Below, in pieces: positions 1 through 64,000 of a DNA stretch of 64,000 nt (positions within the stretch are counted from its first letter, which is position 1; every line of letters starts with the position of its first letter). A program made the position numbers and the translations under genes. The DNA is from Shewanella psychropiezotolerans. Its GTDB lineage: Bacteria > Pseudomonadota > Gammaproteobacteria > Enterobacterales > Shewanellaceae. The notes under the pieces are model-generated. The model ran no database searches, had not been told where the DNA came from, and saw nothing but the letters and a program-made list of their open reading frames with translations. The stretch covers positions 434,001 to 498,000 of the forward strand of contig NZ_CP041614.1 in assembly GCF_007197555.1 (NCBI RefSeq), read 5' to 3'.

Positions 1-1
1 A

Positions 2-94
2 GAGGGGATGACTACTATCGAAGAGGTAGCCAAGCTAGTCGAAGATGTGACCGAGTCTCAAATTCCATTGTCGGTAGATATGGTTAATCAATAG
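2..94 (+). CDS. mshE: MshE, C-terminal end (partial)
   Basis: Only the last 30 codons are in the window, in frame from base 2 to a TAG at 92-94. The peptide contains the run GMTTIEEVAKLVEDV, the usual C-terminal end of GspE/PilB-type secretion ATPases (a G-[IM]-TT-[IL]-EEV motif). Its position directly upstream of the MshG membrane platform gene fits MshE, the assembly ATPase of the MSHA pilus. Family identity rests on this short tail and on gene order. Confidence 0.8.
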   Translation, partial: EGMTTIEEVAKLVEDVTESQIPLSVDMVNQ

Positions 95-265
95 TGTAAG
101 AAATGACCTGAATAATCATGATGGCAAATATTAGTGGCAGTCTTATCCGTAGTGTAAGAAATGACTTGAATAATCATGATGGCAAATATTAGTGGCAGTC
201 TTATCCGTAGTGTAAGAAATGACTTGAATAATGATGGTGGCAATTAATTAATGGCAGTCTATAAA
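92..265. repeat. 58-bp tandem repeat at the mshE-mshG junction
   Basis: Three consecutive units start at 92, 150 and 208, a period of exactly 58 bp. Each begins with TAGTGTAAGAAATGAC; the first TAG is the real mshE stop. Units 1 and 2 differ by about one base. Unit 3 diverges at its end, where it becomes the real start of mshG: the GTGGCAGTCT of units 1 and 2 corresponds to ATGGCAGTCT of the mshG start codon. The repeat therefore copies the mshE stop / mshG start junction. Confidence 0.9.
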
Positions 266-1471
266 TACCGAGGGCGTGACGCCCAGGGACAACAAGTTAC
301 AGGAGTGGTTGATGCCACCTCTGAGAGTGCTGCTGCAGATCAGCTAATGTCTCGCTCGGTTATTCCATTAGAGCTCACTGAGACTAAGGAGAAGCAAGAC
401 TTCTCTCTGACGGAACTGTTTAAAGCTAAGGTGAGTCTCTCCGAGCTACAGATTTTTAGCAGACAGATGTATTCTTTAACCCGTTCCGGCATTCCTATTT
501 TGCGCGCCATCGCTGGCCTGTCAGAAACGACCCATTCTCAACGTATGCGTGATGCCCTCGATGATATTTCTGAGCAGTTAACTGCCGGGCGGCCCTTGTC
601 ATCGGCAATGAATCATCATCAGGATGTGTTCGATGCGCTGTTTGTCTCCATGGTTCATGTAGGGGAGAACACAGGTAAACTCGAAGATGCTTTTATGCAG
701 TTAGCGGGTTATATCGAACGTGAGCAGGAGACCCGGCGCCGGATTAAGGCCGCGATGCGTTATCCAATATTTGTCTTGATTGCCATCACCATAGCTATGG
801 TGATCTTGAACATCATGGTGATCCCCAAATTTGCCGATATGTTTTCTCGTTTCGGTGCAGAGTTACCTTGGGCAACTAAGCTATTAATCGGTACATCTAG
901 CCTATTTGTAAACTATTGGCCGGCCATGCTGGTTGGTGCCATAGGGGCATTTATCGGTATTCGCTACTGGCACAATTCTGAGAAAGGTGAGAAACAATGG
1001 GATAGGTGGAAGCTACATATTCCCGCCGTAGGTAGCATTATTGAGCGTTCTACCTTATCCCGGTATTGTCGTAGTTTTTCCATGATGCTCAGTGCCGGAG
1101 TCCCCATGACGCAGGCGTTAAGCCTGGTTGCCGATGCCGTAGATAACGCCTACATGCACGATCGAATTGTTGCCATGCGCCGGGGCATAGAATCCGGTGA
1201 TTCTATGCTACGGGTATCGAATCATAGCGAATTGTTTACTCCTCTTGTGCTACAGATGGTTGCAGTCGGCGAAGAAACAGGTCAGATAGATCAGTTGCTT
1301 AACGACGCCGCAGACTTTTATGAGGGTGAAGTGGATTACGACCTTAAAAATCTCACCGCTAAACTTGAACCTATCTTAATTGGCTTCGTCGCGGGCATCG
1401 TATTGATATTGGCACTAGGTATATATCTTCCCATGTGGGATATGCTCAATGTGGTCAAAGGTGGAAGGTAA
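251..1471 (+). CDS. mshG: MSHA biogenesis inner-membrane platform protein MshG
   Basis: The 406-residue product is a GspF/PilC-type polytopic inner-membrane protein on which the MSHA pilus is assembled, coupled to the MshE ATPase. It has two homologous cytoplasmic helical T2SSF domains (about 65-190 and 270-395). The paired signatures VGENTGKLEDAF (about 137) and VGEETGQID mark the same point in each repeat. Membrane segments lie near 171-192, 215-237 and 372-397. The length is normal for the family. The ATG at 251 sits in the last unit of a 58-bp tandem repeat and has no strong ribosome-binding site; the N-terminus MAVYKYRGRD matches the usual start of the family. The 3' end is echoed four times downstream. 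Confidence 0.95.
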   Translation: MAVYKYRGRDAQGQQVTGVVDATSESAAADQLMSRSVIPLELTETKEKQDFSLTELFKAKVSLSELQIFSRQMYSLTRSGIPILRAIAGLSETTHSQRMRDALDDISEQLTAGRPLSSAMNHHQDVFDALFVSMVHVGENTGKLEDAFMQLAGYIEREQETRRRIKAAMRYPIFVLIAITIAMVILNIMVIPKFADMFSRFGAELPWATKLLIGTSSLFVNYWPAMLVGAIGAFIGIRYWHNSEKGEKQWDRWKLHIPAVGSIIERSTLSRYCRSFSMMLSAGVPMTQALSLVADAVDNAYMHDRIVAMRRGIESGDSMLRVSNHSELFTPLVLQMVAVGEETGQIDQLLNDAADFYEGEVDYDLKNLTAKLEPILIGFVAGIVLILALGIYLPMWDMLNVVKGGR

Positions 1472-1484
1472 ACTTTGGGCTAGC

Positions 1485-1780
1485 AGGTATATATCTAACC
1501 ATATGGTGGGATATGGTCAACGTGGTCAAAGGCGGAAGGTAACTTCTGTTGCTAGTTTAAACCGGTATATACCTAGCTTTTTATGATGGGACATGCTCAG
1601 TGTGGTCAAAGGTGGAGGGTAACTTCTGTTGCTAGTTTAAAGCAGGTATATATCTAGCCATATGGTGGAATATGCTCAGTGTGGTCAAAGGTGGAAGGTA
1701 GATTTTGTTGCCAGTTTAAAGCAGGTATTTACCTAGCTCTTTGGCGGGTTATGTTCAACGTGGTAAAAGGCGGGAAGTAG
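1485..1780 (+). repeat. four decayed copies of the mshG 3' end
   Basis: The last ~65 bp of mshG (from AGGTATATATC at 1417, encoding the C-terminal GIYLPMWDMLNVVKGGR) recurs at about 1485, 1563, 1644 and 1723, with spacings of 68, 78, 81 and 79 bp. Each copy keeps GTGGTCAAAGG or a close variant followed by GGAAGGTA or a variant, and most are joined by CTTCTGTTGCTAGTTTAAA-like linkers. The copies fill nearly the whole 350-bp gap between mshG and mshF. They are not in one open frame and look non-coding. Confidence 0.92.
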
Positions 1781-1821
1781 ATGAAATTAGATAATTGTCT
1801 GGATAAGGCAGGAAAAACCTA

Positions 1822-2340
1822 ATGCTAAGCCAGCAGAAAGCCGATGGAGAGTTATTGGAACTATATGGCAAGATGATAGCAATTGTCTTGTTGCTCGCCT
1901 TACTAGGCGTATTAGGTTTTAGGTATTTTGGTTCGGTGAATAATATAGCTGCTCAGGGCTTGCGGATCGATCATACTCGTTTTTTAAATGTGTTGGGTAT
2001 GATCAAGGCACAATGGTTAGCTCAAGGTCGACCCAAAGAGATGAGGCTGGATTGGGATACTGGTAGCGTAATAAGCGTTAATAATCAGGTGACTGAATTG
2101 GAAGAGATGAATCTTGTTAAAATGAGCTCAGGAGGCTGGCCATTACCTAATAAGTTGGATTCTGCAGGTTGTGAACAACTTTGGTATCGCTTACTAGGTT
2201 TGGATACCGCGTCACAACAAGTTGTATCTTCGCTTAGTCAGGGGGGAGATGTTTGTAGCTACGTTGCTAACAACTTGGATCGTCTTGGTTATCAGCTGAC
2301 AACCGGGCGCGTAATTTTTTTGACGAATGACAAAGAATAG
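1822..2340 (+). CDS. mshF: MSHA biogenesis protein MshF
   Basis: The 172-residue protein has a short cytoplasmic N-terminus, one membrane segment near residues 18-35 and a soluble, probably periplasmic, remainder. This fits MshF, a minor membrane component encoded between mshG and mshB in MSHA operons. It shows no type III signal-peptide motif, so it is not processed as a pilin. AGGAAAAAC lies just before the ATG at 1822. Its role is poorly defined in the family; the name rests mainly on position, size and topology. Confidence 0.8.
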   Translation: MLSQQKADGELLELYGKMIAIVLLLALLGVLGFRYFGSVNNIAAQGLRIDHTRFLNVLGMIKAQWLAQGRPKEMRLDWDTGSVISVNNQVTELEEMNLVKMSSGGWPLPNKLDSAGCEQLWYRLLGLDTASQQVVSSLSQGGDVCSYVANNLDRLGYQLTTGRVIFLTNDKE

Positions 2341-2482
2341 AGAAAATAGAGTCGTTTCATAGGTTTCTAAAATTCACCGAACTGTTAGAATTGTAAAATA
2401 TGCTATGGGGGCTTATATGGATAAGCAGGTCAGTTATCAAATGAGAATTCAAATGAAAGAGCAATGTAATAAAGGGCTAACT

Positions 2483-3094
2483 ATGACTAACTCTCGAAGC
2501 CGTCAGCAAGGTTTCTCTTTAATAGAGCTTGTGATTGTAATAGTGATCCTCGGTTTGCTCGCCGCAACCGCTATCCCACGTTTTCTCAATGTCACTGATG
2601 ACGCTGAAGATGCCAGTTTAGATGGTGTTGCTGGTGGTCTTGCTACCGCTGTCGGTTTTGTGCGTGCGCAGTGGGAAGTCGATGGTCGTAATAACAATAC
2701 GGTGATCTTAGATGGCACGAGTGTGTCTCTTGATACACGTTTTGGTTTCCCTACAGGAACTGGTGCCAATGGCACAGACGTAACGGCTATGAATGATAAT
2801 CGTTGTCAGCAAGTGTTTAACAGCATTCTTCAGAGTGCACCGCGAAATGTACAATACACAGATGATGCCCGTAATCAGCGTTACACAGTACGCTTCTTAG
2901 ACGGAGTCGGTGGAAATGCAATAGATCTTAATGGTGATACTGTAAATAGTATCGATTTATGTGTTTATCATCAGGTCGCTTCTTTAGCGTTAGATCAATC
3001 AACTGGGGTTGCAACACCCACTCCCGATTTGAATGTGGGTAAAGGGATCACCTATAACCCAGGTACGGGCACGGTAGTTAGTTTTACTAACTAA
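2483..3094 (+). CDS. mshB: MSHA minor pilin MshB
   Basis: This is a type IV pilin-like protein with leader MTNSRSRQQG followed by FSLIELVIVIVILG, giving prepilin peptidase cleavage between G10 and F11, Glu at +5 and a long hydrophobic helix. The frame is open upstream to 2405 with several in-frame ATGs, but those starts would give leaders of 32 or more residues. I chose 2483 because it yields a normal short leader and AAAGGG lies just upstream. The mature protein has two cysteines, one near the C-terminal third (a CQQVF segment and an LCVYH segment). It precedes the mshA genes, the usual mshB position. Confidence 0.88.
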   Translation: MTNSRSRQQGFSLIELVIVIVILGLLAATAIPRFLNVTDDAEDASLDGVAGGLATAVGFVRAQWEVDGRNNNTVILDGTSVSLDTRFGFPTGTGANGTDVTAMNDNRCQQVFNSILQSAPRNVQYTDDARNQRYTVRFLDGVGGNAIDLNGDTVNSIDLCVYHQVASLALDQSTGVATPTPDLNVGKGITYNPGTGTVVSFTN

Positions 3095-3192
3095 AATTAG
3101 TATGTAGCTCTTGATGGCTAAAGAGCTAATTTAAGAATTAATGTTCGCTGCTGAAAGTGGCGATTAAAAGAGTAGGAAAAGGTAGTAGATAG

Positions 3193-3738
3193 ATGAAAAA
3201 ACAAAATGGTTTTACGCTAATCGAATTAGTGGTCGTTATTATCATCTTAGGTATTCTTGCTGTAACAGCTGCACCTAAGTTTATTAACTTACAAGGTGAT
3301 GCACGTGAATCTTCACTACAAGGTATGAAGGGAGCCATTCAGGGGGCAAACAGTTTAGTTTTTTCTAAAGCTGCTATTTCTGGTGGTGAGAAGAGAGCTA
3401 AGGCATATTGGACTGGTGATGCTACGGATTCAGCAGATGAAAAGGGAGGAGTTGATATCGGTACAGGTACCAAGGCAAAAACTAACTTTGGTTATCTGCA
3501 AGGCTTACAAGCGGAACTTGAAAATGCAATAGATGTAGATTTTAACATCGGGACTTCTGCAACGGATCCTACAATTGCGACAGATAATAATGCTGATTGG
3601 ATTATTTTTGTTGATTCAGGCGTTGCAACTATTTGGCAGACAGGGGCTCCAGCGACCTGTAGATTCAACTATACAGAGTCTACAGCTGAAGGGGCTATTC
3701 CTCAATTCTCAGCTATGCCAGAAGCTTCAAGCTGTTAA
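3193..3738 (+). CDS. mshA: MSHA major pilin MshA, copy 1
   Basis: The 181-residue prepilin has leader MKKQNG, mature N-terminus [16 protein letters not shown] and Glu at +5. The conserved MshA segment [22 protein letters not shown] follows, ending with a two-cysteine C-terminal disulfide region (TCRFNYTES ... SSC). The gene is the first of three tandem mshA copies; their first ~50 codons are nearly identical while the surface-exposed C-terminal halves differ strongly. AGGAAAAGG lies upstream of the ATG. In MSHA systems MshA polymerises into the fibre used for surface attachment. Which copy is the main subunit here cannot be told from sequence alone. Confidence 0.93.
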
Positions 3739-3774
3739 TGTATTTTACTTATTATAAGCTAAGTGGATGATCGA

Positions 3775-4299
3775 ATGAAAAGACAAAATGGTTTTACTCT
3801 TATAGAGCTAGTCGTAGTTATTATTATCTTGGGGATCCTTGCCGTTACGGCTGCACCTAAGTTTATAAACCTTCAAAGCGATGCACGTAAGTCTACGCTA
3901 GATGGGATGAAGGGGGCTCTCCAAGGAGCTAATTCTCTTATTTTTTCAAAAGCAGCTATATCAGCTGAAGAGAAAAAAGGTTCAGCAGATGCTTCAACAA
4001 CAGGCTCGGTTGATATTGGAACGGGAACTCCTGCTGCAACAAACTATGGTTACTTACAATCAACAGCTACTCAATTAACAAATGCTATGGATCTGAGTAT
4101 CAGTAACGATGAAGATGATACTGTTGATTGGTATATTGCTGAAGGTGATGATGGCGCGAAATCTGCGCAACTTTATCAAGCTGGTTCTGCTCGTTTTGGT
4201 AACACAACAACGACGACTAATAGATGTTATGTGACTTATACACCAACAACATCAACTACAGCTGCTCCTACCTATGTAGTGACAGATGATGATTGTTAA
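3775..4299 (+). CDS. mshA: MSHA major pilin MshA, copy 2
   Basis: This is a second intact MshA-type prepilin, 174 residues from the ATG at 3775 (leader MKRQNG, then [14 protein letters not shown]). The frame opens at 3763 (MDDR...), but 3775 gives the same six-residue leader as copy 1. The first ~50 residues match copy 1 almost exactly; after the SKAAIS segment the sequence diverges and is rich in Thr, Ser and Asp, ending in a disulfide-type C-terminus (RCYVTYTP ... DDDC). It starts 36 bp after copy 1 and is followed by a strong hairpin terminator, so copies 1 and 2 probably share a transcript. Confidence 0.92.
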   Translation: MKRQNGFTLIELVVVIIILGILAVTAAPKFINLQSDARKSTLDGMKGALQGANSLIFSKAAISAEEKKGSADASTTGSVDIGTGTPAATNYGYLQSTATQLTNAMDLSISNDEDDTVDWYIAEGDDGAKSAQLYQAGSARFGNTTTTTNRCYVTYTPTTSTTAAPTYVVTDDDC

Positions 4300-4316
4300 A
4301 TAGAATGTATAATCTT

Positions 4317-4343
4317 AAAGGCCTGCTAAGCAGGCCTTTTTTG
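4317..4343 (+). terminator. rho-independent terminator after mshA copy 2
   Basis: GGCCTGC-TAA-GCAGGCC forms a 7-bp GC-rich stem with a tight loop, followed by TTTTTT. It lies 18 bp after the mshA copy 2 stop and separates copies 1-2 from copy 3. Confidence 0.85.
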
Positions 4344-4527
4344 TGCCTATTGGTTTTGGCTGAATAACCTTAATCTGCTTAGCTTTTCTCTCCGCCTGAT
4401 AACCCTCTAATTTACTTCCAATAACTATCCATATCGTTTCAATGTGTTGCTTTATTGTTAACGATGGTATTATTTGACTAGAATTAATAGATATTGCATG
4501 GATGCGTAGACTAGAGGAATATGCGGT

Positions 4528-5048
4528 ATGAATAAGATTAAGCAGCAAGGTTTTACCTTAATTGAATTGGTAGTGGTGATCATTATCTTAGGTATTTTAG
4601 CGGTTACGGCAGCTCCTAAGTTTATTAATCTTCAGTCTGATGCCAGAGAATCGACCCTTAGCGGTATGCAGGCTGCACTCCAAGGAGCGAACTCCCTCGT
4701 TTTCTCGAAAGCTGCAATTGCGGGGGTTGAAACAGAAAATAATCAAGATGTTGAGCTTGCAACTGGCGTGACGATAGAGCTTGATTATGGCTATATCAAA
4801 AGCTTTGGTGCTGAGGTTACTACGATTTTGAACCTTGAAATAGCATTGGATATGCAATTTGAAGAGATAACTGCTGCCGGTACAGCAGCTACAGAAGACT
4901 GGGGGTTCGTTCAACTGGGTCTACCATTACGTTCGTACCTAAAGGCAAAACCCCAAATGGTGACTGCCGTTTAGACTATACAGAAGCATCAGAAACTAAT
5001 GATGTGATTACTTTACCTACTTATAATCTTGTTGGTACTGATTGTTAG
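4528..5048 (+). pseudogene. mshA: MSHA major pilin MshA, copy 3, frameshifted
   Basis: It starts like copies 1 and 2 (leader MNKIKQQG, then [18 protein letters not shown]) with an upstream GAGGAA. The open frame ends early at 4974 with an atypical tail. Near 4907-4912 the coding potential jumps by one base; in the other frame the protein continues TGSTITFVPKGKTPNGDC, then RLDYTEAS, and ends GTDC at the TAG at 5046-5048. That is a normal MshA C-terminus with two cysteines. Restoring one T (GTTTCA instead of GTTCA) would reconnect the frames as DWGFVSTGST. This is either a real one-base deletion or a sequence error. Confidence 0.88.
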
Positions 5049-5085
5049 ACGATAACCTTAACAATAGATTTAGTGCATAAAATTG

Positions 5086-5116
5086 AACCTCTGGCTAAAA
5101 CTGGAGGTTTTCTTGT
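5086..5116 (+). terminator. hairpin after mshA copy 3
   Basis: AACCTC (5086-5091) pairs with GAGGTT (5104-5109) across a 12-nt loop and is followed by TTCTTGTTT. It is a modest intrinsic terminator between the pilin genes and mshC. Confidence 0.6.
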
Positions 5117-5259
5117 TTATAGCTTCCAAAATAAACACTCTTTAGCAAAACACCAATTTTTAAGTCGATAGATATTATATACATATAAAATATCACAGTT
5201 TTTTGTCATACTTAGCGGTAAGTGTTTTGTGGTACCCAATTCAAACTTTCGGTATAAAG

Positions 5260-5715
5260 ATGAGAAAAAATGCGGGCTTTACTCTAGTAGAGCTAGTCAC
5301 CACTATCATGCTCATTGCCATTCTCTCTGTGGTGGTCTTGCCACGTCTAATGACTAGCTCTAGTTACAGTGCCTTTACCCTGCGTGACGAGTTTATCAGT
5401 GAGTTACGCAAAGCTCAGCTGTTGGCGATGAATAATCAAGACCGCTGTTATCGAGTCGATGTCGATGCCGACGGTTATCAGTTGCGCCGTTTTGATAATA
5501 ATACCTGTACCGGAACCAGCCGCACGGAAGCTAAACAAGCATTTTCGGGAGGTGCTAGCTTGATGCGCGCCTCAGATGACAATAACACCTTCAATGTTAG
5601 CTTTAATATCTCTGGCATCTCTAATATGGGGTGTAGTGGCACATGTATCAATGTTATTGCCGACGAGACCTTGACCATCAATATCGAGAGTCAGGGGTAT
5701 ATTCATGGGCGTTAA
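5260..5715 (+). CDS. mshC: MSHA minor pilin MshC
   Basis: The 151-residue minor prepilin has leader MRKNAG, then FTLVELVTTIMLIAIL with Glu at +5. The frame is open from 5203, but that start would put 25 residues before the cleavage site, so 5260 is preferred. The soluble part has a D-ryD-like pilin segment (RCYRVDVDADGYQLRRF) and a CSGTC pair near the C-terminus, a plausible disulfide. The position between mshA and mshD is the standard one for MshC. The mshD start lies 11 nt inside its 3' end. Confidence 0.88.
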   Translation: MRKNAGFTLVELVTTIMLIAILSVVVLPRLMTSSSYSAFTLRDEFISELRKAQLLAMNNQDRCYRVDVDADGYQLRRFDNNTCTGTSRTEAKQAFSGGASLMRASDDNNTFNVSFNISGISNMGCSGTCINVIADETLTINIESQGYIHGR

Positions 5716-6283
5716 CTCTTTTATGAAATTATCAAAACTTTCAGCACCATCTTATAAGTCTAAAGGGTTTACTTTAATCGAGCTGGTTGTTGGCATTGTA
5801 GTATTGAGCATCGCCTTAGTCTTGCTAACCAGTATGTTATTCCCTCAAGCCGATCGTGCTGCAGAGACCTTGCACAGGGTGCGCTCCGCCGAGCTGGCTC
5901 ACTCTATTCTTAATGAGATTTGGAGCAAACGTTATGATCAAAACACCAATGCCAATGGCGGCGTACCCGCTTGTGGTGCGGCTGTAAGGCCTGTGCTAGG
6001 TTTACCCGCAGGGCTTGCGTGCACGCTTGCTGCCAATTTGGGGCCTGATCCCGGAGAGAACCGAAACAACTTTAATGATGTTGACGATTATCATGGCTTA
6101 ACCCAAGCGAGTTTAATGCTTAACTCGGTTAATACCTATGGCAGTGAATATCCTAATTATCAGCTTAACGTAACAGTTGCTTATCCTAATGCTTCCGATA
6201 TGGATACCAAGATAATCACCATAGCCGTGACTACGCCGAATAATGAGGTGATAATTTACAATGCGGTTCGGAGTAATTACTGA
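5705..6283 (+). CDS. mshD: MSHA minor pilin MshD
   Basis: The 192-residue protein has a longer leader ending SYKSKG before [20 protein letters not shown], a normal type III signal with Glu at +5. The ATG at 5705 has AGGGG at good distance and overlaps mshC by 11 nt. A second ATG at 5723 would shorten the leader to 15 residues but lacks a clear ribosome-binding site. It overlaps mshO by one base. MshD is one of the minor pilins expected to prime or cap the fibre, by analogy with type II secretion pseudopilins. Confidence 0.88.
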   Translation: MGVNSFMKLSKLSAPSYKSKGFTLIELVVGIVVLSIALVLLTSMLFPQADRAAETLHRVRSAELAHSILNEIWSKRYDQNTNANGGVPACGAAVRPVLGLPAGLACTLAANLGPDPGENRNNFNDVDDYHGLTQASLMLNSVNTYGSEYPNYQLNVTVAYPNASDMDTKIITIAVTTPNNEVIIYNAVRSNY

Positions 6284-7116
6284 TGCGTTCTTTAAGGAGA
6301 TCTAAGTCATCTGGGTTTACACTAGTTGAGATGGTGATGGTGATCATTATCCTTGGTGTTATGGTGCTTGGAATCAGTAGTTTTGTCATCCTAGGTACAC
6401 GCATCTTCGTAGAGTCGACCTCAGTCGATCAGGTGCTTAGTCAGAGTCGCTTTGTTATGGAACGTATGACTCGTGAACTTCGCAATGCAGTACCGAATAG
6501 TCTACGTGTAACTATTAATCCAGCAACGTTTCAATGTATCGAATTCGTGCCGATTCAGGCCAGTGCTTCATATCTGGATATCCCCATTTCTCCTGGCGCT
6601 GCTAGTGAGACCGGGATAGTAATGACACCATCTCAAGGTATTAATGCTACTCATCGAATGCTGGTTTATCCTTTACAGCCTGGGCATATCTACTCTGCTA
6701 CACCTACAGGGGCGCAAAGCCGCTTGCTTGATATCACTAGTTTTGTTCCAGATATTGCTCCAAATACGGGAACCGTCACTTTCGACCGTTTAGTGCGTTT
6801 TAGTGAGGCCTCGCCACGAAGTCGTTACTTTTTGGTGGATAATGCGGTGAGTTACTGCTTTTTTGTCAATGGCGATATCAGACGTTACCAAGGTTATAAT
6901 ATGTTTAATGCGACTCAGCCAACTCCTGTTCAAATGGGAGGCGACGCTAGTAGTGCATTAATGGCGGAGAATGTAGTGATAAATGGTGCTTGGCCTATTT
7001 CCTATACCCCAGGTACCTTAGCTAACAGCGCGGTGGTGCAGTTAACACCGCAGTTTGAGGTCAATGGTCAAGCGTTCCAATATCAACATCAAGTGCAGGT
7101 GGTCAATGTCCCCTAA
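6283..7116 (+). CDS. mshO: MSHA minor pilin-like protein MshO
   Basis: The 277-residue prepilin-like protein has leader MRSLRRSKSSG, then FTLVEMVMVIIILGVMVLG, followed by a conserved R-F-V-M-E-R-M-T-R-E-L-R-N-A-V-P segment (about 65-80) typical of MshO/GspJ-like minor pilins. Start and stop overlap as TGATG with mshD, indicating translational coupling. It carries two Cys in the body. The next gene, mshP, begins 11 nt before its stop. It probably forms part of the tip complex with MshP and MshQ (inference from operon order). Confidence 0.88.
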   Translation: MRSLRRSKSSGFTLVEMVMVIIILGVMVLGISSFVILGTRIFVESTSVDQVLSQSRFVMERMTRELRNAVPNSLRVTINPATFQCIEFVPIQASASYLDIPISPGAASETGIVMTPSQGINATHRMLVYPLQPGHIYSATPTGAQSRLLDITSFVPDIAPNTGTVTFDRLVRFSEASPRSRYFLVDNAVSYCFFVNGDIRRYQGYNMFNATQPTPVQMGGDASSALMAENVVINGAWPISYTPGTLANSAVVQLTPQFEVNGQAFQYQHQVQVVNVP

Positions 7117-7582
7117 TATGAATCGACGTACTCAAATATCATTTCAAGGGTTTGCAACTACTAGTCCAGCTAAGCAGCAGGGCAGTGCCTTGGTGATTGG
7201 TATTTTTGTGATTACTGTGATGTTTTTAATGGCGTCAGCTTTGATTAATGTTCTTGAGGATGCCGATGAACAGGTAAATCTGGAAGTATGGGGAACCCGC
7301 GCGTTAGCGGCGGCTAACTCAGGCGCAGATAGTGCCCTTGCACAACTGTTCCCTTTAGATGCATCTACTGCAATTTGTGCTGCTACCAGTGACTGGGCGG
7401 TACCGGATGTGCCGGGTTTTCATGCCTGTAGAGTCGCTTTGACCTGTAACGCTATGCTAGTAGATACGGTAAATCACTATCGGATAACCAGTAGCGCAAC
7501 CTGTGAAACAGGAGATTGTGACAATGATAATGGCAACTGTTTGAGAGTAAACCGCCAGGTGGAGGTAGAAGCCCGTGATTAA
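7106..7582 (+). CDS. mshP: MSHA biogenesis protein MshP
   Basis: Translation most likely starts at the ATG at 7106, preceded by AGGTGG and overlapping mshO by 11 nt; the frame is open further upstream only inside mshO. The 158-residue product has a type IV pilin/PilX-like N-terminus (KQQG, then SALVIGIFVITVMFLMASALI) without the canonical Phe+1. There is a Glu later in the helix region (LEDADEQ), as in MshP/GspK-like proteins. Six cysteines lie in the C-terminal half. Overlaps on both sides show tight coupling with mshO and mshQ. Confidence 0.85.
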   Translation: MSPNMNRRTQISFQGFATTSPAKQQGSALVIGIFVITVMFLMASALINVLEDADEQVNLEVWGTRALAAANSGADSALAQLFPLDASTAICAATSDWAVPDVPGFHACRVALTCNAMLVDTVNHYRITSSATCETGDCDNDNGNCLRVNRQVEVEARD

Positions 7583-10500
7583 TACAATTAAGCATCCATT
7601 TGCAGTCGTGTTACTGTTTATTTTTTCAGGAGCAATTGCCACTGCTGAAGCCACTGACTGGAGTCTGACTTTTATTGAAGGTGCCAACTCTTTCGATAGG
7701 GATGGGGAGATCAAGTTTGAAAATTCTGCGAGGCTTAATAATGCGCCACAAAATGGCCAACTCCCAGCGCCTAAAGTTGATGACAGTGGTAAGGCTTGTT
7801 ACCCCAATGGCGGTAATGCTAAAAAGTGTAAAAAGTCGAATCAGTTGGCCCAACTTCCAGCAGAAAGAGTGAACTTCTCTCAGTGTAAATCCAATAGTAA
7901 TAACAATATAGGCCCGCCTAGTAATGGCAACCCTACCATCGATGTTCCAGAAGGGGAGTATGGCGATGTAAAGTTGGAAGGCGGCTCTAATAGAACCATA
8001 CGTTTTACTACTGTCGATGGTATATACAAGCTAAAAACATTGCAGGCTAAGAGTGGTCGCCTAGAGTTATCTTCGGGTCAGTATTGGATTGGAAATTTAG
8101 AAATTAATCAAGGTGTTACAATTGTCTTCCCCTCTACAGGTACGGTAAGCTTTTTTATTGATGGGGGCTACGACATAGTAAATGATGACTCCCCTGCAGA
8201 TCCTACTCGTTTTTTAATTTATTCCTATGATGATATCAAACTCATGGGAGGCCTTAACCTTAATGCATACCTTGTAGGTGAGGACGATGTTTTATTGGAG
8301 GGAAGTTCAACGCTTAACGGTGCAGTTACGAGTGAAGAGATTGAATTAAAAGGTGGCGCAGTTATTAATTTTATCAATCGAACTGGTGAAATTAATGTTA
8401 TTCCAGATTGTAATGCAGAGCCTGTATTACCGGTTGTGCCATTGCAATGCCCAGCAGAACAAGCTGGAGTTGCTGGGATAACTTATCGTACTTATGACGC
8501 GACAAACTGGAAGCCTGGGCAATATACCAGTCCGGTCGATCACGATGACTTTAATGACCTTGTTGCTACGGTTAAAACCACGATCAACCAGCTAGGTGAA
8601 TCTATAGAGTCACGAATTGAAGGATATGGTGTCAACATCAGTCCCCATTCTAATCAGGGTGATAACTATGCAGGCATCTTTGAAGGTTACTTAGATGTGC
8701 CTGAAACGGGTAATTATACCTTTGGCATTGATGGTGATGATTCGATAGAGCTCTTGATTGACGATCAAGTTGTGGTCGGGTTTTATGGTCTACATGGCCA
8801 ATGTGGTTGGCCGTGTCGAACCGGAGATATTGCATTAGCTCAGGGAACACATAAAATCGAGATGCGTTTTCATGAAGCTACTGGTGCTGAGGCGTATCAC
8901 CTGTATTGGCAGCCACCTTCGGCATCAAGTCCAGTAAAAGTACCCGAGTCGGCATATCTAACCTGCCCATTTCCTCAATTTGAATTTGGTCGGGTCAGCT
9001 TGGGCAGCGGAAGCGCTGTCATTAATTTTGAAAATAGCTATGCAACAGCACCTGTGGTAATGCTGATGCCTACCATTGATGGAGAAACTCCCACCAACGA
9101 TGGCCCTTCTAGCGTAAGGCTAGTTTCGAGTAGTGCTACTACTGCGAATATCTCTCAAAATGACCCTCCGGGTAACCGAGTATCGGCCGATGATATGCCT
9201 GAGGTGGATTATTTTGTGATGGAGTCTGGTTATCGTTTCTTAGCTCGGGGCAAGGCGCTGCAAGCGGGAAAGATAGAGACGGAAAAGTATCAAGGTAAGC
9301 GACTGCCTTCTTCAGGAAGAGGATATGAAGATGTTAGTTTCTGGCATAAGTTTGGCGCTAAGCCTGCTATGGTCGGACAAACGTTAACACGAGAAAATAA
9401 TCGATTTATTACCACTGTGATAAATAATGTGAGTTCACAAGGTGACGAATTTGATATTGCCATCGAAGCATCAGAGGTGAATGGTTCGATAACTCAAGAT
9501 GAAACCTTAGGTTATGTTGCCGGGTTAGGTTCAGGCTCCTTGCAGGTCAATGGCGAGGTCATCTTGTACGAGTTTGACTATGCACTCAATCACAGTGCGG
9601 GGGGCAGTACTCGCACACTGACGCAGCAATGTGCTTATTCGACGAACTATGAAAATACCTACCCAAGTCAACCTTACCTAATCGCAAATAAGAATTCTCG
9701 TCGTGGAGGCGATGGTGGTTGGATCAGACGCTGCCGCCAGGAAAATTTTGCTAACTCTGTTAGCTTTGTGGTTGATGAAGATCAACTGTTGGATGCAGAG
9801 CGCAATCACCTTGCTGAAGATATTGGTTACTTTGCCTTTGAAGCTGTTGCAGAGCCACCAGCGACAAACCATTACCGTATAGAATTCTCATCTGGCGCAA
9901 TTAGCTGCGCGGCAAAGGATATACTTATTCGTGCTTGTGCTAATACTGATTGTACTGCTGAAACTTCAGTTTTATCCACTGTTGACTTGACCAAAAATGG
10001 TGGCGTCTACAGTACGATTAACTTTACTGGACATACAATACCTCCCACATCGCTCTGGCATACTGACGGTGGAGTTGTAGTCGTAGGTCTTGGTGCTACA
10101 GCTCCGTCCGGTTCTTATCGTTGTTTTATAGATGGCACAGAGGTGTTAGATATTGATCAATGTAAATTAGTTTATGAAGATACTGGTTTTTACTTTGATG
10201 TGCCTAATACTAGCTCTTGCAAAGATACTGCTAGCTTTGAATTGTTTGCAGTGAAAAAGGACTCTCAGACACAAGAATGTGTCCCCCTTTTCAGTAATCA
10301 AACTAAAGCAATAGATTTTAACTTTGAGTACAAAAAACCTAGCTCTGTTAGTAATGAGGCTTCATTGATACTTAGTAGTTTGCATGTGCCAACAGCTATT
10401 GTAAGCATTGATGGTGGTGATACAAAGAGTTTAAATGTGAGCTTTGATACGAATGGTAAAGCCGAGTTAAAGGCAAATTACCCAGAAGCTGGGGTGGTCA

Positions 10501-11990
10501 CGTTAAAAGCATCTCATATTCATAGTGTGAACACTCCTAATGGTACCGAAGAGCTGCTACTTGAATATTCAGATGATTTTACCGCTGCTCCTGCTGGTTT
10601 TCATTTCTTTAATATAAGTAGTAATAAGACTTGTATTGGCGGCGACCCATACGGTGCCAACTGTGAGGTGTTCGCTAAAGCTGGTGAAGATTTTAATATG
10701 GGAATGAAGGCTGTTTGTTGGGAGTCTGATGGCGACACAGACTTTAGTAATAATACTGCACTACAAAACTTTCAGTTGGACAATATAGGAATTACAGCAA
10801 AAGTAGATCAGCCATCTACAGGTAGTGATGGTAGTTTTGGAGATACTTCAATTAACTTTGATCTTATTACTGGGGAGACTTCGGAAACTATAGTTCAAAG
10901 TTGGAGTGAGGTGGGAACAGTGACTGCCTCACTCAGTCAAGATTTAAATTATGAAGGGGTTACCATTACCCAAGATAAGTCGAGTAGCGAAGTCTTTGGT
11001 CGTTTTACGCCTGCATATTTGGAAATAATTGGAAATACCCCAGAAATTTCGCACGCATGTGGTAGCTTTACCTATATATATCAGCCTTTTAGCTTCTTAT
11101 CTGGAACAGAACCTAAGATACAAGCCATTGGGAAGTCTACCTCTTCAAGTGTGACCAGTAATTACCAAATAGATCCATGGTGGCGCTATAAAGACAAAGA
11201 CTCTTCTGAACAGAACCGATGGTCGGGTCGTAGTTATAGCGATAATAGCAGCATTGCAACGGTTGATGACAGAGATGAACCAGCTCTTTCTGGCACAGTG
11301 ATGTTTTCGAGTGAACCTGCTGCCTACCTTGCTGGTGCTCAGGTTAATTATTTAAGAACTGCTTCGGCTGTTGCACCATTCAATGCTTTATTTAATTTGA
11401 ATTTACTTGCCTTAGATGTGACTGATGATGATGGAATTTGTTTCCAATCTGATGCTAATTCGCAATGTATTGGCTTTACCTTTACCGATATTGGTAAAGA
11501 TAAAAGCATGCAACAACGCTATGGCCGTATGATTCTTGAAAATGGCTATGGACCTGAGTCTGAAAGCCTGCGCTTGCCAATACGAACTGAATATGTGGGC
11601 TCAGTAGCCGAGAGTGTTCCGACTTGGGTAGTCAATGATGAGGATCAGTGTTCTATTTATAATACTGCTTCTTCATCGGATAATGGGGAAACGGTAACTA
11701 CAGGTATGAATATGCAGTTTCCTACAGGCTTCCCATCGATTACGGCGCATAGTAATGATGAACTAACTTTACAAAGCGGCATAATACAAAGTGGTATTAA
11801 TCAAATATATTTCACTGTTCCAAATGCTACTGGTGTAGTACCACTTAAGCAACATGTTGCACCTTGGCTTAAATGGTATTGGAATTACGATGCCAGTAAT
11901 GTTAATGGTTTATACGATCCAAGAGCCAGTGCTTTCTTCGGTACTTATCGAGGTCATGACAAGGTGATCTACTGGCGGGAAGTTAACTAA
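7575..11990 (+). CDS. mshQ: MSHA-associated giant adhesin-like protein MshQ
   Basis: The 1471-residue protein starts at a GTG (7575) with GGAGGT at 7561-7566 and overlaps mshP by 8 nt. It has a cleavable signal (hydrophobic stretch ending ATAEA). An N-terminal beta-rich region (about 100-275, VKLEGGSNR ... INGAV-type repeats) resembles bactofilin-like or right-handed beta-helix sequence. A PA14-type domain lies at about 296-460, with the WKPGQYTS and GDDSIELLIDDQ segments typical of that fold. A following beta-sandwich (about 465-640) resembles an H-type lectin. The large C-terminal part (about 910-1471) matches the conserved MshQ terminal region. It is the last gene of the pilus operon and probably a pilus-tip or surface adhesin; that role is inferred. 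Confidence 0.88.
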   Translation: MINTIKHPFAVVLLFIFSGAIATAEATDWSLTFIEGANSFDRDGEIKFENSARLNNAPQNGQLPAPKVDDSGKACYPNGGNAKKCKKSNQLAQLPAERVNFSQCKSNSNNNIGPPSNGNPTIDVPEGEYGDVKLEGGSNRTIRFTTVDGIYKLKTLQAKSGRLELSSGQYWIGNLEINQGVTIVFPSTGTVSFFIDGGYDIVNDDSPADPTRFLIYSYDDIKLMGGLNLNAYLVGEDDVLLEGSSTLNGAVTSEEIELKGGAVINFINRTGEINVIPDCNAEPVLPVVPLQCPAEQAGVAGITYRTYDATNWKPGQYTSPVDHDDFNDLVATVKTTINQLGESIESRIEGYGVNISPHSNQGDNYAGIFEGYLDVPETGNYTFGIDGDDSIELLIDDQVVVGFYGLHGQCGWPCRTGDIALAQGTHKIEMRFHEATGAEAYHLYWQPPSASSPVKVPESAYLTCPFPQFEFGRVSLGSGSAVINFENSYATAPVVMLMPTIDGETPTNDGPSSVRLVSSSATTANISQNDPPGNRVSADDMPEVDYFVMESGYRFLARGKALQAGKIETEKYQGKRLPSSGRGYEDVSFWHKFGAKPAMVGQTLTRENNRFITTVINNVSSQGDEFDIAIEASEVNGSITQDETLGYVAGLGSGSLQVNGEVILYEFDYALNHSAGGSTRTLTQQCAYSTNYENTYPSQPYLIANKNSRRGGDGGWIRRCRQENFANSVSFVVDEDQLLDAERNHLAEDIGYFAFEAVAEPPATNHYRIEFSSGAISCAAKDILIRACANTDCTAETSVLSTVDLTKNGGVYSTINFTGHTIPPTSLWHTDGGVVVVGLGATAPSGSYRCFIDGTEVLDIDQCKLVYEDTGFYFDVPNTSSCKDTASFELFAVKKDSQTQECVPLFSNQTKAIDFNFEYKKPSSVSNEASLILSSLHVPTAIVSIDGGDTKSLNVSFDTNGKAELKANYPEAGVVTLKASHIHSVNTPNGTEELLLEYSDDFTAAPAGFHFFNISSNKTCIGGDPYGANCEVFAKAGEDFNMGMKAVCWESDGDTDFSNNTALQNFQLDNIGITAKVDQPSTGSDGSFGDTSINFDLITGETSETIVQSWSEVGTVTASLSQDLNYEGVTITQDKSSSEVFGRFTPAYLEIIGNTPEISHACGSFTYIYQPFSFLSGTEPKIQAIGKSTSSSVTSNYQIDPWWRYKDKDSSEQNRWSGRSYSDNSSIATVDDRDEPALSGTVMFSSEPAAYLAGAQVNYLRTASAVAPFNALFNLNLLALDVTDDDGICFQSDANSQCIGFTFTDIGKDKSMQQRYGRMILENGYGPESESLRLPIRTEYVGSVAESVPTWVVNDEDQCSIYNTASSSDNGETVTTGMNMQFPTGFPSITAHSNDELTLQSGIIQSGINQIYFTVPNATGVVPLKQHVAPWLKWYWNYDASNVNGLYDPRASAFFGTYRGHDKVIYWREVN

Positions 11991-11999
11991 CGTTAGATT

Positions 12000-13314
<1,315 letters not shown>

Positions 13315-13328
13315 TTAGGGTCGAATGA

Positions 13329-13351
13329 GGCGGTGTTAAACCGCCTTTTTT
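13329..13351 (+). terminator. terminator after mreB
   Basis: GGCGGT-gttaa-ACCGCC followed by TTTTTTATT, about 15 bp after the restored mreB stop. This fits a strong intrinsic terminator that makes mreCD partly independent of mreB. Confidence 0.85.
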
Positions 13352-13450
13352 ATTCTGTTCCTCATTATCGCCACAGGGTATAAAAGCCTGATATTATTTT
13401 TATGATCCCATGAATACTAATTAGTATTTCGTAACCATTTATAGTTTTTT

Positions 13451-14347
13451 ATGAAGCCCATTTTTGCACGTGGTATTTCAAACCAGTTTAGATTAACACT
13501 GGCTATTATTTTGTCGGTGATCCTCATTGTGGCCAACGGCCGGCTCGATCCTGTTCGTAAATCTATCTCTTCTGTTCTAAGCCCACTTCAATACGTTGCT
13601 AATGTCCCCGGCGCTCTGCTCGATTGGTCTGCCGAGAGCCTTGCGACTCGCAACATGCTCGCTAAACAAAACAAAGAGCTATTGCGTCAACAGCTACTGA
13701 TGAGTGAACGCCTGCAGCGTTTCGAACAACTAAGACAGGAAAACGATCGTCTGCGTGGTTTGTTGGGTTCTCCGGTACACATGGATTCCAAGAAAGTGGT
13801 TGCCGAGGTGATGGAAGTCGCCAGCGATCCCTATCATCAATATGTTGTGTTAAACCAAGGGGCGAGAACCGGCGTTTTTGTCGGCCAGCCTGTGGTAGAT
13901 GCACAGGGTGTCGTAGGCCAAGTCGTGCAAATCAGCGAGTTAACCAGTCGAGTGCTGCTTATCTCGGATGTCACTCACGGTATACCTGTGCGTATAACAC
14001 GTAATGATGTACGTCTGGTGGTGAATGGCACAGGTGTTCTCGATGAGCTTGAACTTAAATTTGTGTCAAAGAGCACAGATATTCGTGTTGGCGATCTGCT
14101 GGTGTCCTCTGGGCTAGGTAATCGTTTTCCCGAAGGTTATCCTGTAGCCCGGGTGATGAGAGTGATTAAAGATGATGGCCAGAGTTACGCCACTGTTACG
14201 GCTCAACCATTGGCGGCATTAGATCGTATTCGATACCTGCTGCTGATTTGGCCCGATGAACCAGAACACGGCCAAGATCATAATGACATTCCGGTACAAG
14301 AATCCAGTGATGTTAAGCCTGAAGCTAAGCAAGAGGTGAGCGGATGA
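13451..14347 (+). CDS. mreC: rod-shape protein MreC
   Basis: The 298-residue bitopic protein has an N-terminal membrane segment (about 13-30), a coiled coil of roughly residues 65-105 (KQNKELLRQQ ... ENDRLRGLLG) and a periplasmic double beta-barrel region with the motifs VVLNQGARTGVFVGQPVVDAQGVVG and GDLLVSSGLGNRFPEGYPV that define MreC. It scaffolds the elongasome (MreB, MreD, RodA/PBP2) at the inner membrane. The C-terminal ~25 residues are acidic and low-complexity. It overlaps mreD by 4 nt (ATGA). Confidence 0.95.
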   Translation: MKPIFARGISNQFRLTLAIILSVILIVANGRLDPVRKSISSVLSPLQYVANVPGALLDWSAESLATRNMLAKQNKELLRQQLLMSERLQRFEQLRQENDRLRGLLGSPVHMDSKKVVAEVMEVASDPYHQYVVLNQGARTGVFVGQPVVDAQGVVGQVVQISELTSRVLLISDVTHGIPVRITRNDVRLVVNGTGVLDELELKFVSKSTDIRVGDLLVSSGLGNRFPEGYPVARVMRVIKDDGQSYATVTAQPLAALDRIRYLLLIWPDEPEHGQDHNDIPVQESSDVKPEAKQEVSG

Positions 14348-14832
14348 GCATGCATATAGCCAATGGCCGTTGGGTGGTGTGGTTAAGCCTTCTTGGTGCC
14401 ATGTTATTACAGATCATGCCCTTGCCGGACATAGTTGAAGCTTGGCGTCCCGACTGGTTATTACTGGTTATCATCTATTGGGCTATGGCGTTACCCCACA
14501 GATACAATATTTTATCAGCCTTTGCATTAGGGGTGATGTTAGATATCTTGCTGGGTGCTCACTTAGGTATTCGTGCGCTATCTATGTCATTAGTCGTCTA
14601 TGTAGTCGTACTTCATTTTCAGCGCTTGCGTAACTTCCCTATGTGGCAGCAGGCCTTGATGATTTCAAGTTTAGTCTGCCTGCATCATCTGGTGGTGTTT
14701 TGGGTTCAGTTTGTGGTGTCGACAGTCACATTTGATGAGAACCTGTTTTTACCCGCTATTTCCAGTTTGATTATCTGGCCTTGGGTATTTTGGATGTTAC
14801 GTCGCTTACGACGTTTATATAAGGTGAGATAG
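14344..14832 (+). CDS. mreD: rod-shape membrane protein MreD
   Basis: The 162-residue, almost entirely hydrophobic protein has about five membrane segments. The motif [20 protein letters not shown] and the later [13 protein letters not shown] are typical of MreD. The ATG overlaps the mreC stop, so translation is probably coupled. MreD works with MreC in lateral wall growth. maf follows after 2 bp. Confidence 0.93.
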
Positions 14833-14834
14833 AA

Positions 14835-15431
14835 ATGCCATTTTCCGGTCCACTCGTTTTGGCTTCGGCCTCCCCGCGTAGAAAAGAGATACTGACTCAG
14901 TTAGGTTTTTCACGTGCCGACTTTAGTTTTACGACCTTGGCAGCGGATATCGATGAGAGTCATATATCCGGAGAGACGCCTCAAGTGTTCGTGTCTCGTC
15001 TGGCAGTAGAAAAGGCTCTTGCCGGGCTGGACTTGTGTCGAGTCGAGGGAGCCCCAGTTGTACTTGGCTCAGATACTATAGTGCTATTAGGCGATAAAAT
15101 TTTAGGTAAACCAATCGATGAAGCCGATGCCCTGAAGATACTATCCCAGCTATCGGGTGAGGTTCATAGTGTCATGACGGCTGTCGCTTTAACGGATGGG
15201 AACAAGACAGTGACGCGCCTCGTTGAGACCAAGGTACAATTTTGCCGGTTAACCGAGCAGGATATTTTGGCCTATATAGCTACTGGCGAACCCATGGATA
15301 AAGCCGGAGCCTATGGTATTCAAGCGTTAGGTGGCAGCTTTGTCGAGCGCATTGATGGCAGTTATTCTGCTGTAGTGGGCTTGCCCATGGTAGAGACCCG
15401 GGAACTATTACAAGAGATGAACATTTTATAA
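14835..15431 (+). CDS. maf: Maf/YhdE-type nucleotide pyrophosphatase (dTTP/UTP)
   Basis: The 198-residue protein has the Maf motif [14 protein letters not shown] at the N-terminus, the central DTIV metal site ([15 protein letters not shown]) and the [10 protein letters not shown] segment, all characteristic of Maf house-cleaning nucleotide pyrophosphatases. The location between mreD and rng matches the E. coli yhdE locus, the member shown to prefer dTTP and UTP. It starts 2 bp after mreD and shares that operon. Confidence 0.92.
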
Positions 15432-15436
15432 AGTTA

Positions 15437-15462
15437 TCTAGGCCCTAGAATCTGGAAACTGA
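15437..15462. repeat. partial CTAG-rich element upstream of rng
   Basis: TCTAGGCCCTAGAATCTGG lies in the maf-rng gap. It resembles one arm of the longer CTAG inverted repeats near 33.5, 35.3, 36.4 and 59.5 kb but lacks a full second arm. Confidence 0.5.
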
Positions 15463-15487
15463 AACCCTACTAAAAGTGAGTGTAAAT

Positions 15488-16990
15488 ATGAGTCGCATAG
15501 TCAAAAACAGAGTACAGAGAAAGATTGGTTCTGAACTATTGATCAATGTGACTCCCACGGAAGCCAGAGTCGCCTTGGTTGAACATGGTGTGTTGCAGGA
15601 AGTCCATATAGAGAGGCGGATGAAGCGTGGCCTAGTGGGCAATATTTACAAGGGCAAGGTGAGTCGTGTCTTACCGGGAATGCAGGCGGCATTTGTGGAT
15701 ATCGGCCTGGATAAGGCGGCCTTCTTACATGCCTCTGATATCGTACCCCACACCGAGTGTGTTGCCGATGTAGAGAAGGGTAACTTTGTGGTACGCGATA
15801 TCGCTCAGCTGGTCAGGCAAGGGCAAGATATCATGGTACAAGTGGTGAAAGACCCCTTAGGTACCAAAGGTGCTCGCCTGACTACGGATATTACCTTACC
15901 CTCTCGCTACCTGGTGTTTATGCCTGGGTCGAGTCATATCGGGGTTTCTCAGCGTATCGAGTCTGAAGAGGTTCGTGCTCGTTTGAAAGGCTTAACTCAG
16001 CCTTTCGTCGATGAAGATGGCGGCTTTATCATTCGCACCGCGGCAGAGAGTGCCGGTGAGCAAGAGTTAGTCCAGGATGCCGCATTTCTTCGTCGTGTGT
16101 GGGCGAAAGTCAGTGAACGACGTAAGCGTCCGGGTGTGTCTCTGTTGTATCAAGATCTGGCACTGCCTGTACGCATCGTTCGTGATTTTGTCGGTACCGA
16201 GCTGGATCAGATCCAGGTTGATTCAAGCAAGACCTTCGATGAGCTACAGACATTCACCCAAGAGTTTATGCCTGAGATTGCCGACAAGATTGAGCATTAT
16301 TCAGGCCCTGTACCTATTTTCGATCTCTATGATGTTGAAAACGAAGTGCAGAGAGCATTGGGGAGAAAAGTTGAGTTGAAATCGGGTGGCTACCTGATCA
16401 TAGATCAGACCGAAGCCATGACGACGGTGGATATCAACACAGGTGCTTTCGTCGGCCATCGCAATCTCGAAGATACCATCTTCAATACCAACCTCGAAGC
16501 GACTCAAGCCATTGCACGTCAGTTGAGGCTGCGTAATCTTGGCGGCATCATCATCATAGATTTTATCGACATGTTGGATGCTGAGCATCAAAAACGTGTG
16601 CTTAATAGCCTGGAACTGGCACTATCTCTGGATAGGGTTAAAACTAATATTAGTGGTTTCTCCGGTTTAGGTTTAGTGGAGATGACTCGTAAACGTACTC
16701 GAGAGAGTTTAGAGCATGTTTTATGTGGAGAGTGCCCAGTGTGTCTAGGTACGGGTAGCTTGAAGACGGTTGAGACTGTGTCTTATGAGATCTTCAGAGA
16801 GATCATCAGGCTCAACCGCAGCTATGATGCAGATGAGTTTTTAGTGTACTGCTCGCCTGCGGTTCATGGCAGTTTGACGGGTGAAGAGAGCCATCTAGTC
16901 GCCGAGCTCGGCGTCTATATTGGTAAACAAGTTAAGCTTAAAAATGAGCCCATGTATGCTCAAAATAAGTTCGATGTGGTAATAATGTAG
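15488..16990 (+). CDS. rng: ribonuclease G
   Basis: The protein has an N-terminal S1-type RNA-binding region (GNIYKGKVSRVLPGMQAAFVDIG), the RNase E/G catalytic core with conserved acidic segments (VDINTGAFVG and IIIDFIDM) and the zinc-link CGECPVCLG near residue 405. It lacks the long disordered C-terminal scaffold of RNase E, so it is RNase G (CafA), which matures 16S rRNA 5' ends and decays some mRNAs. The frame opens at a GTG (15476), but the ATG at 15488 is better spaced from AAAGTGAG. It is ~12 residues longer at the N-terminus than the E. coli protein. Its stop overlaps the GTG of yhdP. Confidence 0.94.
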   Translation: MSRIVKNRVQRKIGSELLINVTPTEARVALVEHGVLQEVHIERRMKRGLVGNIYKGKVSRVLPGMQAAFVDIGLDKAAFLHASDIVPHTECVADVEKGNFVVRDIAQLVRQGQDIMVQVVKDPLGTKGARLTTDITLPSRYLVFMPGSSHIGVSQRIESEEVRARLKGLTQPFVDEDGGFIIRTAAESAGEQELVQDAAFLRRVWAKVSERRKRPGVSLLYQDLALPVRIVRDFVGTELDQIQVDSSKTFDELQTFTQEFMPEIADKIEHYSGPVPIFDLYDVENEVQRALGRKVELKSGGYLIIDQTEAMTTVDINTGAFVGHRNLEDTIFNTNLEATQAIARQLRLRNLGGIIIIDFIDMLDAEHQKRVLNSLELALSLDRVKTNISGFSGLGLVEMTRKRTRESLEHVLCGECPVCLGTGSLKTVETVSYEIFREIIRLNRSYDADEFLVYCSPAVHGSLTGEESHLVAELGVYIGKQVKLKNEPMYAQNKFDVVIM

Positions 16991-19900
16991 TGTCCGGTAA
17001 ATTTTGTCCTCGAAAGTTCAGCCGGTTTTGCTGGCAAATTTTAGCGATCATTCTGGTGTTATTTGCGCTGGTGGTGAGCCTATTTCGTGGACTCTTGCCT
17101 CAGCTCGATGAAGTCAGAACTGAGTTAGTAAAGTATGTCGAACAGCAATACCAGGTTCGGGTCAATGTTGGCCTGCTGAGTGCCGAATGGCAGGCTTTTG
17201 GGCCAGCCTTAACGGTAAGCAAACTCGTCATCCCTCCCCAAGAGAGCCTGCCATTTACCTTAGTGGTGAACGATGTTCATATTAAATTAGATTTCTGGGA
17301 AAGCCTGTTCACTGCATCACCACAAATTGAGAATGTGATCTTCGATGGTGTCTATGTTGCCCTAGACTTAGATAAGCTCAATGAGGGCAGCGATACCACG
17401 AGTGCTCGGGAGATGGATACCGACTGGTTGTATCGCCTCTTATTAGAACAGTTGGAACGTTTTTCGATTAAACAGGCTAGCCTGCAACTTCTGAGCAAGA
17501 AGCATGATTACCGACCGATATTTGTAAAAGATCTTAAGTGGTCTAACTCTCCAAATCGTCATCGCGGTCAAGGTAAACTCTATCTCGACCAAGATGCGTC
17601 AGAGGTGGAATTATTGTCACTGCAATTAGATATTCGTGGTAGTGGTAATAAGCCTGATGGGCTTAAAGGGCAAGTCTACTTAGCCGCTCAGTCATTAGAT
17701 TTGGGGGAATGGGCTTCGAGACAGAAAAATCCTTATGATGATAAGGCTAAGCTGGAGTTAGAGGGGGTTATTAACCTTCAAGCCTGGATGAGCTTAGCTA
17801 ACCGCACGGTTGAATCCAGTATTATCGAATTCTCTCCTAGCTGGCTCGAATGGGATCTCAATGATCGAAAGCAACATTTCGAGATCAAGGGGGGCCAGCT
17901 CGAGTGGTTGCCGACACAAACCGGTTGGCGCTTCACGAGTCGCGATCTAGCTTTCGAGTCTAATCAACAAGCTTGGCCTGACTTTAACTTCGTTGCCGAG
18001 AAGCGAGAGCAGGGATTATTCACCTATCTCAATCGACTCGATACCGGCTCACTATTGCCTCTGTTGCCCCTAGTGCCGGGAATGGAATTAGCAGGTCTTA
18101 AAAATTGGCAGAAGTTGGATCCTCAAGGTGCAATCGAGTCCATCAAACTGACTAAGCTGAAGGACCAAGATCCTCAGCTGTCTTTATCCGTAAATCAGCT
18201 GACTTGGTCACAAGATGGCGGGATCCCGGGAAGTGACCCCATAGATTTTCAGCTTGGTTGGGGAAATGAGTCGCTCTATATCTCGGCGCCGAAGCAAGAT
18301 TATCGATTAGATTTTGGCAGCGGGTTGAAACAGCCCTTATCTCTCTCGGGGGAAGCCTTCGAGGCAAAGTATGATCTCGCCGCTCAGGCGATAATCCTTC
18401 CACAACTGATGCTGAGTAATCAGGACATAGCTATCGATGCTGCAATGAAGTTAGAGTTGGGGGAGCAGGTCCATCTGGCTTTACTGTCAACATTGAAGGT
18501 TAATGATGTCGCCAACGTGGGCAATTACCTGCCACTGGACGGTATGAGTCAAGGTCTGATCGATTACCTCAACGTCGGATTAGTCGCAGGACGTATTCAA
18601 GACGGTGTAGTGGTTTGGAATGGCGCCTTAAGTGATTACCCATATCTGGACCATTCTGGAGTATTCAATGCCAATTTTACTCTGGAAGATGCAGAGTTTA
18701 AGTTTCAGCCCGATTGGCCGGCTGTGACCGATTTGAATCTAATGGCGCAGTTTGAAAATGAAGCTATGATACTCACCATCGAGCGAGGCCATTTATTAGA
18801 TGTGGTTGTCGATGGCGCTAAGGTGAGTATTCCTCAGCTAGGACCGAGATCACTCCTGAAGGTTAAGGCTGATTTGAAAACCTCGGGTAAAGCCGCGACC
18901 CGAGTCATACAGGCCTCTCCACTAGTGGATTCCGTTGGCTCGACCTTAGCCGTAGTACAGATAAATGGTGATGTGTCGGCGTCATTGGATCTCGACATTC
19001 CTCTGTATGAGGCAGAGGCTGGGGAGTTTGTCGAAGAAGATATTCGCGGTTTAATCACTTTTGATAAGACGCCAGTTTATATCACTGAGCCGGGTGTATT
19101 ACTCGATGAAGTGACCGGGCAGGTGAGTTTCGTTAACGACATCGTTAAAGGGAGCGATATTTCAGCCTTACTGTATCAACAACCCATCTCTTTGACGTTC
19201 GACACGGGTAATGTCGGCAGAAATTATGGCCTCAATCTGGATATGAAGGGAGCATGGTCACTCGCTGACTTGCCAGAAGAGCTAAACAACCCACTGCAAG
19301 ATTTCTATTCCGGTGACGTTAGCTGGAAGGGGGCCATGACTTTAGTTTTCGACCCATCTGGCTATCGCATACAGGCTCAGGTCGAGACGGATCTATTAGG
19401 TGCCGAGTTGGCACTGCCAGCGCCATTTGCCAAGGCGAAAGATGAGTCAAGAAAGCTGACGGCCGAGCTGATTGGCGATAACAAACAATCGTCTCTAGGC
19501 ATTAAGCTGGGTAAACAGATGGAGTTCTGGGGTGGATTCGATCAAGAATCGGGCAATCAACTCGCGCATTATGATCTACTATTGGGCCGCTTGTTTAAGC
19601 CTGGAGATCAACTGAAAAAAAATCAAGGGCATCTGCAGTTAGACATAGCGCATACCGAATTAGCCCCTTGGCTACCCATAATCAATAAGTTTACCGCTGG
19701 GGATAAGGTGAGCGACGCGACTAAGGTTATTGAGGAAGCTGGACTTATTGGCGTTGAGCCTGGCTCAGAAGTTCAGGCCAATATTGCGAATGCAGCACCT
19801 GAAGAGCTGAGTACACAGGAATCGTTTTTCCCGCCATTGATAAGCCTGGATGCAGACATTGCCGACTTTAATTTGATGGGGCAAACCTTATCAGATCTGA

Positions 19901-21171
19901 AGATGACAGCCTATCCCACCCCTGACAGTTGGCGTTTCGAGGCGAGTTCGAATGAGTTTGACGGTAGAGTCGACTTCTATCCGGACTGGGCGACCCAGGG
20001 GCTCAAATTGGTCGCGACTAAGTTCCATCTAGCACCCAATGTTAAGGCACCGGAAGATGCTGACTTTAAAACTGATACCGTGTTGGACAACCTACCTCCT
20101 CTAGCCGTGGATGTGGATGAATTTTCTTTCTATGGCAGTCCTCTCGGACATCTGGTTCTGCAAGGCTCCCCTAAGGGCGATAGCTACCAAATTCAGACCC
20201 TGTCGCTGACCACACCTGAGGTCAAGTTAAGGGGTAAAGGCGTTTGGCAGAATGATAATAACGAGAACTTAACTCAATTCGATGTGAAATTAACGGCGAC
20301 AAAATTTGATGCCATATCGGCGATTGTCGGCATGGACCCAGGCTTAAAGGATGCGCCAGTTGAGGTCAATGCTGAAATATCATGGCAAGGCGCACCATAT
20401 CAGTTCTCGCTAGAAAGCCTCAATGGCCTGGTGAATTTCGAGTTAGGTAAGGGACACCTTTCCGAAGTTAGCGATAAAGGTGCCAGAATCTTCTCCCTGT
20501 TTAGCCTGGACTCGTTACTGAGAAAGCTGTCTCTGGATTTCTCAGATGTATTTGGCAAAGGTTTATATTTTAATTCCTTTACCGGCACCTTGAATATCGA
20601 TAATGGCGTGGTTAAAACCCATGATACCGAGATGGACGCGGTAGCGGGGAATATGAAGGTTAGAGGCTATACGGACCTGATGACTGAAAGCCTGAACTAT
20701 GATATTCGATTTGTGCCTCAATTAGCATCGAGTGTGCCTACGGTTGTTCTCTTGACCACAGGTGGCTGGACATTCGGCCTGGGTGCGTTAGCGCTAACTA
20801 AGGTATTAGAGCCTGTGATCGAAGTGATTACTGAGATACGTTTTCAACTAACCGGTACCATGGCTGAACCTAAGTTGGAAGAGATAGGACGTAAGAGTAA
20901 AGAGATAGAGATCCCTGAATCTGTGCTGCCTCGTGTTAAGGAGCCTCAGCCTGACGAAAATTCTCAGCAAAATGAATCATCTCAGAAGAAACAACAGTCT
21001 AAAGAGTTAGATTCAGGTGTCGAAATACCGGCAACGAACGTAATAGAGATGCCTACCTTTAAAGAAAGTAAGCGTATAGATAAGGAGCCAGAAGATGCAG
21101 ATCAACCTACTTCAGTGCCAAAGCAGTCAAGACGTATCCAAGAATCTGGAGTATATCGAATCGCAGCTTAG
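16990..21171 (+). CDS. yhdP: YhdP-family AsmA-like envelope protein
   Basis: This very large protein (1393 residues from a GTG overlapping the rng stop) has one N-terminal membrane anchor (about 13-33) followed by a long repetitive beta-rich periplasmic region and a conserved C-terminal segment (VRGYTDLMTESLNYDIRFVPQL ... GGWTFGLGALAL). This is the layout of YhdP, an AsmA-like protein; E. coli YhdP, TamB and YdbH are redundant bridges for phospholipid transport to the outer membrane. The gene position after rng matches E. coli. The last ~110 residues are polar and low-complexity, and the final ~26 codons are overprinted by the start of the next gene. Confidence 0.9.
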   Translation: MSGKFCPRKFSRFCWQILAIILVLFALVVSLFRGLLPQLDEVRTELVKYVEQQYQVRVNVGLLSAEWQAFGPALTVSKLVIPPQESLPFTLVVNDVHIKLDFWESLFTASPQIENVIFDGVYVALDLDKLNEGSDTTSAREMDTDWLYRLLLEQLERFSIKQASLQLLSKKHDYRPIFVKDLKWSNSPNRHRGQGKLYLDQDASEVELLSLQLDIRGSGNKPDGLKGQVYLAAQSLDLGEWASRQKNPYDDKAKLELEGVINLQAWMSLANRTVESSIIEFSPSWLEWDLNDRKQHFEIKGGQLEWLPTQTGWRFTSRDLAFESNQQAWPDFNFVAEKREQGLFTYLNRLDTGSLLPLLPLVPGMELAGLKNWQKLDPQGAIESIKLTKLKDQDPQLSLSVNQLTWSQDGGIPGSDPIDFQLGWGNESLYISAPKQDYRLDFGSGLKQPLSLSGEAFEAKYDLAAQAIILPQLMLSNQDIAIDAAMKLELGEQVHLALLSTLKVNDVANVGNYLPLDGMSQGLIDYLNVGLVAGRIQDGVVVWNGALSDYPYLDHSGVFNANFTLEDAEFKFQPDWPAVTDLNLMAQFENEAMILTIERGHLLDVVVDGAKVSIPQLGPRSLLKVKADLKTSGKAATRVIQASPLVDSVGSTLAVVQINGDVSASLDLDIPLYEAEAGEFVEEDIRGLITFDKTPVYITEPGVLLDEVTGQVSFVNDIVKGSDISALLYQQPISLTFDTGNVGRNYGLNLDMKGAWSLADLPEELNNPLQDFYSGDVSWKGAMTLVFDPSGYRIQAQVETDLLGAELALPAPFAKAKDESRKLTAELIGDNKQSSLGIKLGKQMEFWGGFDQESGNQLAHYDLLLGRLFKPGDQLKKNQGHLQLDIAHTELAPWLPIINKFTAGDKVSDATKVIEEAGLIGVEPGSEVQANIANAAPEELSTQESFFPPLISLDADIADFNLMGQTLSDLKMTAYPTPDSWRFEASSNEFDGRVDFYPDWATQGLKLVATKFHLAPNVKAPEDADFKTDTVLDNLPPLAVDVDEFSFYGSPLGHLVLQGSPKGDSYQIQTLSLTTPEVKLRGKGVWQNDNNENLTQFDVKLTATKFDAISAIVGMDPGLKDAPVEVNAEISWQGAPYQFSLESLNGLVNFELGKGHLSEVSDKGARIFSLFSLDSLLRKLSLDFSDVFGKGLYFNSFTGTLNIDNGVVKTHDTEMDAVAGNMKVRGYTDLMTESLNYDIRFVPQLASSVPTVVLLTTGGWTFGLGALALTKVLEPVIEVITEIRFQLTGTMAEPKLEEIGRKSKEIEIPESVLPRVKEPQPDENSQQNESSQKKQQSKELDSGVEIPATNVIEMPTFKESKRIDKEPEDADQPTSVPKQSRRIQESGVYRIAA

Positions 21172-21943
21172 CCAACTCCCTAGAGTTCAAGGTGAAGCGC
21201 AACTCGTGGTCCTGCCAGAGTGTTGCCTCCTGTTTGGTGGTCACGAAAGCCAGCAACTCGAGTATGCCGGCGATAACCAATCGAATCCTTTTAAAACGGT
21301 ACTCGCAGATCTGGCGCGTCGTTATGATATTTATCTGGTGGCTGGGAGTATTCCTGTAGCCGTCGGCGATGGCCGAGTCTATAACCGTACTTATCTGTTT
21401 GATAACCAAGGCCTGGTCTTGGGCGAATACGATAAAATACACCTGTTCGATGTCGATGTTTCCGATGGGACTAAGGAGTATCGTGAGAGCGATACCTTCT
21501 GCGCCGGAGATAAAATTAGTGTAATCGACACTCCCTTTGGTAAGTTAGGGTTAGCGATATGTTACGATCTGCGTTTCCCGGATCTATTCAGAGCCATGAG
21601 ATTAGCCGGAGCCGAACTGATTGCCCTACCGGCAGCCTTCACTAAGGTGACGGGAGAGGCCCATTGGCAAACCTTGATCCAGGCCAGAGCGATTGAGAAT
21701 CAGTGTTTTATTCTCGCGGCGGCTCAATGGGGACAGCATAATCAGGGAGGCCGGGAAACCTGGGGTCAGAGTATGGTTGTTGACCCATGGGGACGAATTA
21801 ACGCCCAGAAGATGACAGGTTGCGGTTGGGTTCAGTCGAAGCTGGATAGAGATGAAATGATAAAAATTAGGCAACAGATGCCAATAGCCAGTAATAACCG
21901 ATTTGCTGAGCCAAAGTTACAACACAAAGATGCTAATCCATAG
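21095..21943 (+). CDS. carbon-nitrogen hydrolase (Nit/nitrilase superfamily amidase)
   Basis: The 282-residue protein has the catalytic triad of the nitrilase superfamily: Glu42 in VVLPEC, Lys114 in EYDKIHLFD and Cys156 in AICYDLRFPD. It resembles the Nit branch, whose members hydrolyse deaminated glutathione and related omega-amides; the precise substrate is inferred from family resemblance only. The start at 21095 lies 77 nt inside yhdP and is kept because MQINLLQCQS is the expected first beta strand of the fold. tldD follows 51 bp later. Confidence 0.9.
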   Translation: MQINLLQCQSSQDVSKNLEYIESQLSQLPRVQGEAQLVVLPECCLLFGGHESQQLEYAGDNQSNPFKTVLADLARRYDIYLVAGSIPVAVGDGRVYNRTYLFDNQGLVLGEYDKIHLFDVDVSDGTKEYRESDTFCAGDKISVIDTPFGKLGLAICYDLRFPDLFRAMRLAGAELIALPAAFTKVTGEAHWQTLIQARAIENQCFILAAAQWGQHNQGGRETWGQSMVVDPWGRINAQKMTGCGWVQSKLDRDEMIKIRQQMPIASNNRFAEPKLQHKDANP

Positions 21944-21994
21944 AAAGTTGATGTCAGTGTCTTATAAAAATTATGCACAAAGAGAGAGTAATTA

Positions 21995-23446
21995 ATGCCA
22001 TTTTTAACCCAAGTTGAGCAGAGCCTTTTACAAGATGGACTATCGCTGGATGACCTGCAGGGTTATCTCAAGCTAATCCATCAACATGATGTCGACTTTT
22101 CTGATCTCTATTTTCAGGGCAGCCGTCATGAGTCTTGGGTACTAGAAGATGGCATAGTGAAAGAGGGCAGCTTTCATATCGAGAGAGGTGTGGGTGTTCG
22201 GGCCATCACAGGTGAGAAAACGGGCTTCGCTTATGCCGATGAGATCACTCCTGCTGCATTAACTGCATCGGCCGAGGCGGCTCGCAGTATCGCAGCCCAT
22301 GGCGGCGAGAGCGCTTCGGTACAAGCCTGGAAGCGTAAAGAGATGAAGGCCCTATACCAGAGTGCCGATCCAATCGCGGCGATGGAAGAGGCCAAGAAGA
22401 TCGCGCTGCTTAAGCAGGCCGATGCTTATATTCGTAGTCTAGATAGCCGTATTATTCAGGTGGTCATCAGCCTCTCAGGTGTACACGAAGAGATACTTAT
22501 TGTCGCGAGCGATGGCACCTTGGCGGCAGATATTCGTCCATTGGTTCGCTTTAATTGCAGCGTGATCCTGGAAGAAAATGGCAAACGCGAACGCGGTGCC
22601 AGTGGCGGCGGTGGACGTCACGACTATCAGGTGATGATGGAGACAGATGATGCAGGTCTGCCGGTTTGTTTCGATTTCGCTCGAGAAGCGGTAAGACAAG
22701 CCTCGGTTAATTTGCACGCGGTAGATGCACCAGCCGGCGAAATGCCGGTGATCTTAGGCCCTGGTTGGCCTGGTGTATTACTTCATGAGGCGGTTGGCCA
22801 TGGCTTGGAAGGTGACTTCAACCGTAAGGGCAGCAGTGCATTCAGTGGTAAGGTAGGCCAGCAGGTCGCCTCTAAGCTGGTGACTGTGGTCGATGACGGC
22901 ACCATGGTAAACAGACGCGGCTCTTTGAGTATCGATGATGAAGGTGTGCAGACTCAGAAGACTGTGCTGATCCAAGATGGGATCTTGAAAGGCTATATGC
23001 AGGATAAATTAAATGCGCGCCTTATGGGTGAGCAGTCCACGGGTAATGGGCGTCGTGAATCTTATGCACACTTGCCTATGCCGAGAATGACTAACACTTA
23101 TATGGAAGCTGGCGAGTCGGATCCGGCTGAGATGATCAAGTCAGTTAAGAATGGCATCTATGCGCCTAACTTCGGTGGTGGTCAGGTCGACATTACTTCC
23201 GGTAAGTTTGTGTTCTCGGCTTCAGAAGCCTATTTGATTGAGAATGGTGAAGTGACTCAGGCGATTAAAGGTGCAACCCTTATCGGCAATGGTCCGGAAG
23301 CCATGGGTCAGATCTCTATGGTGGGTAACGATCTGGCATTAGACCAAGGTGTCGGCGTCTGTGGTAAGGATGGTCAGAGCGTTCCAGTCGGTGTTGGCCA
23401 GCCTACACTCAAGATAGATAAATTAACCGTAGGTGGAACGGCGTAA
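21995..23446 (+). CDS. tldD: TldD, metalloprotease subunit
   Basis: The 483-residue protein carries the TldD zinc motif HEAVGH (His264, Glu265, His269) inside [13 protein letters not shown]. TldD pairs with PmbA/TldE, also encoded in this window (32115-33455), to form a protease that trims unfolded or modified peptides such as microcin B17 leader and CcdA. The N-terminal region ([19 protein letters not shown]) and C-terminal beta barrel match the family. It ends a collinear rng-yhdP-nit-tldD run, as in related genomes. Confidence 0.96.
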
Positions 23447-23455
23447 GAAAAAGTT

Positions 23456-23490
23456 AGAAGGAGCTAGGCCGCAGGTTTAGCTCCTTCTAT
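23456..23490 (+). terminator. inverted repeat after tldD
   Basis: AGAAGGAGCTA (23456-23466) pairs perfectly with TAGCTCCTTCT (23478-23488) across an 11-nt loop, 10 bp after the tldD stop. The downstream T-run is weak (ATTCAACTTC), so this is a likely but not classic terminator. Confidence 0.65.
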
Positions 23491-23573
23491 TCAACTTCAA
23501 TGAATGCTAAGATTGACCAAGGAATTAGAGTAAACACTCTAGGTTGTGCACACCAAGGTGCAGAGGAAAGGGG

Positions 23574-24989
23574 ATGAAGTTTTCAAAGTTAGCTCTAGTG
23601 TCGTTTTTGGCATTGGGCTCTTTTACTGCACAGGCATCGAACCTGGGCTTCGAACAAGCCTGGAAGCAGTTGCTAACCGTCAGCGATAAACTACAGGCCA
23701 GCGCACAGGAAGTACGACGTGCAGAGGCCAAGCATGAAGCGGGGAAAGATCTCAACCTTCCCTCAATTAGCCTCAATGGCAGCTACACCAGATTAGAGAA
23801 ACCTATCGAGATGGATCTGAGGGATCTTAACCCTTTGGCATCTATGGATCCCGCTTCGCTTCCTCCTGCACTTGGTGGTGCACTAGCGGCCATTCCAGGC
23901 TCCATGTTTATCACTCCCTTTACCGAGCAAGATATCTTTCGCTCCAGCCTTCAGGCTATGTGGCCCATCTATACTGGTGGCAAGATTACCGCAGCCCAGG
24001 GTATTCATGCGGCTCAAGTGGCTGAGAAAGAGCAGCAGTTTCAACTGACCACACGAGATCTCTTCATTCAACTGGTGGATCGTTATTACGGCGTCGCAGT
24101 GAGCCAAGCCATGGCCCGTACTCGAGGTGAGCTTGTTGTCTCTCTTGAAGAACATTCGGAGCATGCGGTTAAGCTGGAAGAGCAAGGTCAGATAGCGAAA
24201 GTTGAGCGATTAAATGCTCAAGTTGCATTAGAGAATGCCAAGGTCAATTTTGCCAGCGCCAGGCGTCAGGCCGAGATGGCAGAAATAGCCCTGTCGCGCA
24301 TGCTACATGAGCGAGAAGTGAACCCAATCTCTCAGCTATTTATGCTAAATAATGCTCCGTCACTGCCCCGATTAAGTCAGCTAACTCTGGCGCAACATCC
24401 GGCATTGAAACTACTCGAGGCAAAAGAGGCTCAGGCACAGGGTCTGGTGGATGTTGAGAAAGGTCAGTATTTACCGACGGTTTTTCTCTACGGTAACTAC
24501 ACACTATATGAAGATGACAGTTTGTTTTCCAAGATGGAGCCGGACTGGATGTTAGGCGTGGGCGTCAAGATCCCCCTGCTGAGCAGAGATGGACGTAGCG
24601 GCAAAGTCGAGGCGGCTAAGAGTGCGCTGCTGCAGGCGCGTTATACCAAGGCGCAGACTCAGCAAGATCTCAGCTTGTTGCTGGATCAAAGCTATCGTCA
24701 ACTGCTACAGGCTCAAGAAGAGGTAGAGTCTTTAGACTTATCACTGAGCCTGGCAACAGAGAATAAACGTCTACGGGATCTGGCCTTTCGTCAGGGATTA
24801 TCCACTTCCATCGAGAAGGTAGACGCAGAGCTTAAGCTCACAGGTGTTGAGATGCAGCAACTGGCTGCCAAGTACCGTTATGTTCAGGCCTATGCCCGTT
24901 TGATGGCGGTGAGTGGGCAACTGGATGAATTTTTAGGTCGCAGCAGTATTGAGACTAGCGCGATGCAGGAGAGTAAGAATGCAGGCTAA
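23574..24989 (+). CDS. TolC-family outer-membrane efflux protein
   Basis: The 471-residue product has a signal peptide (MKFSKLALVSFLALGSFTAQA) and the repeated alpha-helical hairpin organisation of TolC/OprM outer-membrane channels, with long coiled-coil stretches near 130-230 and 340-440. The ATG at 23574 follows GAGGAAAGGGG and is preferred over the upstream start at 23544. The gene begins a cassette with an HlyD-type adaptor and two ABC-2 permeases; the HlyD start overlaps its 3' end by 11 nt. The substrate is unknown. Confidence 0.9.
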   Translation: MKFSKLALVSFLALGSFTAQASNLGFEQAWKQLLTVSDKLQASAQEVRRAEAKHEAGKDLNLPSISLNGSYTRLEKPIEMDLRDLNPLASMDPASLPPALGGALAAIPGSMFITPFTEQDIFRSSLQAMWPIYTGGKITAAQGIHAAQVAEKEQQFQLTTRDLFIQLVDRYYGVAVSQAMARTRGELVVSLEEHSEHAVKLEEQGQIAKVERLNAQVALENAKVNFASARRQAEMAEIALSRMLHEREVNPISQLFMLNNAPSLPRLSQLTLAQHPALKLLEAKEAQAQGLVDVEKGQYLPTVFLYGNYTLYEDDSLFSKMEPDWMLGVGVKIPLLSRDGRSGKVEAAKSALLQARYTKAQTQQDLSLLLDQSYRQLLQAQEEVESLDLSLSLATENKRLRDLAFRQGLSTSIEKVDAELKLTGVEMQQLAAKYRYVQAYARLMAVSGQLDEFLGRSSIETSAMQESKNAG

Positions 24990-25950
24990 TCGTATAATTG
25001 CAGTTGTGGCCCTGGTGGGCTTAGTGGGGGTATTGGGCTATGGACTTAAACTGGCCTATACCCCGAAAATCCTCTATCTGCAGGGGCAGATAGAGGCGAG
25101 AGAATACAATATCTCCTCAAAGGTTCCCGGGCGTGTCGAGCAGGTACTGGTGAGACGTGGCGACAGTGTAGAGGTCGGCGATCTCTTGTTTGCCATCGAT
25201 AGCCCAGAACTTAATGCCAAGTTGATGCAGGCCGAAGGTGGCAGAGATGCAGCTCAGGCAATGCAGTCAGAAGCCGATAGCGGCGCCCGTAAGCAGCAGG
25301 TGATGGCCTCCCGTGAGCAGTGGCTGAAAGCGAAGGCGGGAGCCACATTAGCCAAGACTACCTACGATCGGGTAGAGAACTTGTTTGTCGAAGGCGTACT
25401 CGCCAGACAGAAACGTGATGAAGCATTTACTCAGTATCAGGCGGCCAAATACACGGAGCAGGCAGCCTTAGCCATGTATCAGATGGCTCAGGAAGGGGCG
25501 AGGGTAGAGACTAAGGCCGCCGCCGCGGGTAATGCTCGTATGGCCGAAGGCGCCGTCCACGAAGTTAATGCTATTTTAGCCGATAGCCAGATGCGCGCAC
25601 CTAAGTCCGGTGAGATAAGCGAAGTGTTACTGCAACCTGGTGAGCTTGCTCCTAGCGGCTTCCCTGTGGTTAGTTTGATAGATATGCAAGACGCCTGGGC
25701 CGTATTTCAAGTCAGAGAAGATCAGCTTAAGCAGTTCTCTAAAGGACAGAAGCTGATGCTAACCCTGCCGGCTCTCGAACGTGAGGTCGAATTTACTGTG
25801 TCTCATATTAGTGTGATGGGTGACTTTGCGACTTGGCGTTCGACTGAGAGTGGCCATGATTTCGACATGCGTACCTTCGAGGTGGAGCTGCGCCCTAATT
25901 CAGACATTAAAGATTTAAGGGTCGGCATGTCAGCGATCTTAACTCGCTAA
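24979..25950 (+). CDS. HlyD-family periplasmic adaptor
   Basis: The 323-residue membrane-fusion protein has an N-terminal membrane anchor (about 5-24), a lipoyl-like half (VPGRVEQVLVRRGDSVEVGDLLFAIDSPEL), a helical hairpin (about 70-180) and the second lipoyl half plus beta-barrel (APKSGEISEVLLQPGELAPSGFPVVSLID). It resembles E. coli YbhG/YhiI. The start at 24979 has AGGAGAG upstream. It should bridge the permeases encoded next to the TolC-type channel before it. Confidence 0.92.
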   Translation: MQANRIIAVVALVGLVGVLGYGLKLAYTPKILYLQGQIEAREYNISSKVPGRVEQVLVRRGDSVEVGDLLFAIDSPELNAKLMQAEGGRDAAQAMQSEADSGARKQQVMASREQWLKAKAGATLAKTTYDRVENLFVEGVLARQKRDEAFTQYQAAKYTEQAALAMYQMAQEGARVETKAAAAGNARMAEGAVHEVNAILADSQMRAPKSGEISEVLLQPGELAPSGFPVVSLIDMQDAWAVFQVREDQLKQFSKGQKLMLTLPALEREVEFTVSHISVMGDFATWRSTESGHDFDMRTFEVELRPNSDIKDLRVGMSAILTR

Positions 25951-25963
25951 ACCTGAGATTATC

Positions 25964-27169
25964 ATGAACAGTTTAGTGGCCCTTATTCGTCGTGAGCTCC
26001 ACGCACTGTGGAACTCGCCATGGCAGCTCGCCCTGGTTAGCTATATTCCCATCTTGAGCATACTCTGTTTATGGTGGCTGTTCAGTGCGGGTTTACCGAG
26101 ACAGTTACCTGTGGCCGTCGTGGATTCGGACCATAGCCAATTGAGCCGTATGCTAACCCGTAAATTACAGGCCAACCCAGTGGTTGCTCCGCAGAATTTT
26201 GTAGACTTAGCCTCGGCGGTAACCGCCATGAAACAGTCCCAAGTATATGGCATCGTGGTGCTTCCCTACGGGTTGCAACGGGATCTTATAACGGGTCATA
26301 GCCCGGTCATAGATGTTCGCTATAACAGTCAGTTCTTGCTGGTGGGTAAACTCTTATCCAGCCAGATTCAACTCACATTAGGCTCGGGACTTCTCGAGGT
26401 CGCAGGAGTGAAACAGCTGCTTCAAGGCGTGCCTAAGTCTCAGGTAGCCTCGCATTTGAGCCCGGTGACCAGCCAGACCACGGCACTGTTTAATCGCAAT
26501 AATAACTATGTGAGCTTCCTGGTGCCACCTGTGCTAGTTGCCCTTTGGCAATTACTGGCCATGCTAATCTTCTCTAATAGCTTAAGCCGGGAGTTAACCC
26601 CAGAAGGGTGCTTCGCTGCAGATAGCGGTATCTGGCCTAGGATTTGGGCCAAGATTGCCGTGTTTACTCCGATTTTACTCATGCATGGTGGCTTCATTCT
26701 GGCCCTGCTATATCAGTATTTAGCCCTGCCTGTAGCGGGTAGCTTAGCCCTATTAGTCTTGGCGCAACTGGCGATGTTATTGGCGGTCTGGCTGCTGGTA
26801 TTGCTGGTCTTTTTCATCATGCGAGACAGTGCCCGCATGGTGAGTTTCGGTACCGCATTATTCGCGCCAGCATTTGCGTTTATGGGGATCACGTTTCCGG
26901 TCCATGAGATGCCTATACTCGCCCAGTGGTGGCGTTTAATTATGCCGTCCAGTCACTATGTGGACTCACATGTCAGCATCGTCAGTTATGGAGTGGGTTG
27001 GGAGACCATAGCTATACAGCTTACTAGCTATTGGGGCTTCCTCTGCATCATACCAGTACTTTTTTTGCTATCACGCCGCATTGAAAAGGCCTCGAAGTCC
27101 GAGCCCAGTCAGCAGATGATAGACCCGGATCTGGCGTCTAAAAGACAGGGGCGGATCTGTGATGAGTAA
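25964..27169 (+). CDS. ABC-2 type transporter permease 1
   Basis: The 401-residue permease has one N-terminal membrane segment (about 20-40), a large periplasmic loop and five membrane segments in the C-terminal half (about 185-375), the layout of YbhS/YhhJ-type ABC-2 exporters. It contains the conserved AFMGITFPVHEMP segment before the last membrane pair. It follows the HlyD gene by 13 bp and overlaps the second permease. No ABC ATPase gene lies in this cassette. Confidence 0.9.
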   Translation: MNSLVALIRRELHALWNSPWQLALVSYIPILSILCLWWLFSAGLPRQLPVAVVDSDHSQLSRMLTRKLQANPVVAPQNFVDLASAVTAMKQSQVYGIVVLPYGLQRDLITGHSPVIDVRYNSQFLLVGKLLSSQIQLTLGSGLLEVAGVKQLLQGVPKSQVASHLSPVTSQTTALFNRNNNYVSFLVPPVLVALWQLLAMLIFSNSLSRELTPEGCFAADSGIWPRIWAKIAVFTPILLMHGGFILALLYQYLALPVAGSLALLVLAQLAMLLAVWLLVLLVFFIMRDSARMVSFGTALFAPAFAFMGITFPVHEMPILAQWWRLIMPSSHYVDSHVSIVSYGVGWETIAIQLTSYWGFLCIIPVLFLLSRRIEKASKSEPSQQMIDPDLASKRQGRICDE

Positions 27170-28325
27170 TAAGATGATGAGTTTTTGGCAACTAGTATCA
27201 GCCGAGCTAAAGGCAATAGTGGCAGATAAGGCCATCGCAGTGACCCTATTTGGTGGTGTGCTGTTTTATTCTGTTTTATACCCCTTACCTTATCTTCATC
27301 AGGTACCGACTGAACAACAGCTGGTTGTGGTTGATCTGGATCGCTCTTCATTGAGCCGCCGTCTGATCCGTCATGCGGATGCCAGTGCGAAAGTCAGTGT
27401 CATCGGCCAGGTGACCAGTATCAGTCAAGCTCAGAGCTGGATAGAATCCGGCCGCGCTCATGGCCTGCTGGTCATTCCCGAAGGCTTCAGGCGAGATCTG
27501 TTATTGGGCAAGGGGGTAACCTTAAGCTATGGCGGTGATGCTAGCTACTTCCTTATCTATTCCGCGGTTGCTGAGGGCCTAGTTACGGCTGGCATGGATG
27601 CGGGTAAACAAGTACAACTGCTCGGCATGCTGGCTAAAGGTGAGGCGCCTAAACAAGCGAATTTAAGCCTAAACTCGGTGAAGATCAACAGTGTGCCTGC
27701 GTTTAACCCTAGCCTGGGATACACTCCCTATGTGGTGCCTGGACTCTTCTTGTTGATCTTGCATCAGACTTTACTGATAGGAACCGGGATCTTAGGTGCC
27801 GGCCAATGGCGGAGAAAGGGTTATTGGCGAGATGTTTCACCTCTGCAACTCGTCTGTGGTCGCATCTCGGCATTCATGTTGATTTACCTATTTTTCAGCA
27901 GCTTTTATGTCGGTTTCTGTTTTTACTGGTATCAGGTCAGCGTGCAGGCAAGCCTTAGTCTGGTGGCCCTGTGGATGTTACCCTTTTTATTGGCAACCAG
28001 CGCTGCCGGTATTGCCTTGAGTAGCTTGTTTGTCCGCCGGGACCTACCGACTCAAGTCTTGTTGTTAGTCTCTATGCCCATCATGTTCGTCTCCGGCTTT
28101 GTCTGGCCATTGGCGCTTATCCCAGAGCCTCTGATTTGGCTGTCTCAGGTGATCCCTGCCGTCCCCGCTATCATGGGGATGTTAGAGCTTAATCAGATGG
28201 GGGCGTCTTGGTCCAGTGTCATGCCTAAATGGCTGCAGTTATGGGGCTTGTTCGCTGTATTTTTTGTGCTGGCTCTGTATGGCGTCACGCGAAGACTCAA
28301 ATCGGCAGTTGATGAGACGAGTTAG
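27162..28325 (+). CDS. ABC-2 type transporter permease 2
   Basis: A second, homologous ABC-2 permease (387 residues), with an N-terminal membrane segment, a periplasmic domain and five C-terminal membrane segments including MFVSGFVWPLALIPEP. GTG at 27159 and ATG at 27162 are both possible; the ATG is chosen, with GGGGCGG just upstream, and overlaps permease 1 by 8 nt. Two unequal permeases probably form a heterodimer, as in YbhR/YbhS. The last ~140 bp of the gene are repeated twice downstream. Confidence 0.9.
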   Translation: MSNKMMSFWQLVSAELKAIVADKAIAVTLFGGVLFYSVLYPLPYLHQVPTEQQLVVVDLDRSSLSRRLIRHADASAKVSVIGQVTSISQAQSWIESGRAHGLLVIPEGFRRDLLLGKGVTLSYGGDASYFLIYSAVAEGLVTAGMDAGKQVQLLGMLAKGEAPKQANLSLNSVKINSVPAFNPSLGYTPYVVPGLFLLILHQTLLIGTGILGAGQWRRKGYWRDVSPLQLVCGRISAFMLIYLFFSSFYVGFCFYWYQVSVQASLSLVALWMLPFLLATSAAGIALSSLFVRRDLPTQVLLLVSMPIMFVSGFVWPLALIPEPLIWLSQVIPAVPAIMGMLELNQMGASWSSVMPKWLQLWGLFAVFFVLALYGVTRRLKSAVDETS

Positions 28326-28328
28326 TTC

Positions 28329-28612
28329 TTAATCAGATGGTCGATGCCTCAGGTCCAGTGTCATGCCTAAATGGCTGCAGTTATGGGGCTTGTTCGCTGT
28401 GTTTTTTGTGCTGGCTCTGTATGGCGTCACGCGAAGACTCAAATCGGCAGTTGATGAGACGAGTTAGTTCTTAATCAGATGGTCGATGCCTACAGGTCCA
28501 GTGTTATGCCGAAATGGCTGCAGTTATGGGGCTTGTTCGCTGTGTTCTTTATGCTGGCTTGGTATGCGTCATGCGAAGGCTAGAATCAGTAGGTAATGAG
28601 ACTAGCTGGTTT
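28329..28612 (+). repeat. two tandem copies of the 3' end of permease 2
   Basis: A unit beginning TTAATCAGATGG occurs in the gene at 28189 and again at 28329 and 28471, periods of 140 and 142 bp. The first extra copy is nearly identical to the gene end, including the stop and GAGTTAGTTC; the second has several substitutions and small deletions and fades out near 28612. The copies are non-coding in practice: the gene has already stopped at 28325. Confidence 0.95.
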
Positions 28613-28738
28613 CTGCTAAATGCCAGGCTGTTGTAATACCAAATTCGCCTTTTCTCCCTGTACTGAGCCTACGTAGCAGCTACTGGCGATCTTAAGATCC
28701 TTGCATTTGGCCTTATAATTTTTGGGTGGAAGTATAAG

Positions 28739-28774
28739 AAAGCCCATGTAGAAGTCATCTAAATGGGCTTTTAA
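28739..28774. terminator. bidirectional hairpin between permease 2 and the lipoprotein gene
   Basis: AAAGCCCAT (28739-28747) pairs with ATGGGCTTT (28763-28771) across a 15-nt loop, followed by a short T-run. The two flanking genes converge here and the stem works in both directions. Confidence 0.75.
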
Positions 28775-28805
28775 GTATCAAATTCTCTCTCATGAGAAAA
28801 TATGT

Positions 28806-31352
28806 CTATGTCCCTGTTAGGGTGACAGAAAAAGCGTGGCTGGATTTTATCTGTTTAGGTGTAGTGACATCGATACTGATGTTACTCGTCTTCGGCGCTT
28901 CTCCGACACTGGCTGGATCTATGTCATTGGTGATTATAAATCCAGTCGTTGTTCCGCCATTTCGGGTGATGTTAAGTACTGAAAAAGCATCGAAATTAAG
29001 CTCTCCGGATGAAGCTGTTACCGCCACTTGGGAGTCGGCTGGCATTATCTGGTAGGCGCTGTCATAGAGCTGTACAGAAAATTGTGATGATTGGCCCGGA
29101 GCGATATCGGTCAATGAAACGATAGGATCTGTTTCTTTCTCTGAATCATCTGAGATGAGCTTACCATCTTGCCAGAGGGTGAATTCTGCATGAGATCCTG
29201 ACATGGTCATCACCAGAGCCTTACGGATATAGGTCTTGTTGGCTTGATCTATGCCGCAGAGGCTACCTTCGCACTGTGGGCCATTAAACTTGCCATCGGG
29301 TCCCGCATAACTAGTACTATTCTCAGTATTAAAGTACTTCTCACCTTCACTATGTTGACCTGTTTCATCGTCATCGCGGAAGGCATCACCTAAATCGCTA
29401 AAACCATTAGGCATGTAAGCTTCACGATCCATGCCATTACCGGAACAGGCTATTGAGTTATTATTCGAGTCCAGACAAGCATTCACTGGTCCACCGTCAG
29501 CATCATCGAAGATATTATTGCCGTTAGTGTCGAAGAAGGTTTCATGGCCGAGTGCATAGGCCAGTACAGTGATCCTATGATTAGGTACTCTAGCGCTAGC
29601 CGATGTCCACTCGACGCTACAGTTACCATCGACGGTTAAGCAGTTAGAGACTATCTGCCCACCTTCCGCTGTGAAATTGATTGTGGTGTCATCGGGAGCC
29701 GGGTTACCGAAGCTATCCGAGGCATAAGCTGTAATTGTGGACTTCTCACCATTGAATTGATCGGCTTCGGGGTTAAATACTGAAGCCGACAGGCTAAAGC
29801 CAAGTTGCTGAGGCAGGCCTGTGTTTACCGTTAATTGCTCCGATTGACTGGTAATAATCTCACCCGTGTCTGCATCGGTTGCCGAAGCGACCACACGTAC
29901 TGGCGTAGGCACAGTGCCTGCCTGAACTCGAACGCTGACCACACCTTCCGAGTTAGTGATACTTTCCGCTGTGGCGAGTCCATTGGAAAAACTCAAGCCG
30001 CCGACAAGAGTATCGAGGGAAAAGCTAACAGTTTGCTGAGCGCTGGCTTGTCCATTTGAACCTGTGACCTTAAATGAGACCAGTGAAGATTCTGTGCTAC
30101 CTGTACCGCCCGCACCCTTGATGCGAATGTTAGTCGGTTCTGCCGAGACGAAGCTAAGGCTAGCGAGTGTCTGACGCGCCAGGGTGAAAGGAAAGCTGGC
30201 AGTTAGTGTTTGATTTCCAACGAGTGTAGAGGCAATTACCTGATCGTCTCGCTCACTGTTGCCGCTGCAGCTGGTGTCCTGGAAGGTAGAGCTGGCACTG
30301 CCTGAAAGTGTGGTGACTGGAGTGTCCAGGCTGGCGTTGTTACCAAGTACACAATCTGAGCTGAAGCTGATTGAAGAAGGAGTCTGCACCCGGGTAATAG
30401 TGCCGTCATCTGCTTGGCTGATAAGAGTTGCTGTGATACCAAAACTTCCGCCTGCACTGATGATGTATTTACCATCGACAGGGATCAGTGAACTGGTTAA
30501 TTCACTTTCTACAAATTGATCATTACTATCGAAATGACCTAATTTAAGTATACCTTCACCACCGATAGCATCGGCTGAAAGGACCTCATACAAACTATTA
30601 GTTTGGTAATTTTGTTCTTGATAGTCTAAAGATACATTGAGGTTTGCTGCCCCTAGGTCACTGGTGCTTGGGGTATAGTTAACCTGCGCGATACCTTGAG
30701 CATTAGTCAGTGCAGTACTTGGGGTTAAGCTTACACTGCCTGCGGTAAAGGTCACCAGCTGATTAGCTATGCCTTGACTCGATGGGTCTAAAAACTGTGC
30801 CTGTAGCTGTACTGTCTCATCGACCTTGAACTGAGTGACTATCGCGGCACCATTGATGATGCTGGCACTGATCTTAGGGGTCTCTTCACCAGGAGTCGTA
30901 GTACTGCTGGTAAATTCGTAGTTCCTGATAGCCGAAAGAATATTGTTCTCGGCGGCTCCGGTATCGAATTGAGCCGTTAAGGTTCCCGCGCCTAAGGCTA
31001 GATCAGGATTGCTGAGTATGACGTGAGCTATACCACTGGAATCCGTCAATTTAGTCGCTGGAGTCAAAGTGCCTAACGTGGCACTGAAACTGATTAAGCC
31101 ACCGCTGCTATTACTGCCACCTTGAGTGAGTTTTGCCACTGCGCAGATACTGGCATTGCTGGCAAAACTCAAGTCGCTGGTTGCCTCGGCACATTGGCCG
31201 TCGACAACGGTTTTATAACTCAGGGAGAGGGCGAACTCTCCGGTATTTCCGCCATTATCGCCACTGTCATCGGATGAGCCGTTACAACCTCCGATAAACA
31301 ATAAGGCAAGCAGGGTGAATAGTGCAGCAGGAGCAGATTTTATCAGTCGCAT
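28806..31352 (-). CDS. lipoprotein with bacterial Ig-like repeats
   Basis: The 848-residue protein (start at the ATG at 31352, with AAGGA eight bases upstream; the frame also opens at 31361) has a lipoprotein signal ending LLFIGGC, with Cys as the lipidation site. A Gly/Ser/Asp-rich linker is followed by at least four Ig-like (Big_1/invasin-type) units marked by repeated phrases such as SSGIAHVILSNPDLALGAG, NAQGIAQVNYTPS and NSEGVVSVRVQAG. An acidic calcium-binding-like segment (DTNGNNIFDDADG) lies at about 600. It is probably displayed on the outer membrane. The substrate or partner is unknown and no operon partner is visible. Confidence 0.85.
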   Translation of the reverse strand: MRLIKSAPAALFTLLALLFIGGCNGSSDDSGDNGGNTGEFALSLSYKTVVDGQCAEATSDLSFASNASICAVAKLTQGGSNSSGGLISFSATLGTLTPATKLTDSSGIAHVILSNPDLALGAGTLTAQFDTGAAENNILSAIRNYEFTSSTTTPGEETPKISASIINGAAIVTQFKVDETVQLQAQFLDPSSQGIANQLVTFTAGSVSLTPSTALTNAQGIAQVNYTPSTSDLGAANLNVSLDYQEQNYQTNSLYEVLSADAIGGEGILKLGHFDSNDQFVESELTSSLIPVDGKYIISAGGSFGITATLISQADDGTITRVQTPSSISFSSDCVLGNNASLDTPVTTLSGSASSTFQDTSCSGNSERDDQVIASTLVGNQTLTASFPFTLARQTLASLSFVSAEPTNIRIKGAGGTGSTESSLVSFKVTGSNGQASAQQTVSFSLDTLVGGLSFSNGLATAESITNSEGVVSVRVQAGTVPTPVRVVASATDADTGEIITSQSEQLTVNTGLPQQLGFSLSASVFNPEADQFNGEKSTITAYASDSFGNPAPDDTTINFTAEGGQIVSNCLTVDGNCSVEWTSASARVPNHRITVLAYALGHETFFDTNGNNIFDDADGGPVNACLDSNNNSIACSGNGMDREAYMPNGFSDLGDAFRDDDETGQHSEGEKYFNTENSTSYAGPDGKFNGPQCEGSLCGIDQANKTYIRKALVMTMSGSHAEFTLWQDGKLISDDSEKETDPIVSLTDIAPGQSSQFSVQLYDSAYQIMPADSQVAVTASSGELNFDAFSVLNITRNGGTTTGFIITNDIDPASVGEAPKTSNISIDVTTPKQIKSSHAFSVTLTGT

Positions 31353-31434
31353 CAGCAACATCCTTGTGAAACTAAAATAGTCGTAAATTCAACGTTATAG
31401 GGCGAATATATTTTTATCGATATTTTACGCCAGA

Positions 31435-31974
31435 TTATTCAGCAAGTTCGTTACGTATATATTTAACTAACTCTATTGAAGATTTAGATGCCTCATCGGG
31501 CTTTTTCGTGAGTTCTTTTTTAGACTGGCGTACGAGTTGGCGCAGCTTCTGTCTTTCTAAGTCTGGATATTTTTCGATGAGGGCCTGCACAGCACTGTCA
31601 CCTTCGCTTAGAAGTTGATCTTTAAATTTTTCAGCGACATTTTGCTTAGCACTCTCGTTACTGTTCTGATTCAACATATTTTTCATGTTGAGTTGCAGCT
31701 CTTCGATGTCGACATAACGCATTAACTTGCCAATAAATTGCAGCTGACGACGGTAAGCCTCAGTATTTATTTTTATGGTCTTAGTTTTGAATACGTTATC
31801 ATGTAACAGTTCATCAAGTTCCAATCTGTCGATCTGAGTTTTGCTCAGCGCAACGAGTTTCTTTCCTAGCTCTTGATATATCGCAATTTCACGTTTGGTT
31901 TCAGCTCTACTGACATAATCTTCATCATGGTCGAAGGGCTGTTTAAAATGTTCTGAATCACCGACTACTTTCAT
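31435..31974 (-). CDS. darP: ribosome-associated protein DarP (YjgA, DUF615)
   Basis: The 179-residue, highly charged helical protein contains the conserved SRAETKREIAIYQELGKKLVALS and IGKLMRYVDIEELQ segments of the YjgA/DarP family, which acts in late 50S subunit assembly. ATG at 31974 is chosen because it gives the family's normal N-terminus and GAGAGA lies upstream; the frame is open to 32019. It is divergent from pmbA, the same arrangement as in E. coli. Confidence 0.92.
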   Translation of the reverse strand: MKVVGDSEHFKQPFDHDEDYVSRAETKREIAIYQELGKKLVALSKTQIDRLELDELLHDNVFKTKTIKINTEAYRRQLQFIGKLMRYVDIEELQLNMKNMLNQNSNESAKQNVAEKFKDQLLSEGDSAVQALIEKYPDLERQKLRQLVRQSKKELTKKPDEASKSSIELVKYIRNELAE

Positions 31975-32114
31975 ATATAAATATCTCTCTCTTAAACTAA
32001 GGTAATAATAACATTTCATTAGAAAATCGCCTATCAGCGAGGCAAGTTATTTAATGTACTTGGGTATTGGGTTTGTTATGCTATCAAGATCCCTGATAAC
32101 AAAAGAGCAGATTT

Positions 32115-33455
32115 GTGACGACACCTAGCATTGACATCGAATTAGATTCATTAAAAGACGCTGTATCTATGGCACTCGAGTATGCCAAGCAACTCGGTAC
32201 ATCGGGTGCAGAAGTTGCTATCAGTAAACAACAAGGATTATCCGTATCGACTCGAATGAAGGAGGTTGAAACGGTTGAGTTTAATAAAGATGGCGCGTTA
32301 GGTATCACCTTGTTTCGTGATGGCTGTAAAGGCAGCTCATCGACCTCAGATTTGAGCCCTGAAGCTATAAAAGAAGCGGTCAAGGCTGCCGATGGTATTG
32401 CAAAGTTTACCTCATCGGATCCTTACAATGGACTAGCCGAAGCTGAGCTCATGGCAAAGGACTTTCCTGATCTAGGCTTGTATCATCCTCAGGAAGTTAC
32501 TCCAGAAGAGTTAATTGAGTTAGCTGCGCGTTCAGAAGAAGCTGCATTGGATGTCGATAGCCGGATCACAAACTCTGATGGTGCCAGTGCTAATGCCCAC
32601 ACAGGTATAAAAGTTTACGGTAACAGCCACGGATTTTTAAATGGCTATTCCAGTTCTCGTTACAGTCTAAGCTGCGTGGTTATCGGTGAGACTGATGGCA
32701 ATATGCAGCGTGATTATGATTACACCATCTCTCGAAAATTGAGTGAGCTGCTATCACCGGAAGAGGTGGGACGCAAGGCATCAGAGAAGACGTTAGGTCG
32801 TCTTGGTGGACGTAAAATTGCTACCACTGAGCTGCCGGTATTGTTGGCACCTGAAATCGCCACCGGACTCATGGGTCATTTAGTAGGTGCTATCAGCGGC
32901 GGTAGCCTCTACCGCAAGTCGAGCTTCCTACTCGACTCTATCGATACTAAGATATTCCCTGATTGGTTTAGCATCGAAGAGCAGCCGCATATCGTGGGTG
33001 GCTTAGCGAGTGCTAGCTATGACAGTGAAGGAGTTGCGACTCAGGAACGCGCAATTATTCAGGACGGGGTGCTCTCTACCTATCTGTTAACCAGTTATTC
33101 GGCACGAAAACTGGGCCTGAAGAATACCGGACATGCGGGTGGTATATACAACTGGACACTCTCTCATACAGGACAAACCTTCGATGAGTTAGTGAAAGAG
33201 ATGGGCACGGGTCTTATCGTGACCGAGGTCATGGGTCAAGGTGTCAATGCTGTGACTGGAGATTATTCTCGCGGCGCGGCGGGCTTCTATGTCGAAAACG
33301 GCGTGATCCTCTATCCGGTTGAAGAGATCACCATAGCGGGTAACCTCAAAGATATGTACCAGAATATCGTTGCAGTGAGTAAGGATCGCGATCTAAGATC
33401 TTCGATCCGTACTGGTGGTATGTTACTCAGCGATATGAAAATAGCGGGTAATTAG
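32115..33455 (+). CDS. pmbA: PmbA/TldE, non-catalytic partner of TldD
   Basis: The 446-residue protein of the TldD/PmbA superfamily starts at a GTG. It lacks the HExxxH metal site seen in TldD, as expected for the PmbA (TldE) subunit, but keeps the family segments [24 protein letters not shown] and [20 protein letters not shown]. It forms the TldD-TldE protease with the protein encoded at 21995-23446. A long CTAG inverted repeat sits 10 bp after its stop. Confidence 0.94.
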
Positions 33456-33464
33456 ATTTTTGAA

Positions 33465-33506
33465 CGTTCCTAGAACCTAGAATTTAGAATCTAGGTTCTA
33501 GGAACG
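33465..33506. repeat. CTAG-rich perfect inverted repeat, probable terminator of pmbA
   Basis: CGTTCCTAGAACCTAG (33465-33480) is the exact reverse complement of the 16 bases at 33491-33506, with a 10-nt loop, followed by CTTTCCTTTTCT. It contains four CTAG tetramers. The stem plus pyrimidine tail suggests termination. Confidence 0.85.
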
Positions 33507-33840
33507 CTTTCCTTTTCTTCTGCTTCTCTCCAAAACTCGGCTATGGCCCGATGCAAGTGTGAACTCTTTAGAATACTCACATGGTCTTCGTCGAATCCCC
33601 TCATAAAGTCTGAACTCTGAGTATAAGCATATAAATCAAGTCAAACTAATAAGTTAGTTTTTTTATTCCAAAATTATCAGCCCCCTCACTTTTTTAGAAT
33701 AACTTATCCATTGCATATATGGATAAACAGATATACTATTTATCATATATTCGTTTTGGCATATATCTTATTTCTTCTGAGTGTCCCAGGTATTGTGAAC
33801 CTGAGGCTATATGTCGAAGACAGGCTTGTATGGAGTAAAA
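33507..33840 (+). promoter_or_regulatory. ars promoter region with candidate ArsR operator
   Basis: Upstream of arsR, TTATCCAT and ATGGATAA form a perfect 8-bp inverted repeat with a 7-nt spacer at 33704-33726. It overlaps TTGCAT (33711-33716), a possible -35, 15 bp before TATACT (33732-33737), a possible -10. An ArsR dimer bound there would block RNA polymerase. The rest of the gap holds no ORF. The assignment is by position and symmetry only. Confidence 0.5.
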
Positions 33841-34188
33841 ATGACCACTTTAGAGTTTTTCAAACTGTTATCCGATGAAACCAGACTACTCAGTTTGCTG
33901 TTGATCATTGAAGAGAAGGAGTTGTGTGTCTGTGAGTTAATGCAGGCACTAGACGAGAGTCAGCCTAAGGTTTCAAGGCACTTGGCTCAAATGAGAAAGG
34001 CTGGTCTGCTGCTGGATAAACGCCAGGGACAGTGGGTGTTTTATAGAGTAAATCCTGAGTTACCAGATTGGATCAATAAGACGCTTGCAGAGATCAGTGC
34101 AAACAATAAGGCACTTATTTCTGGCAATATCACTAGGTTACATCAAATGGGCGAACGTCCGGAACGTGTACGTGCTTGTTGTAATTAA
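33841..34188 (+). CDS. arsR: ArsR-family arsenite-responsive repressor
   Basis: The 115-residue winged-helix repressor (ATG at 33841, GGAG upstream) has the metalloid-binding motif ELCVCEL (Cys29, Cys31) and the recognition helix SQPKVSRHLAQMRKAGLL. A Cys pair at the C-terminus (RACCN) could add a third ligand. Arsenite binding releases DNA in this family. It is the first gene of an ars operon with acr3, a GAPDH and arsJ. Confidence 0.93.
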   Translation: MTTLEFFKLLSDETRLLSLLLIIEEKELCVCELMQALDESQPKVSRHLAQMRKAGLLLDKRQGQWVFYRVNPELPDWINKTLAEISANNKALISGNITRLHQMGERPERVRACCN

Positions 34189-34213
34189 ACAGGTATAAAT
34201 TGAGGAAATAAAA

Positions 34214-35260
34214 ATGGGAATATTTGAACGTTATCTCAGTGTTTGGGTGGGGTTAGCTATCCTTGCTGGTTTGGTTTTGGGCAATCTACTGCCAGATATG
34301 TTTGCCTTGGTGGCATCGCTGGAATATGCCCATGTAAATTTAGTTATCGCCGTACTCATCTGGGTGATGATTTACCCCATGATGGTGCAGATCGACTTTT
34401 CATCGATTAAAGATGTTAAAAAGAGCCCACAGGGGCTAATTCTGACAGTCGTCATCAACTGGCTGGTTAAGCCCTTTACAATGGCACTCTTGGCCTGGTT
34501 ATTTTTCAAGGTGCTGTTTGTCGATTGGGTCGACCCTCAGAGCGCGACCGAATACATCGCTGGCATGATTCTACTCGGCGTGGCTCCCTGTACGGCCATG
34601 GTGTTTGTCTGGAGTCAGCTTACCAAGGGCGATCCAAACTATACCTTAGTTCAGGTGTCGGTAAACGACCTCATCATGGTGGTGGCTTTCGCCCCTATCT
34701 GTGCATTACTGCTGGGTGTGAATGATATCCAGGTACCTTGGGAAACCTTGCTCTCTTCGGTATTTCTCTACGTGGTTTTACCTCTGGTTGCCGGTGCGTT
34801 AACCCGTAAAAAGCTAGAAGCAGACGGCGATGCCGAGTCTTTAAATAGGTTTGTTGGCAAGCTAAAGCCTTGGTCAATGCTTGGTCTGCTCGGTACTGTA
34901 GTGTTGCTATTTGGCTTCCAGGCCCAGACGATTATCGATGAGCCACAGAACATCTTACTCATTGCCATCCCTCTGATGATCCAGACCTATGGCATCTTCT
35001 TCATTACTTACTATATCGCTAAGAAGATGAAGCTGTCCCATAAGATAGCGGCTCCAGCCTGCATGATAGCGACCTCTAACTTCTTCGAGTTAGCCGTCGC
35101 CGTGGCTATCTCGCTATTTGGTCTGCACTCAGGAGCGGCTCTGGCTACGGTTGTTGGTGTCCTGGTCGAGGTCCCGGTTATGCTCACTCTGGTGGCTTTC
35201 GTGAATAGTCGACGAAGTAAATTTGAAGCCGATACAGGCACTCAAGCAGTAGAAACATAA
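34214..35260 (+). CDS. acr3: Acr3-type arsenite efflux transporter
   Basis: The 348-residue protein has ten predicted membrane segments and the conserved ACR3 motif [13 protein letters not shown] with the essential Cys at 126. It belongs to the bile acid:sodium symporter superfamily, not the ArsB family. It exports As(III) driven by the proton gradient. It begins 25 bp after arsR and probably shares its promoter. Confidence 0.93.
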
Positions 35261-35273
35261 TTATGCACAACAG

Positions 35274-35297
35274 GACCTAGGATTTAGAACCTAGGTC
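35274..35297. repeat. CTAG inverted repeat between acr3 and the GAPDH gene
   Basis: GACCTAGG (35274-35281) pairs exactly with CCTAGGTC (35290-35297) over an 8-nt loop. It is a shorter relative of the element at 33465 and lies inside the ars operon. Confidence 0.75.
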
Positions 35298-35388
35298 TTG
35301 GAAGTTGGCTTAAGAGCTAGATTCTGGAGTTAGCAATAGCTGAATCGTAATAGCTGAATTGGAATAGAAGCAATCAAGGAACTGAGTC

Positions 35389-36411
35389 ATGAGTATTAAG
35401 ATAGGTATCAATGGGTTTGGCCGTATGGGCCGCTTAGCATTAAGAGCCGCCTGGGATTGGGATGATGTCGAATTTGTGCATATCAACGATCCCGCTGGCG
35501 ATGCTCATACTTTGGCTCACTTGTTAACGTTCGATTCGGTCCATGGACGCTGGCAATATGAAGCGACAGCAGATGAAACTTGCGATTCCCATTACATAGT
35601 GATCGGTGATAAGCGCATTTCTACGAGTCGCAATACAGCTATTGCGGATACAGACTGGTCAGATTGTGATCTCGTTATCGAGGCGTCTGGCGTGATGAAG
35701 ACTAAGGCTAAGCTGCAGGCTTACCTGGATCAAGGTGTGAAGCGCGTTGTGGTGACGGCGCCAGTGAAAGAGGAAGGTGTACTTAATGTGGTGATGGGAG
35801 TCAATCATCATCTATATGACAAGGACCTCCACCCTATAGTCACAGCGGCTTCCTGTACCACCAACTGTTTAGCGCCTGTGGTGAAAGTTCTACACGAGAA
35901 GATCGGTATCAAGCATGGCTCCATGACCACGATACACGATATTACTAACACCCAGACCATACTCGATGCGCCCCATAAAGATCTGCGCCGTGCTAGAGCC
36001 TGTGGTTTGAGTCTTATCCCGACCACGACAGGTTCGGCTACCGCGATCACCCATATCTTCCCTGAGCTTATAGGTAAGCTTAACGGCCATGCGGTGCGCG
36101 TCCCCTTGGCCAATGCTTCGCTGACCGACTGTGTATTCGAACTTGAGCGCGGCACTACAGAGAATGAAGTCAACGCCCTCTTGAAAGAGGCTGCGGCGGG
36201 AGAGCTCAAAGATATCTTAGGCTTCGAAGAACGTCCTCTGGTTTCGGTAGATTACAAGACAGATCCACGCTCTTGCATTATAGATGCACCATCGACCATG
36301 GTCGTTAATGGCACTCAGGTGAAACTGTATGTCTGGTATGACAATGAGTGGGGATATGCGAATCGCACAGCAGAACTTGCGCGAATGATTGGTCTTCAAG
36401 ATAAAGGTTAA
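35389..36411 (+). CDS. ArsJ-associated glyceraldehyde-3-phosphate dehydrogenase
   Basis: The 340-residue protein has the GAPDH Rossmann motif [15 protein letters not shown] and catalytic Cys156 in [11 protein letters not shown]. In operons with arsJ this GAPDH uses arsenate in place of phosphate and makes 1-arseno-3-phosphoglycerate. It lies between acr3 and arsJ, so the arsenic-linked role is better supported than glycolysis. No arsC is seen in the window. Confidence 0.9.
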
Positions 36412-36425
36412 GAAGGAAGCGAGTA

Positions 36426-36461
36426 ACTAGTTCCTAGAATCTAGATCCTAGATCCTAGAAA
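36426..36461. repeat. CTAG-rich repeat between GAPDH and arsJ
   Basis: Five CTAG tetramers occur in about 35 bp (ACTAGTTCCTAGAATCTAGA then TCCTAGATCCTAG). It can fold but the arms are imperfect. It fills most of the gap before arsJ. Confidence 0.7.
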
Positions 36462-36479
36462 CTCGAAACTAAGGAACTT

Positions 36480-37727
36480 ATGTTATCCAGTATCAAAGCC
36501 CTGCCTGAGCAGGTTAAACAATATCTGCTCGTCACAGGCAACTATTGGGCATTTACCTTGACCGATGGTGCCCTGCGCATGCTGGTAGTGCTGCATTTTC
36601 ATCAGCTAGGTTATAGCCCTCTCGCTATCGCCATGCTGTTTCTCTTCTATGAGATCTTCGGAGTGATTACTAACTTAGTTGGTGGTTACCTGGGGGCGCG
36701 GATAGGGCTTAATAAGACCATGAATATTGGTCTTGGTTTACAGGTCGCGGCGCTTGTCATGTTGCTGGTGCCAAGCTCCATGCTCACCTTAGTTTGGGTT
36801 ATGATGGCGCAGGGTATTTCCGGCATAGCCAAAGATCTAAATAAGATGAGTGCCAAGAGCTCAATCAAGATGCTGCTGGTTACTGAGCAGGTTGATGGCC
36901 AGACGAAGGCTGGAGATGTTGCTAAGCAACAGAAACTCTATAGCTGGATTGCCAAGCTTACCGGTTCTAAAAACGCCCTCAAGGGAGCGGGATTCTTTCT
37001 CGGTGGAGTCCTTTTGAGCCTGTTTGGCTTCACTGTTGCCATCGCTATCATGGCAATCGCGCTAACCTTAGTCTGGGTTTTGAGTCTGTTTACTCTCAAG
37101 CGAGATCTGGGCAAGGCCAAGAACAAGCCCAAGTTCAGCGAGATATTTTCTAAGAGCCGCAGCATCAATATTCTATCGGCGGCGCGCATGTTCCTGTTTG
37201 CTGCCCGTGATGTCTGGTTTGTGGTGGCATTGCCCCTCTATCTCGGCAGCCAGTTTGGCTGGGATCACTATTATGTGGGAGGATTCCTGGCGCTTTGGGT
37301 GATCGCTTATGGTTTCGTGCAGACTCAAGCTCCAAGGTTGACCTCTAAATCCGATGGCTCTGCGCCAGGAGGAAGGGAAGCCCTGTTATGGGTTTGTGCA
37401 CTCACGGCTATCCCCGGGCTGATTGCATTAGCCTTGACCTTTAATATCAGCCCTCAGTTGAGCTTGTTAGCTGGATTGATGCTCTTCGGTGCAGTATTCG
37501 CGGTTAACTCTTCACTACATAGTTTTTTGATCGTCAACTATGCCAGTGACGATGGTGTCTCTCTGGATGTAGGCTTCTACTACATGGCCAACGCCATGGG
37601 ACGCTTAATCGGCACAGTGCTTTCTGGTTATGTGTATCAGGTAGCAGGGTTAGAAGCTTGTTTGTGGATCTCATCCGTTATGCTGGGGCTGACGGCTGTT
37701 ATTAGTATCTATCTACCAAAAGATTAG
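36480..37727 (+). CDS. arsJ: ArsJ, MFS organoarsenical efflux permease
   Basis: The 415-residue MFS transporter has about 11-12 membrane segments. The N-terminal VTGNYWAFTLTDGALRMLVVLHFHQLGYSPLAIAMLF and its pairing with a GAPDH identify ArsJ. It exports 1-arseno-3-phosphoglycerate, which then breaks down outside to arsenate and 3-phosphoglycerate. Together with Acr3 it gives resistance to As(V) and As(III). Confidence 0.93.
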   Translation: MLSSIKALPEQVKQYLLVTGNYWAFTLTDGALRMLVVLHFHQLGYSPLAIAMLFLFYEIFGVITNLVGGYLGARIGLNKTMNIGLGLQVAALVMLLVPSSMLTLVWVMMAQGISGIAKDLNKMSAKSSIKMLLVTEQVDGQTKAGDVAKQQKLYSWIAKLTGSKNALKGAGFFLGGVLLSLFGFTVAIAIMAIALTLVWVLSLFTLKRDLGKAKNKPKFSEIFSKSRSINILSAARMFLFAARDVWFVVALPLYLGSQFGWDHYYVGGFLALWVIAYGFVQTQAPRLTSKSDGSAPGGREALLWVCALTAIPGLIALALTFNISPQLSLLAGLMLFGAVFAVNSSLHSFLIVNYASDDGVSLDVGFYYMANAMGRLIGTVLSGYVYQVAGLEACLWISSVMLGLTAVISIYLPKD

Positions 37728-38012
37728 CGCCTTGGAATGAAGGCTAGGTTACATTTTTTATTTAGCGTCGGCTGAGTTTGCATTTGGTTGGTTATTGCAA
37801 GGCGGACCTTCATGGTGATTTATCGCTTCCCAGCGCGGGATGTGCACTCTTTATTTTGAGAAGGTTCTACGAGTCGCCACAAGCATATCGCTGTGGGCTC
37901 TGCCAAAACGTCCATGTTTTGGAAGCTCGCAGCCGCATCTACACTTGTTATTACAAGCAAAGAGTAAGCAGTGTGTTTCTTCGATTTAACTTGGTGCACA
38001 CTGACCCTTTTA
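37728..38012. other. intergenic DNA with small inverted repeats
   Basis: There is no credible gene in this 285-bp gap between the convergent arsJ and xapA. It contains CCAAAAC-gtccat-GTTTTGG (about 37902-37921) and CTTGT-tatt-ACAAG (about 37945). The higher GC and structure compared with nearby gaps suggest a decayed dispersed repeat, but I cannot confirm that. Confidence 0.4.
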
Positions 38013-38843
38013 TTATTTTTTCGTGCTTTCGACAAATGACTGAATTAATTTAAGGAAGTCATTTTCGGCTAACTTTGCACTCTTGAGGGTTTGCTCGTGT
38101 GACAGTTTTACATCACCTAGGCCCTCAGCCATATTGGTAATGGCGCAAATCGCAAGCACAGGTAAGCTACAATGTGCGGCAGAGATCACTTCAGGTACAA
38201 CAGACATACCCACAACATCGCCACCAATAATTTGCATCATGCGGATCTCTGCTGCAGTTTCAAAACAAGGTCCTGAGTAAGAAACAAATATACCTTCGTT
38301 TAACACAATATCTTGCGCTTTAGCTATGCTAAGCGCTTGTTGGCGGAGATCTTTGTCATAAGCGTTGGCTAGACTGAAGAAGCGTGGTCCATATTTGTCA
38401 TCATTTTCGCCAGTCATAGGGGTGCTAGGCATAGTATTAATATGATCGGAGAATACAACCAAAGAGCCAACATCAATACGCTCCGGGCGCAGCGAACCTG
38501 CAGCATTGGTGACCAATAATAGGTCACAACCTAGAGTCTTGAATGTCCGCACTGGTGTGGTCATGACTTTCATGGTTTCATGTTCATAGAAATGGCCCCG
38601 ACCTTTCATGCAGACTATAGGCACACCATTTAAATAACCTAAAACCAGCTCACCACTGTGACCTTCGACAGTGCTTACTGGGAAACCAGCTAGTTCTTGG
38701 TAGCTAATACTTACTTTATCTTCGAGTTTGTCTGCGAGCACACCTAAACCGGAACCTAAGATCATGGCTATTTGTGGCTTAAAACCTGGCTTGTATTTGT
38801 TAATCGTGGCGACAGTATTTGAGACCGGATCGTAGCTAGACAT
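38013..38843 (-). CDS. xapA: purine nucleoside phosphorylase, XapA type
   Basis: The 276-residue protein is a hexamer/trimer-type purine nucleoside phosphorylase (family II) with phosphate-binding LGSGLG, GHSGELVLG and MKGRGHFYE, and the base-site TNAAGSLRPE and SYSGPCFETAAEIRMMQIIGGDVVGMS. It resembles E. coli XapA, which splits xanthosine, inosine and guanosine. The LysR-type gene next door is divergent, as xapR is a LysR gene near xapA in E. coli. Substrate range is inferred. Confidence 0.88.
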   Translation of the reverse strand: MSSYDPVSNTVATINKYKPGFKPQIAMILGSGLGVLADKLEDKVSISYQELAGFPVSTVEGHSGELVLGYLNGVPIVCMKGRGHFYEHETMKVMTTPVRTFKTLGCDLLLVTNAAGSLRPERIDVGSLVVFSDHINTMPSTPMTGENDDKYGPRFFSLANAYDKDLRQQALSIAKAQDIVLNEGIFVSYSGPCFETAAEIRMMQIIGGDVVGMSVVPEVISAAHCSLPVLAICAITNMAEGLGDVKLSHEQTLKSAKLAENDFLKLIQSFVESTKK

Positions 38844-39047
38844 AATTTATTCCTAAGTGGATTTTTACTATACTCACGATATTCTTAAGCGATGCTAATT
38901 AAAATCACTTAAATCGGCCTTAATGTGCTGTTTTTCAGCACATTCTCAAATACTGTAATTCAAAGAATTAATACCGTTATTTAATACATTGATAGAATGT
39001 GTTTTTGATGAAATTTGACTCAATGAAGTGCCAGTTATCGCAATTTA

Positions 39048-40028
39048 ATGGGTGATATATTTTTGAAAAAAGACCATCTTGATATGCTACTCGATCTTAA
39101 AAGCCTCTATTGGGCTGAACGCTTAAGCATGAAAATGCTTAGGTACTTTTATGTGGCGAGCCATAGTCAAAACTTAACTCAAGCCGCTGAGCGTCTGCAT
39201 ATTTCAAAGTCGCCACTGAGCGCTCAGATGCGAGAACTTGAAGCTATTTTAAGTGTTGAATTATTTAACCGTGAACAACGGAGTATTCAATTGACCGCAG
39301 CTGGAGTTCTACTACGCCAAGAGTGTCAGTCCATTTTTGAAGTTATCGAACGCTCAGTTAATAAAGTGACCCAATTTGAACGAGAAACTCAAGGTCACTT
39401 GCGTTTTGGGATTGTCAGTTCGATTTTTTGGGCTGGTTTTGGATATGCTTGTCAGCAATTAAAGAAACAATACCCTAAGATTCAGTTTGAGTTTATTGAG
39501 CTGTCGCCACAGCGGCAAAAAGTGGCTTTGTTTAACAATGAAATTGACATTGGTTTTGTACGTTATGCTGACACTCTTAATATCACGCCGTTAGAGTCCT
39601 GTGATCTCTATTGTGAGTCGATGTCGATTGCACTGCCAGACAAACATAGACTCTGTAGGCGAAAGCAACTTTGTTTATCAGACCTTGCTAATGAACAGTT
39701 TGTCATGATGAGCCAGAAAAACTCAGCTTCGGCTCTATTAGTGGTAGAACACTGCATAAAAGAAGGTTTTATTCCGCATATTATTCAGGAAGTTGTCGAG
39801 CCGATGACCTTGATGAATGTGATTGAAAATCATGAAGGTATATCTATAGTCCCTAATAGTTTTAGTCGACAGAGCTGGAAGCATATTCGTTTTGTTGAGC
39901 TTAAGCAGCACATTCCTGCCAATATTTGTGCTGTATACCATCCGCAAAAGATAACTGAAGACAAGCAGGCACTCATTCAGTCTTTAAATGTCTTTATGAA
40001 CGCGGCTCCCCGTAGTATCCCCTCATAA
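39048..40028 (+). CDS. LysR-family transcriptional regulator
   Basis: The protein has a LysR winged helix-turn-helix (LTQAAERLHISKSPLSAQMRELEAIL) and a periplasmic-binding-like effector domain starting GHLRFGIVSS. The body and the C-terminal EVVEPMTLMNVIENHEGISIVP are close in pattern to XapR. The start is uncertain: ATGs at 39048, 39084, 39129 and 39135 are all in frame, and 39129/39135 give the usual short N-terminus (MKMLRYF). It is divergent from xapA (205 bp) and 415 bp upstream of a VOC/binding-protein/RidA cluster, so it could control either. Confidence 0.85.
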   Translation: MGDIFLKKDHLDMLLDLKSLYWAERLSMKMLRYFYVASHSQNLTQAAERLHISKSPLSAQMRELEAILSVELFNREQRSIQLTAAGVLLRQECQSIFEVIERSVNKVTQFERETQGHLRFGIVSSIFWAGFGYACQQLKKQYPKIQFEFIELSPQRQKVALFNNEIDIGFVRYADTLNITPLESCDLYCESMSIALPDKHRLCRRKQLCLSDLANEQFVMMSQKNSASALLVVEHCIKEGFIPHIIQEVVEPMTLMNVIENHEGISIVPNSFSRQSWKHIRFVELKQHIPANICAVYHPQKITEDKQALIQSLNVFMNAAPRSIPS

Positions 40029-40442
40029 GATAAACCAGGTCAATAAATTGGACCATGTACAGCTCGATTTTAGCTCTAAAGTTTAGTAGTGATAACCAGT
40101 AAAATACTGGGTAGGTTATTGATTAACAATGAGTGGCAATCTTGTTGGTATTGAACTTTTCCTTATATTTAGTCATGCCAAGTGGTTTTAGTAAACTGTC
40201 TTACATCAGTCCTTTATTATCAATATTTTTTTGAAACTGATGCCACTATTATCTGACTTATAAAAATAAATAAATTCATTAAGATAGGTTGCACGTAAAC
40301 GATAATTTCTAGGTTTGTGCATGAAGTCTATTGCTATATTTTTCGATTCAAGCCCCTAGAAAAAGAAGCTCAAGGTAATTAGTTCAATCTAAATTCAATT
40401 AACACCATAAAGAATCAGAGCCCTGAAATAAGGAGTTAAATT
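40029..40442. other. 414-bp gap with no gene
   Basis: AT-rich DNA between the LysR gene and the VOC gene. I see no ORF, no strong hairpin terminator and no repeat. It probably carries the promoter of the next cluster. Confidence 0.5.
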
Positions 40443-40901
40443 ATGAATATTACTGGCTTAGATCATTTTACGATCAGGACGGTTCATCTATCGCAAACAT
40501 TAGATTTTTATCAAAACATTATTGGTTTAATTGAAGGGGAGCGACCTGAGTTTAGGTTTGTAGGGCATTGGTTGTACGCCTCGAATAAGCCCTTGTTGCA
40601 TTTGGTTGAAGTTAATCCTGATGATGCTGAATTACAGGCTTATTTGGGAAAGCGAGATACGGCTTCTGGCTCAGGAATGATAGACCACCTTGCCTTTCGT
40701 GGCCATCGTCTAGCGGAAATGCAACAGCGGCTAGCGTCACTGGCAATATCATTTCGAGAGAGAGTGGTGCCTGAGATTGGTGAGCATCAGTTATTTGTTG
40801 AAGATCCTAATGGGATCACTGTAGAGATGATTTTTACGCACGATATTGACAATAAGTTTGTTGGTACCCCAATGAAAAATTTACTATTTATTAACGAGTA
40901 A
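40443..40901 (+). CDS. VOC/glyoxalase-fold protein
   Basis: The 152-residue single-module vicinal-oxygen-chelate protein has the N-terminal GLDHFTIRTVHLSQTLDFYQNI, the central MIDHLAFRGH and the C-terminal VEDPNGITVEMIF. His and Glu residues in these strands (DHFTIR, LLHLVEV, IDHLAF, VEMIF) are in the normal metal-ligand places. It could be a dioxygenase, lyase or isomerase; the substrate cannot be named. It is the first gene of a three-gene run with a binding protein 13 bp downstream. Confidence 0.85.
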   Translation: MNITGLDHFTIRTVHLSQTLDFYQNIIGLIEGERPEFRFVGHWLYASNKPLLHLVEVNPDDAELQAYLGKRDTASGSGMIDHLAFRGHRLAEMQQRLASLAISFRERVVPEIGEHQLFVEDPNGITVEMIFTHDIDNKFVGTPMKNLLFINE

Positions 40902-40914
40902 GTAGAAGGAATAA

Positions 40915-41841
40915 ATGGATAATTATAGTGAGCTACGCCGGAAAATTTTAATGTCTTTAGGAGCGGCAGGATTAATGAGCTTTTCATCAACTAAAGTGCT
41001 GGCAGGGAGTGGTTTGTCCTCAGTTAAATTGGGCGTGACTAATTTGAGTTTTCATCGTGTAACGGCTGCGGTTGTCGCGCAGGTGATGAGCGTCATGGGG
41101 AAGCAGGTTATTCGTAGTTATGATCTACATGAAGCTAATTTTAATCGGCTAAAAGATGGCAATGTTGATTTTGTCAGTTCCGCTTGGTTGCCACATAGCC
41201 ATGGTCTTTATCAAACTTCTGTCGAAGAGACTATTCCGACTCGTGAGCTGGGTTTGCATTATCAACCCTATGCGCTTTGGGGTGTACCGGATTATGTTCC
41301 TGTCTCTGATGTGGAGGAGATAGGAGATCTGCTTAAGCCAGACGTTATTGCCAAAATGCGTCCCTTTATTCAGGGGATAGGAGAGGGGGCTGGGATCACT
41401 CGCTTCTCTAAGAAAATCATGCTGGATTACGAGCTTAGTGCATCAGGTTATCAATTTAGGACAGGTACTCAGGCGGATTGTGTCGCTGCCTTTGAAGCGG
41501 CTGTAGCGGTGAAAGATTGGGTCATAGTGCCGTTATGGCACCCACAATTTTTGCATCACCAATATAAAATCCGAGAGTTAGGGGATCCTAAATATCTGCT
41601 TGGCGGTAAAGATAGAGCGGTATTGCTTGCTAGAGAAGATAGCCTCAATGCACACTTTACGTCGCAACAGATTGCTGTACTGGATAATATTCATCTCTCA
41701 AATGAGATTGTTGCTGAGCTCGATTATGGCGTCAATCGACTTGGGCTAACGGAGGATGAGGCTGCTGCTAAGTGGTTGACAGATAATCCAACCCACCTTG
41801 CTCAATGGCTAGAACCTCTGATGCAAATCGATAAAGCCTAG
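40915..41841 (+). CDS. OpuAC-type (glycine betaine-like) substrate-binding protein
   Basis: The 308-residue protein has an N-terminal export signal with twin-basic character (LRRKILMSLGAAGLMSFSSTKVLAGS) and the fold of quaternary-amine binding proteins (OpuAC/ProX: VKLGVTNLSFHRV, GNVDFVSSAWLPHSH, aromatic-rich loops). No permease or ATPase gene is nearby. A Tat or Sec signal both look possible. Orphan OpuAC proteins may serve a distant transporter or act as a sensor. Confidence 0.82.
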   Translation: MDNYSELRRKILMSLGAAGLMSFSSTKVLAGSGLSSVKLGVTNLSFHRVTAAVVAQVMSVMGKQVIRSYDLHEANFNRLKDGNVDFVSSAWLPHSHGLYQTSVEETIPTRELGLHYQPYALWGVPDYVPVSDVEEIGDLLKPDVIAKMRPFIQGIGEGAGITRFSKKIMLDYELSASGYQFRTGTQADCVAAFEAAVAVKDWVIVPLWHPQFLHHQYKIRELGDPKYLLGGKDRAVLLAREDSLNAHFTSQQIAVLDNIHLSNEIVAELDYGVNRLGLTEDEAAAKWLTDNPTHLAQWLEPLMQIDKA

Positions 41842-41868
41842 ATGACTGAGTCTTAAGGAGTAAACATC

Positions 41869-42354
41869 TTGGTAGATGATTCAGCTGAAATGAGAATAAA
41901 GCGATTAGGACTAACTCTACCCGATGTTGCTTCGGCTCTGGGGAATTATGAGCCTTATTGTATTGTAGGCAATACACTTATGACATCGGGTCAGTTTCCA
42001 TATTTAAATGGAGAGCTACAATATCAAGGCCAATTAGGGCGGGAGTTTTCACTAGAGCAAGGCTATCAAGCCTGTCGACTGGCAGCGTTGAATGCAATTG
42101 CACAACTTAAGCAGGCTTGTGGTGACCTTTCACAAATAAAGCAGATCTATAGATTAGAAGGCGTGTTGAATGTAGGTGAAAACTGCTTTGACCATCCTAA
42201 GGCTCTGGATGGCTCATCGGATCTTATGCTTGAGGTATTTGGTGAGCGGGGACGTCATACTCGTATGATTTGGACTAACCCTGTGATGCCACTTAATAGC
42301 CTTTGTTTGGTGTATTTATTTGCCGAATTAAAATCTGATATACTTTGTAAATGA
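41869..42354 (+). CDS. RidA-like protein (YjgF/chorismate-mutase-like subfamily)
   Basis: The 161-residue protein starts at TTG 41869, chosen because AAGGAG lies 8 bp upstream; the next in-frame ATG is at 41890 without a site. It matches the ~155-residue RidA relatives (LGLTLPDVASALGNYEPY, LMTSGQFPYLNGEL, QACRLAALNAIAQLK, GSSDLMLEVFGERGRHTR). After the conserved HTR the usual VGVAELPLGA-VEVE strand is replaced by MIWTNPVMPLNSLCLVYLF, so the Glu of the classical deaminase site is missing. The role with the VOC and binding proteins is unknown. Confidence 0.82.
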   Translation: MVDDSAEMRIKRLGLTLPDVASALGNYEPYCIVGNTLMTSGQFPYLNGELQYQGQLGREFSLEQGYQACRLAALNAIAQLKQACGDLSQIKQIYRLEGVLNVGENCFDHPKALDGSSDLMLEVFGERGRHTRMIWTNPVMPLNSLCLVYLFAELKSDILCK

Positions 42355-42465
42355 GGCGATAAATCAGGTCTTCCATTGTTAATGCAGGCTATTTTCGTTC
42401 TTCAACATATTAGCCAACAATTTTTTGCCCGTTATTAGTGCGTTACTTTTTCAGGTAGAGGGAAT

Positions 42466-42817
42466 ATGGAAATCAAAGTAGATGTATATTCAAATAAAAT
42501 GGTGCTGTCTACCAATGAACGTACTATGACTTTCATATCCAAAGAACCTTTTACTACCACATGAATATCTTGAGGGTGGTTTATCTGAAGTCGAAGATCG
42601 CGTACTTAGGGAAATAGCTTTAGGTGCAGGTGCAAGAGAAGTACATGTTGTTGTGTAATGTGATGAAGAACTGAGACGCCCACAATTGTTTGCACTTAAG
42701 GTCGCTCCTAGACATCTGACCCATATGGATATGGAGAATGCCATTATGATGAAAGGAGCATCATTGACCGGCCTTCACGACATTGGTGCATTCATGCACG
42801 GTACCCACGGCAGGTGA
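42466..42817 (+). pseudogene. relic of a small MreB-like protein
   Basis: ATG 42466 opens MEIKVDVYSNKMVLSTNERT and stops after 32 codons (TTT then TGA). A second frame then reads EGGLSEVEDRVLREIALGAG and AREVHVVV, stops, and goes on in the same frame as CDEELRRPQLFALKVAPRHL to a TGA at 42815-42817. The segment VEDRVLREIALGAGAREV resembles [18 protein letters not shown] of MreB in this same window. At least one frameshift or deletion and one internal stop make it a decayed gene. The MreB link is a pattern match, not proven. Confidence 0.6.
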
Positions 42818-43133
42818 TAAATAAAAATGAAGTTTGGTTGTTAAATTCATTGGCCGCTATCATAACTGTTAGATAAAATAACCTAGATATTTGTAAACTT
42901 TTTATTTGAAAACTCACAACCCCGCCCAATGAACCCAAAAAAGATATTTGAATCAAACTTGTTATCCGACAAGTTACCGTATTCTATGTGTAAAACTATT
43001 CACCATTAGTTTCCTCCTCCACCCTTTCCAAACCTTAACTATTCGTTGTACTCTGGGGCGCAATCAAAAATATTAGCCATAGAGCTAAACGCAAAAAACA
43101 TAAAAATAATCAGCAAGAATTGAAGAGGTTTAA
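42818..43133. other. intergenic region upstream of the alanine symporter
   Basis: 316 bp, AT-rich. I looked for a glycine-type riboswitch before this amino acid carrier and saw no recognisable motif. No ORF and no strong hairpin. Confidence 0.5.
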
Positions 43134-44507
43134 ATGGAAGGAATAACTGAATTTGTCAGTATGATCAATGGCTTTGTATGGGGTGTCCCCATGCTGGTCA
43201 TGATCTTAGGTGTTGGTCTGTTTCTCTCCGTAGGTTTGAAACTGATGCCAATTTTAAAATTGGGAACAGGCTTTAAACTGCTCTGGTCTGGTCGGATCCC
43301 TGATAAAGATAAGTCGATGGAAGGGGAGATAAGCCCTTTCAATGCGTTAATGACTTCGCTTTCAGCAACAATCGGTACAGGTAATATTGCCGGTGTTGCT
43401 ACAGCTATCTTTATTGGTGGTCCGGGCGCGTTATTCTGGATGTGGTGTACGGCGCTGGTGGGTATGGCGACTAAGTTTGCCGAGGCAGTACTCGCGGTAA
43501 AGTATCGTGAAATAGATGCAAATGGCAACCACATCGGTGGCCCTATGTACTACATCAAAAATGGACTCAGCAGCAAGTGGGCCTGGTTAGGTACCGCATT
43601 TGCCCTGTTCGGTTCTTTTGCCGGTTTCGGTATCGGTAATACAGTACAGTCAAACTCGGTAGCCGACGCTTTAAGCAGTAATTTTGGCGTGCCGACTTGG
43701 GTAACTGGTCTAGTACTTATGGTGCTGGTAGGCGCTGTGCTGATGGGCGGTATTAAGCGTATCGCCGATGTGGCGGGTAAGCTGGTACCACTCATGACCC
43801 TGTTCTATATCGCTGCAGGTCTTGCCGTATTAGCCGTTAATGCAGCCGAGATTCCGGATGCCATTGCCTTGATTATTCACAGTGCATTTAATCCGGTTGC
43901 GGCTCAAGGTGGCTTCGCCGGTGCAGCGGTATGGGCAGCGATTCGTTTCGGTGTGGCACGAGGCATCTTCTCTAATGAAGCGGGCCTAGGTAGTGCACCG
44001 ATTGCTCACGCTTCGGCTCAGACTAATAACCCGGTCGCTCAAGGCCTGGTTGCCATGTTGGGTACTTTTATCGATACCTTAATCGTCTGTTCTATCACAG
44101 GCCTGGCAATCATAGTATCGGGTGCCTGGACATCGGGTGAGAATGGCGCGGCGATGACGTCTTTGGCATTCTCAACGGCGCTGCCTATGGGTAACTATAT
44201 TGTGGCAATAGCCCTATCTGTGTTCGCCTTCACCACCATCTTAGGTTGGAGTGTGTATAGCGAGAAGTGTGTGCAGTATCTATTTGGCGTGAAGGCGGTG
44301 AAGCCTTTCAGAATTCTATGGATTCTGGTGGTGCCATTAGGTGCGGTTAGCTCACTGGATTTCATCTGGTTACTGGCGGATACGCTCAATGCCATGATGG
44401 CGATTCCAAACCTTATCGCTCTGGCATTACTCAGTCCGGTAGTGTTTAAACTGACTCGGGAATATTTTCTTAAGAAGCGCGAAGAAGAGGCGGCTGCTAA
44501 AGCTTAA
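43134..44507 (+). CDS. sodium:alanine symporter family (AGCS) transporter
   Basis: The 457-residue transporter has about 10-11 membrane segments and the AGCS signatures ATIGTGNIAGVATAIFIGGPGALFWMW and GIFSNEAGLGSAPIAHASAQT. It imports alanine and/or glycine with sodium. AGAGG lies before the ATG. It is a single gene closed by a strong terminator. Confidence 0.93.
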   Translation: MEGITEFVSMINGFVWGVPMLVMILGVGLFLSVGLKLMPILKLGTGFKLLWSGRIPDKDKSMEGEISPFNALMTSLSATIGTGNIAGVATAIFIGGPGALFWMWCTALVGMATKFAEAVLAVKYREIDANGNHIGGPMYYIKNGLSSKWAWLGTAFALFGSFAGFGIGNTVQSNSVADALSSNFGVPTWVTGLVLMVLVGAVLMGGIKRIADVAGKLVPLMTLFYIAAGLAVLAVNAAEIPDAIALIIHSAFNPVAAQGGFAGAAVWAAIRFGVARGIFSNEAGLGSAPIAHASAQTNNPVAQGLVAMLGTFIDTLIVCSITGLAIIVSGAWTSGENGAAMTSLAFSTALPMGNYIVAIALSVFAFTTILGWSVYSEKCVQYLFGVKAVKPFRILWILVVPLGAVSSLDFIWLLADTLNAMMAIPNLIALALLSPVVFKLTREYFLKKREEEAAAKA

Positions 44508-44534
44508 TCTATCAATAGCTACATAATCGAAAAC

Positions 44535-44560
44535 AAAAAGCGCCGAGAGGCGCTTTTTTA
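44535..44560. terminator. terminator after the AGCS gene
   Basis: AAAAGCGCC-gaga-GGCGCTTTTTT, 28 bp after the stop. The flanking A and T runs make it usable from both strands, and the ABC permease converges from the right. Confidence 0.9.
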
Positions 44561-44598
44561 TGTCTGTGATTTCCAGATCCTGTTTATACCGATAGGTA

Positions 44599-45702
44599 TC
44601 AATCCAGGCGCTTATTGAATCTTAGTGAGGCTATGATAATACCTATGATGGTAAAGCCGACCAGCCAGAGGGCATCGAAACTCATGTCGCTTATCTCTCC
44701 GCCTCGGAGCACCACCGCGCGAATGATGCGCATGAAGTGAGTTGCAGGAAGAATTTCGGCAAGCCACTGAGCAGGTTTGGGCATAGCCTCGAAGGGGAAC
44801 ATGAAGCCTGACAGCAATATGGTGGGCAAGATAATAAATATGGTCATCTGCATAGCCTGAAGCTGAGTCTTGGCTATGGTTGAGATGATCAGTCCCAGAG
44901 TGAGACTCGCGGCGATAAACAATAAGGTGCCTAACAGCAACTGAGCGATATCACCATTGATCGGCACATCGAAGATGAGGTGGCCCAGGCCAAGAATGAT
45001 GGTCATCTGGATCAGACCGACGAATATATAGGGTAATATTTTACCTAACATCAATTCCAGAGGCTTGATTGGGGTGGTGATCAACAGCTCCAAATTACCT
45101 TTCTCACGTTCACGGACTATGGCGGCCGAAGTAAACAAGATCATGGTCATGGTTAAGATCACCGCGATAAGCCCGGGAATAATATTGACCGCGGATCTTT
45201 GCTCAGGATTATAAAAAAGTGCGACTTCAAATGTCGGTGCCTGTTTTGAGACTAGGTTGGTTATCTGATCCAGAGGCATGTTGCGCAGTTGCATAATTGC
45301 GCCGGCTATCATGGTGTCCGAGCCATCCACTAACCATTGACCTAAGGTCTCCTTGTTGGCCAGCTTCTCGGTTAAATTTGGTGGCAGGATGAGGGCGGCT
45401 CTGATCTCGCCGCGGGTAATAGCGGCTTCGGCTTCACCGCTGGTTTTGTAATAGGCCTCCACAGATACGACCTGGGTTACTTTAATTGCCTCGACTATCC
45501 AGCGACCCGCGGCGGAGTCACTTTGATCGACGATGGCAACGGGCACGTCTCTTACGTCTGTGTTGATGGCATAACCAAACAGCAGCAGTTGGATCAGAGG
45601 GATCATCACCACCATGGCAAAAGTAATGCGATCTCTCTTAAGCTGCCTTATCTCTTTTGTGGTTATCGCCATGGTTCTGCGAAAGCTGTTAATCATGGAC
45701 AT
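44599..45702 (-). CDS. ABC-2 type transporter permease (YbhS/YhhJ-like)
   Basis: The 367-residue permease has an N-terminal membrane segment (about 25-47), a periplasmic domain and five C-terminal segments, with the ABC-2 motif REREKGNLELLITTPIKPLELMLGKILPY and GFMFPFEAMPKPAQWLAEILPATHF. GGAGGT lies eight bases upstream of the start. The restored ATPase gene would end 1 bp upstream, so the two are translationally close. Only one permease gene follows the ATPase, so it may homodimerise. Confidence 0.92.
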   Translation of the reverse strand: MSMINSFRRTMAITTKEIRQLKRDRITFAMVVMIPLIQLLLFGYAINTDVRDVPVAIVDQSDSAAGRWIVEAIKVTQVVSVEAYYKTSGEAEAAITRGEIRAALILPPNLTEKLANKETLGQWLVDGSDTMIAGAIMQLRNMPLDQITNLVSKQAPTFEVALFYNPEQRSAVNIIPGLIAVILTMTMILFTSAAIVREREKGNLELLITTPIKPLELMLGKILPYIFVGLIQMTIILGLGHLIFDVPINGDIAQLLLGTLLFIAASLTLGLIISTIAKTQLQAMQMTIFIILPTILLSGFMFPFEAMPKPAQWLAEILPATHFMRIIRAVVLRGGEISDMSFDALWLVGFTIIGIIIASLRFNKRLD

Positions 45703-45703
45703 A

Positions 45704-46662
45704 TTAACTGACCTCCAAGGCGGATGATTGCTCAGTGACAGTCACAAAGACATCTTCGAGATTAGGGGGGTTAAGTGTATTTCAGATTGTTCCAGTGTGG
45801 GCAGAGCCCGTTTTAGCCAGATATCGGGTTGGTTAACCTTGTCATCTACCAGCACTCGCAAGCGTGCCCCTATTTGGGCTGCCGATCTTACCTCGCTAAA
45901 TTCGAGTAACTCATCTTTTACTTGTCTCAGGTTAGGGTGAGTGAGTTCGAGCACATTCGCCCCCATATTCTCCATCAAAGCTTTTGGGCTGTCGTCGGCG
46001 AGTATAACGCCCTGATCCATAATCGCCAGGCCATGGCAACGCTCGGCTTCATCCATATAGTGAGTGGTCACTAAGATACTGGTTCCCGCTTCGGAAAGAT
46101 CGAACAGTTGCTCCCAAAAATTACGTCGACTCTGTGGATCTACGGCCGATGTTGGCTCATCAAGGAACAGGAGTTCAGGGTCATTGAGGCAAGCGCAGGC
46201 AAGAGATAGGCGCTGTTTCTGACCGCCACTTAAGGTGCCGGCAAACTGCTTAGCCAGTTTTGTTAGCTGATAGGTGCTGATGAGCTGTTCTATTTTACGT
46301 TTGCTCTCGTTGGGGGATAAGCAGTAGATCTGCGCAATAAACTCCAGGTTCTCTTTGACCGTGAGATCGTCATACAGGGAGAACTTCTGTGTCATATAAC
46401 CTATACGTAGCCTGAGTGCTTCACTCTGTTTGGGGATAGACATACCCAGCACACTTATCTCACCAGCGGTAGGGGTCAGTAGCCCAGTTAACATACGTAT
46501 GCTGGTGGACTTGCCGCAGCCATTAGGCCCCAGAAAACCATAGATCTGGCCTTTGGGGACGCGAAGGTTGAGATTTGATACCGCGGCGAGCTTGCCGAAC
46601 ATTTTGGTCAGGCCTCGGGCATCGATGGCGAGTTCATGGTCGTGTGTGTCACAGCTGTTCAT
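45704..46662 (-). CDS. ABC exporter ATPase, C-terminus frameshifted
   Basis: The protein has Walker A GPNGCGKST, signature LSGGQKQR and Walker B LLFLDEPTSAVD, a YbhF-type single ATPase domain. The open frame ends at 45742 with LTPLISKMSL. At a run of six C on the coding strand (45765-45770) one more C would restore LTPPNLEDVFVTVTEQ and a stop at 45704, the usual end of this family (LEDVFV). The break affects only the last ~20 residues, beyond the catalytic part. It overlaps the HlyD gene by 4 nt. Confidence 0.9.
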
Positions 46663-47600
46663 GGCAGGTCCACCTGAGAGGGGATACCTGTAGGCAAATT
46701 ATCGGCCTCTGGACCCAGATCTATCTCGGCGAGGTAGACCAGGCGGGCCCTGTCTTTTTGATTGAGTGCATAGTAAGGGGTAAATGCGGGTTCCTTATTC
46801 AAACGGCGTAGAGTGCCGATGAAGGCCTTGTCTATGCCGTCTACCCGTACGTTAAGTTTCTGACCTATGGTGAGCTTGGCCATATAGGTTTCAGGTATGT
46901 AGACGCGCGCATAGGGAGCATTGTCGGCTTGAATCGCGACTATGACGGCATTTGGTGGCACGCGCTCGCCAAGGTTAAAGGGTAAGCTGTCGAGCCGTCC
47001 GCTACGGGTAGCGACCACGCTTAAGTCATCTAATGTCTGCTGCTCCAGCGAGAGATTGGCAATATTAGCATCTAACGCAGCCTTGGCCTGATTGATATCC
47101 TCTTCCCGGACGCCGGCGATAAGCTTACTGAGGTTTTCCTGTGCTGCGGTTAATTCGGCACGCGCCTGATCTCTGCCGGCCTTCGCCTTGTCTTGGGTCG
47201 CCTGACTGGTTAGGTTTTGCTTCAACAGGCTGGATGTGCGTTTTAAGTTCTGTTCGGCTTCTAATAATGCAGCCTTAGTACGGGCGACATTGGCCTGAGC
47301 GGTGGCGATATCTTCGGGTCGTTCGCCGTTGGTTAATCGTAACAGATAAGCCTGAGCCTTATTGACCTCGGCTTTGGCGATGGCGACTCTTGATTCTTGC
47401 TTTCGGGTATCAAATTGAACCAGTAGATCACCTTTTTGTACCAGGCTGCCCTCGGTCTGGGGCAATGAGGTAATAATTTCACTCGCCGTGGCTCGAAGCA
47501 ATACGCGATCTCGCTCTAAGGTGCCTAATGCCTGATTTGGCATGTCTCCCTGACAGGCGGTTAATAATACGAGCATAGTGATTAACAGGATTTGCTTCAT
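46659..47600 (-). CDS. HlyD-family adaptor lipoprotein
   Basis: The 313-residue product has a lipoprotein signal (MKQILLITMLVLLTAC). It then shows a lipoyl half (ATASEIITSLPQTEGSLVQKGDLLVQFDT), a long coiled-coil hairpin (about 65-170) and a beta-barrel with RLDSLPFNLGERVPPNAVIVAI. The start at 47600 is preferred over 47633 because of the AAGGAA site and the clean lipobox. It is the first gene of an adaptor-ATPase-permease export operon. A lipid-anchored adaptor is a variation on the usual membrane-anchored YbhG. Confidence 0.9.
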   Translation of the reverse strand: MKQILLITMLVLLTACQGDMPNQALGTLERDRVLLRATASEIITSLPQTEGSLVQKGDLLVQFDTRKQESRVAIAKAEVNKAQAYLLRLTNGERPEDIATAQANVARTKAALLEAEQNLKRTSSLLKQNLTSQATQDKAKAGRDQARAELTAAQENLSKLIAGVREEDINQAKAALDANIANLSLEQQTLDDLSVVATRSGRLDSLPFNLGERVPPNAVIVAIQADNAPYARVYIPETYMAKLTIGQKLNVRVDGIDKAFIGTLRRLNKEPAFTPYYALNQKDRARLVYLAEIDLGPEADNLPTGIPSQVDLP

Positions 47601-47767
47601 CTGTTCTATTCCTTGATTAGAGCTTAGCCTCATCTAGTCATAATGGAATGCACAGAAAAAGAGATCAATCGCTTTGTTAAATAAGTTGTAAAAAGAAGGG
47701 GCTAGGGAGTACTTATGATTAGGAATACTCAAATGGTCTCATTCGAGTATTCCTCTAATCTAAGATA

Positions 47768-47941
47768 TTAGTAAAAGTCTCCACCCATGGCGCGTTTAAG
47801 TTCTGCTTCGGCGAGTAACTCTTCTAAACGTTTTTTCACTTCTCGTCGGTGTTGCAATTCATCTGCCGCTTTAGGGTTTCTTGGTGAGGTGAAGGCTTCT
47901 ATCTCTCTATCGTTGGGCACAAGTTCAATAATCTGAGCCAT
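47768..47941 (-). CDS. small conserved-looking charged protein
   Basis: A 57-codon ORF, MAQIIELVPNDREIEAFTSP to AELKRAMGGDFY, with TAGGAG six bases before the ATG. The centre is a charged amphipathic helix (ADELQHRREVKKRLEELLAE). It recalls the short PA3496-type and similar proteins with an R-x-x-E-x-x-L-x-E-x-x-L-K-R pattern, but I cannot assign it. It stands alone. Confidence 0.7.
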   Translation of the reverse strand: MAQIIELVPNDREIEAFTSPRNPKAADELQHRREVKKRLEELLAEAELKRAMGGDFY

Positions 47942-48341
47942 AACGAACTCCTATATTTTAAAAATTCTATGGCTGGTGGATCTGTGTGCCAGAGAAAAAT
48001 GAGACTGACAAAGTGTCAGGAACTTAGTAGAAAAAGCGCTTTAGCTTAGGATGTTAACTCTGTTGAGTTGGAAGTATCCGGCTTCATATTAGTAAGCGCT
48101 GATAAGAAAGATATCAGGCTATTTGGAGGGAAAGTGAGATCCATTTAACATTATTTGTAGATAATAAAAAATTAATGGTTAGTGGGGATAACTTAGGGTG
48201 GGTTTTATTTAATTGTATTTTAACCAATGATTTAATGTGTTCCGTGAACTAGGTCATCGCCAAAAAAACGATAACCTAGCCGATTCTGGATCACAAAGTT
48301 AGCAAACTCTAACGTAAACTAGCATCAGGATAGTGATTTTA
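47942..48341. other. 400-bp gap with no gene
   Basis: AT-rich DNA between the small protein gene and the TorF-family porin. I see no ORF with a start site and no strong hairpin. Confidence 0.5.
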
Positions 48342-49034
48342 TTAAAGGTCGAAACTGTAGCTGTAACCTAAGACAATTTTTGGATCATCATCCTTTAGGT
48401 CGGTATCGCTCAAGCTGAAAGAGATGGAGCCAAAATCTGTCTCTTTATTGAGTGAGACCGAATAATCGGTATAATTGCTGGTGTCGAACCAAGCGGTGAC
48501 AATATCTCCGCTGGAGTAGCCATAGTGTGCCGATATGGATAGAGTCTCAGACAGTGGAAAACTGACTCCGGCATCTATATATCCCATATCTGTATTGTCT
48601 AAAGGCTCGCTGGCCACATCGCTGCCTGCGTTGACGACATATGAGTAGCTAAGGCTGAACCATTTCCAGCTAATACCAGCGCTGAGCTCCCCAAAATCGA
48701 CATTGGAGTCACTGTCTGGATAGGCGTAATAGAGATAACCGACATCATAGCCAAAGTCTTCACCGATTGATCCTGCATAGCCAGCATAAAAATCGAGTTC
48801 GTAACTGGTGCCATCATCGAAATCGACATTAGATGCCCAAGTGCCAAGATAGAGTCCGCTATCATGCTCGTAATCAACCCCTCCCTGGACAGCGACAGCA
48901 TCTTGAGTCTGAGTCACACCTCGCCATAGGTAGTTTGAGGTCGCGCCGACATTTCCCGAAACGGCAGCACTTGCTGAGAAGCTGAGCAGGATGGCTGAAG
49001 CTAAAATAGAGCCAGATATTATTGCTTGTTTCAT
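48342..49034 (-). CDS. TorF-family putative porin
   Basis: The 230-residue protein has a signal peptide (cleavage after SFSASA) and a beta-barrel pattern: SGNVGATSNYLWRGVTQTQDAVAVQGGVDY at the N-terminus, alternating aromatic strands and a C-terminal GYSYSFDL ending in a hydrophobic residue. This is the TIGR02001/TorF pattern of small outer-membrane proteins common in Shewanella. The start at 49034 has AAGGGA at proper distance; 49040 would place it too close. The transported solute is unknown. Confidence 0.85.
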   Translation of the reverse strand: MKQAIISGSILASAILLSFSASAAVSGNVGATSNYLWRGVTQTQDAVAVQGGVDYEHDSGLYLGTWASNVDFDDGTSYELDFYAGYAGSIGEDFGYDVGYLYYAYPDSDSNVDFGELSAGISWKWFSLSYSYVVNAGSDVASEPLDNTDMGYIDAGVSFPLSETLSISAHYGYSSGDIVTAWFDTSNYTDYSVSLNKETDFGSISFSLSDTDLKDDDPKIVLGYSYSFDL

Positions 49035-49250
49035 GTTCATTCCCTTTGATGGTTAGCGTGCTTATCCCTGCAGTTGAATTGGTATATATTTTTAAGCAGT
49101 GGATGTGCTCAAAGGAAAGCGAGTATTATGCCAAAACTTAATTGTTTGAATTTAAAGGGATTGATCTAGACTTTGGCTGATTGCCGGACTGGTTTGTATG
49201 ATTTTAGAGCAGATGTGCACTTTAATCGTGCAAGGAGGAAGTTCAGGTAT

Positions 49251-49275
49251 AAAAAAACCTCCCTGTAGGAGGTTT
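49251..49275 (-). terminator. terminator of the HU gene
   Basis: On the minus strand AAACCTCC-tacag-GGAGGTTT is followed by a run of T (the seven A at 49251-49257). It lies 18 bp after the hup stop. Confidence 0.88.
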
Positions 49276-49292
49276 CTTTAGACAGAAAAACC

Positions 49293-49568
49293 TTACTGAT
49301 TAACGCTATCTTTCAGTGTTTTGCCTGCTTTAAACTTAGGTACGGTTGCAGCTGGGATCTGGATCTCTTTACCCGTCTGTGGGTTACGACCAGTACGTGC
49401 AGCTCGATTAGTAGTTTCAAAAGAACCAAAGCCAATAATAGAGATTTTATCACCACCCTTCAGGGCTTCTGTGATTGTCTCTTCAAAAGATTTTAGTGCG
49501 CGTGCAGCTTCTGCTTTAGTCAGGTCCGCATTTTCAGCCATTTTTGCAACAAGTTCAGTCTTATTCAT
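49293..49568 (-). CDS. hupA: HU-family nucleoid protein
   Basis: The 91-residue protein has the HU/IHF signature GFGSFETTNRAARTGRNPQTG and the N-terminal MNKTELVAKMAENADLTKAEA. It closely follows the HU-alpha/beta type and not IHF. The beta-arm tip RNPQTGKEI contains the intercalating proline. The symbol hupA is by resemblance; a second HU gene probably exists elsewhere. It compacts DNA and is usually highly expressed, which fits the strong terminator. Confidence 0.9.
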   Translation of the reverse strand: MNKTELVAKMAENADLTKAEAARALKSFEETITEALKGGDKISIIGFGSFETTNRAARTGRNPQTGKEIQIPAATVPKFKAGKTLKDSVNQ

Positions 49569-49828
49569 TTGAATCGTCTCTTCTTTCCGTAGATTTAATT
49601 AAGCTAACCACATTAGGTACTTAGTAATTACTCTACGTAACATGCCATAAGCTTAGCCATTTTTAAAGGCTTTTAGCGCCCTGAAATGGCGTTTTAGGTC
49701 AATTTTCGAGTAAATAATCATCAAAATGTGCTTGTTTGACGAATCATCGAGCATTTAGCCCAGTGGTGGACCAGTTATCTGGTCCATTCTTGTTTTGCCA
49801 CACTGAGCATTTCTCGGGTTAATTGGTA

Positions 49829-50632
49829 TTATTCATCGAGCAGTTGATAAAGAAGTTGCTTAACCAGTTGAGGTTCGAAGGGTTTGTCACAGAGGGCATT
49901 GACTCCGGCATGAGACACGTTACTCAGATGTGTTTCGTTCGCTTCAGATGACACCATTAAGATAGGGATATGGGATTGTTGGCTATCATTACGAATAAAC
50001 TGGGTAAGGGCGAGTCCGTCTACACTTGGCATATTGTAATCTGTGATCACCAGATCAAACATGTTCGACTTCATCAGTTCAATGGCTTCGGCCCCATCGC
50101 TGGCTTCGGTGACTAATCTAAGGCCTAAATTGTTTATGGTGCGCTTAATGATGTTTCTCGCCATCATGCTGTCGTCAACAAGCAATACCCTAAGGTTGTG
50201 GACATCGAAATGGTTGAGATCGAGTTCATCATTACTGAGTAGATCTATGGTGGCGTTAAGCGCTTTACCTAAGTGCTCAGAAGAGAAAGGCTTTGGCAAT
50301 ATCGATACTACACCGGATTGGCGATAAGCCTCTAGATGTTCACGACGACATTCGCTGGAGACCAACATAAACTGTATATCTTGATATTCGTCATTGCCTT
50401 TGAGCTGCTTAAGCAGATCTAATGCCGTACCATCTTCAAAGTGCATGGCACTAGCAACAAGATCCGGATGATGTCTGTCTATGATAGTGAGGGCTTCATC
50501 TAAGGTTTTGGCAGTCTGAATGTTATTAATGCCTTCCTGATTCAAACTGTTACTGATTATTTTTCTTTGAGTATCAGAGGGCTCAACAAGTAATATTGAA
50601 AGTTCACTCGGGAGTAGCATGCTCATCGTCAC
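49829..50632 (-). CDS. two-receiver-domain response regulator
   Basis: The 267-residue protein is two CheY-like receiver domains in tandem with no output domain. The second (about 146-266) is canonical: acidic pair Asp152-Asp153, phospho-acceptor Asp197 in VITDYNMPSVDG, Lys in CDKPF. The first (about 12-132) keeps the Lys (LPKPF) but has VEPSD instead of the acidic pair and Ala62 (ASAMHFEDG) where the Asp should be, so it cannot be phosphorylated normally. It may act in chemotaxis or as an adaptor. No kinase gene is next to it. Confidence 0.85.
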   Translation of the reverse strand: MTMSMLLPSELSILLVEPSDTQRKIISNSLNQEGINNIQTAKTLDEALTIIDRHHPDLVASAMHFEDGTALDLLKQLKGNDEYQDIQFMLVSSECRREHLEAYRQSGVVSILPKPFSSEHLGKALNATIDLLSNDELDLNHFDVHNLRVLLVDDSMMARNIIKRTINNLGLRLVTEASDGAEAIELMKSNMFDLVITDYNMPSVDGLALTQFIRNDSQQSHIPILMVSSEANETHLSNVSHAGVNALCDKPFEPQLVKQLLYQLLDE

Positions 50633-50702
50633 GATTCTCGGAATATTGTTATCATTGTGTGGCGGCTAAATTACATTAAAGATCATGCATGATCAAACAA
50701 GC

Positions 50703-51116
50703 TTACTCGTGTTCGATTGATTCTTCCGCTTGCAGGTAGGCCTTAGTGGATTTGGCTAGGGCAAGATAGATCTGGAATGACAAGAGTAGGGTAGCAACTA
50801 TTGCTATAAGGGGAACGGGAATATCATGTCCATCTAGGATGACTTTGACATCTTGCGGCGAGATTTGATAGGCGATAATGGCTGTGCCACCCAGTGCCGA
50901 TAATCCCAGTGTCTGTATACCTAAGTAAACTTTAAAGACGATGCTGGCCCAGTTAGTCCTTAGCAGCAGGCCTATAAGAACCGGGATAACCCCTAGAGAA
51001 AACAGATCTACGGCTTGAGTATTGACAGCCCGGAATAGGGCGATTAATGCCAAGGCGAAATATAGGAACATGAGTATAGATAAGCCTAAGGGTGGTTTTT
51101 TCATTAAATGTCTCAT
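50703..51116 (-). CDS. four-helix membrane protein of unknown function
   Basis: The 137-residue protein has four predicted membrane segments (about 12-30, 38-50, 60-83, 100-120) and a charged C-terminal tail. I do not recognise the family. The ATG at 51116 has AGG six bases upstream; 51104 is an alternative. It is 70 bp from the double-receiver gene and could be co-transcribed with it. Confidence 0.75.
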   Translation of the reverse strand: MRHLMKKPPLGLSILMFLYFALALIALFRAVNTQAVDLFSLGVIPVLIGLLLRTNWASIVFKVYLGIQTLGLSALGGTAIIAYQISPQDVKVILDGHDIPVPLIAIVATLLLSFQIYLALAKSTKAYLQAEESIEHE

Positions 51117-51365
51117 AGAACCTAAGTGATAGTTTATTTTGATGCTAGGAATTGTTGGCGAGTGTAGAAAAGTCCATCAGCGCTGTCAAAGGTATATCCC
51201 TTTTTCTTTAAGGGGAAGTTTGTAGTACCAATACGCTCGGTATTAGCTGACACCTCTATTGATAGTTTTACTGGCTCTGTCTTCCTGGCTGAGAATTTGT
51301 ACTGTCTCGAGTCAGTATATTGGTTAGAATAGTCAAAAGCAGTAGATGAGAGTGAAGATAAGCCA

Positions 51366-51875
51366 ATGACTGAAATAGAATTCTGGCAACTGGTAACGAG
51401 AGAGAGACCCGCGCAAGACCAGATAAGCCTTGCCGATAACCTTAAGAGTAAATTAGAACAACTATCTGACCAAGAATTGCTCGAATTCGATAAAATATTC
51501 GGGCAGCAGATGCGCAGATCCTATTTTTGGTCTATTTGGGGAGCGGCTTATATTATCACTGGCTGTGATTCAGAGTATGCTTTTGCCGAGTACCGATGTT
51601 TTCTTATCTCATTGGGTCAAGACTGGTACGAAAAAGTGATCGCCAACCCCGATGAGATTGCTCAGTTAACTCAGTGGCCAGAGAAAGATGGTTATCCTTA
51701 TCCGTTTTTGGATGAATATGATTTGATAGCCGGTCAGATCTTCGAAGATAGAACTGGAGAAGAACTTCCTTTTATCCCTTCCGGAAAAGCGACGCCACAA
51801 GGTAAAAAGTTCATCACTAAGAAAAAGCAGCTAAAACTTACTTATCCGCAATTGAGCCAAAGATTTCCATTCTAA
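51366..51875 (+). CDS. DUF4240 domain protein
   Basis: The 169-residue protein begins MTEIEFWQLV and has the DUF4240 pattern: LSDQELLEFDKIF, the WGAAYIITGCDSEYAFAEYRCFLISLG helix pair and NPDEIAQLT. Such proteins, in single copies across bacteria, have unknown function. It is probably cytoplasmic. A hairpin terminator follows after ~40 bp. Confidence 0.85.
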   Translation: MTEIEFWQLVTRERPAQDQISLADNLKSKLEQLSDQELLEFDKIFGQQMRRSYFWSIWGAAYIITGCDSEYAFAEYRCFLISLGQDWYEKVIANPDEIAQLTQWPEKDGYPYPFLDEYDLIAGQIFEDRTGEELPFIPSGKATPQGKKFITKKKQLKLTYPQLSQRFPF

Positions 51876-51914
51876 ACTGGCTTTGTCTGGCTGATTTTTT
51901 AGAGAAGGGAACGT

Positions 51915-51943
51915 AAAAAAGCGAGGTTAATCTCGCTTTTTTT
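51915..51943. terminator. bidirectional terminator after the DUF4240 gene
   Basis: AAAAAAGCGAG-gttaat-CTCGCTTTTTTT, between convergent genes. Confidence 0.88.
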
Positions 51944-51979
51944 ATTGATTTTTTATACCTATCGGTATTCGTTGCTAGC

Positions 51980-52297
51980 TTACTTCTGCTCGTAACAGAC
52001 TTCGGTGGCATTATCGTATTGACGCCCATGTTCATTACAGATATTACTCATAAATTTGTTTTCTGCCTTTTCCAAGCCAGCGTCGAAGTCTTGTTGTTGG
52101 TTATCAATCATAGCTTCATCTGACCTGCCTTGCTGCTCTGACAATAATTCCATATGCTGATTGACGGCGGCTTGTTCCGAAGGCGTAAAGTCATTGGCGG
52201 ACGCTTGACCTGTGATCATAGCGCCTATGATAAAGACTGAGAGTAGGGCGATTTTACCAGAGAAGCTGACTTTAGTTTTCGTGATTGCATGGCTCAT
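51980..52297 (-). CDS. small secreted protein, cysteine-containing
   Basis: The 105-residue product has a signal peptide (hydrophobic IALLSVFIIGAMITG, cleavage after ASA). The mature part is a charged helix ending with NICNEHGRQYDNATEVCYEQK, two Cys 14 apart. A homologous C-terminal pattern (I-C-x-E ... T-x-E-x-C) occurs in the protein encoded at 52705-53025, so the two look like diverged relatives. Function unknown, probably periplasmic. Confidence 0.75.
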   Translation of the reverse strand: MSHAITKTKVSFSGKIALLSVFIIGAMITGQASANDFTPSEQAAVNQHMELLSEQQGRSDEAMIDNQQQDFDAGLEKAENKFMSNICNEHGRQYDNATEVCYEQK

Positions 52298-52704
52298 AAA
52301 ATGTCTCCAAAATGTATTGTGACCAGATAAGGAAGCGTTTGCACTTAGTCGACATCCGTCTTAACTGTCGATGAAGAAGTGTCACCTCTGGTAGTAAGCT
52401 TGTTCTTTCGAAACCTGGTCTCAAAAGAGTGCTAGTGCTCGTTAACTTATTCAGTATGTTAAACGGTAAACCATGAACCTAAGCTGAATGAAAAGTGAGC
52501 GGTTTAATTTGGAGTGAGACGCCTGATTCAGAGTCGGTAATGGCTATCTTGAGGAAGTTGACTTGAGAATGTGTTCTTGAGTAAGTTTGCTTGGGAGGTG
52601 TAAGGAAGGCGAGGCATAGATTGCCTCGATCCAGTTTATCTACACTTCTTTCGACAGCATGAGCAAGTGCAATGCTACTTGCATATGTGGATTCGTTATA
52701 CGGA
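52298..52704. other. 407-bp gap with no gene
   Basis: I see no ORF with a start site and no repeat or terminator of note in this gap between two related small secreted protein genes. Confidence 0.5.
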
Positions 52705-53025
52705 TCATTGTGAGGTGCAGATCTCTTCGCCGGTATCCATGTCGATAGAGTATTCGGTACAAATTGGCTGTAGCAGTTCGAGGTTTTCTTGGTCGAGTTG
52801 CTGATCTATCTTGTCTAATTGGGCTTCTGCATCCATCTCATCGGTGAGGGCCTGATACTGGCTAAGCACTTCGTCGGCAGTGGCCTTAGTCTCATCTATC
52901 TCTAAACTAGATAAGTCGGTGGCACTCACTAAAGAAGATGCGGTGAGAAGAGAGATCATTAATATGTTTTTTAGTGAAGAAGTCATAGTCATAGTCATAG
53001 TGCTTGGATAGGTATTTTGTTGCAT
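52705..53025 (-). CDS. small secreted protein related to 51980-52297
   Basis: The protein is up to 106 residues. The signal peptide core is LKNILMISLLTASSLVSA. The mature part is an acidic helix with PICTEYSIDMDTGEEICTSQ at the end, matching the neighbour's two-Cys pattern. The start region contains a hexanucleotide run (minus strand ATGACT three times, 52979-53002) encoding MTMTMT; three in-frame ATGs fall in it and I cannot tell which is used. The frame is open to 53025 without a ribosome-binding site. Confidence 0.65.
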   Translation of the reverse strand: MQQNTYPSTMTMTMTSSLKNILMISLLTASSLVSATDLSSLEIDETKATADEVLSQYQALTDEMDAEAQLDKIDQQLDQENLELLQPICTEYSIDMDTGEEICTSQ

Positions 53026-53098
53026 ATTATCATTGCCAACTTGAATGTCTGCTGAACTGTTATGATATCAGTAAGGTTTATAGGCTAAGAAGGAGGGC

Positions 53099-53404
53099 TT
53101 ACTCTCTTTTCATTGTTTCACATTGAAAGCCTTGTCGGCTGGAGTCGAAGCGGCATCTTAGCCCGCATTCCCAGGGGGCGTTATCAAACCGGACCGAGGT
53201 TTCTACTGCGTGTTCACGGCAGGTTTCATAGCTGATAAAGTCATCTTGCTTCTTATATCGACCCGAATTGTAGCCATTGGTATACACGAAAGAGGACCAG
53301 GTTTCAGGTGAATGACTCTTCTCTGAGCTATTGATAAGATAGAGGCTAGTACCAAGAGCGATGAAAATTAGCGTAACAAGAATAATCGCGGGGGCATTTT
53401 TCAT
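53099..53404 (-). CDS. small membrane-anchored cysteine-rich protein
   Basis: The 101-residue protein has one N-terminal membrane segment (about 5-25) and a soluble part with four Cys (SYETCREH, WECGLRCRFDS, FQCETM), which suggests disulfides in the periplasm. I do not recognise the family. It stands alone. Confidence 0.7.
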   Translation of the reverse strand: MKNAPAIILVTLIFIALGTSLYLINSSEKSHSPETWSSFVYTNGYNSGRYKKQDDFISYETCREHAVETSVRFDNAPWECGLRCRFDSSRQGFQCETMKRE

Positions 53405-53630
53405 TTGATGTTTGATAGATTAGCATTGAGTGACGCTATTCTATTTATCCATGATAATTTTTGATACAGTTTTATCTAATTATTATGTAATTAAATCTAG
53501 CATGTTACGGTCTAATATAAATGGTGCACTATACAAGTGAATAGTCATTAATTGTTTTGCATTAAGCTCATATTCAGGTTAGATTTTGTACGCTAAATGC
53601 CATGAAAAACACTTAGCCCAGGAGGCTGAT

Positions 53631-54167
53631 ATGAAGTTAACCCATCTATTACTAGCAGGAACTATGGTTTCTGGCGCGATGCTTTCAGGTGTCGCGGTTG
53701 CCGATGAAGTGGCTGAAAATCCAGTGACAGAGCAAGGTGTGGTCAAGATAACTTGGCAAGACCCTAACAGTTTTCGTGATGTCAAAGCGGTGAGTGATAT
53801 TCAGTCGCGTTATGAGGCTCGTACGTTTGAAACATTAACCAAGAGCCTGAATAAAGAGGCGAGCAAAATTCTCAAACCGGAACAAAAACTTGAGTTGATA
53901 GTGACAGACTTAGATCTTGCCGGCGATGTCAGGCCGACATTCGGTGCGACCATGAATGATATTCGCTTGATCAAAGATATCTATCCGCCTCGCATTACCT
54001 TTAGTTATTCGGTACTCGAGGGCGATAAGGTGGTCATGGTAGGTAACGAGAAGCTGACCGATATGGGCTTCATGCATAATATAGGTCGCATGAGTGATAA
54101 GCCATTAAGATATGAGAACAAGTTACTTGCCGATTGGATGAAGAAAACGGTAGAGCCTAAAATTTAA
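53631..54167 (+). CDS. DUF3016-family periplasmic protein
   Basis: The 178-residue protein has a signal peptide (MKLTHLLLAGTMVSGAMLSGVAVA). The mature part VKITWQDPNSFRDVKAV ... FETLTKSLNKEASKILKPEQKLELIVTDLDLAGDV matches the DUF3016 pattern. AGGAGG precedes the ATG at 53631, so the upstream start at 53586 is rejected. Function unknown. It has its own strong terminator. Confidence 0.85.
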   Translation: MKLTHLLLAGTMVSGAMLSGVAVADEVAENPVTEQGVVKITWQDPNSFRDVKAVSDIQSRYEARTFETLTKSLNKEASKILKPEQKLELIVTDLDLAGDVRPTFGATMNDIRLIKDIYPPRITFSYSVLEGDKVVMVGNEKLTDMGFMHNIGRMSDKPLRYENKLLADWMKKTVEPKI

Positions 54168-54204
54168 GTTCTAAGAAATAGAATAGTTCTAATGTGTTAG
54201 GTGC

Positions 54205-54245
54205 AAAAAGGCTAAATGAGCGAATCGCTTATTTAGCCTTTTTTG
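54205..54245 (+). terminator. long hairpin terminator after the DUF3016 gene
   Basis: AAAAAGGCTAAATGAGCGA pairs with TCGCTTATTTAGCCTTTTT with one mismatch, followed by T. It can serve both strands, as the next gene converges. Confidence 0.9.
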
Positions 54246-54275
54246 TTTCGTAATTCAGAGCTCACAGCGTACAGA

Positions 54276-54587
54276 TTATTTTGATTGCTCTTTAAATGCC
54301 TGTAATGTCTGAATCAATACGCCCAACTTGCGTACAAACTTCTCTAATGCAGCAGGCATATTTTCGCTATCAGTCGGCAGCTCTTCGAGTTCATCGGCAA
54401 GCTCCTGGACATAGGGCTTAAAGCGATTGCTGTTGGTGATGAAGCCTTCAGTCTGAGTGAAAATCCTATTGAATTTTACATGACCCGCTTTTTTTAACTC
54501 ATCGAGCTTGCCATCTGCATCGATGGATTTACGATAGGCTGATTGTAAGTTTTGTTTCAATTGTTCAATAACACGTGTGTGTGGCAT
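54276..54587 (-). CDS. small helical cytoplasmic protein, unknown
   Basis: The 103-residue charged protein is predicted to be nearly all alpha-helical (VIEQLKQNLQSAYRKSI ... VQELADELEEL ... LGVLIQTLQAFKEQ), possibly coiled-coil. It has no signal peptide or known motif. It is divergent from the TraB-family gene. Confidence 0.7.
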   Translation of the reverse strand: MPHTRVIEQLKQNLQSAYRKSIDADGKLDELKKAGHVKFNRIFTQTEGFITNSNRFKPYVQELADELEELPTDSENMPAALEKFVRKLGVLIQTLQAFKEQSK

Positions 54588-54643
54588 AAAAGCCTCTCAT
54601 TGCATAAACTTTTAAATTATCGAGATTATAAGGGGCTAATCAG

Positions 54644-55525
54644 ATGGCAACAAGTCGGCATAGGTTATTACTTGGTGTTGTATGGCTCGTTTTTTCGGGT
54701 TTTACCGCGTCGGCTCAGGCCGCAGTAGAAGATAGGCCCCCTTTCTTTCAGCTAGACTATCAGGGCCAGACAGCCTATCTCCTCGGTTCCATTCATGTGG
54801 GTCAGGCTAATTTCTATCCCATGGCCCCGCTGATCGAATCTAAATTTGAGTCGGCAGGATCTTTAGTTGTCGAGGCCGATGCCGCCAGTGCCGATATAAT
54901 GGCCTTGATAAGAAAATATGGATTGAACAAGCTCCCTATAGACGTTGAAACGAAAACTGTACTCGATGCCTACTGTAAACAAAGAGCCAGTGTGTGTGCC
55001 ACGCTGAGTGGATTCGCGCCTTGGTTGCAGTCGATGCAATTGGGAATGAATCGGTTCGAGGAGCTAGGTTACAGTGCTGAGTATGGCGTGGATCAGAGGT
55101 TTATTGCTAGTAATCAAGGCCGTCCCCTGTTAGAGCTAGAGAGCACCGAGTTCCAGTTCCGTTTACTCTCTTCCTTCGATGAGAAGTCTCAGTGGGCCAT
55201 GGTAAGAGAAGCCATAGAATCACCGGACGAAGATATGCGTGGCCTGGTTACGGCATGGAGAACGGGAGATGCGGCACATATCGCCGAGTTGATGGAGGGG
55301 CAGATGTCAGATGAGGAGGATCTCTTGATGTTGGACAAATTGCTCTGGCAACGAAACATAGATATGGCCGCGAGAATTCGTGAGCTAATGCTAGAGCCTG
55401 GCATTCAGCAACCGCTATTTATCATTATCGGTGCCGGCCACTTGGTTGGCGCTAGAAGTATTCCCATGGAGATGACTCAGCACGGTGCTAAGGTGACAAG
55501 CTGTTGGCAGCTGGAATGCGACTGA
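54644..55525 (+). CDS. TraB/GumN family protein
   Basis: The 293-residue protein has a signal peptide (cleavage after AQA) and the TraB/GumN motifs: YLLGSIHVGQANFYPMAP, VEADA, LELES and the C-terminal IIGAGHLVGARSI. The family shares the Tiki-like GxxH/E/GxH metal-site pattern of putative metalloproteases, here SIHVG, LELE and GAGH. Probably periplasmic. The substrate is not known. Confidence 0.88.
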   Translation: MATSRHRLLLGVVWLVFSGFTASAQAAVEDRPPFFQLDYQGQTAYLLGSIHVGQANFYPMAPLIESKFESAGSLVVEADAASADIMALIRKYGLNKLPIDVETKTVLDAYCKQRASVCATLSGFAPWLQSMQLGMNRFEELGYSAEYGVDQRFIASNQGRPLLELESTEFQFRLLSSFDEKSQWAMVREAIESPDEDMRGLVTAWRTGDAAHIAELMEGQMSDEEDLLMLDKLLWQRNIDMAARIRELMLEPGIQQPLFIIIGAGHLVGARSIPMEMTQHGAKVTSCWQLECD

Positions 55526-55651
55526 AGCTGATACTTGTTAATCTCAGACTCAATAAGGATTAAATCATGACTAAGTATTAGGGCTAGCTTGCATTTGCCT
55601 GACTATACTTTGGACTCACTATTGGTATTCAAAACGATACTCGCATCTTAG

Positions 55652-56317
55652 ATGGAGTTTGATTCGGCGAGATTAGCAGCAAGGAGGCTGAATGCAAGCA
55701 GTCACAATTCCTCCCCGAAATTGGGTTTCGAGGAGATCCCCAGAAACTGGGATAAGAAGCATAACAAGGTCATAGCCAGAGTCGATCCCGGCGCTTTCTA
55801 TATATCTTCCCATGACGAATATATTTTCACTCGTTTGGGCTCCTGTGTTGCCGCCTGTATCTGGGATCCCTTACTGGGGATCGGGGGCTTGAATCACTTC
55901 CTCTTGCCCGAGAAGGAACTTCATGAAGACTGGCACCAACTGACCAGTTATTCATGCCGCTATGGAAACTTGGCCATGGAGCAACTGATCAATGGGATCT
56001 TGACCTTAGGAGGTAAGCGTCAGAGATTAAAGGCAAAAGTGTTTGGTGGGGCCCAGATTACTAAGACGTCAGTGCTCAATGTCGGTCAATCCAACATAGA
56101 GTTTGTGAAGGAATACCTGAAACTCGAGGGGATCGCGATAGAGTCGGAGGACTTGGGCGGTCCCTGGCCGCGTAAAGTACTGTTTCACCCCAATAGCGGT
56201 AAAGTCTTGTTGAAACGTATGTCACCTGCGCGTATAGGTCAGATGGTGACTGAAGAGAAGGTCTATCTTAGTAATATCGTCAAAAAGCAAGAAGATAATC
56301 AGATCGAGCTATTTTGA
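55652..56317 (+). CDS. cheD: CheD chemoreceptor glutamine deamidase
   Basis: The 221-residue protein has the CheD catalytic pair Cys65 in TRLGSCVAAC and His82 in GGLNHFLLP, plus the conserved KVFGGAQI segment. CheD deamidates receptor glutamines and, in some bacteria, binds CheC. The N-terminal ~38 residues are an extension before the core. The start lacks a good ribosome-binding site. No other che gene is in the window, so it acts on receptors encoded elsewhere. Confidence 0.93.
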   Translation: MEFDSARLAARRLNASSHNSSPKLGFEEIPRNWDKKHNKVIARVDPGAFYISSHDEYIFTRLGSCVAACIWDPLLGIGGLNHFLLPEKELHEDWHQLTSYSCRYGNLAMEQLINGILTLGGKRQRLKAKVFGGAQITKTSVLNVGQSNIEFVKEYLKLEGIAIESEDLGGPWPRKVLFHPNSGKVLLKRMSPARIGQMVTEEKVYLSNIVKKQEDNQIELF

Positions 56318-56585
56318 AGCCTGGTTTCCTCTAGTGCCAGGACAATACTTTCGGCGACATCTTATAGGTGGGTTTTAATCAAAACCCAGTCCAAATTCAT
56401 CTCAAAATCTTGCTGTATCTGTTTTACACTTTTAACCATAGAAATCCAGTATGTTTTCATCTAAGTCTATCGCCTTGTGTACGCTCAAAACCTATTTGAA
56501 ATAGATTAATTCTGTTTGAATTTAGCGTATCTAGCTTACTTTAAGGTATACTCGCTGGCTTGAAATCTGTTTGGTGAGATAAAAT

Positions 56586-57470
56586 TTGAAAGGTTCGGTT
56601 AACGTGGAAAATGATTATTCTATTGAATTGAAGGCGATGCCTTCTCTATTTTCCCTCTATCGCAAGATCTTCTTCGGGCGTAAGCCTGGGTGGGATGAGC
56701 AGCCTTTGCCACGGATCTACGTTTCAACGCCTAATGTCAGCTTGTCGCAAGATAAAGTTGCTCAATACTCTTCGGTATGCGGCTTCGACTTCGACGGCAC
56801 GACACTGCCCATGACTTACATGTATGTTATGGCATTTCGTCTGCATGCGGTTATCTTTACCCATGATGGCATTACGTTCCCTCTGCTTGGAATGATTCAT
56901 CTTAAGAACAGTATTTCTCAGTACAGAGTGTTAAATCTCGATGAAAAATTCGATATTGAGTGCGCCTTAATGAGCAGCACTGTGACGGATTCAGGATTAG
57001 AATTCGACTTAGTCTCGAAAGCTTTCGTCGATGGTGAATTGGTTTGGGAGTCATTGTCTACATATCTCTATCGTATCGAGAACGGTAAGCGCCGTATTCG
57101 CCCACCTAAGGCTAATGCCATGGCTTGGGAGTCACCCGAGGCTTGGAGCTTAGCCGATGATTTAGGTCGCCGTTATGCAAAAGCTTCGGGAGACTATAAC
57201 CTTATTCATCTTCACCCCGTACTCTCGAAACGTTTTGGTTTCGATCGTGTGTTAGCTCACGGTATGTGGTCTAAGGCTCGCTGTATCGCCCAGATGATGC
57301 CGCAAATTGGCGAGCGTCCCTGCAAGGTGGAAGTTGCATTTAAGCTGCCACTGTTAATGCCAGCCGATGTTACCTTCGATTCCGAGACTGATGAAGATAA
57401 CTTAGTCTTCGAATTAAGAGATAAACGGGGTCGTCGCCCACATCTCTCTGGAAAAATCAGTTTTCTGTAA
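56586..57470 (+). CDS. MaoC-like hot-dog dehydratase
   Basis: The 294-residue protein is probably a double hot-dog: the N-half is degenerate and the C-half (about 185-290) has the hydratase motif SGDYNLIHLHP with Asp203 and His208, and FGFDRVLAHGMW. It would hydrate or dehydrate acyl-thioesters. The start is uncertain: TTG 56586 (GGTGAG upstream) or GTG 56604 (AAAGG upstream). The substrate is unknown. It is a single gene with its own terminator. Confidence 0.85.
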   Translation: MKGSVNVENDYSIELKAMPSLFSLYRKIFFGRKPGWDEQPLPRIYVSTPNVSLSQDKVAQYSSVCGFDFDGTTLPMTYMYVMAFRLHAVIFTHDGITFPLLGMIHLKNSISQYRVLNLDEKFDIECALMSSTVTDSGLEFDLVSKAFVDGELVWESLSTYLYRIENGKRRIRPPKANAMAWESPEAWSLADDLGRRYAKASGDYNLIHLHPVLSKRFGFDRVLAHGMWSKARCIAQMMPQIGERPCKVEVAFKLPLLMPADVTFDSETDEDNLVFELRDKRGRRPHLSGKISFL

Positions 57471-57491
57471 TAATGAGTATGACTCGAATAG

Positions 57492-57516
57492 AAAAGGCGC
57501 CAATGGCGCCTTTTTT
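57492..57516 (+). terminator. terminator after the MaoC-like gene
   Basis: AAAAGGCGCC-aat-GGCGCCTTTTTT, about 21 bp after the stop; a strong intrinsic terminator. Confidence 0.92.
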
Positions 57517-57800
57517 GTTTTTTAGCATTGGAGATTAAGCAACGCTGTGGCCTGCCAGATGTTAAACCATTGCTGTTTGTCTAACTTTATCCGGTTCGAT
57601 GCCAGGGCTGCTTCAATTCTTCGGCTTTATTCTACTAGATTACTATTTATTGATTTAGATTCAAAAAAGCTTAAATAAGCTTCACTAATCTGACTTAGGC
57701 TATTTAGCCCATGTCATATATCGCCTATATTCTTGGCTGTCATCCTACACATATTTACTCAACTAAAATAAATTCATCTCTTAAGAAGAGGAGCAAAATA
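57517..57800. other. fhs upstream region
   Basis: 284 bp with no convincing gene; an in-frame extension of fhs to 57711 is rejected. AGAGGAGC lies just before the fhs ATG. No known riboswitch motif recognised. Confidence 0.5.
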
Positions 57801-59513
57801 ATGCTGTCAGATATAGAGATTTCTCGTCAATCAAAGCTTAGTCCTATCAAGCATATCGCTAATAAGTTAGGCATCGAACCTAGTGAACTATCGTTATTTG
57901 GCGATACTAAGGCAAAGATCAGTTTATCTATATTAAATCGACTGCAAGGAAATCAGGAGGGGAAGTTGGTGATTGTCACGGCCGTGACTCCGACGCCGTT
58001 CGGTGAAGGTAAGACTGTCACGACTATTGGCCTGACCCAAGGATTAAATGCCATAGGTAAGCGTGCTACCGCTTGTATTCGTCAGCCTAGCATGGGGCCC
58101 GTATTTGGTACAAAAGGGGGAGCGGCTGGTGGCGGATATGCCCAAGTTGTGCCGATGGAGGAGCTTAACTTGCACCTCACCGGCGACATTCATGCAGTCA
58201 GCAGTGCACATAATTTAGCGGCCGCGGCTATCGATGCTCGCCTGTTTCATGAATCAAGATTATCTCGAGAGGAGTATGTTGCGCAGTCTGGAATTGAGCC
58301 TCTCAATATCGATCCTAAGCAGATCCTATGGCGCAGGGTTGTGGATCATAATGAGCGCAGTCTGAGAAATATCAGCGTGGGAATAGGGGAGAATAACGGG
58401 CCCGTACATGATTCTGGCTTCGATATCACGGCGGCATCCGAGCTGATGGCTATACTCGCCTTGAGTCGGGATCTGAAGGATATGCGCCGGCGTATCGGTC
58501 GCCTGATACTGGCATTGGATACTCAAGGAAATCCTATTACGGCAGAAGATGTGGGCGTTGCTGGCGCTATGACAGTCATCATGCGCGATGCCATCGAGCC
58601 GACCCTGATGCAGACGTTAACCGGAGACCCATGTCTCATCCACGCCGGCCCCTTTGCTAATATTGCACACGGCAACTCATCGATTATCGCCGATAGAATC
58701 GCACTAAAACTGTCGGATTTCGTGGTCACGGAAGCTGGTTTTGGCTCAGATATGGGCTTCGAGAAATTCTGCAATATCAAGGTCAGAGAATCTGGCAGAG
58801 AGCCCGATGCGGCTGTTGTTGTGGTAACCCTAAAAGCACTCAAGGCCAATTCTGGGCTCGAGTCTCGACACGATATTAATCTGCCGGACATGGAAAGGCT
58901 GATGGCTGGTTTCGCTAACCTCAAGTGGCACATAGACAATGTGGGTCAATACGGCGTTCCCGTCGTGGTGGCGATTAATCGCTTCCCAACGGATATCGAC
59001 ACCGAAATTAAATGGCTTAAATCGGCTGTGGCTGAGACATCCGCCTTTGGCTGTGAAGTCAGCGATGCCTTCGGTGAGGGGGCTAGCGGCGCTGAAGTAC
59101 TGGCAAGAGCCGTGGTGAGTGCCACGCAGCAAACATCTGATTTTAGATTTCTCTACCCGTTAGATATCAGTATGGAAGCAAAGCTAATGACGATTGCCGA
59201 AGCTGGCTATGGGGCGAAAGGGGTCACATTAACCCATGAAGCAAAACAGCAGCTCAATCAGATAAAAATCATGGGGTTAGAAGGCTTAGGGATTTGTGTG
59301 GCAAAAACTCCTCTGTCTATCTGTCATGACCCTAAGGTGAAAGGGATCCCTGCAGACTTCGAATTACCAATAATCCAATTTAAGATCAACGCCGGAGCGG
59401 GTTTTATTACGGCACTGGTCGGCAAGGTGATGACTATGCCAGGTTTAGGCGTGAGGCCAGGGTATCTGAATATCGATATTAATGAGCAAGATGAGATAGT
59501 AGGATTGGCTTAA
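57801..59513 (+). CDS. fhs: formate-tetrahydrofolate ligase
   Basis: The 570-residue protein has the P-loop [13 protein letters not shown] (about 63-75), the THF-site region ([49 protein letters not shown]) and the C-terminal [19 protein letters not shown]. It makes 10-formyl-THF from formate, THF and ATP. The start at 57801 has a strong ribosome-binding site and gives the normal length. Single gene, convergent with the MscS gene. Confidence 0.97.
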
Positions 59514-59522
59514 TATAATACT

Positions 59523-59565
59523 GAACAAGAAGCTCCTAGGATCTAGAGCCTAGAGCTTCTTGTTC
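59523..59565. repeat. CTAG-rich hairpin between fhs and the MscS gene
   Basis: GAACAAGAAGCTC (59523-59535) pairs perfectly with GAGCTTCTTGTTC (59553-59565); the 17-nt loop contains CTAGG, TCTAG and CCTAG. The genes converge here, so it likely ends both transcripts. It shares the CTAG core with the other elements but the outer arms are different. Confidence 0.85.
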
Positions 59566-59597
59566 GGTGGTGCTGTACCAACCGGTATTAGCGCTTG

Positions 59598-61202
59598 TTA
59601 GCTCTGATAAACATGTACATCGCGTTGTGGGAACGGAATGCTGATGTTCTCTCTGTCGAAGCGCATCTTCACTTCACGGGTGATGTCCCAGTAAACATCC
59701 CAGTAATCTTCAGGTTTCGCCCAAGGGCGTACGATAAAGTCTACCGAAGACTCACCCAAGGTATGCAACTTGACCATAGGCTCTGGATTCTTAAGTACTT
59801 TAGGATGTGATGCGACGATATCCATCAGCACACGTTCTGCTTTTTCAATATCATCACCGTAGCCGATGCCGAAAGTCATATCGACACGTCTCTGATGCTC
59901 AACTGTGATGTTATTGATGGTATCACCCCAGATCTTGTTATTCGGGATGATGAGTCTCTGGTTATCTAAGGTCTTAATGGTGGTCGACACCAGACTCATG
60001 TGACTCACCTTACCGGTCACGCCAGCCGCATTGATGAGGTCGCCGACGTCATAGGGACGGTAGACCAATATCATCATGCCGGAAGCAAAATTAGACAAGG
60101 TGTCTTGCAGGGCAAAACCAATAATGACACCGGCAACACCGAAGCCTGCTAATAAGGGGCCTAGTTCGAAACCGAGTTGAGATAGCGCGATCAGCACACC
60201 GATAGTGAATACCGCTTTACCCGACAAAGAGGTGAAAAACTCTTGCAGCAGCTTGCTGAACTTAAGTTTGGAGTTACCCACCGCTTTCCTGACCAGCTTC
60301 TCCACGCCTTTGCCGACTAAGCTGGCAATCATTAAGATTAGCAGGAAGATAGATACCTTGAAAACCACACTAGGGCCATTATCTATGGCCTGATTTTTGG
60401 CCGTTGTTAGCCATTGCTCGGCTAGGCTGCTGGCAACGTCTAGGTTGAGTACATCCTGAGTGATGTCGCCAGATGTACTGAACAGGGTCTGTTTTAACTC
60501 AGATGTGTCCTGGCCTAAATTATCCAGCAGTTGAATTACGACCGCTAAACTGGAACTGCTATGGGACAGTCTCTCATTAAGCCGAGTGATCTGAGTCGTT
60601 TGATCGCTCGAGACATCTTTACCCGCCAGGCTGGCATCATCCACCGCCGCTTTCAATCTGTCTTGAGTGAAATGCACCAGACTGTCTAAGTTATCGGCTC
60701 GCTCAATCAGGCTAGATGTGAATTGTTGTTTTACATCACCGGTATCGATAGACAGCTGCTCTGCCCAGCTTAAAGTATCAGATTTGGCTTGTAGTATCTC
60801 ATCACGATCTAACTCTCTATTGGTTAGTTGCATCATGATATCGGCGTCATTGTCTCTACCCAACATTAACTTCAGAGCGCCAATGCTTCCTCGGTAATAA
60901 ACATCGACATCCTCAATAAACTTGAGATGATCTTTAACATAGGGAGTGAGCAGCTCGGTGTTCAAGGGAGCCACATTCATTAACTCTTCGAGTCTTTGAT
61001 GTAATTGAGCCGATTTTTGCTTGATACGGTATTCGGTGAATTGAGATAACTCGCCTTTGTCCTTTCGCAACTGGGTGACATCGCGATGGATTGATTGCTG
61101 CAAAGAGGTGAGTTCGTAAGTTATATCAGCCTCTTCGGCGCGTACTTGAGTCCCGATAAGCGTCATGAGAGTGAGCATGATCAGGGTGAATGTGCGATAC
61201 AT
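59598..61202 (-). CDS. MscS-family mechanosensitive channel
   Basis: The 534-residue protein has a signal peptide (MLTLMTLIGTQVRAEE), a long helical periplasmic region (about 25-255), three membrane segments (about 270-380) and the MscS pore helix and beta domain GVAGVIIGFALQDTLSNFASG, then VYRPYDVGDLINAAGVTGKV. It is larger than E. coli MscS (286 aa) and resembles the mid-sized YbdG/YnaI or YjeP-type group with a periplasmic extension. It probably relieves turgor under hypo-osmotic shock. Confidence 0.9.
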   Translation of the reverse strand: MYRTFTLIMLTLMTLIGTQVRAEEADITYELTSLQQSIHRDVTQLRKDKGELSQFTEYRIKQKSAQLHQRLEELMNVAPLNTELLTPYVKDHLKFIEDVDVYYRGSIGALKLMLGRDNDADIMMQLTNRELDRDEILQAKSDTLSWAEQLSIDTGDVKQQFTSSLIERADNLDSLVHFTQDRLKAAVDDASLAGKDVSSDQTTQITRLNERLSHSSSSLAVVIQLLDNLGQDTSELKQTLFSTSGDITQDVLNLDVASSLAEQWLTTAKNQAIDNGPSVVFKVSIFLLILMIASLVGKGVEKLVRKAVGNSKLKFSKLLQEFFTSLSGKAVFTIGVLIALSQLGFELGPLLAGFGVAGVIIGFALQDTLSNFASGMMILVYRPYDVGDLINAAGVTGKVSHMSLVSTTIKTLDNQRLIIPNNKIWGDTINNITVEHQRRVDMTFGIGYGDDIEKAERVLMDIVASHPKVLKNPEPMVKLHTLGESSVDFIVRPWAKPEDYWDVYWDITREVKMRFDRENISIPFPQRDVHVYQS

Positions 61203-61418
61203 AGTAAGGTCCTGTTACTTTTTTAGGCGCTTATAGTATTACTTTGATCGGGCCAGTGTAAATTATCATTAGCGAATTATCGTTATTCGTTAAGTCAATT
61301 AATGCTTAAGTAGTCAGAGGGAAGGGGAAATATAGAGGCTGAATAACCAGCATTTTTTTAACTCAGATTCTGTTAAACTCTTTCACCGAATTATTGTTAA
61401 ACGAAAGAGATCTAGCCT

Positions 61419-61754
61419 GTGTTATGTACTCACTGTAGTAAAACTTTTGGTGTCAATGCGGTCAAGAATCAGCGTGGTAAGGGGCTAAACGCGCAGATTC
61501 AATGTCCCCATTGTGATGCCTGGTTAGGTAAGAATCCTATTCTCACTCGTTTAAAAATCGCCGCCTTCTATTCTGGAGTCGCTGCTTTAGTCTACGGCTA
61601 TTTTGAGCCAGAGGTGCGTAACCTAACCACACCTCTGGCCATAGTGGCTGTGATTGTCTTACTTGTCAGTCATATGATGGATCACCTAAGAGTAACCCAA
61701 GCTCCTGAGGTTAAAGAGGTCGACGATAGTGAGCATAGGCAGAAGTATCGCTAA
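61419..61754 (+). CDS. zinc-ribbon membrane protein, unknown
   Basis: The 111-residue protein starts at a GTG with AAAGAGA nine bases upstream. Two Cys pairs, CTHC (3-6) and CPHC (29-32), form a zinc-ribbon-like N-terminus, followed by two membrane segments (about 48-63 and 70-87) and a charged tail. Function unknown. Confidence 0.75.
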   Translation: MLCTHCSKTFGVNAVKNQRGKGLNAQIQCPHCDAWLGKNPILTRLKIAAFYSGVAALVYGYFEPEVRNLTTPLAIVAVIVLLVSHMMDHLRVTQAPEVKEVDDSEHRQKYR

Positions 61755-61787
61755 CTTTTTATGGAATGTATTTATTGAAAGCCTAAC

Positions 61788-61913
61788 TTAATTAATAACC
61801 GTAACCTGTGCTTCCAATGCGGCATCGACATAGTAGATCCCGCCACCTATGGCGATGAAGAAAAAGGTGGTCCAAAAGATCATTTTACCGTTTTCACGTA
61901 GGAACTCTAACAT
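61788..61913 (-). CDS. 41-residue membrane microprotein
   Basis: MLEFLRENGKMIFWTTFFFI then AIGGGIYYVDAALEAQVTVIN; ATG at 61913 with GGGAGT nine bases upstream. The predicted single membrane helix is about residues 11-29. It is too short for most gene finders. The clean ribosome-binding site, good start and compact layout (27 bp after the convergent zinc-ribbon gene) support it. Confidence 0.65.
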   Translation of the reverse strand: MLEFLRENGKMIFWTTFFFIAIGGGIYYVDAALEAQVTVIN

Positions 61914-62255
61914 GGTGTTTACTCCCCTGATGGGTTTACGCTCGCTTAAATAGGATTAGTTTATTTAGCTATCTGTTGTAATTTTAGGCTTTAGAGCTTA
62001 AGTCAGTATTAATTGTGGCCCAGAATTGAGTGATGGCGATCATATTCTATTATGATATTTTTCAATTAAGATCATCAGTTATACGCACTTTCTTCGACAC
62101 TGACTCATTTCTGCTTACATTTATTTTGTGAATTTTACCTATTTTTATTAAAAGCGTAACTTGACTTAACTCTCTGTTTGCATAAAATTGTACGCGCTTT
62201 TACCTCGTCTTGATTTGAGGTAGGCTGTTAATTTGTGTCTTCAACGGTGGTATTC
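61914..62255 (+). promoter_or_regulatory. AT-rich gap with a candidate sigma-70 promoter
   Basis: TTGACT (62161-62166) and TAAAAT (62183-62188) are separated by 16 bp and point at the next gene. The rest of the gap is AT-rich with no ORF. Confidence 0.5.
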
Positions 62256-62540
62256 ATGGTCAGTAATAGTGTGAGAAGAGGAATTGCTTTATGGCTATCA
62301 GCCATATTGATCTGCCTGTCTTTTGCCGCTTCTGTCCATAGCGTTGAACATATAGATCATGGTGCTAAGGGTCACTGTACCCTCTGTTTCCATAAACATC
62401 AGCTTAATAAACTCTTACCTAGTGTTCCATTTACCCTTCCGGTTTTAGTTCAAACATTTGAACCTGTCGCCTATCGGGTATGTGAGCGCCTGGCATCACA
62501 TGTCAGCGTTTTCCGTAGCCGCGCTCCTCCTGTCGCGTAA
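62256..62540 (+). CDS. small secreted protein with CTLC motif
   Basis: The 94-residue product from the ATG at 62256 (GGTGG upstream; GTG 62235 is an alternative) has a signal-like segment (ALWLSAILICLSFAASVHS) and then HIDHGAKGHCTLCFHKHQLNK, a His/Cys cluster that could bind a metal ion. It recalls DUF2946-type proteins. It lies 250 bp upstream of a His-rich outer-membrane protein and may be part of the same metal-related unit. Confidence 0.65.
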   Translation: MVSNSVRRGIALWLSAILICLSFAASVHSVEHIDHGAKGHCTLCFHKHQLNKLLPSVPFTLPVLVQTFEPVAYRVCERLASHVSVFRSRAPPVA

Positions 62541-62789
62541 ATCAAATCAACCTCAGTTAACTAATTTCAATCGCGAGCTCAGTTTTGGGACGGGATGACT
62601 GTACTTTCTGTACTTGTCTGACACCCCATTTCTTACTAAAGCTATTGGGGCTAATAGCCCCTTGGCTTGAGCGTGCACCTGTCTAGTTAACTTCAGTAAT
62701 ACGATTTTTTTGATTTAGTCCACCTAGCACCTAATTACTTAATATTTATAAAAATGTTAGGGGACTTATGCTGTATTTTGGAGAAACAA

Positions 62790-64000
62790 ATGACCGTTTT
62801 AAATAACCGCGTATCATGCGTGGCCGCTGCATGTGCCTTTTTTACGACTTCTGCCTTCGCTGAAGATCCCACTCTGACAAACCCGGCGATCAGTGCCGTG
62901 CTCGATGGCTACTATCAAAATACCGAGCGTCCGATGGCCGAGCGCGGCGAAGGTTTCGGCTTAGGCCACACCGAGATAGCCATGAGTGCCAATATCGACG
63001 ATATGTTTTACGGTAAATTGACCGCCGTAATTGAGATGCACGATGGTGAAACTGAGCTGGGTCTGGAAGAAGCCTTCATTCAAACCTTAGCCATGCCATG
63101 GGGATTTTCGATTCGTGCGGGCCGCTTCTTGTCGGATGTGGGTTACTTGAACAATCAACATGTTCATACCGACGCCTTTTCGGACCGTCCTGCCGCATAT
63201 CGTGCCTTCCTCGGCAGCCATTATTTCGATGATGGTGTGCGCGTAAACTATGTGGCACCAACGGATCTTTACTGGACCATGGGTTTGGAAGGTTTTAAGG
63301 GTGACAGCATGCGCGCCGCTGGTGGTGAACATGATGAACATGAAGGTCATAGCGACCATGCCGAGCGTGAGTACAAAAATATCGGTGTCTACACCGCCTA
63401 TACCAAGATCGGTGGCGATATCGGTAATGGTTCATGGCAGGCCGGTCTAAGTTACATGCGTAACGAGAATGGCCGCATGGTCGAAGGTGAGCACGAAGAC
63501 CATGCCGCATTGGCAGCTGGACATGAAGGCCACGACCACAGTCACAGCGCCACCTTTACCGGTGAGAATACCTATATTGCCGATTTCGTCTATAAGTGGG
63601 CTCCGAACGGCAACTATAAATATCAACACCTCACAGTCAGCGGTGAATACTTCAGGGTGACAGACTTTGCTCCCCTCGAAGATGGTCACGATCATGACCA
63701 TGATCATGATTCGGCTGATAGTGTCGATGATATGCAAGGATGGTATCTGAGTAGTGTGTATCAGTTTAGTCCAAACTGGTCCGCCGGTGTGCGTTATGGT
63801 GAGACCGATGTTCAGGAGCTTCATGGGGACCATTTCGATGCCCAGAAGTTAAAGGAAACTGAGGTCAGTCTGGCTTGGCATCACAGCCATTTCTCTACGG
63901 TTCGTCTGCAGTACACCAATCAGAAAGGAACCAATTACTTCGGTATCGAAGACGATAACGTTCTAACTCTTCAATATGTTATGACTCTGGGGGCTCACGG
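62790..64000 (+). CDS. histidine-rich outer-membrane beta-barrel protein (3' end outside window)
   Basis: The open frame from ATG 62790 (GGAG seven bases upstream) runs to the window edge, at least 403 residues. It has a signal peptide (cleavage after SAFA). The body looks like an outer-membrane barrel (ISAVLDGYYQ, LGLEEAFIQTLAMPWGFSIRAGRFL, WSAGVRYGETD). Three His-rich inserts in loops (HDEHEGHSDH, HEDHAALAAGHEGHDHSHS, HDHDHDHD) suggest zinc, copper or nickel binding. The family resembles zinc-regulated TonB-independent porins; that is inference. The C-terminus is missing. Confidence 0.8.
   Translation, partial: MTVLNNRVSCVAAACAFFTTSAFAEDPTLTNPAISAVLDGYYQNTERPMAERGEGFGLGHTEIAMSANIDDMFYGKLTAVIEMHDGETELGLEEAFIQTLAMPWGFSIRAGRFLSDVGYLNNQHVHTDAFSDRPAAYRAFLGSHYFDDGVRVNYVAPTDLYWTMGLEGFKGDSMRAAGGEHDEHEGHSDHAEREYKNIGVYTAYTKIGGDIGNGSWQAGLSYMRNENGRMVEGEHEDHAALAAGHEGHDHSHSATFTGENTYIADFVYKWAPNGNYKYQHLTVSGEYFRVTDFAPLEDGHDHDHDHDSADSVDDMQGWYLSSVYQFSPNWSAGVRYGETDVQELHGDHFDAQKLKETEVSLAWHHSHFSTVRLQYTNQKGTNYFGIEDDNVLTLQYVMTLGAH

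Follow-up and report, generated by a model that had tools for sequence, protein, structure and literature searches.

Bacterial minisatellite or variable-number tandem repeat loci (VNTR, or MLVA, loci) have repeat units from tens of base pairs up to a few hundred, lie between genes or in frame within them, and differ in copy number from strain to strain. The arrays that we describe here, from the chromosome of Shewanella psychropiezotolerans and its relatives, share unit size, intergenic or in-frame intragenic placement and strain-variable copy number with these loci, and they are minisatellites by the usual yardsticks: units of at least 10 bp run head to tail, copy number varies between related strains, the 13 arrays within genes all preserve the frame and the unit is not dispersed in the genome. 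The difference is that several of the Shewanella arrays take in a gene terminus as a unit, so that the gene end itself can join in the turnover of the array. The closest published description that we found is that of the archaeal Borg elements, whose repeat units are reported to be all divisible by three within open reading frames as against 14-38% between genes, turn over fast and in some cases start within gene ends (PMC9879509). Arrays beginning in gene ends and the divisible-by-three rule are thus common to both, but Borg repeats are described there as perfect, A-enriched, pervasive and extrachromosomal, whereas those of Shewanella are imperfect and chromosomal (PMC9879509). A possible further likeness is to prokaryotic concerted evolution, in which copies in the same genome resemble each other more than they do their orthologues (PMC6053082), the difference being that here homogenisation would involve the terminal segment of a gene and the non-coding copies of it rather than entire paralogous genes. 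The initial annotation of this DNA had known of no named system that duplicates gene ends in this way, which is too strong given minisatellites and the Borg precedent, and, judged from titles and abstract openings, none of the matches listed describes echo arrays of this kind at gene ends in Shewanella. We think it likely that the arrays are ordinary local tandem duplications that have grown into small variable-number arrays under a gene-sparing geometry and a frame filter; in other words, tandem duplication of the VNTR type, unusually frequent, with a testable twist in which gene ends may be rewritten.

The window, by which we mean the whole stretch of 64,000 nucleotides that was analysed, comprises bases 434001-498000 of a genome (G000) that is a single contig of 6.45 Mb, and by a gene-end 'echo' we mean a copy of a gene's own end or start that lies in tandem in the adjoining intergenic DNA. 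Four arrays in the window are called by Tandem Repeats Finder at a score of at least 50, and the three loci that the initial annotation had reported are the top three; all three can be read in the sequence, and they are real and locus-specific. The mshE-mshG array (92..260, plus strand; 58 bp x 2.9, 94% match, score 294) has, on inspection, a unit that opens on the first base of the mshE stop codon (92-94); the final copy reaches about 10 bp into mshG, the ATG of which is at 251, making this a duplication of the whole junction with few coding bases. Because the array holds so little coding sequence it scores only 18 in the 60-bp echo test described below, and goes undetected there. The next gene (251..1471, plus strand, stop codon 1469-1471), an open reading frame call for a T2SSF family membrane protein (PF00482, E=3.1e-62), we take to be mshG, following the initial annotation and the usual operon order. 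Its 3'-end echo array, with a period of about 79 bp, occupies 1417..1782 on the plus strand and consists of the gene's own end and about four degenerate downstream copies; the raw call (1482-1770; 79 bp x 3.6, 80% match, score 357) was extended back by alignment to 1417, which is within mshG, and the final 55-65 bp or so of the gene recur as degenerate copies that fill the whole of 1472-1782. It is because this array sits there that a gap of 350 bp separates mshG from the following open reading frame (1822..2340, plus strand), which has no Pfam match and presumably occupies the mshF position in the same operon order. The first mshG echo was also considered as a translated alternative MshG C-terminus (a GIYL..WWDM..NVVKGG-like peptide), an idea that we rejected by eye, since the echo is not in frame with mshG and another copy is frameshifted.

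The third array (28210-28578; 142 bp x 2.6, 95% match, score 668) belongs to an ABC-2 type permease gene (27159..28325, plus strand; PF12698, E=4.4e-53), whose coding sequence ends in the gene-resident copy of the 142-bp unit (28210..28325, plus strand). Two echoes follow on the same strand: one at about 28329..28470, which over 105 bp is 99% identical to the end of the gene, and another at about 28471..28611, with 83% identity and, by eye, one base lost relative to the gene, which looks non-coding. A terminator scan of 28000-28850 returned no terminators.

How common are such echoes? Evenly spaced 20-kb stretches, amounting to 864 kb of G000, were sampled, with gene calls for both the edge and the array counts coming from a home-made, uncurated coding model, and the first and last 60 bp of called genes of at least 180 bp were compared with their own adjacent intergenic DNA; the same intergenic regions set against the ends of mismatched genes, and gene middles, served as controls. 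Echoes were found at 14/477 3' edges and 5/500 5' edges of G000, or 19 of 977 edges, which bears out the suggestion of the initial annotation that the process is a recurring one. Two of the 14 3' echoes (mshG and the permease) are in the window, 17 echoes lie outside it in 800 kb, and simple scaling extrapolates to about 140 in the whole genome. The corresponding 3' and 5' counts are 1/205 and 1/209 in G073, 5/218 and 0/223 in G123, 1/193 and 0/203 in G125, and 1/228 and 0/232 in G046, and 20 other Shewanella genomes sampled at 20 kb each gave 0/222 and 0/236 (0/458 overall). Mismatched gene pairs produced no echoes in any sample (five rounds in G000), placing the mshG and permease echoes beyond chance, and the mid-gene control was likewise empty in G000, G073, G123 and the 20-genome mix, with 1/193 in G125 and 1/228 and 1/232 in G046, in repeat-rich genes. 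Pooling G000, G073 and G123 gives 26/1832 edges against 2/1314 in the rest (p=7e-5, uncorrected), although G073 alone is low. An earlier and stricter form of the test (464 kb of G000, genes of at least 400 bp, 700 bp kept clear at stretch ends), whose filters were later relaxed and to which stretches were added, had found 2/201 3' and 2/202 5' edges at scores of 32 to 40. Across 80 loci, with genes called by the same model, the 10 clade loci had echoes at 5/86 3' edges and 1/88 5' edges, and the other 70 at 0/560 and 2/547; the three 5' matches may, given the usual operon order, be neighbouring pilin paralogues, and the three mismatched pairs that matched in this test are perhaps owed to orthology among the loci.

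A pattern of this kind, copying gene edges and not gene middles, invites the idea of a dedicated or sequence-directed process that duplicates stop (and start) junctions, for example one linked to the end of transcription, to translation termination or to replication-transcription conflict, and the initial annotation had proposed a process of that sort. In its favour, echoes over all samples are biased towards 3' edges (22/1543 against 6/1603 5' edges, p=0.002, uncorrected), which goes beyond what geometry alone predicts, and G000 has 13/26 of its arrays at edges where 8.8 are expected (p=0.10, uncorrected). When all arrays with a period of at least 25 bp were collected from the six samples (75 arrays), however, the 62 arrays that are not wholly inside genes included 19 edge arrays, against about 24 expected if the same periods are placed at random in a gene-sparing manner (p=0.19, uncorrected), and the other 43 of the 62 lie wholly between genes; two of the arrays scored 'edge', L194 1-1048 at a stretch end and L192 in a huge repeat gene, are doubtful as such. 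Within the power of this sample there is therefore no clear excess at edges, the very outcome that the initial annotation had said would count against its proposal. Removing the window's three arrays from G000 leaves 10/23 at edges (p=0.38; the matches were removed, not all of the window's edges), and the array-based edge count of G000 is less skewed than the echo test, with 8 three-prime and 6 five-prime. The 3' bias could just as well come from selection against duplications that disturb promoters and ribosome sites in start regions, the reading that we favour, and inaccuracy in the called gene starts may have contributed as well. An edge-seeking process of this kind is, we think, improbable.

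What the arrays do obey is a frame filter. Of the 75, 13 are inside genes, every one of them with a period that is a multiple of three, compared with 18/62 of those not wholly inside genes, so that the other proposal of the initial annotation, that selection lets arrays grow only where they cannot break the frame, is supported. A duplicated block with a start or stop codon inside it spares the gene and an intragenic one must keep frame, so no edge-seeking process is needed, and the 'edges, not middles' pattern can be put down to geometry and purifying selection. Under our preferred reading of gene-sparing tandem duplication, the copying of a segment would create one new junction and leave both outer junctions unchanged, so a gene would be harmed only if both breakpoints fell in the same gene and the length were not a multiple of three. 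Duplications that include a start or stop codon, or that lie between genes, would be nearly harmless and would persist, since a gene whose start or stop lies in the block would retain one intact copy, while intragenic duplications would survive only in frame. Array density, at 36 per Mb in G000, 30 in G046, 27.5 in G123 and 20 in G073, does not explain the clade's echoes, G046 being outside the clade. Coding density is 0.73-0.74 in the three benthica/violacea-group samples against 0.81-0.83 in the other three, which is in keeping with growth of intergenic DNA by gene-sparing duplication, cause and effect not being separated by this comparison.

Comparison with relatives reveals how changeable the arrays are. 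The MshG protein is 99% identical to that of S. benthica DSM 8812 and 96% identical to those of KT99 and the isolate DT_112, its nearest neighbours among 80 loci. What is compared here is copy number in strains of different species or near-species. Downstream of the permease, within 700 bp, there are two copies in G000, three in DSM 8812, two in G073, four in G123 and one in DT_112; KT99 has no scored copy in that interval (by eye, a 13-bp scrap), and in the six next relatives the echo is absent by eye. The mshE-mshG array is present in KT99, where the mshE stop codon itself reads as relocated into the array, and in G073, DT_112 has two degenerate copies by eye, and DSM 8812 lacks it. G073 has an mshG array of 5.4 x 79 bp and G123 one of 7.2 x 80 bp, and overall the copy number in close relatives spans one or two to about seven, changing independently at each of the three loci. 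The suggestion of the initial annotation that the freshest copy lies nearest the gene fits the permease of G000 (99% and then 83%) and that of G073 (100% and 92%) but not those of DSM 8812 (86, 89 and 90%) or G123 (69, 87, 86 and 77%), and is no rule. As to how arrays begin, a perfect two-copy 32-bp array in G125, a single case, shows no additional base in common at the junction, which lends no support to classic short-repeat slippage; in a second array of G125 further short copies follow.

Two other explanations may be weighed here. Assembly errors are known to arise at tandem repeats, and the copies might thus be artefacts; yet similar but sequence-distinct arrays occur in the separate genome records of KT99, DSM 8812, G073, G123, S. 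hanedai and others, and permease copies differ from their own gene end by 0 to 31%, so we regard an artefact as extremely unlikely. That the units are short, intergenic and repeated might equally suggest mobile or dispersed elements (REP-, ERIC- or MITE-like) inserting beside gene ends, an account that is scarcely credible when each of the three units matches its own locus only in genome-wide searches (E<=0.001) and those at mshG and the permease correspond to the gene beside them.

The mshG echo deserves separate consideration. It is present in 11/16 members of one supported clade and in 0/59 rows outside, L083 being included among the carriers by a relaxed rule only; 12 of the 80 loci (L067-L073 and L078-L082) were not in the tree, among them L079, which scored 33, just below the threshold. 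At least five gains or losses are required on this tree, three of them forced by well-supported branches. The motif TGGTGGGA is found downstream of mshG in 11/11 carriers and 0/64 non-carriers, and in 0/75 of the mshG gene ends themselves, and its being common to all carriers and absent elsewhere favours one old origin with losses. Persistence in one clade together with a motif that is not from the gene could hint at function, and echoes might then be regulatory DNA or RNA (spacers, RNA processing or translation-coupling elements) that tunes the downstream gene, a notion that also draws on the position of the mshG array between two genes on the same strand and on one unit that folds unusually well against shuffled sequence (z=-3.8). 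The other six of the seven stretches folded have z from 0.04 to 1.5 and no unusual structure, though, copy number ranges as widely as described above among close relatives and five clade members lack the echo. Ten other echo-bearing genes of G000 that were scanned also have no common functional theme: nine have Pfam families, all of different kinds (including PAPS reductase, PhoU, NAD/FAD/2Fe-2S oxidoreductase, glutathione synthetase and urea transporter), and one has none. We would accordingly give the regulatory account little weight, and neutral persistence of duplicated blocks is the best-supported view.

A further observation concerns the gene end itself. Between G000 and DSM 8812 the permease gene has 4, 4, 3, 7, 0, 8, 6, 4, 5, 4 and 19 mismatches in successive 105-bp blocks from start to end, the final 19 comparing with a mean of 4.5 for the earlier blocks (p=1e-6, uncorrected, in one of 15 strain pairs), so that the last 105 bp are 18% divergent and the remainder 4%. 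The step recurs when G000 is compared with KT99 (p=8e-5) and with DT_112 (p=7e-5), and is weaker for DT_112 against DSM 8812 (p=0.005) and KT99 (p=0.004), all uncorrected; DSM 8812 against KT99 has no step, its last block holding 2 mismatches, and the comparison of G073 with G123 is reversed (8 in the last block against a mean of 15.8, p=0.04, uncorrected). In two strains the gene end is nearly identical to its first echo. In G000 the gene end matches the gene's first echo at 99% identity and the gene ends of relatives at 81-84%; read most simply, these alignments mean that an array copy took its place or was duplicated along with it. In G073 the first echo is identical to the gene end, and against most relatives the last block shows no extra divergence; in DSM 8812, G123 and DT_112 the permease end is no nearer to its own echoes than to relatives, and mshG ends, compared in 60-bp blocks, have no clear divergence step. 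A gene end can be homogenised with its echoes because it is itself one unit of the array. Tentatively, and although we hold it less likely than not, one might go further and picture the echo arrays as a local store of older and newer variants of the last codons, exchange with which would periodically rewrite the C-terminus and uncouple its evolution from that of the rest of the gene, in a lineage with unusually high rates of edge-spanning tandem duplication.

Returning to gene-sparing tandem duplication as the probable source of the arrays, later copies would be gained and lost through slippage or unequal recombination, and such exchanges could homogenise a gene end with its echoes; we infer both this replication and recombination mechanism and the neutrality of the arrays from the patterns set out above. 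Still unusual are how often echoes occur in the S. benthica/violacea group, their 3' bias, the old mshG echo of one clade and, from the permease, a hint of sequence exchange between a gene end and its echoes. The broader lesson is that copies of gene ends, striking as they appear, need nothing more than random tandem duplication and blocks that spare genes by containing a start or stop codon, and the same gene-sparing rule should predict the positions of VNTRs in any compact genome. With echoes at about 2% of the tested edges of G000, the S. benthica/violacea group would be a good system in which to measure how intergenic DNA grows, and how gene ends are edited, by duplication.

The echo of the mshG end, that is, the tandem copying of the gene's own terminus into the adjacent intergenic DNA, is at its most homogeneous, among the mshG arrays that we have seen, in the Shewanella genome G073 (stretch L259), where a 79-bp unit derived from the end of mshG is repeated 5.4 times at 96% identity 3' of the gene, in an array that takes in mshG's own last ~55 bp. 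At L083 and L262, the usual last mshG codons are replaced by a run of the heptamer TTAAAGG, which adjoins an eroded echo.

Perfect two-copy duplications are found in another Shewanella genome, G125 (stretch L165), one of 32 bp (15066-15129), at whose junction inspection revealed no extra shared base, and one of 67 bp (16338-16471). After the latter come more copies of its last ~16 bp, so that one repeat sits nested within the tail of another. The window also carries two separate short arrays of a 7-bp unit containing CTAGAA (33469-33494 and 36427-36471; units CCTAGAA and CTAGAAA), and elsewhere in the same genome a 39-bp unit is repeated 14.6 times, in frame, within a single gene (L127, 10569-11136).

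Past the permease array, we noted by eye an imperfect terminator-type hairpin (AAAGCCCAT ... ATGGGCTTTT) at about 28738-28775 of the window, which a terminator scan of 28000-28850 did not report.

In the relative KT99 (L005, about 9836-9870), mshE is without its stop codon and the frame terminates at a TGA in the first array unit, so that the stop is supplied by the array.
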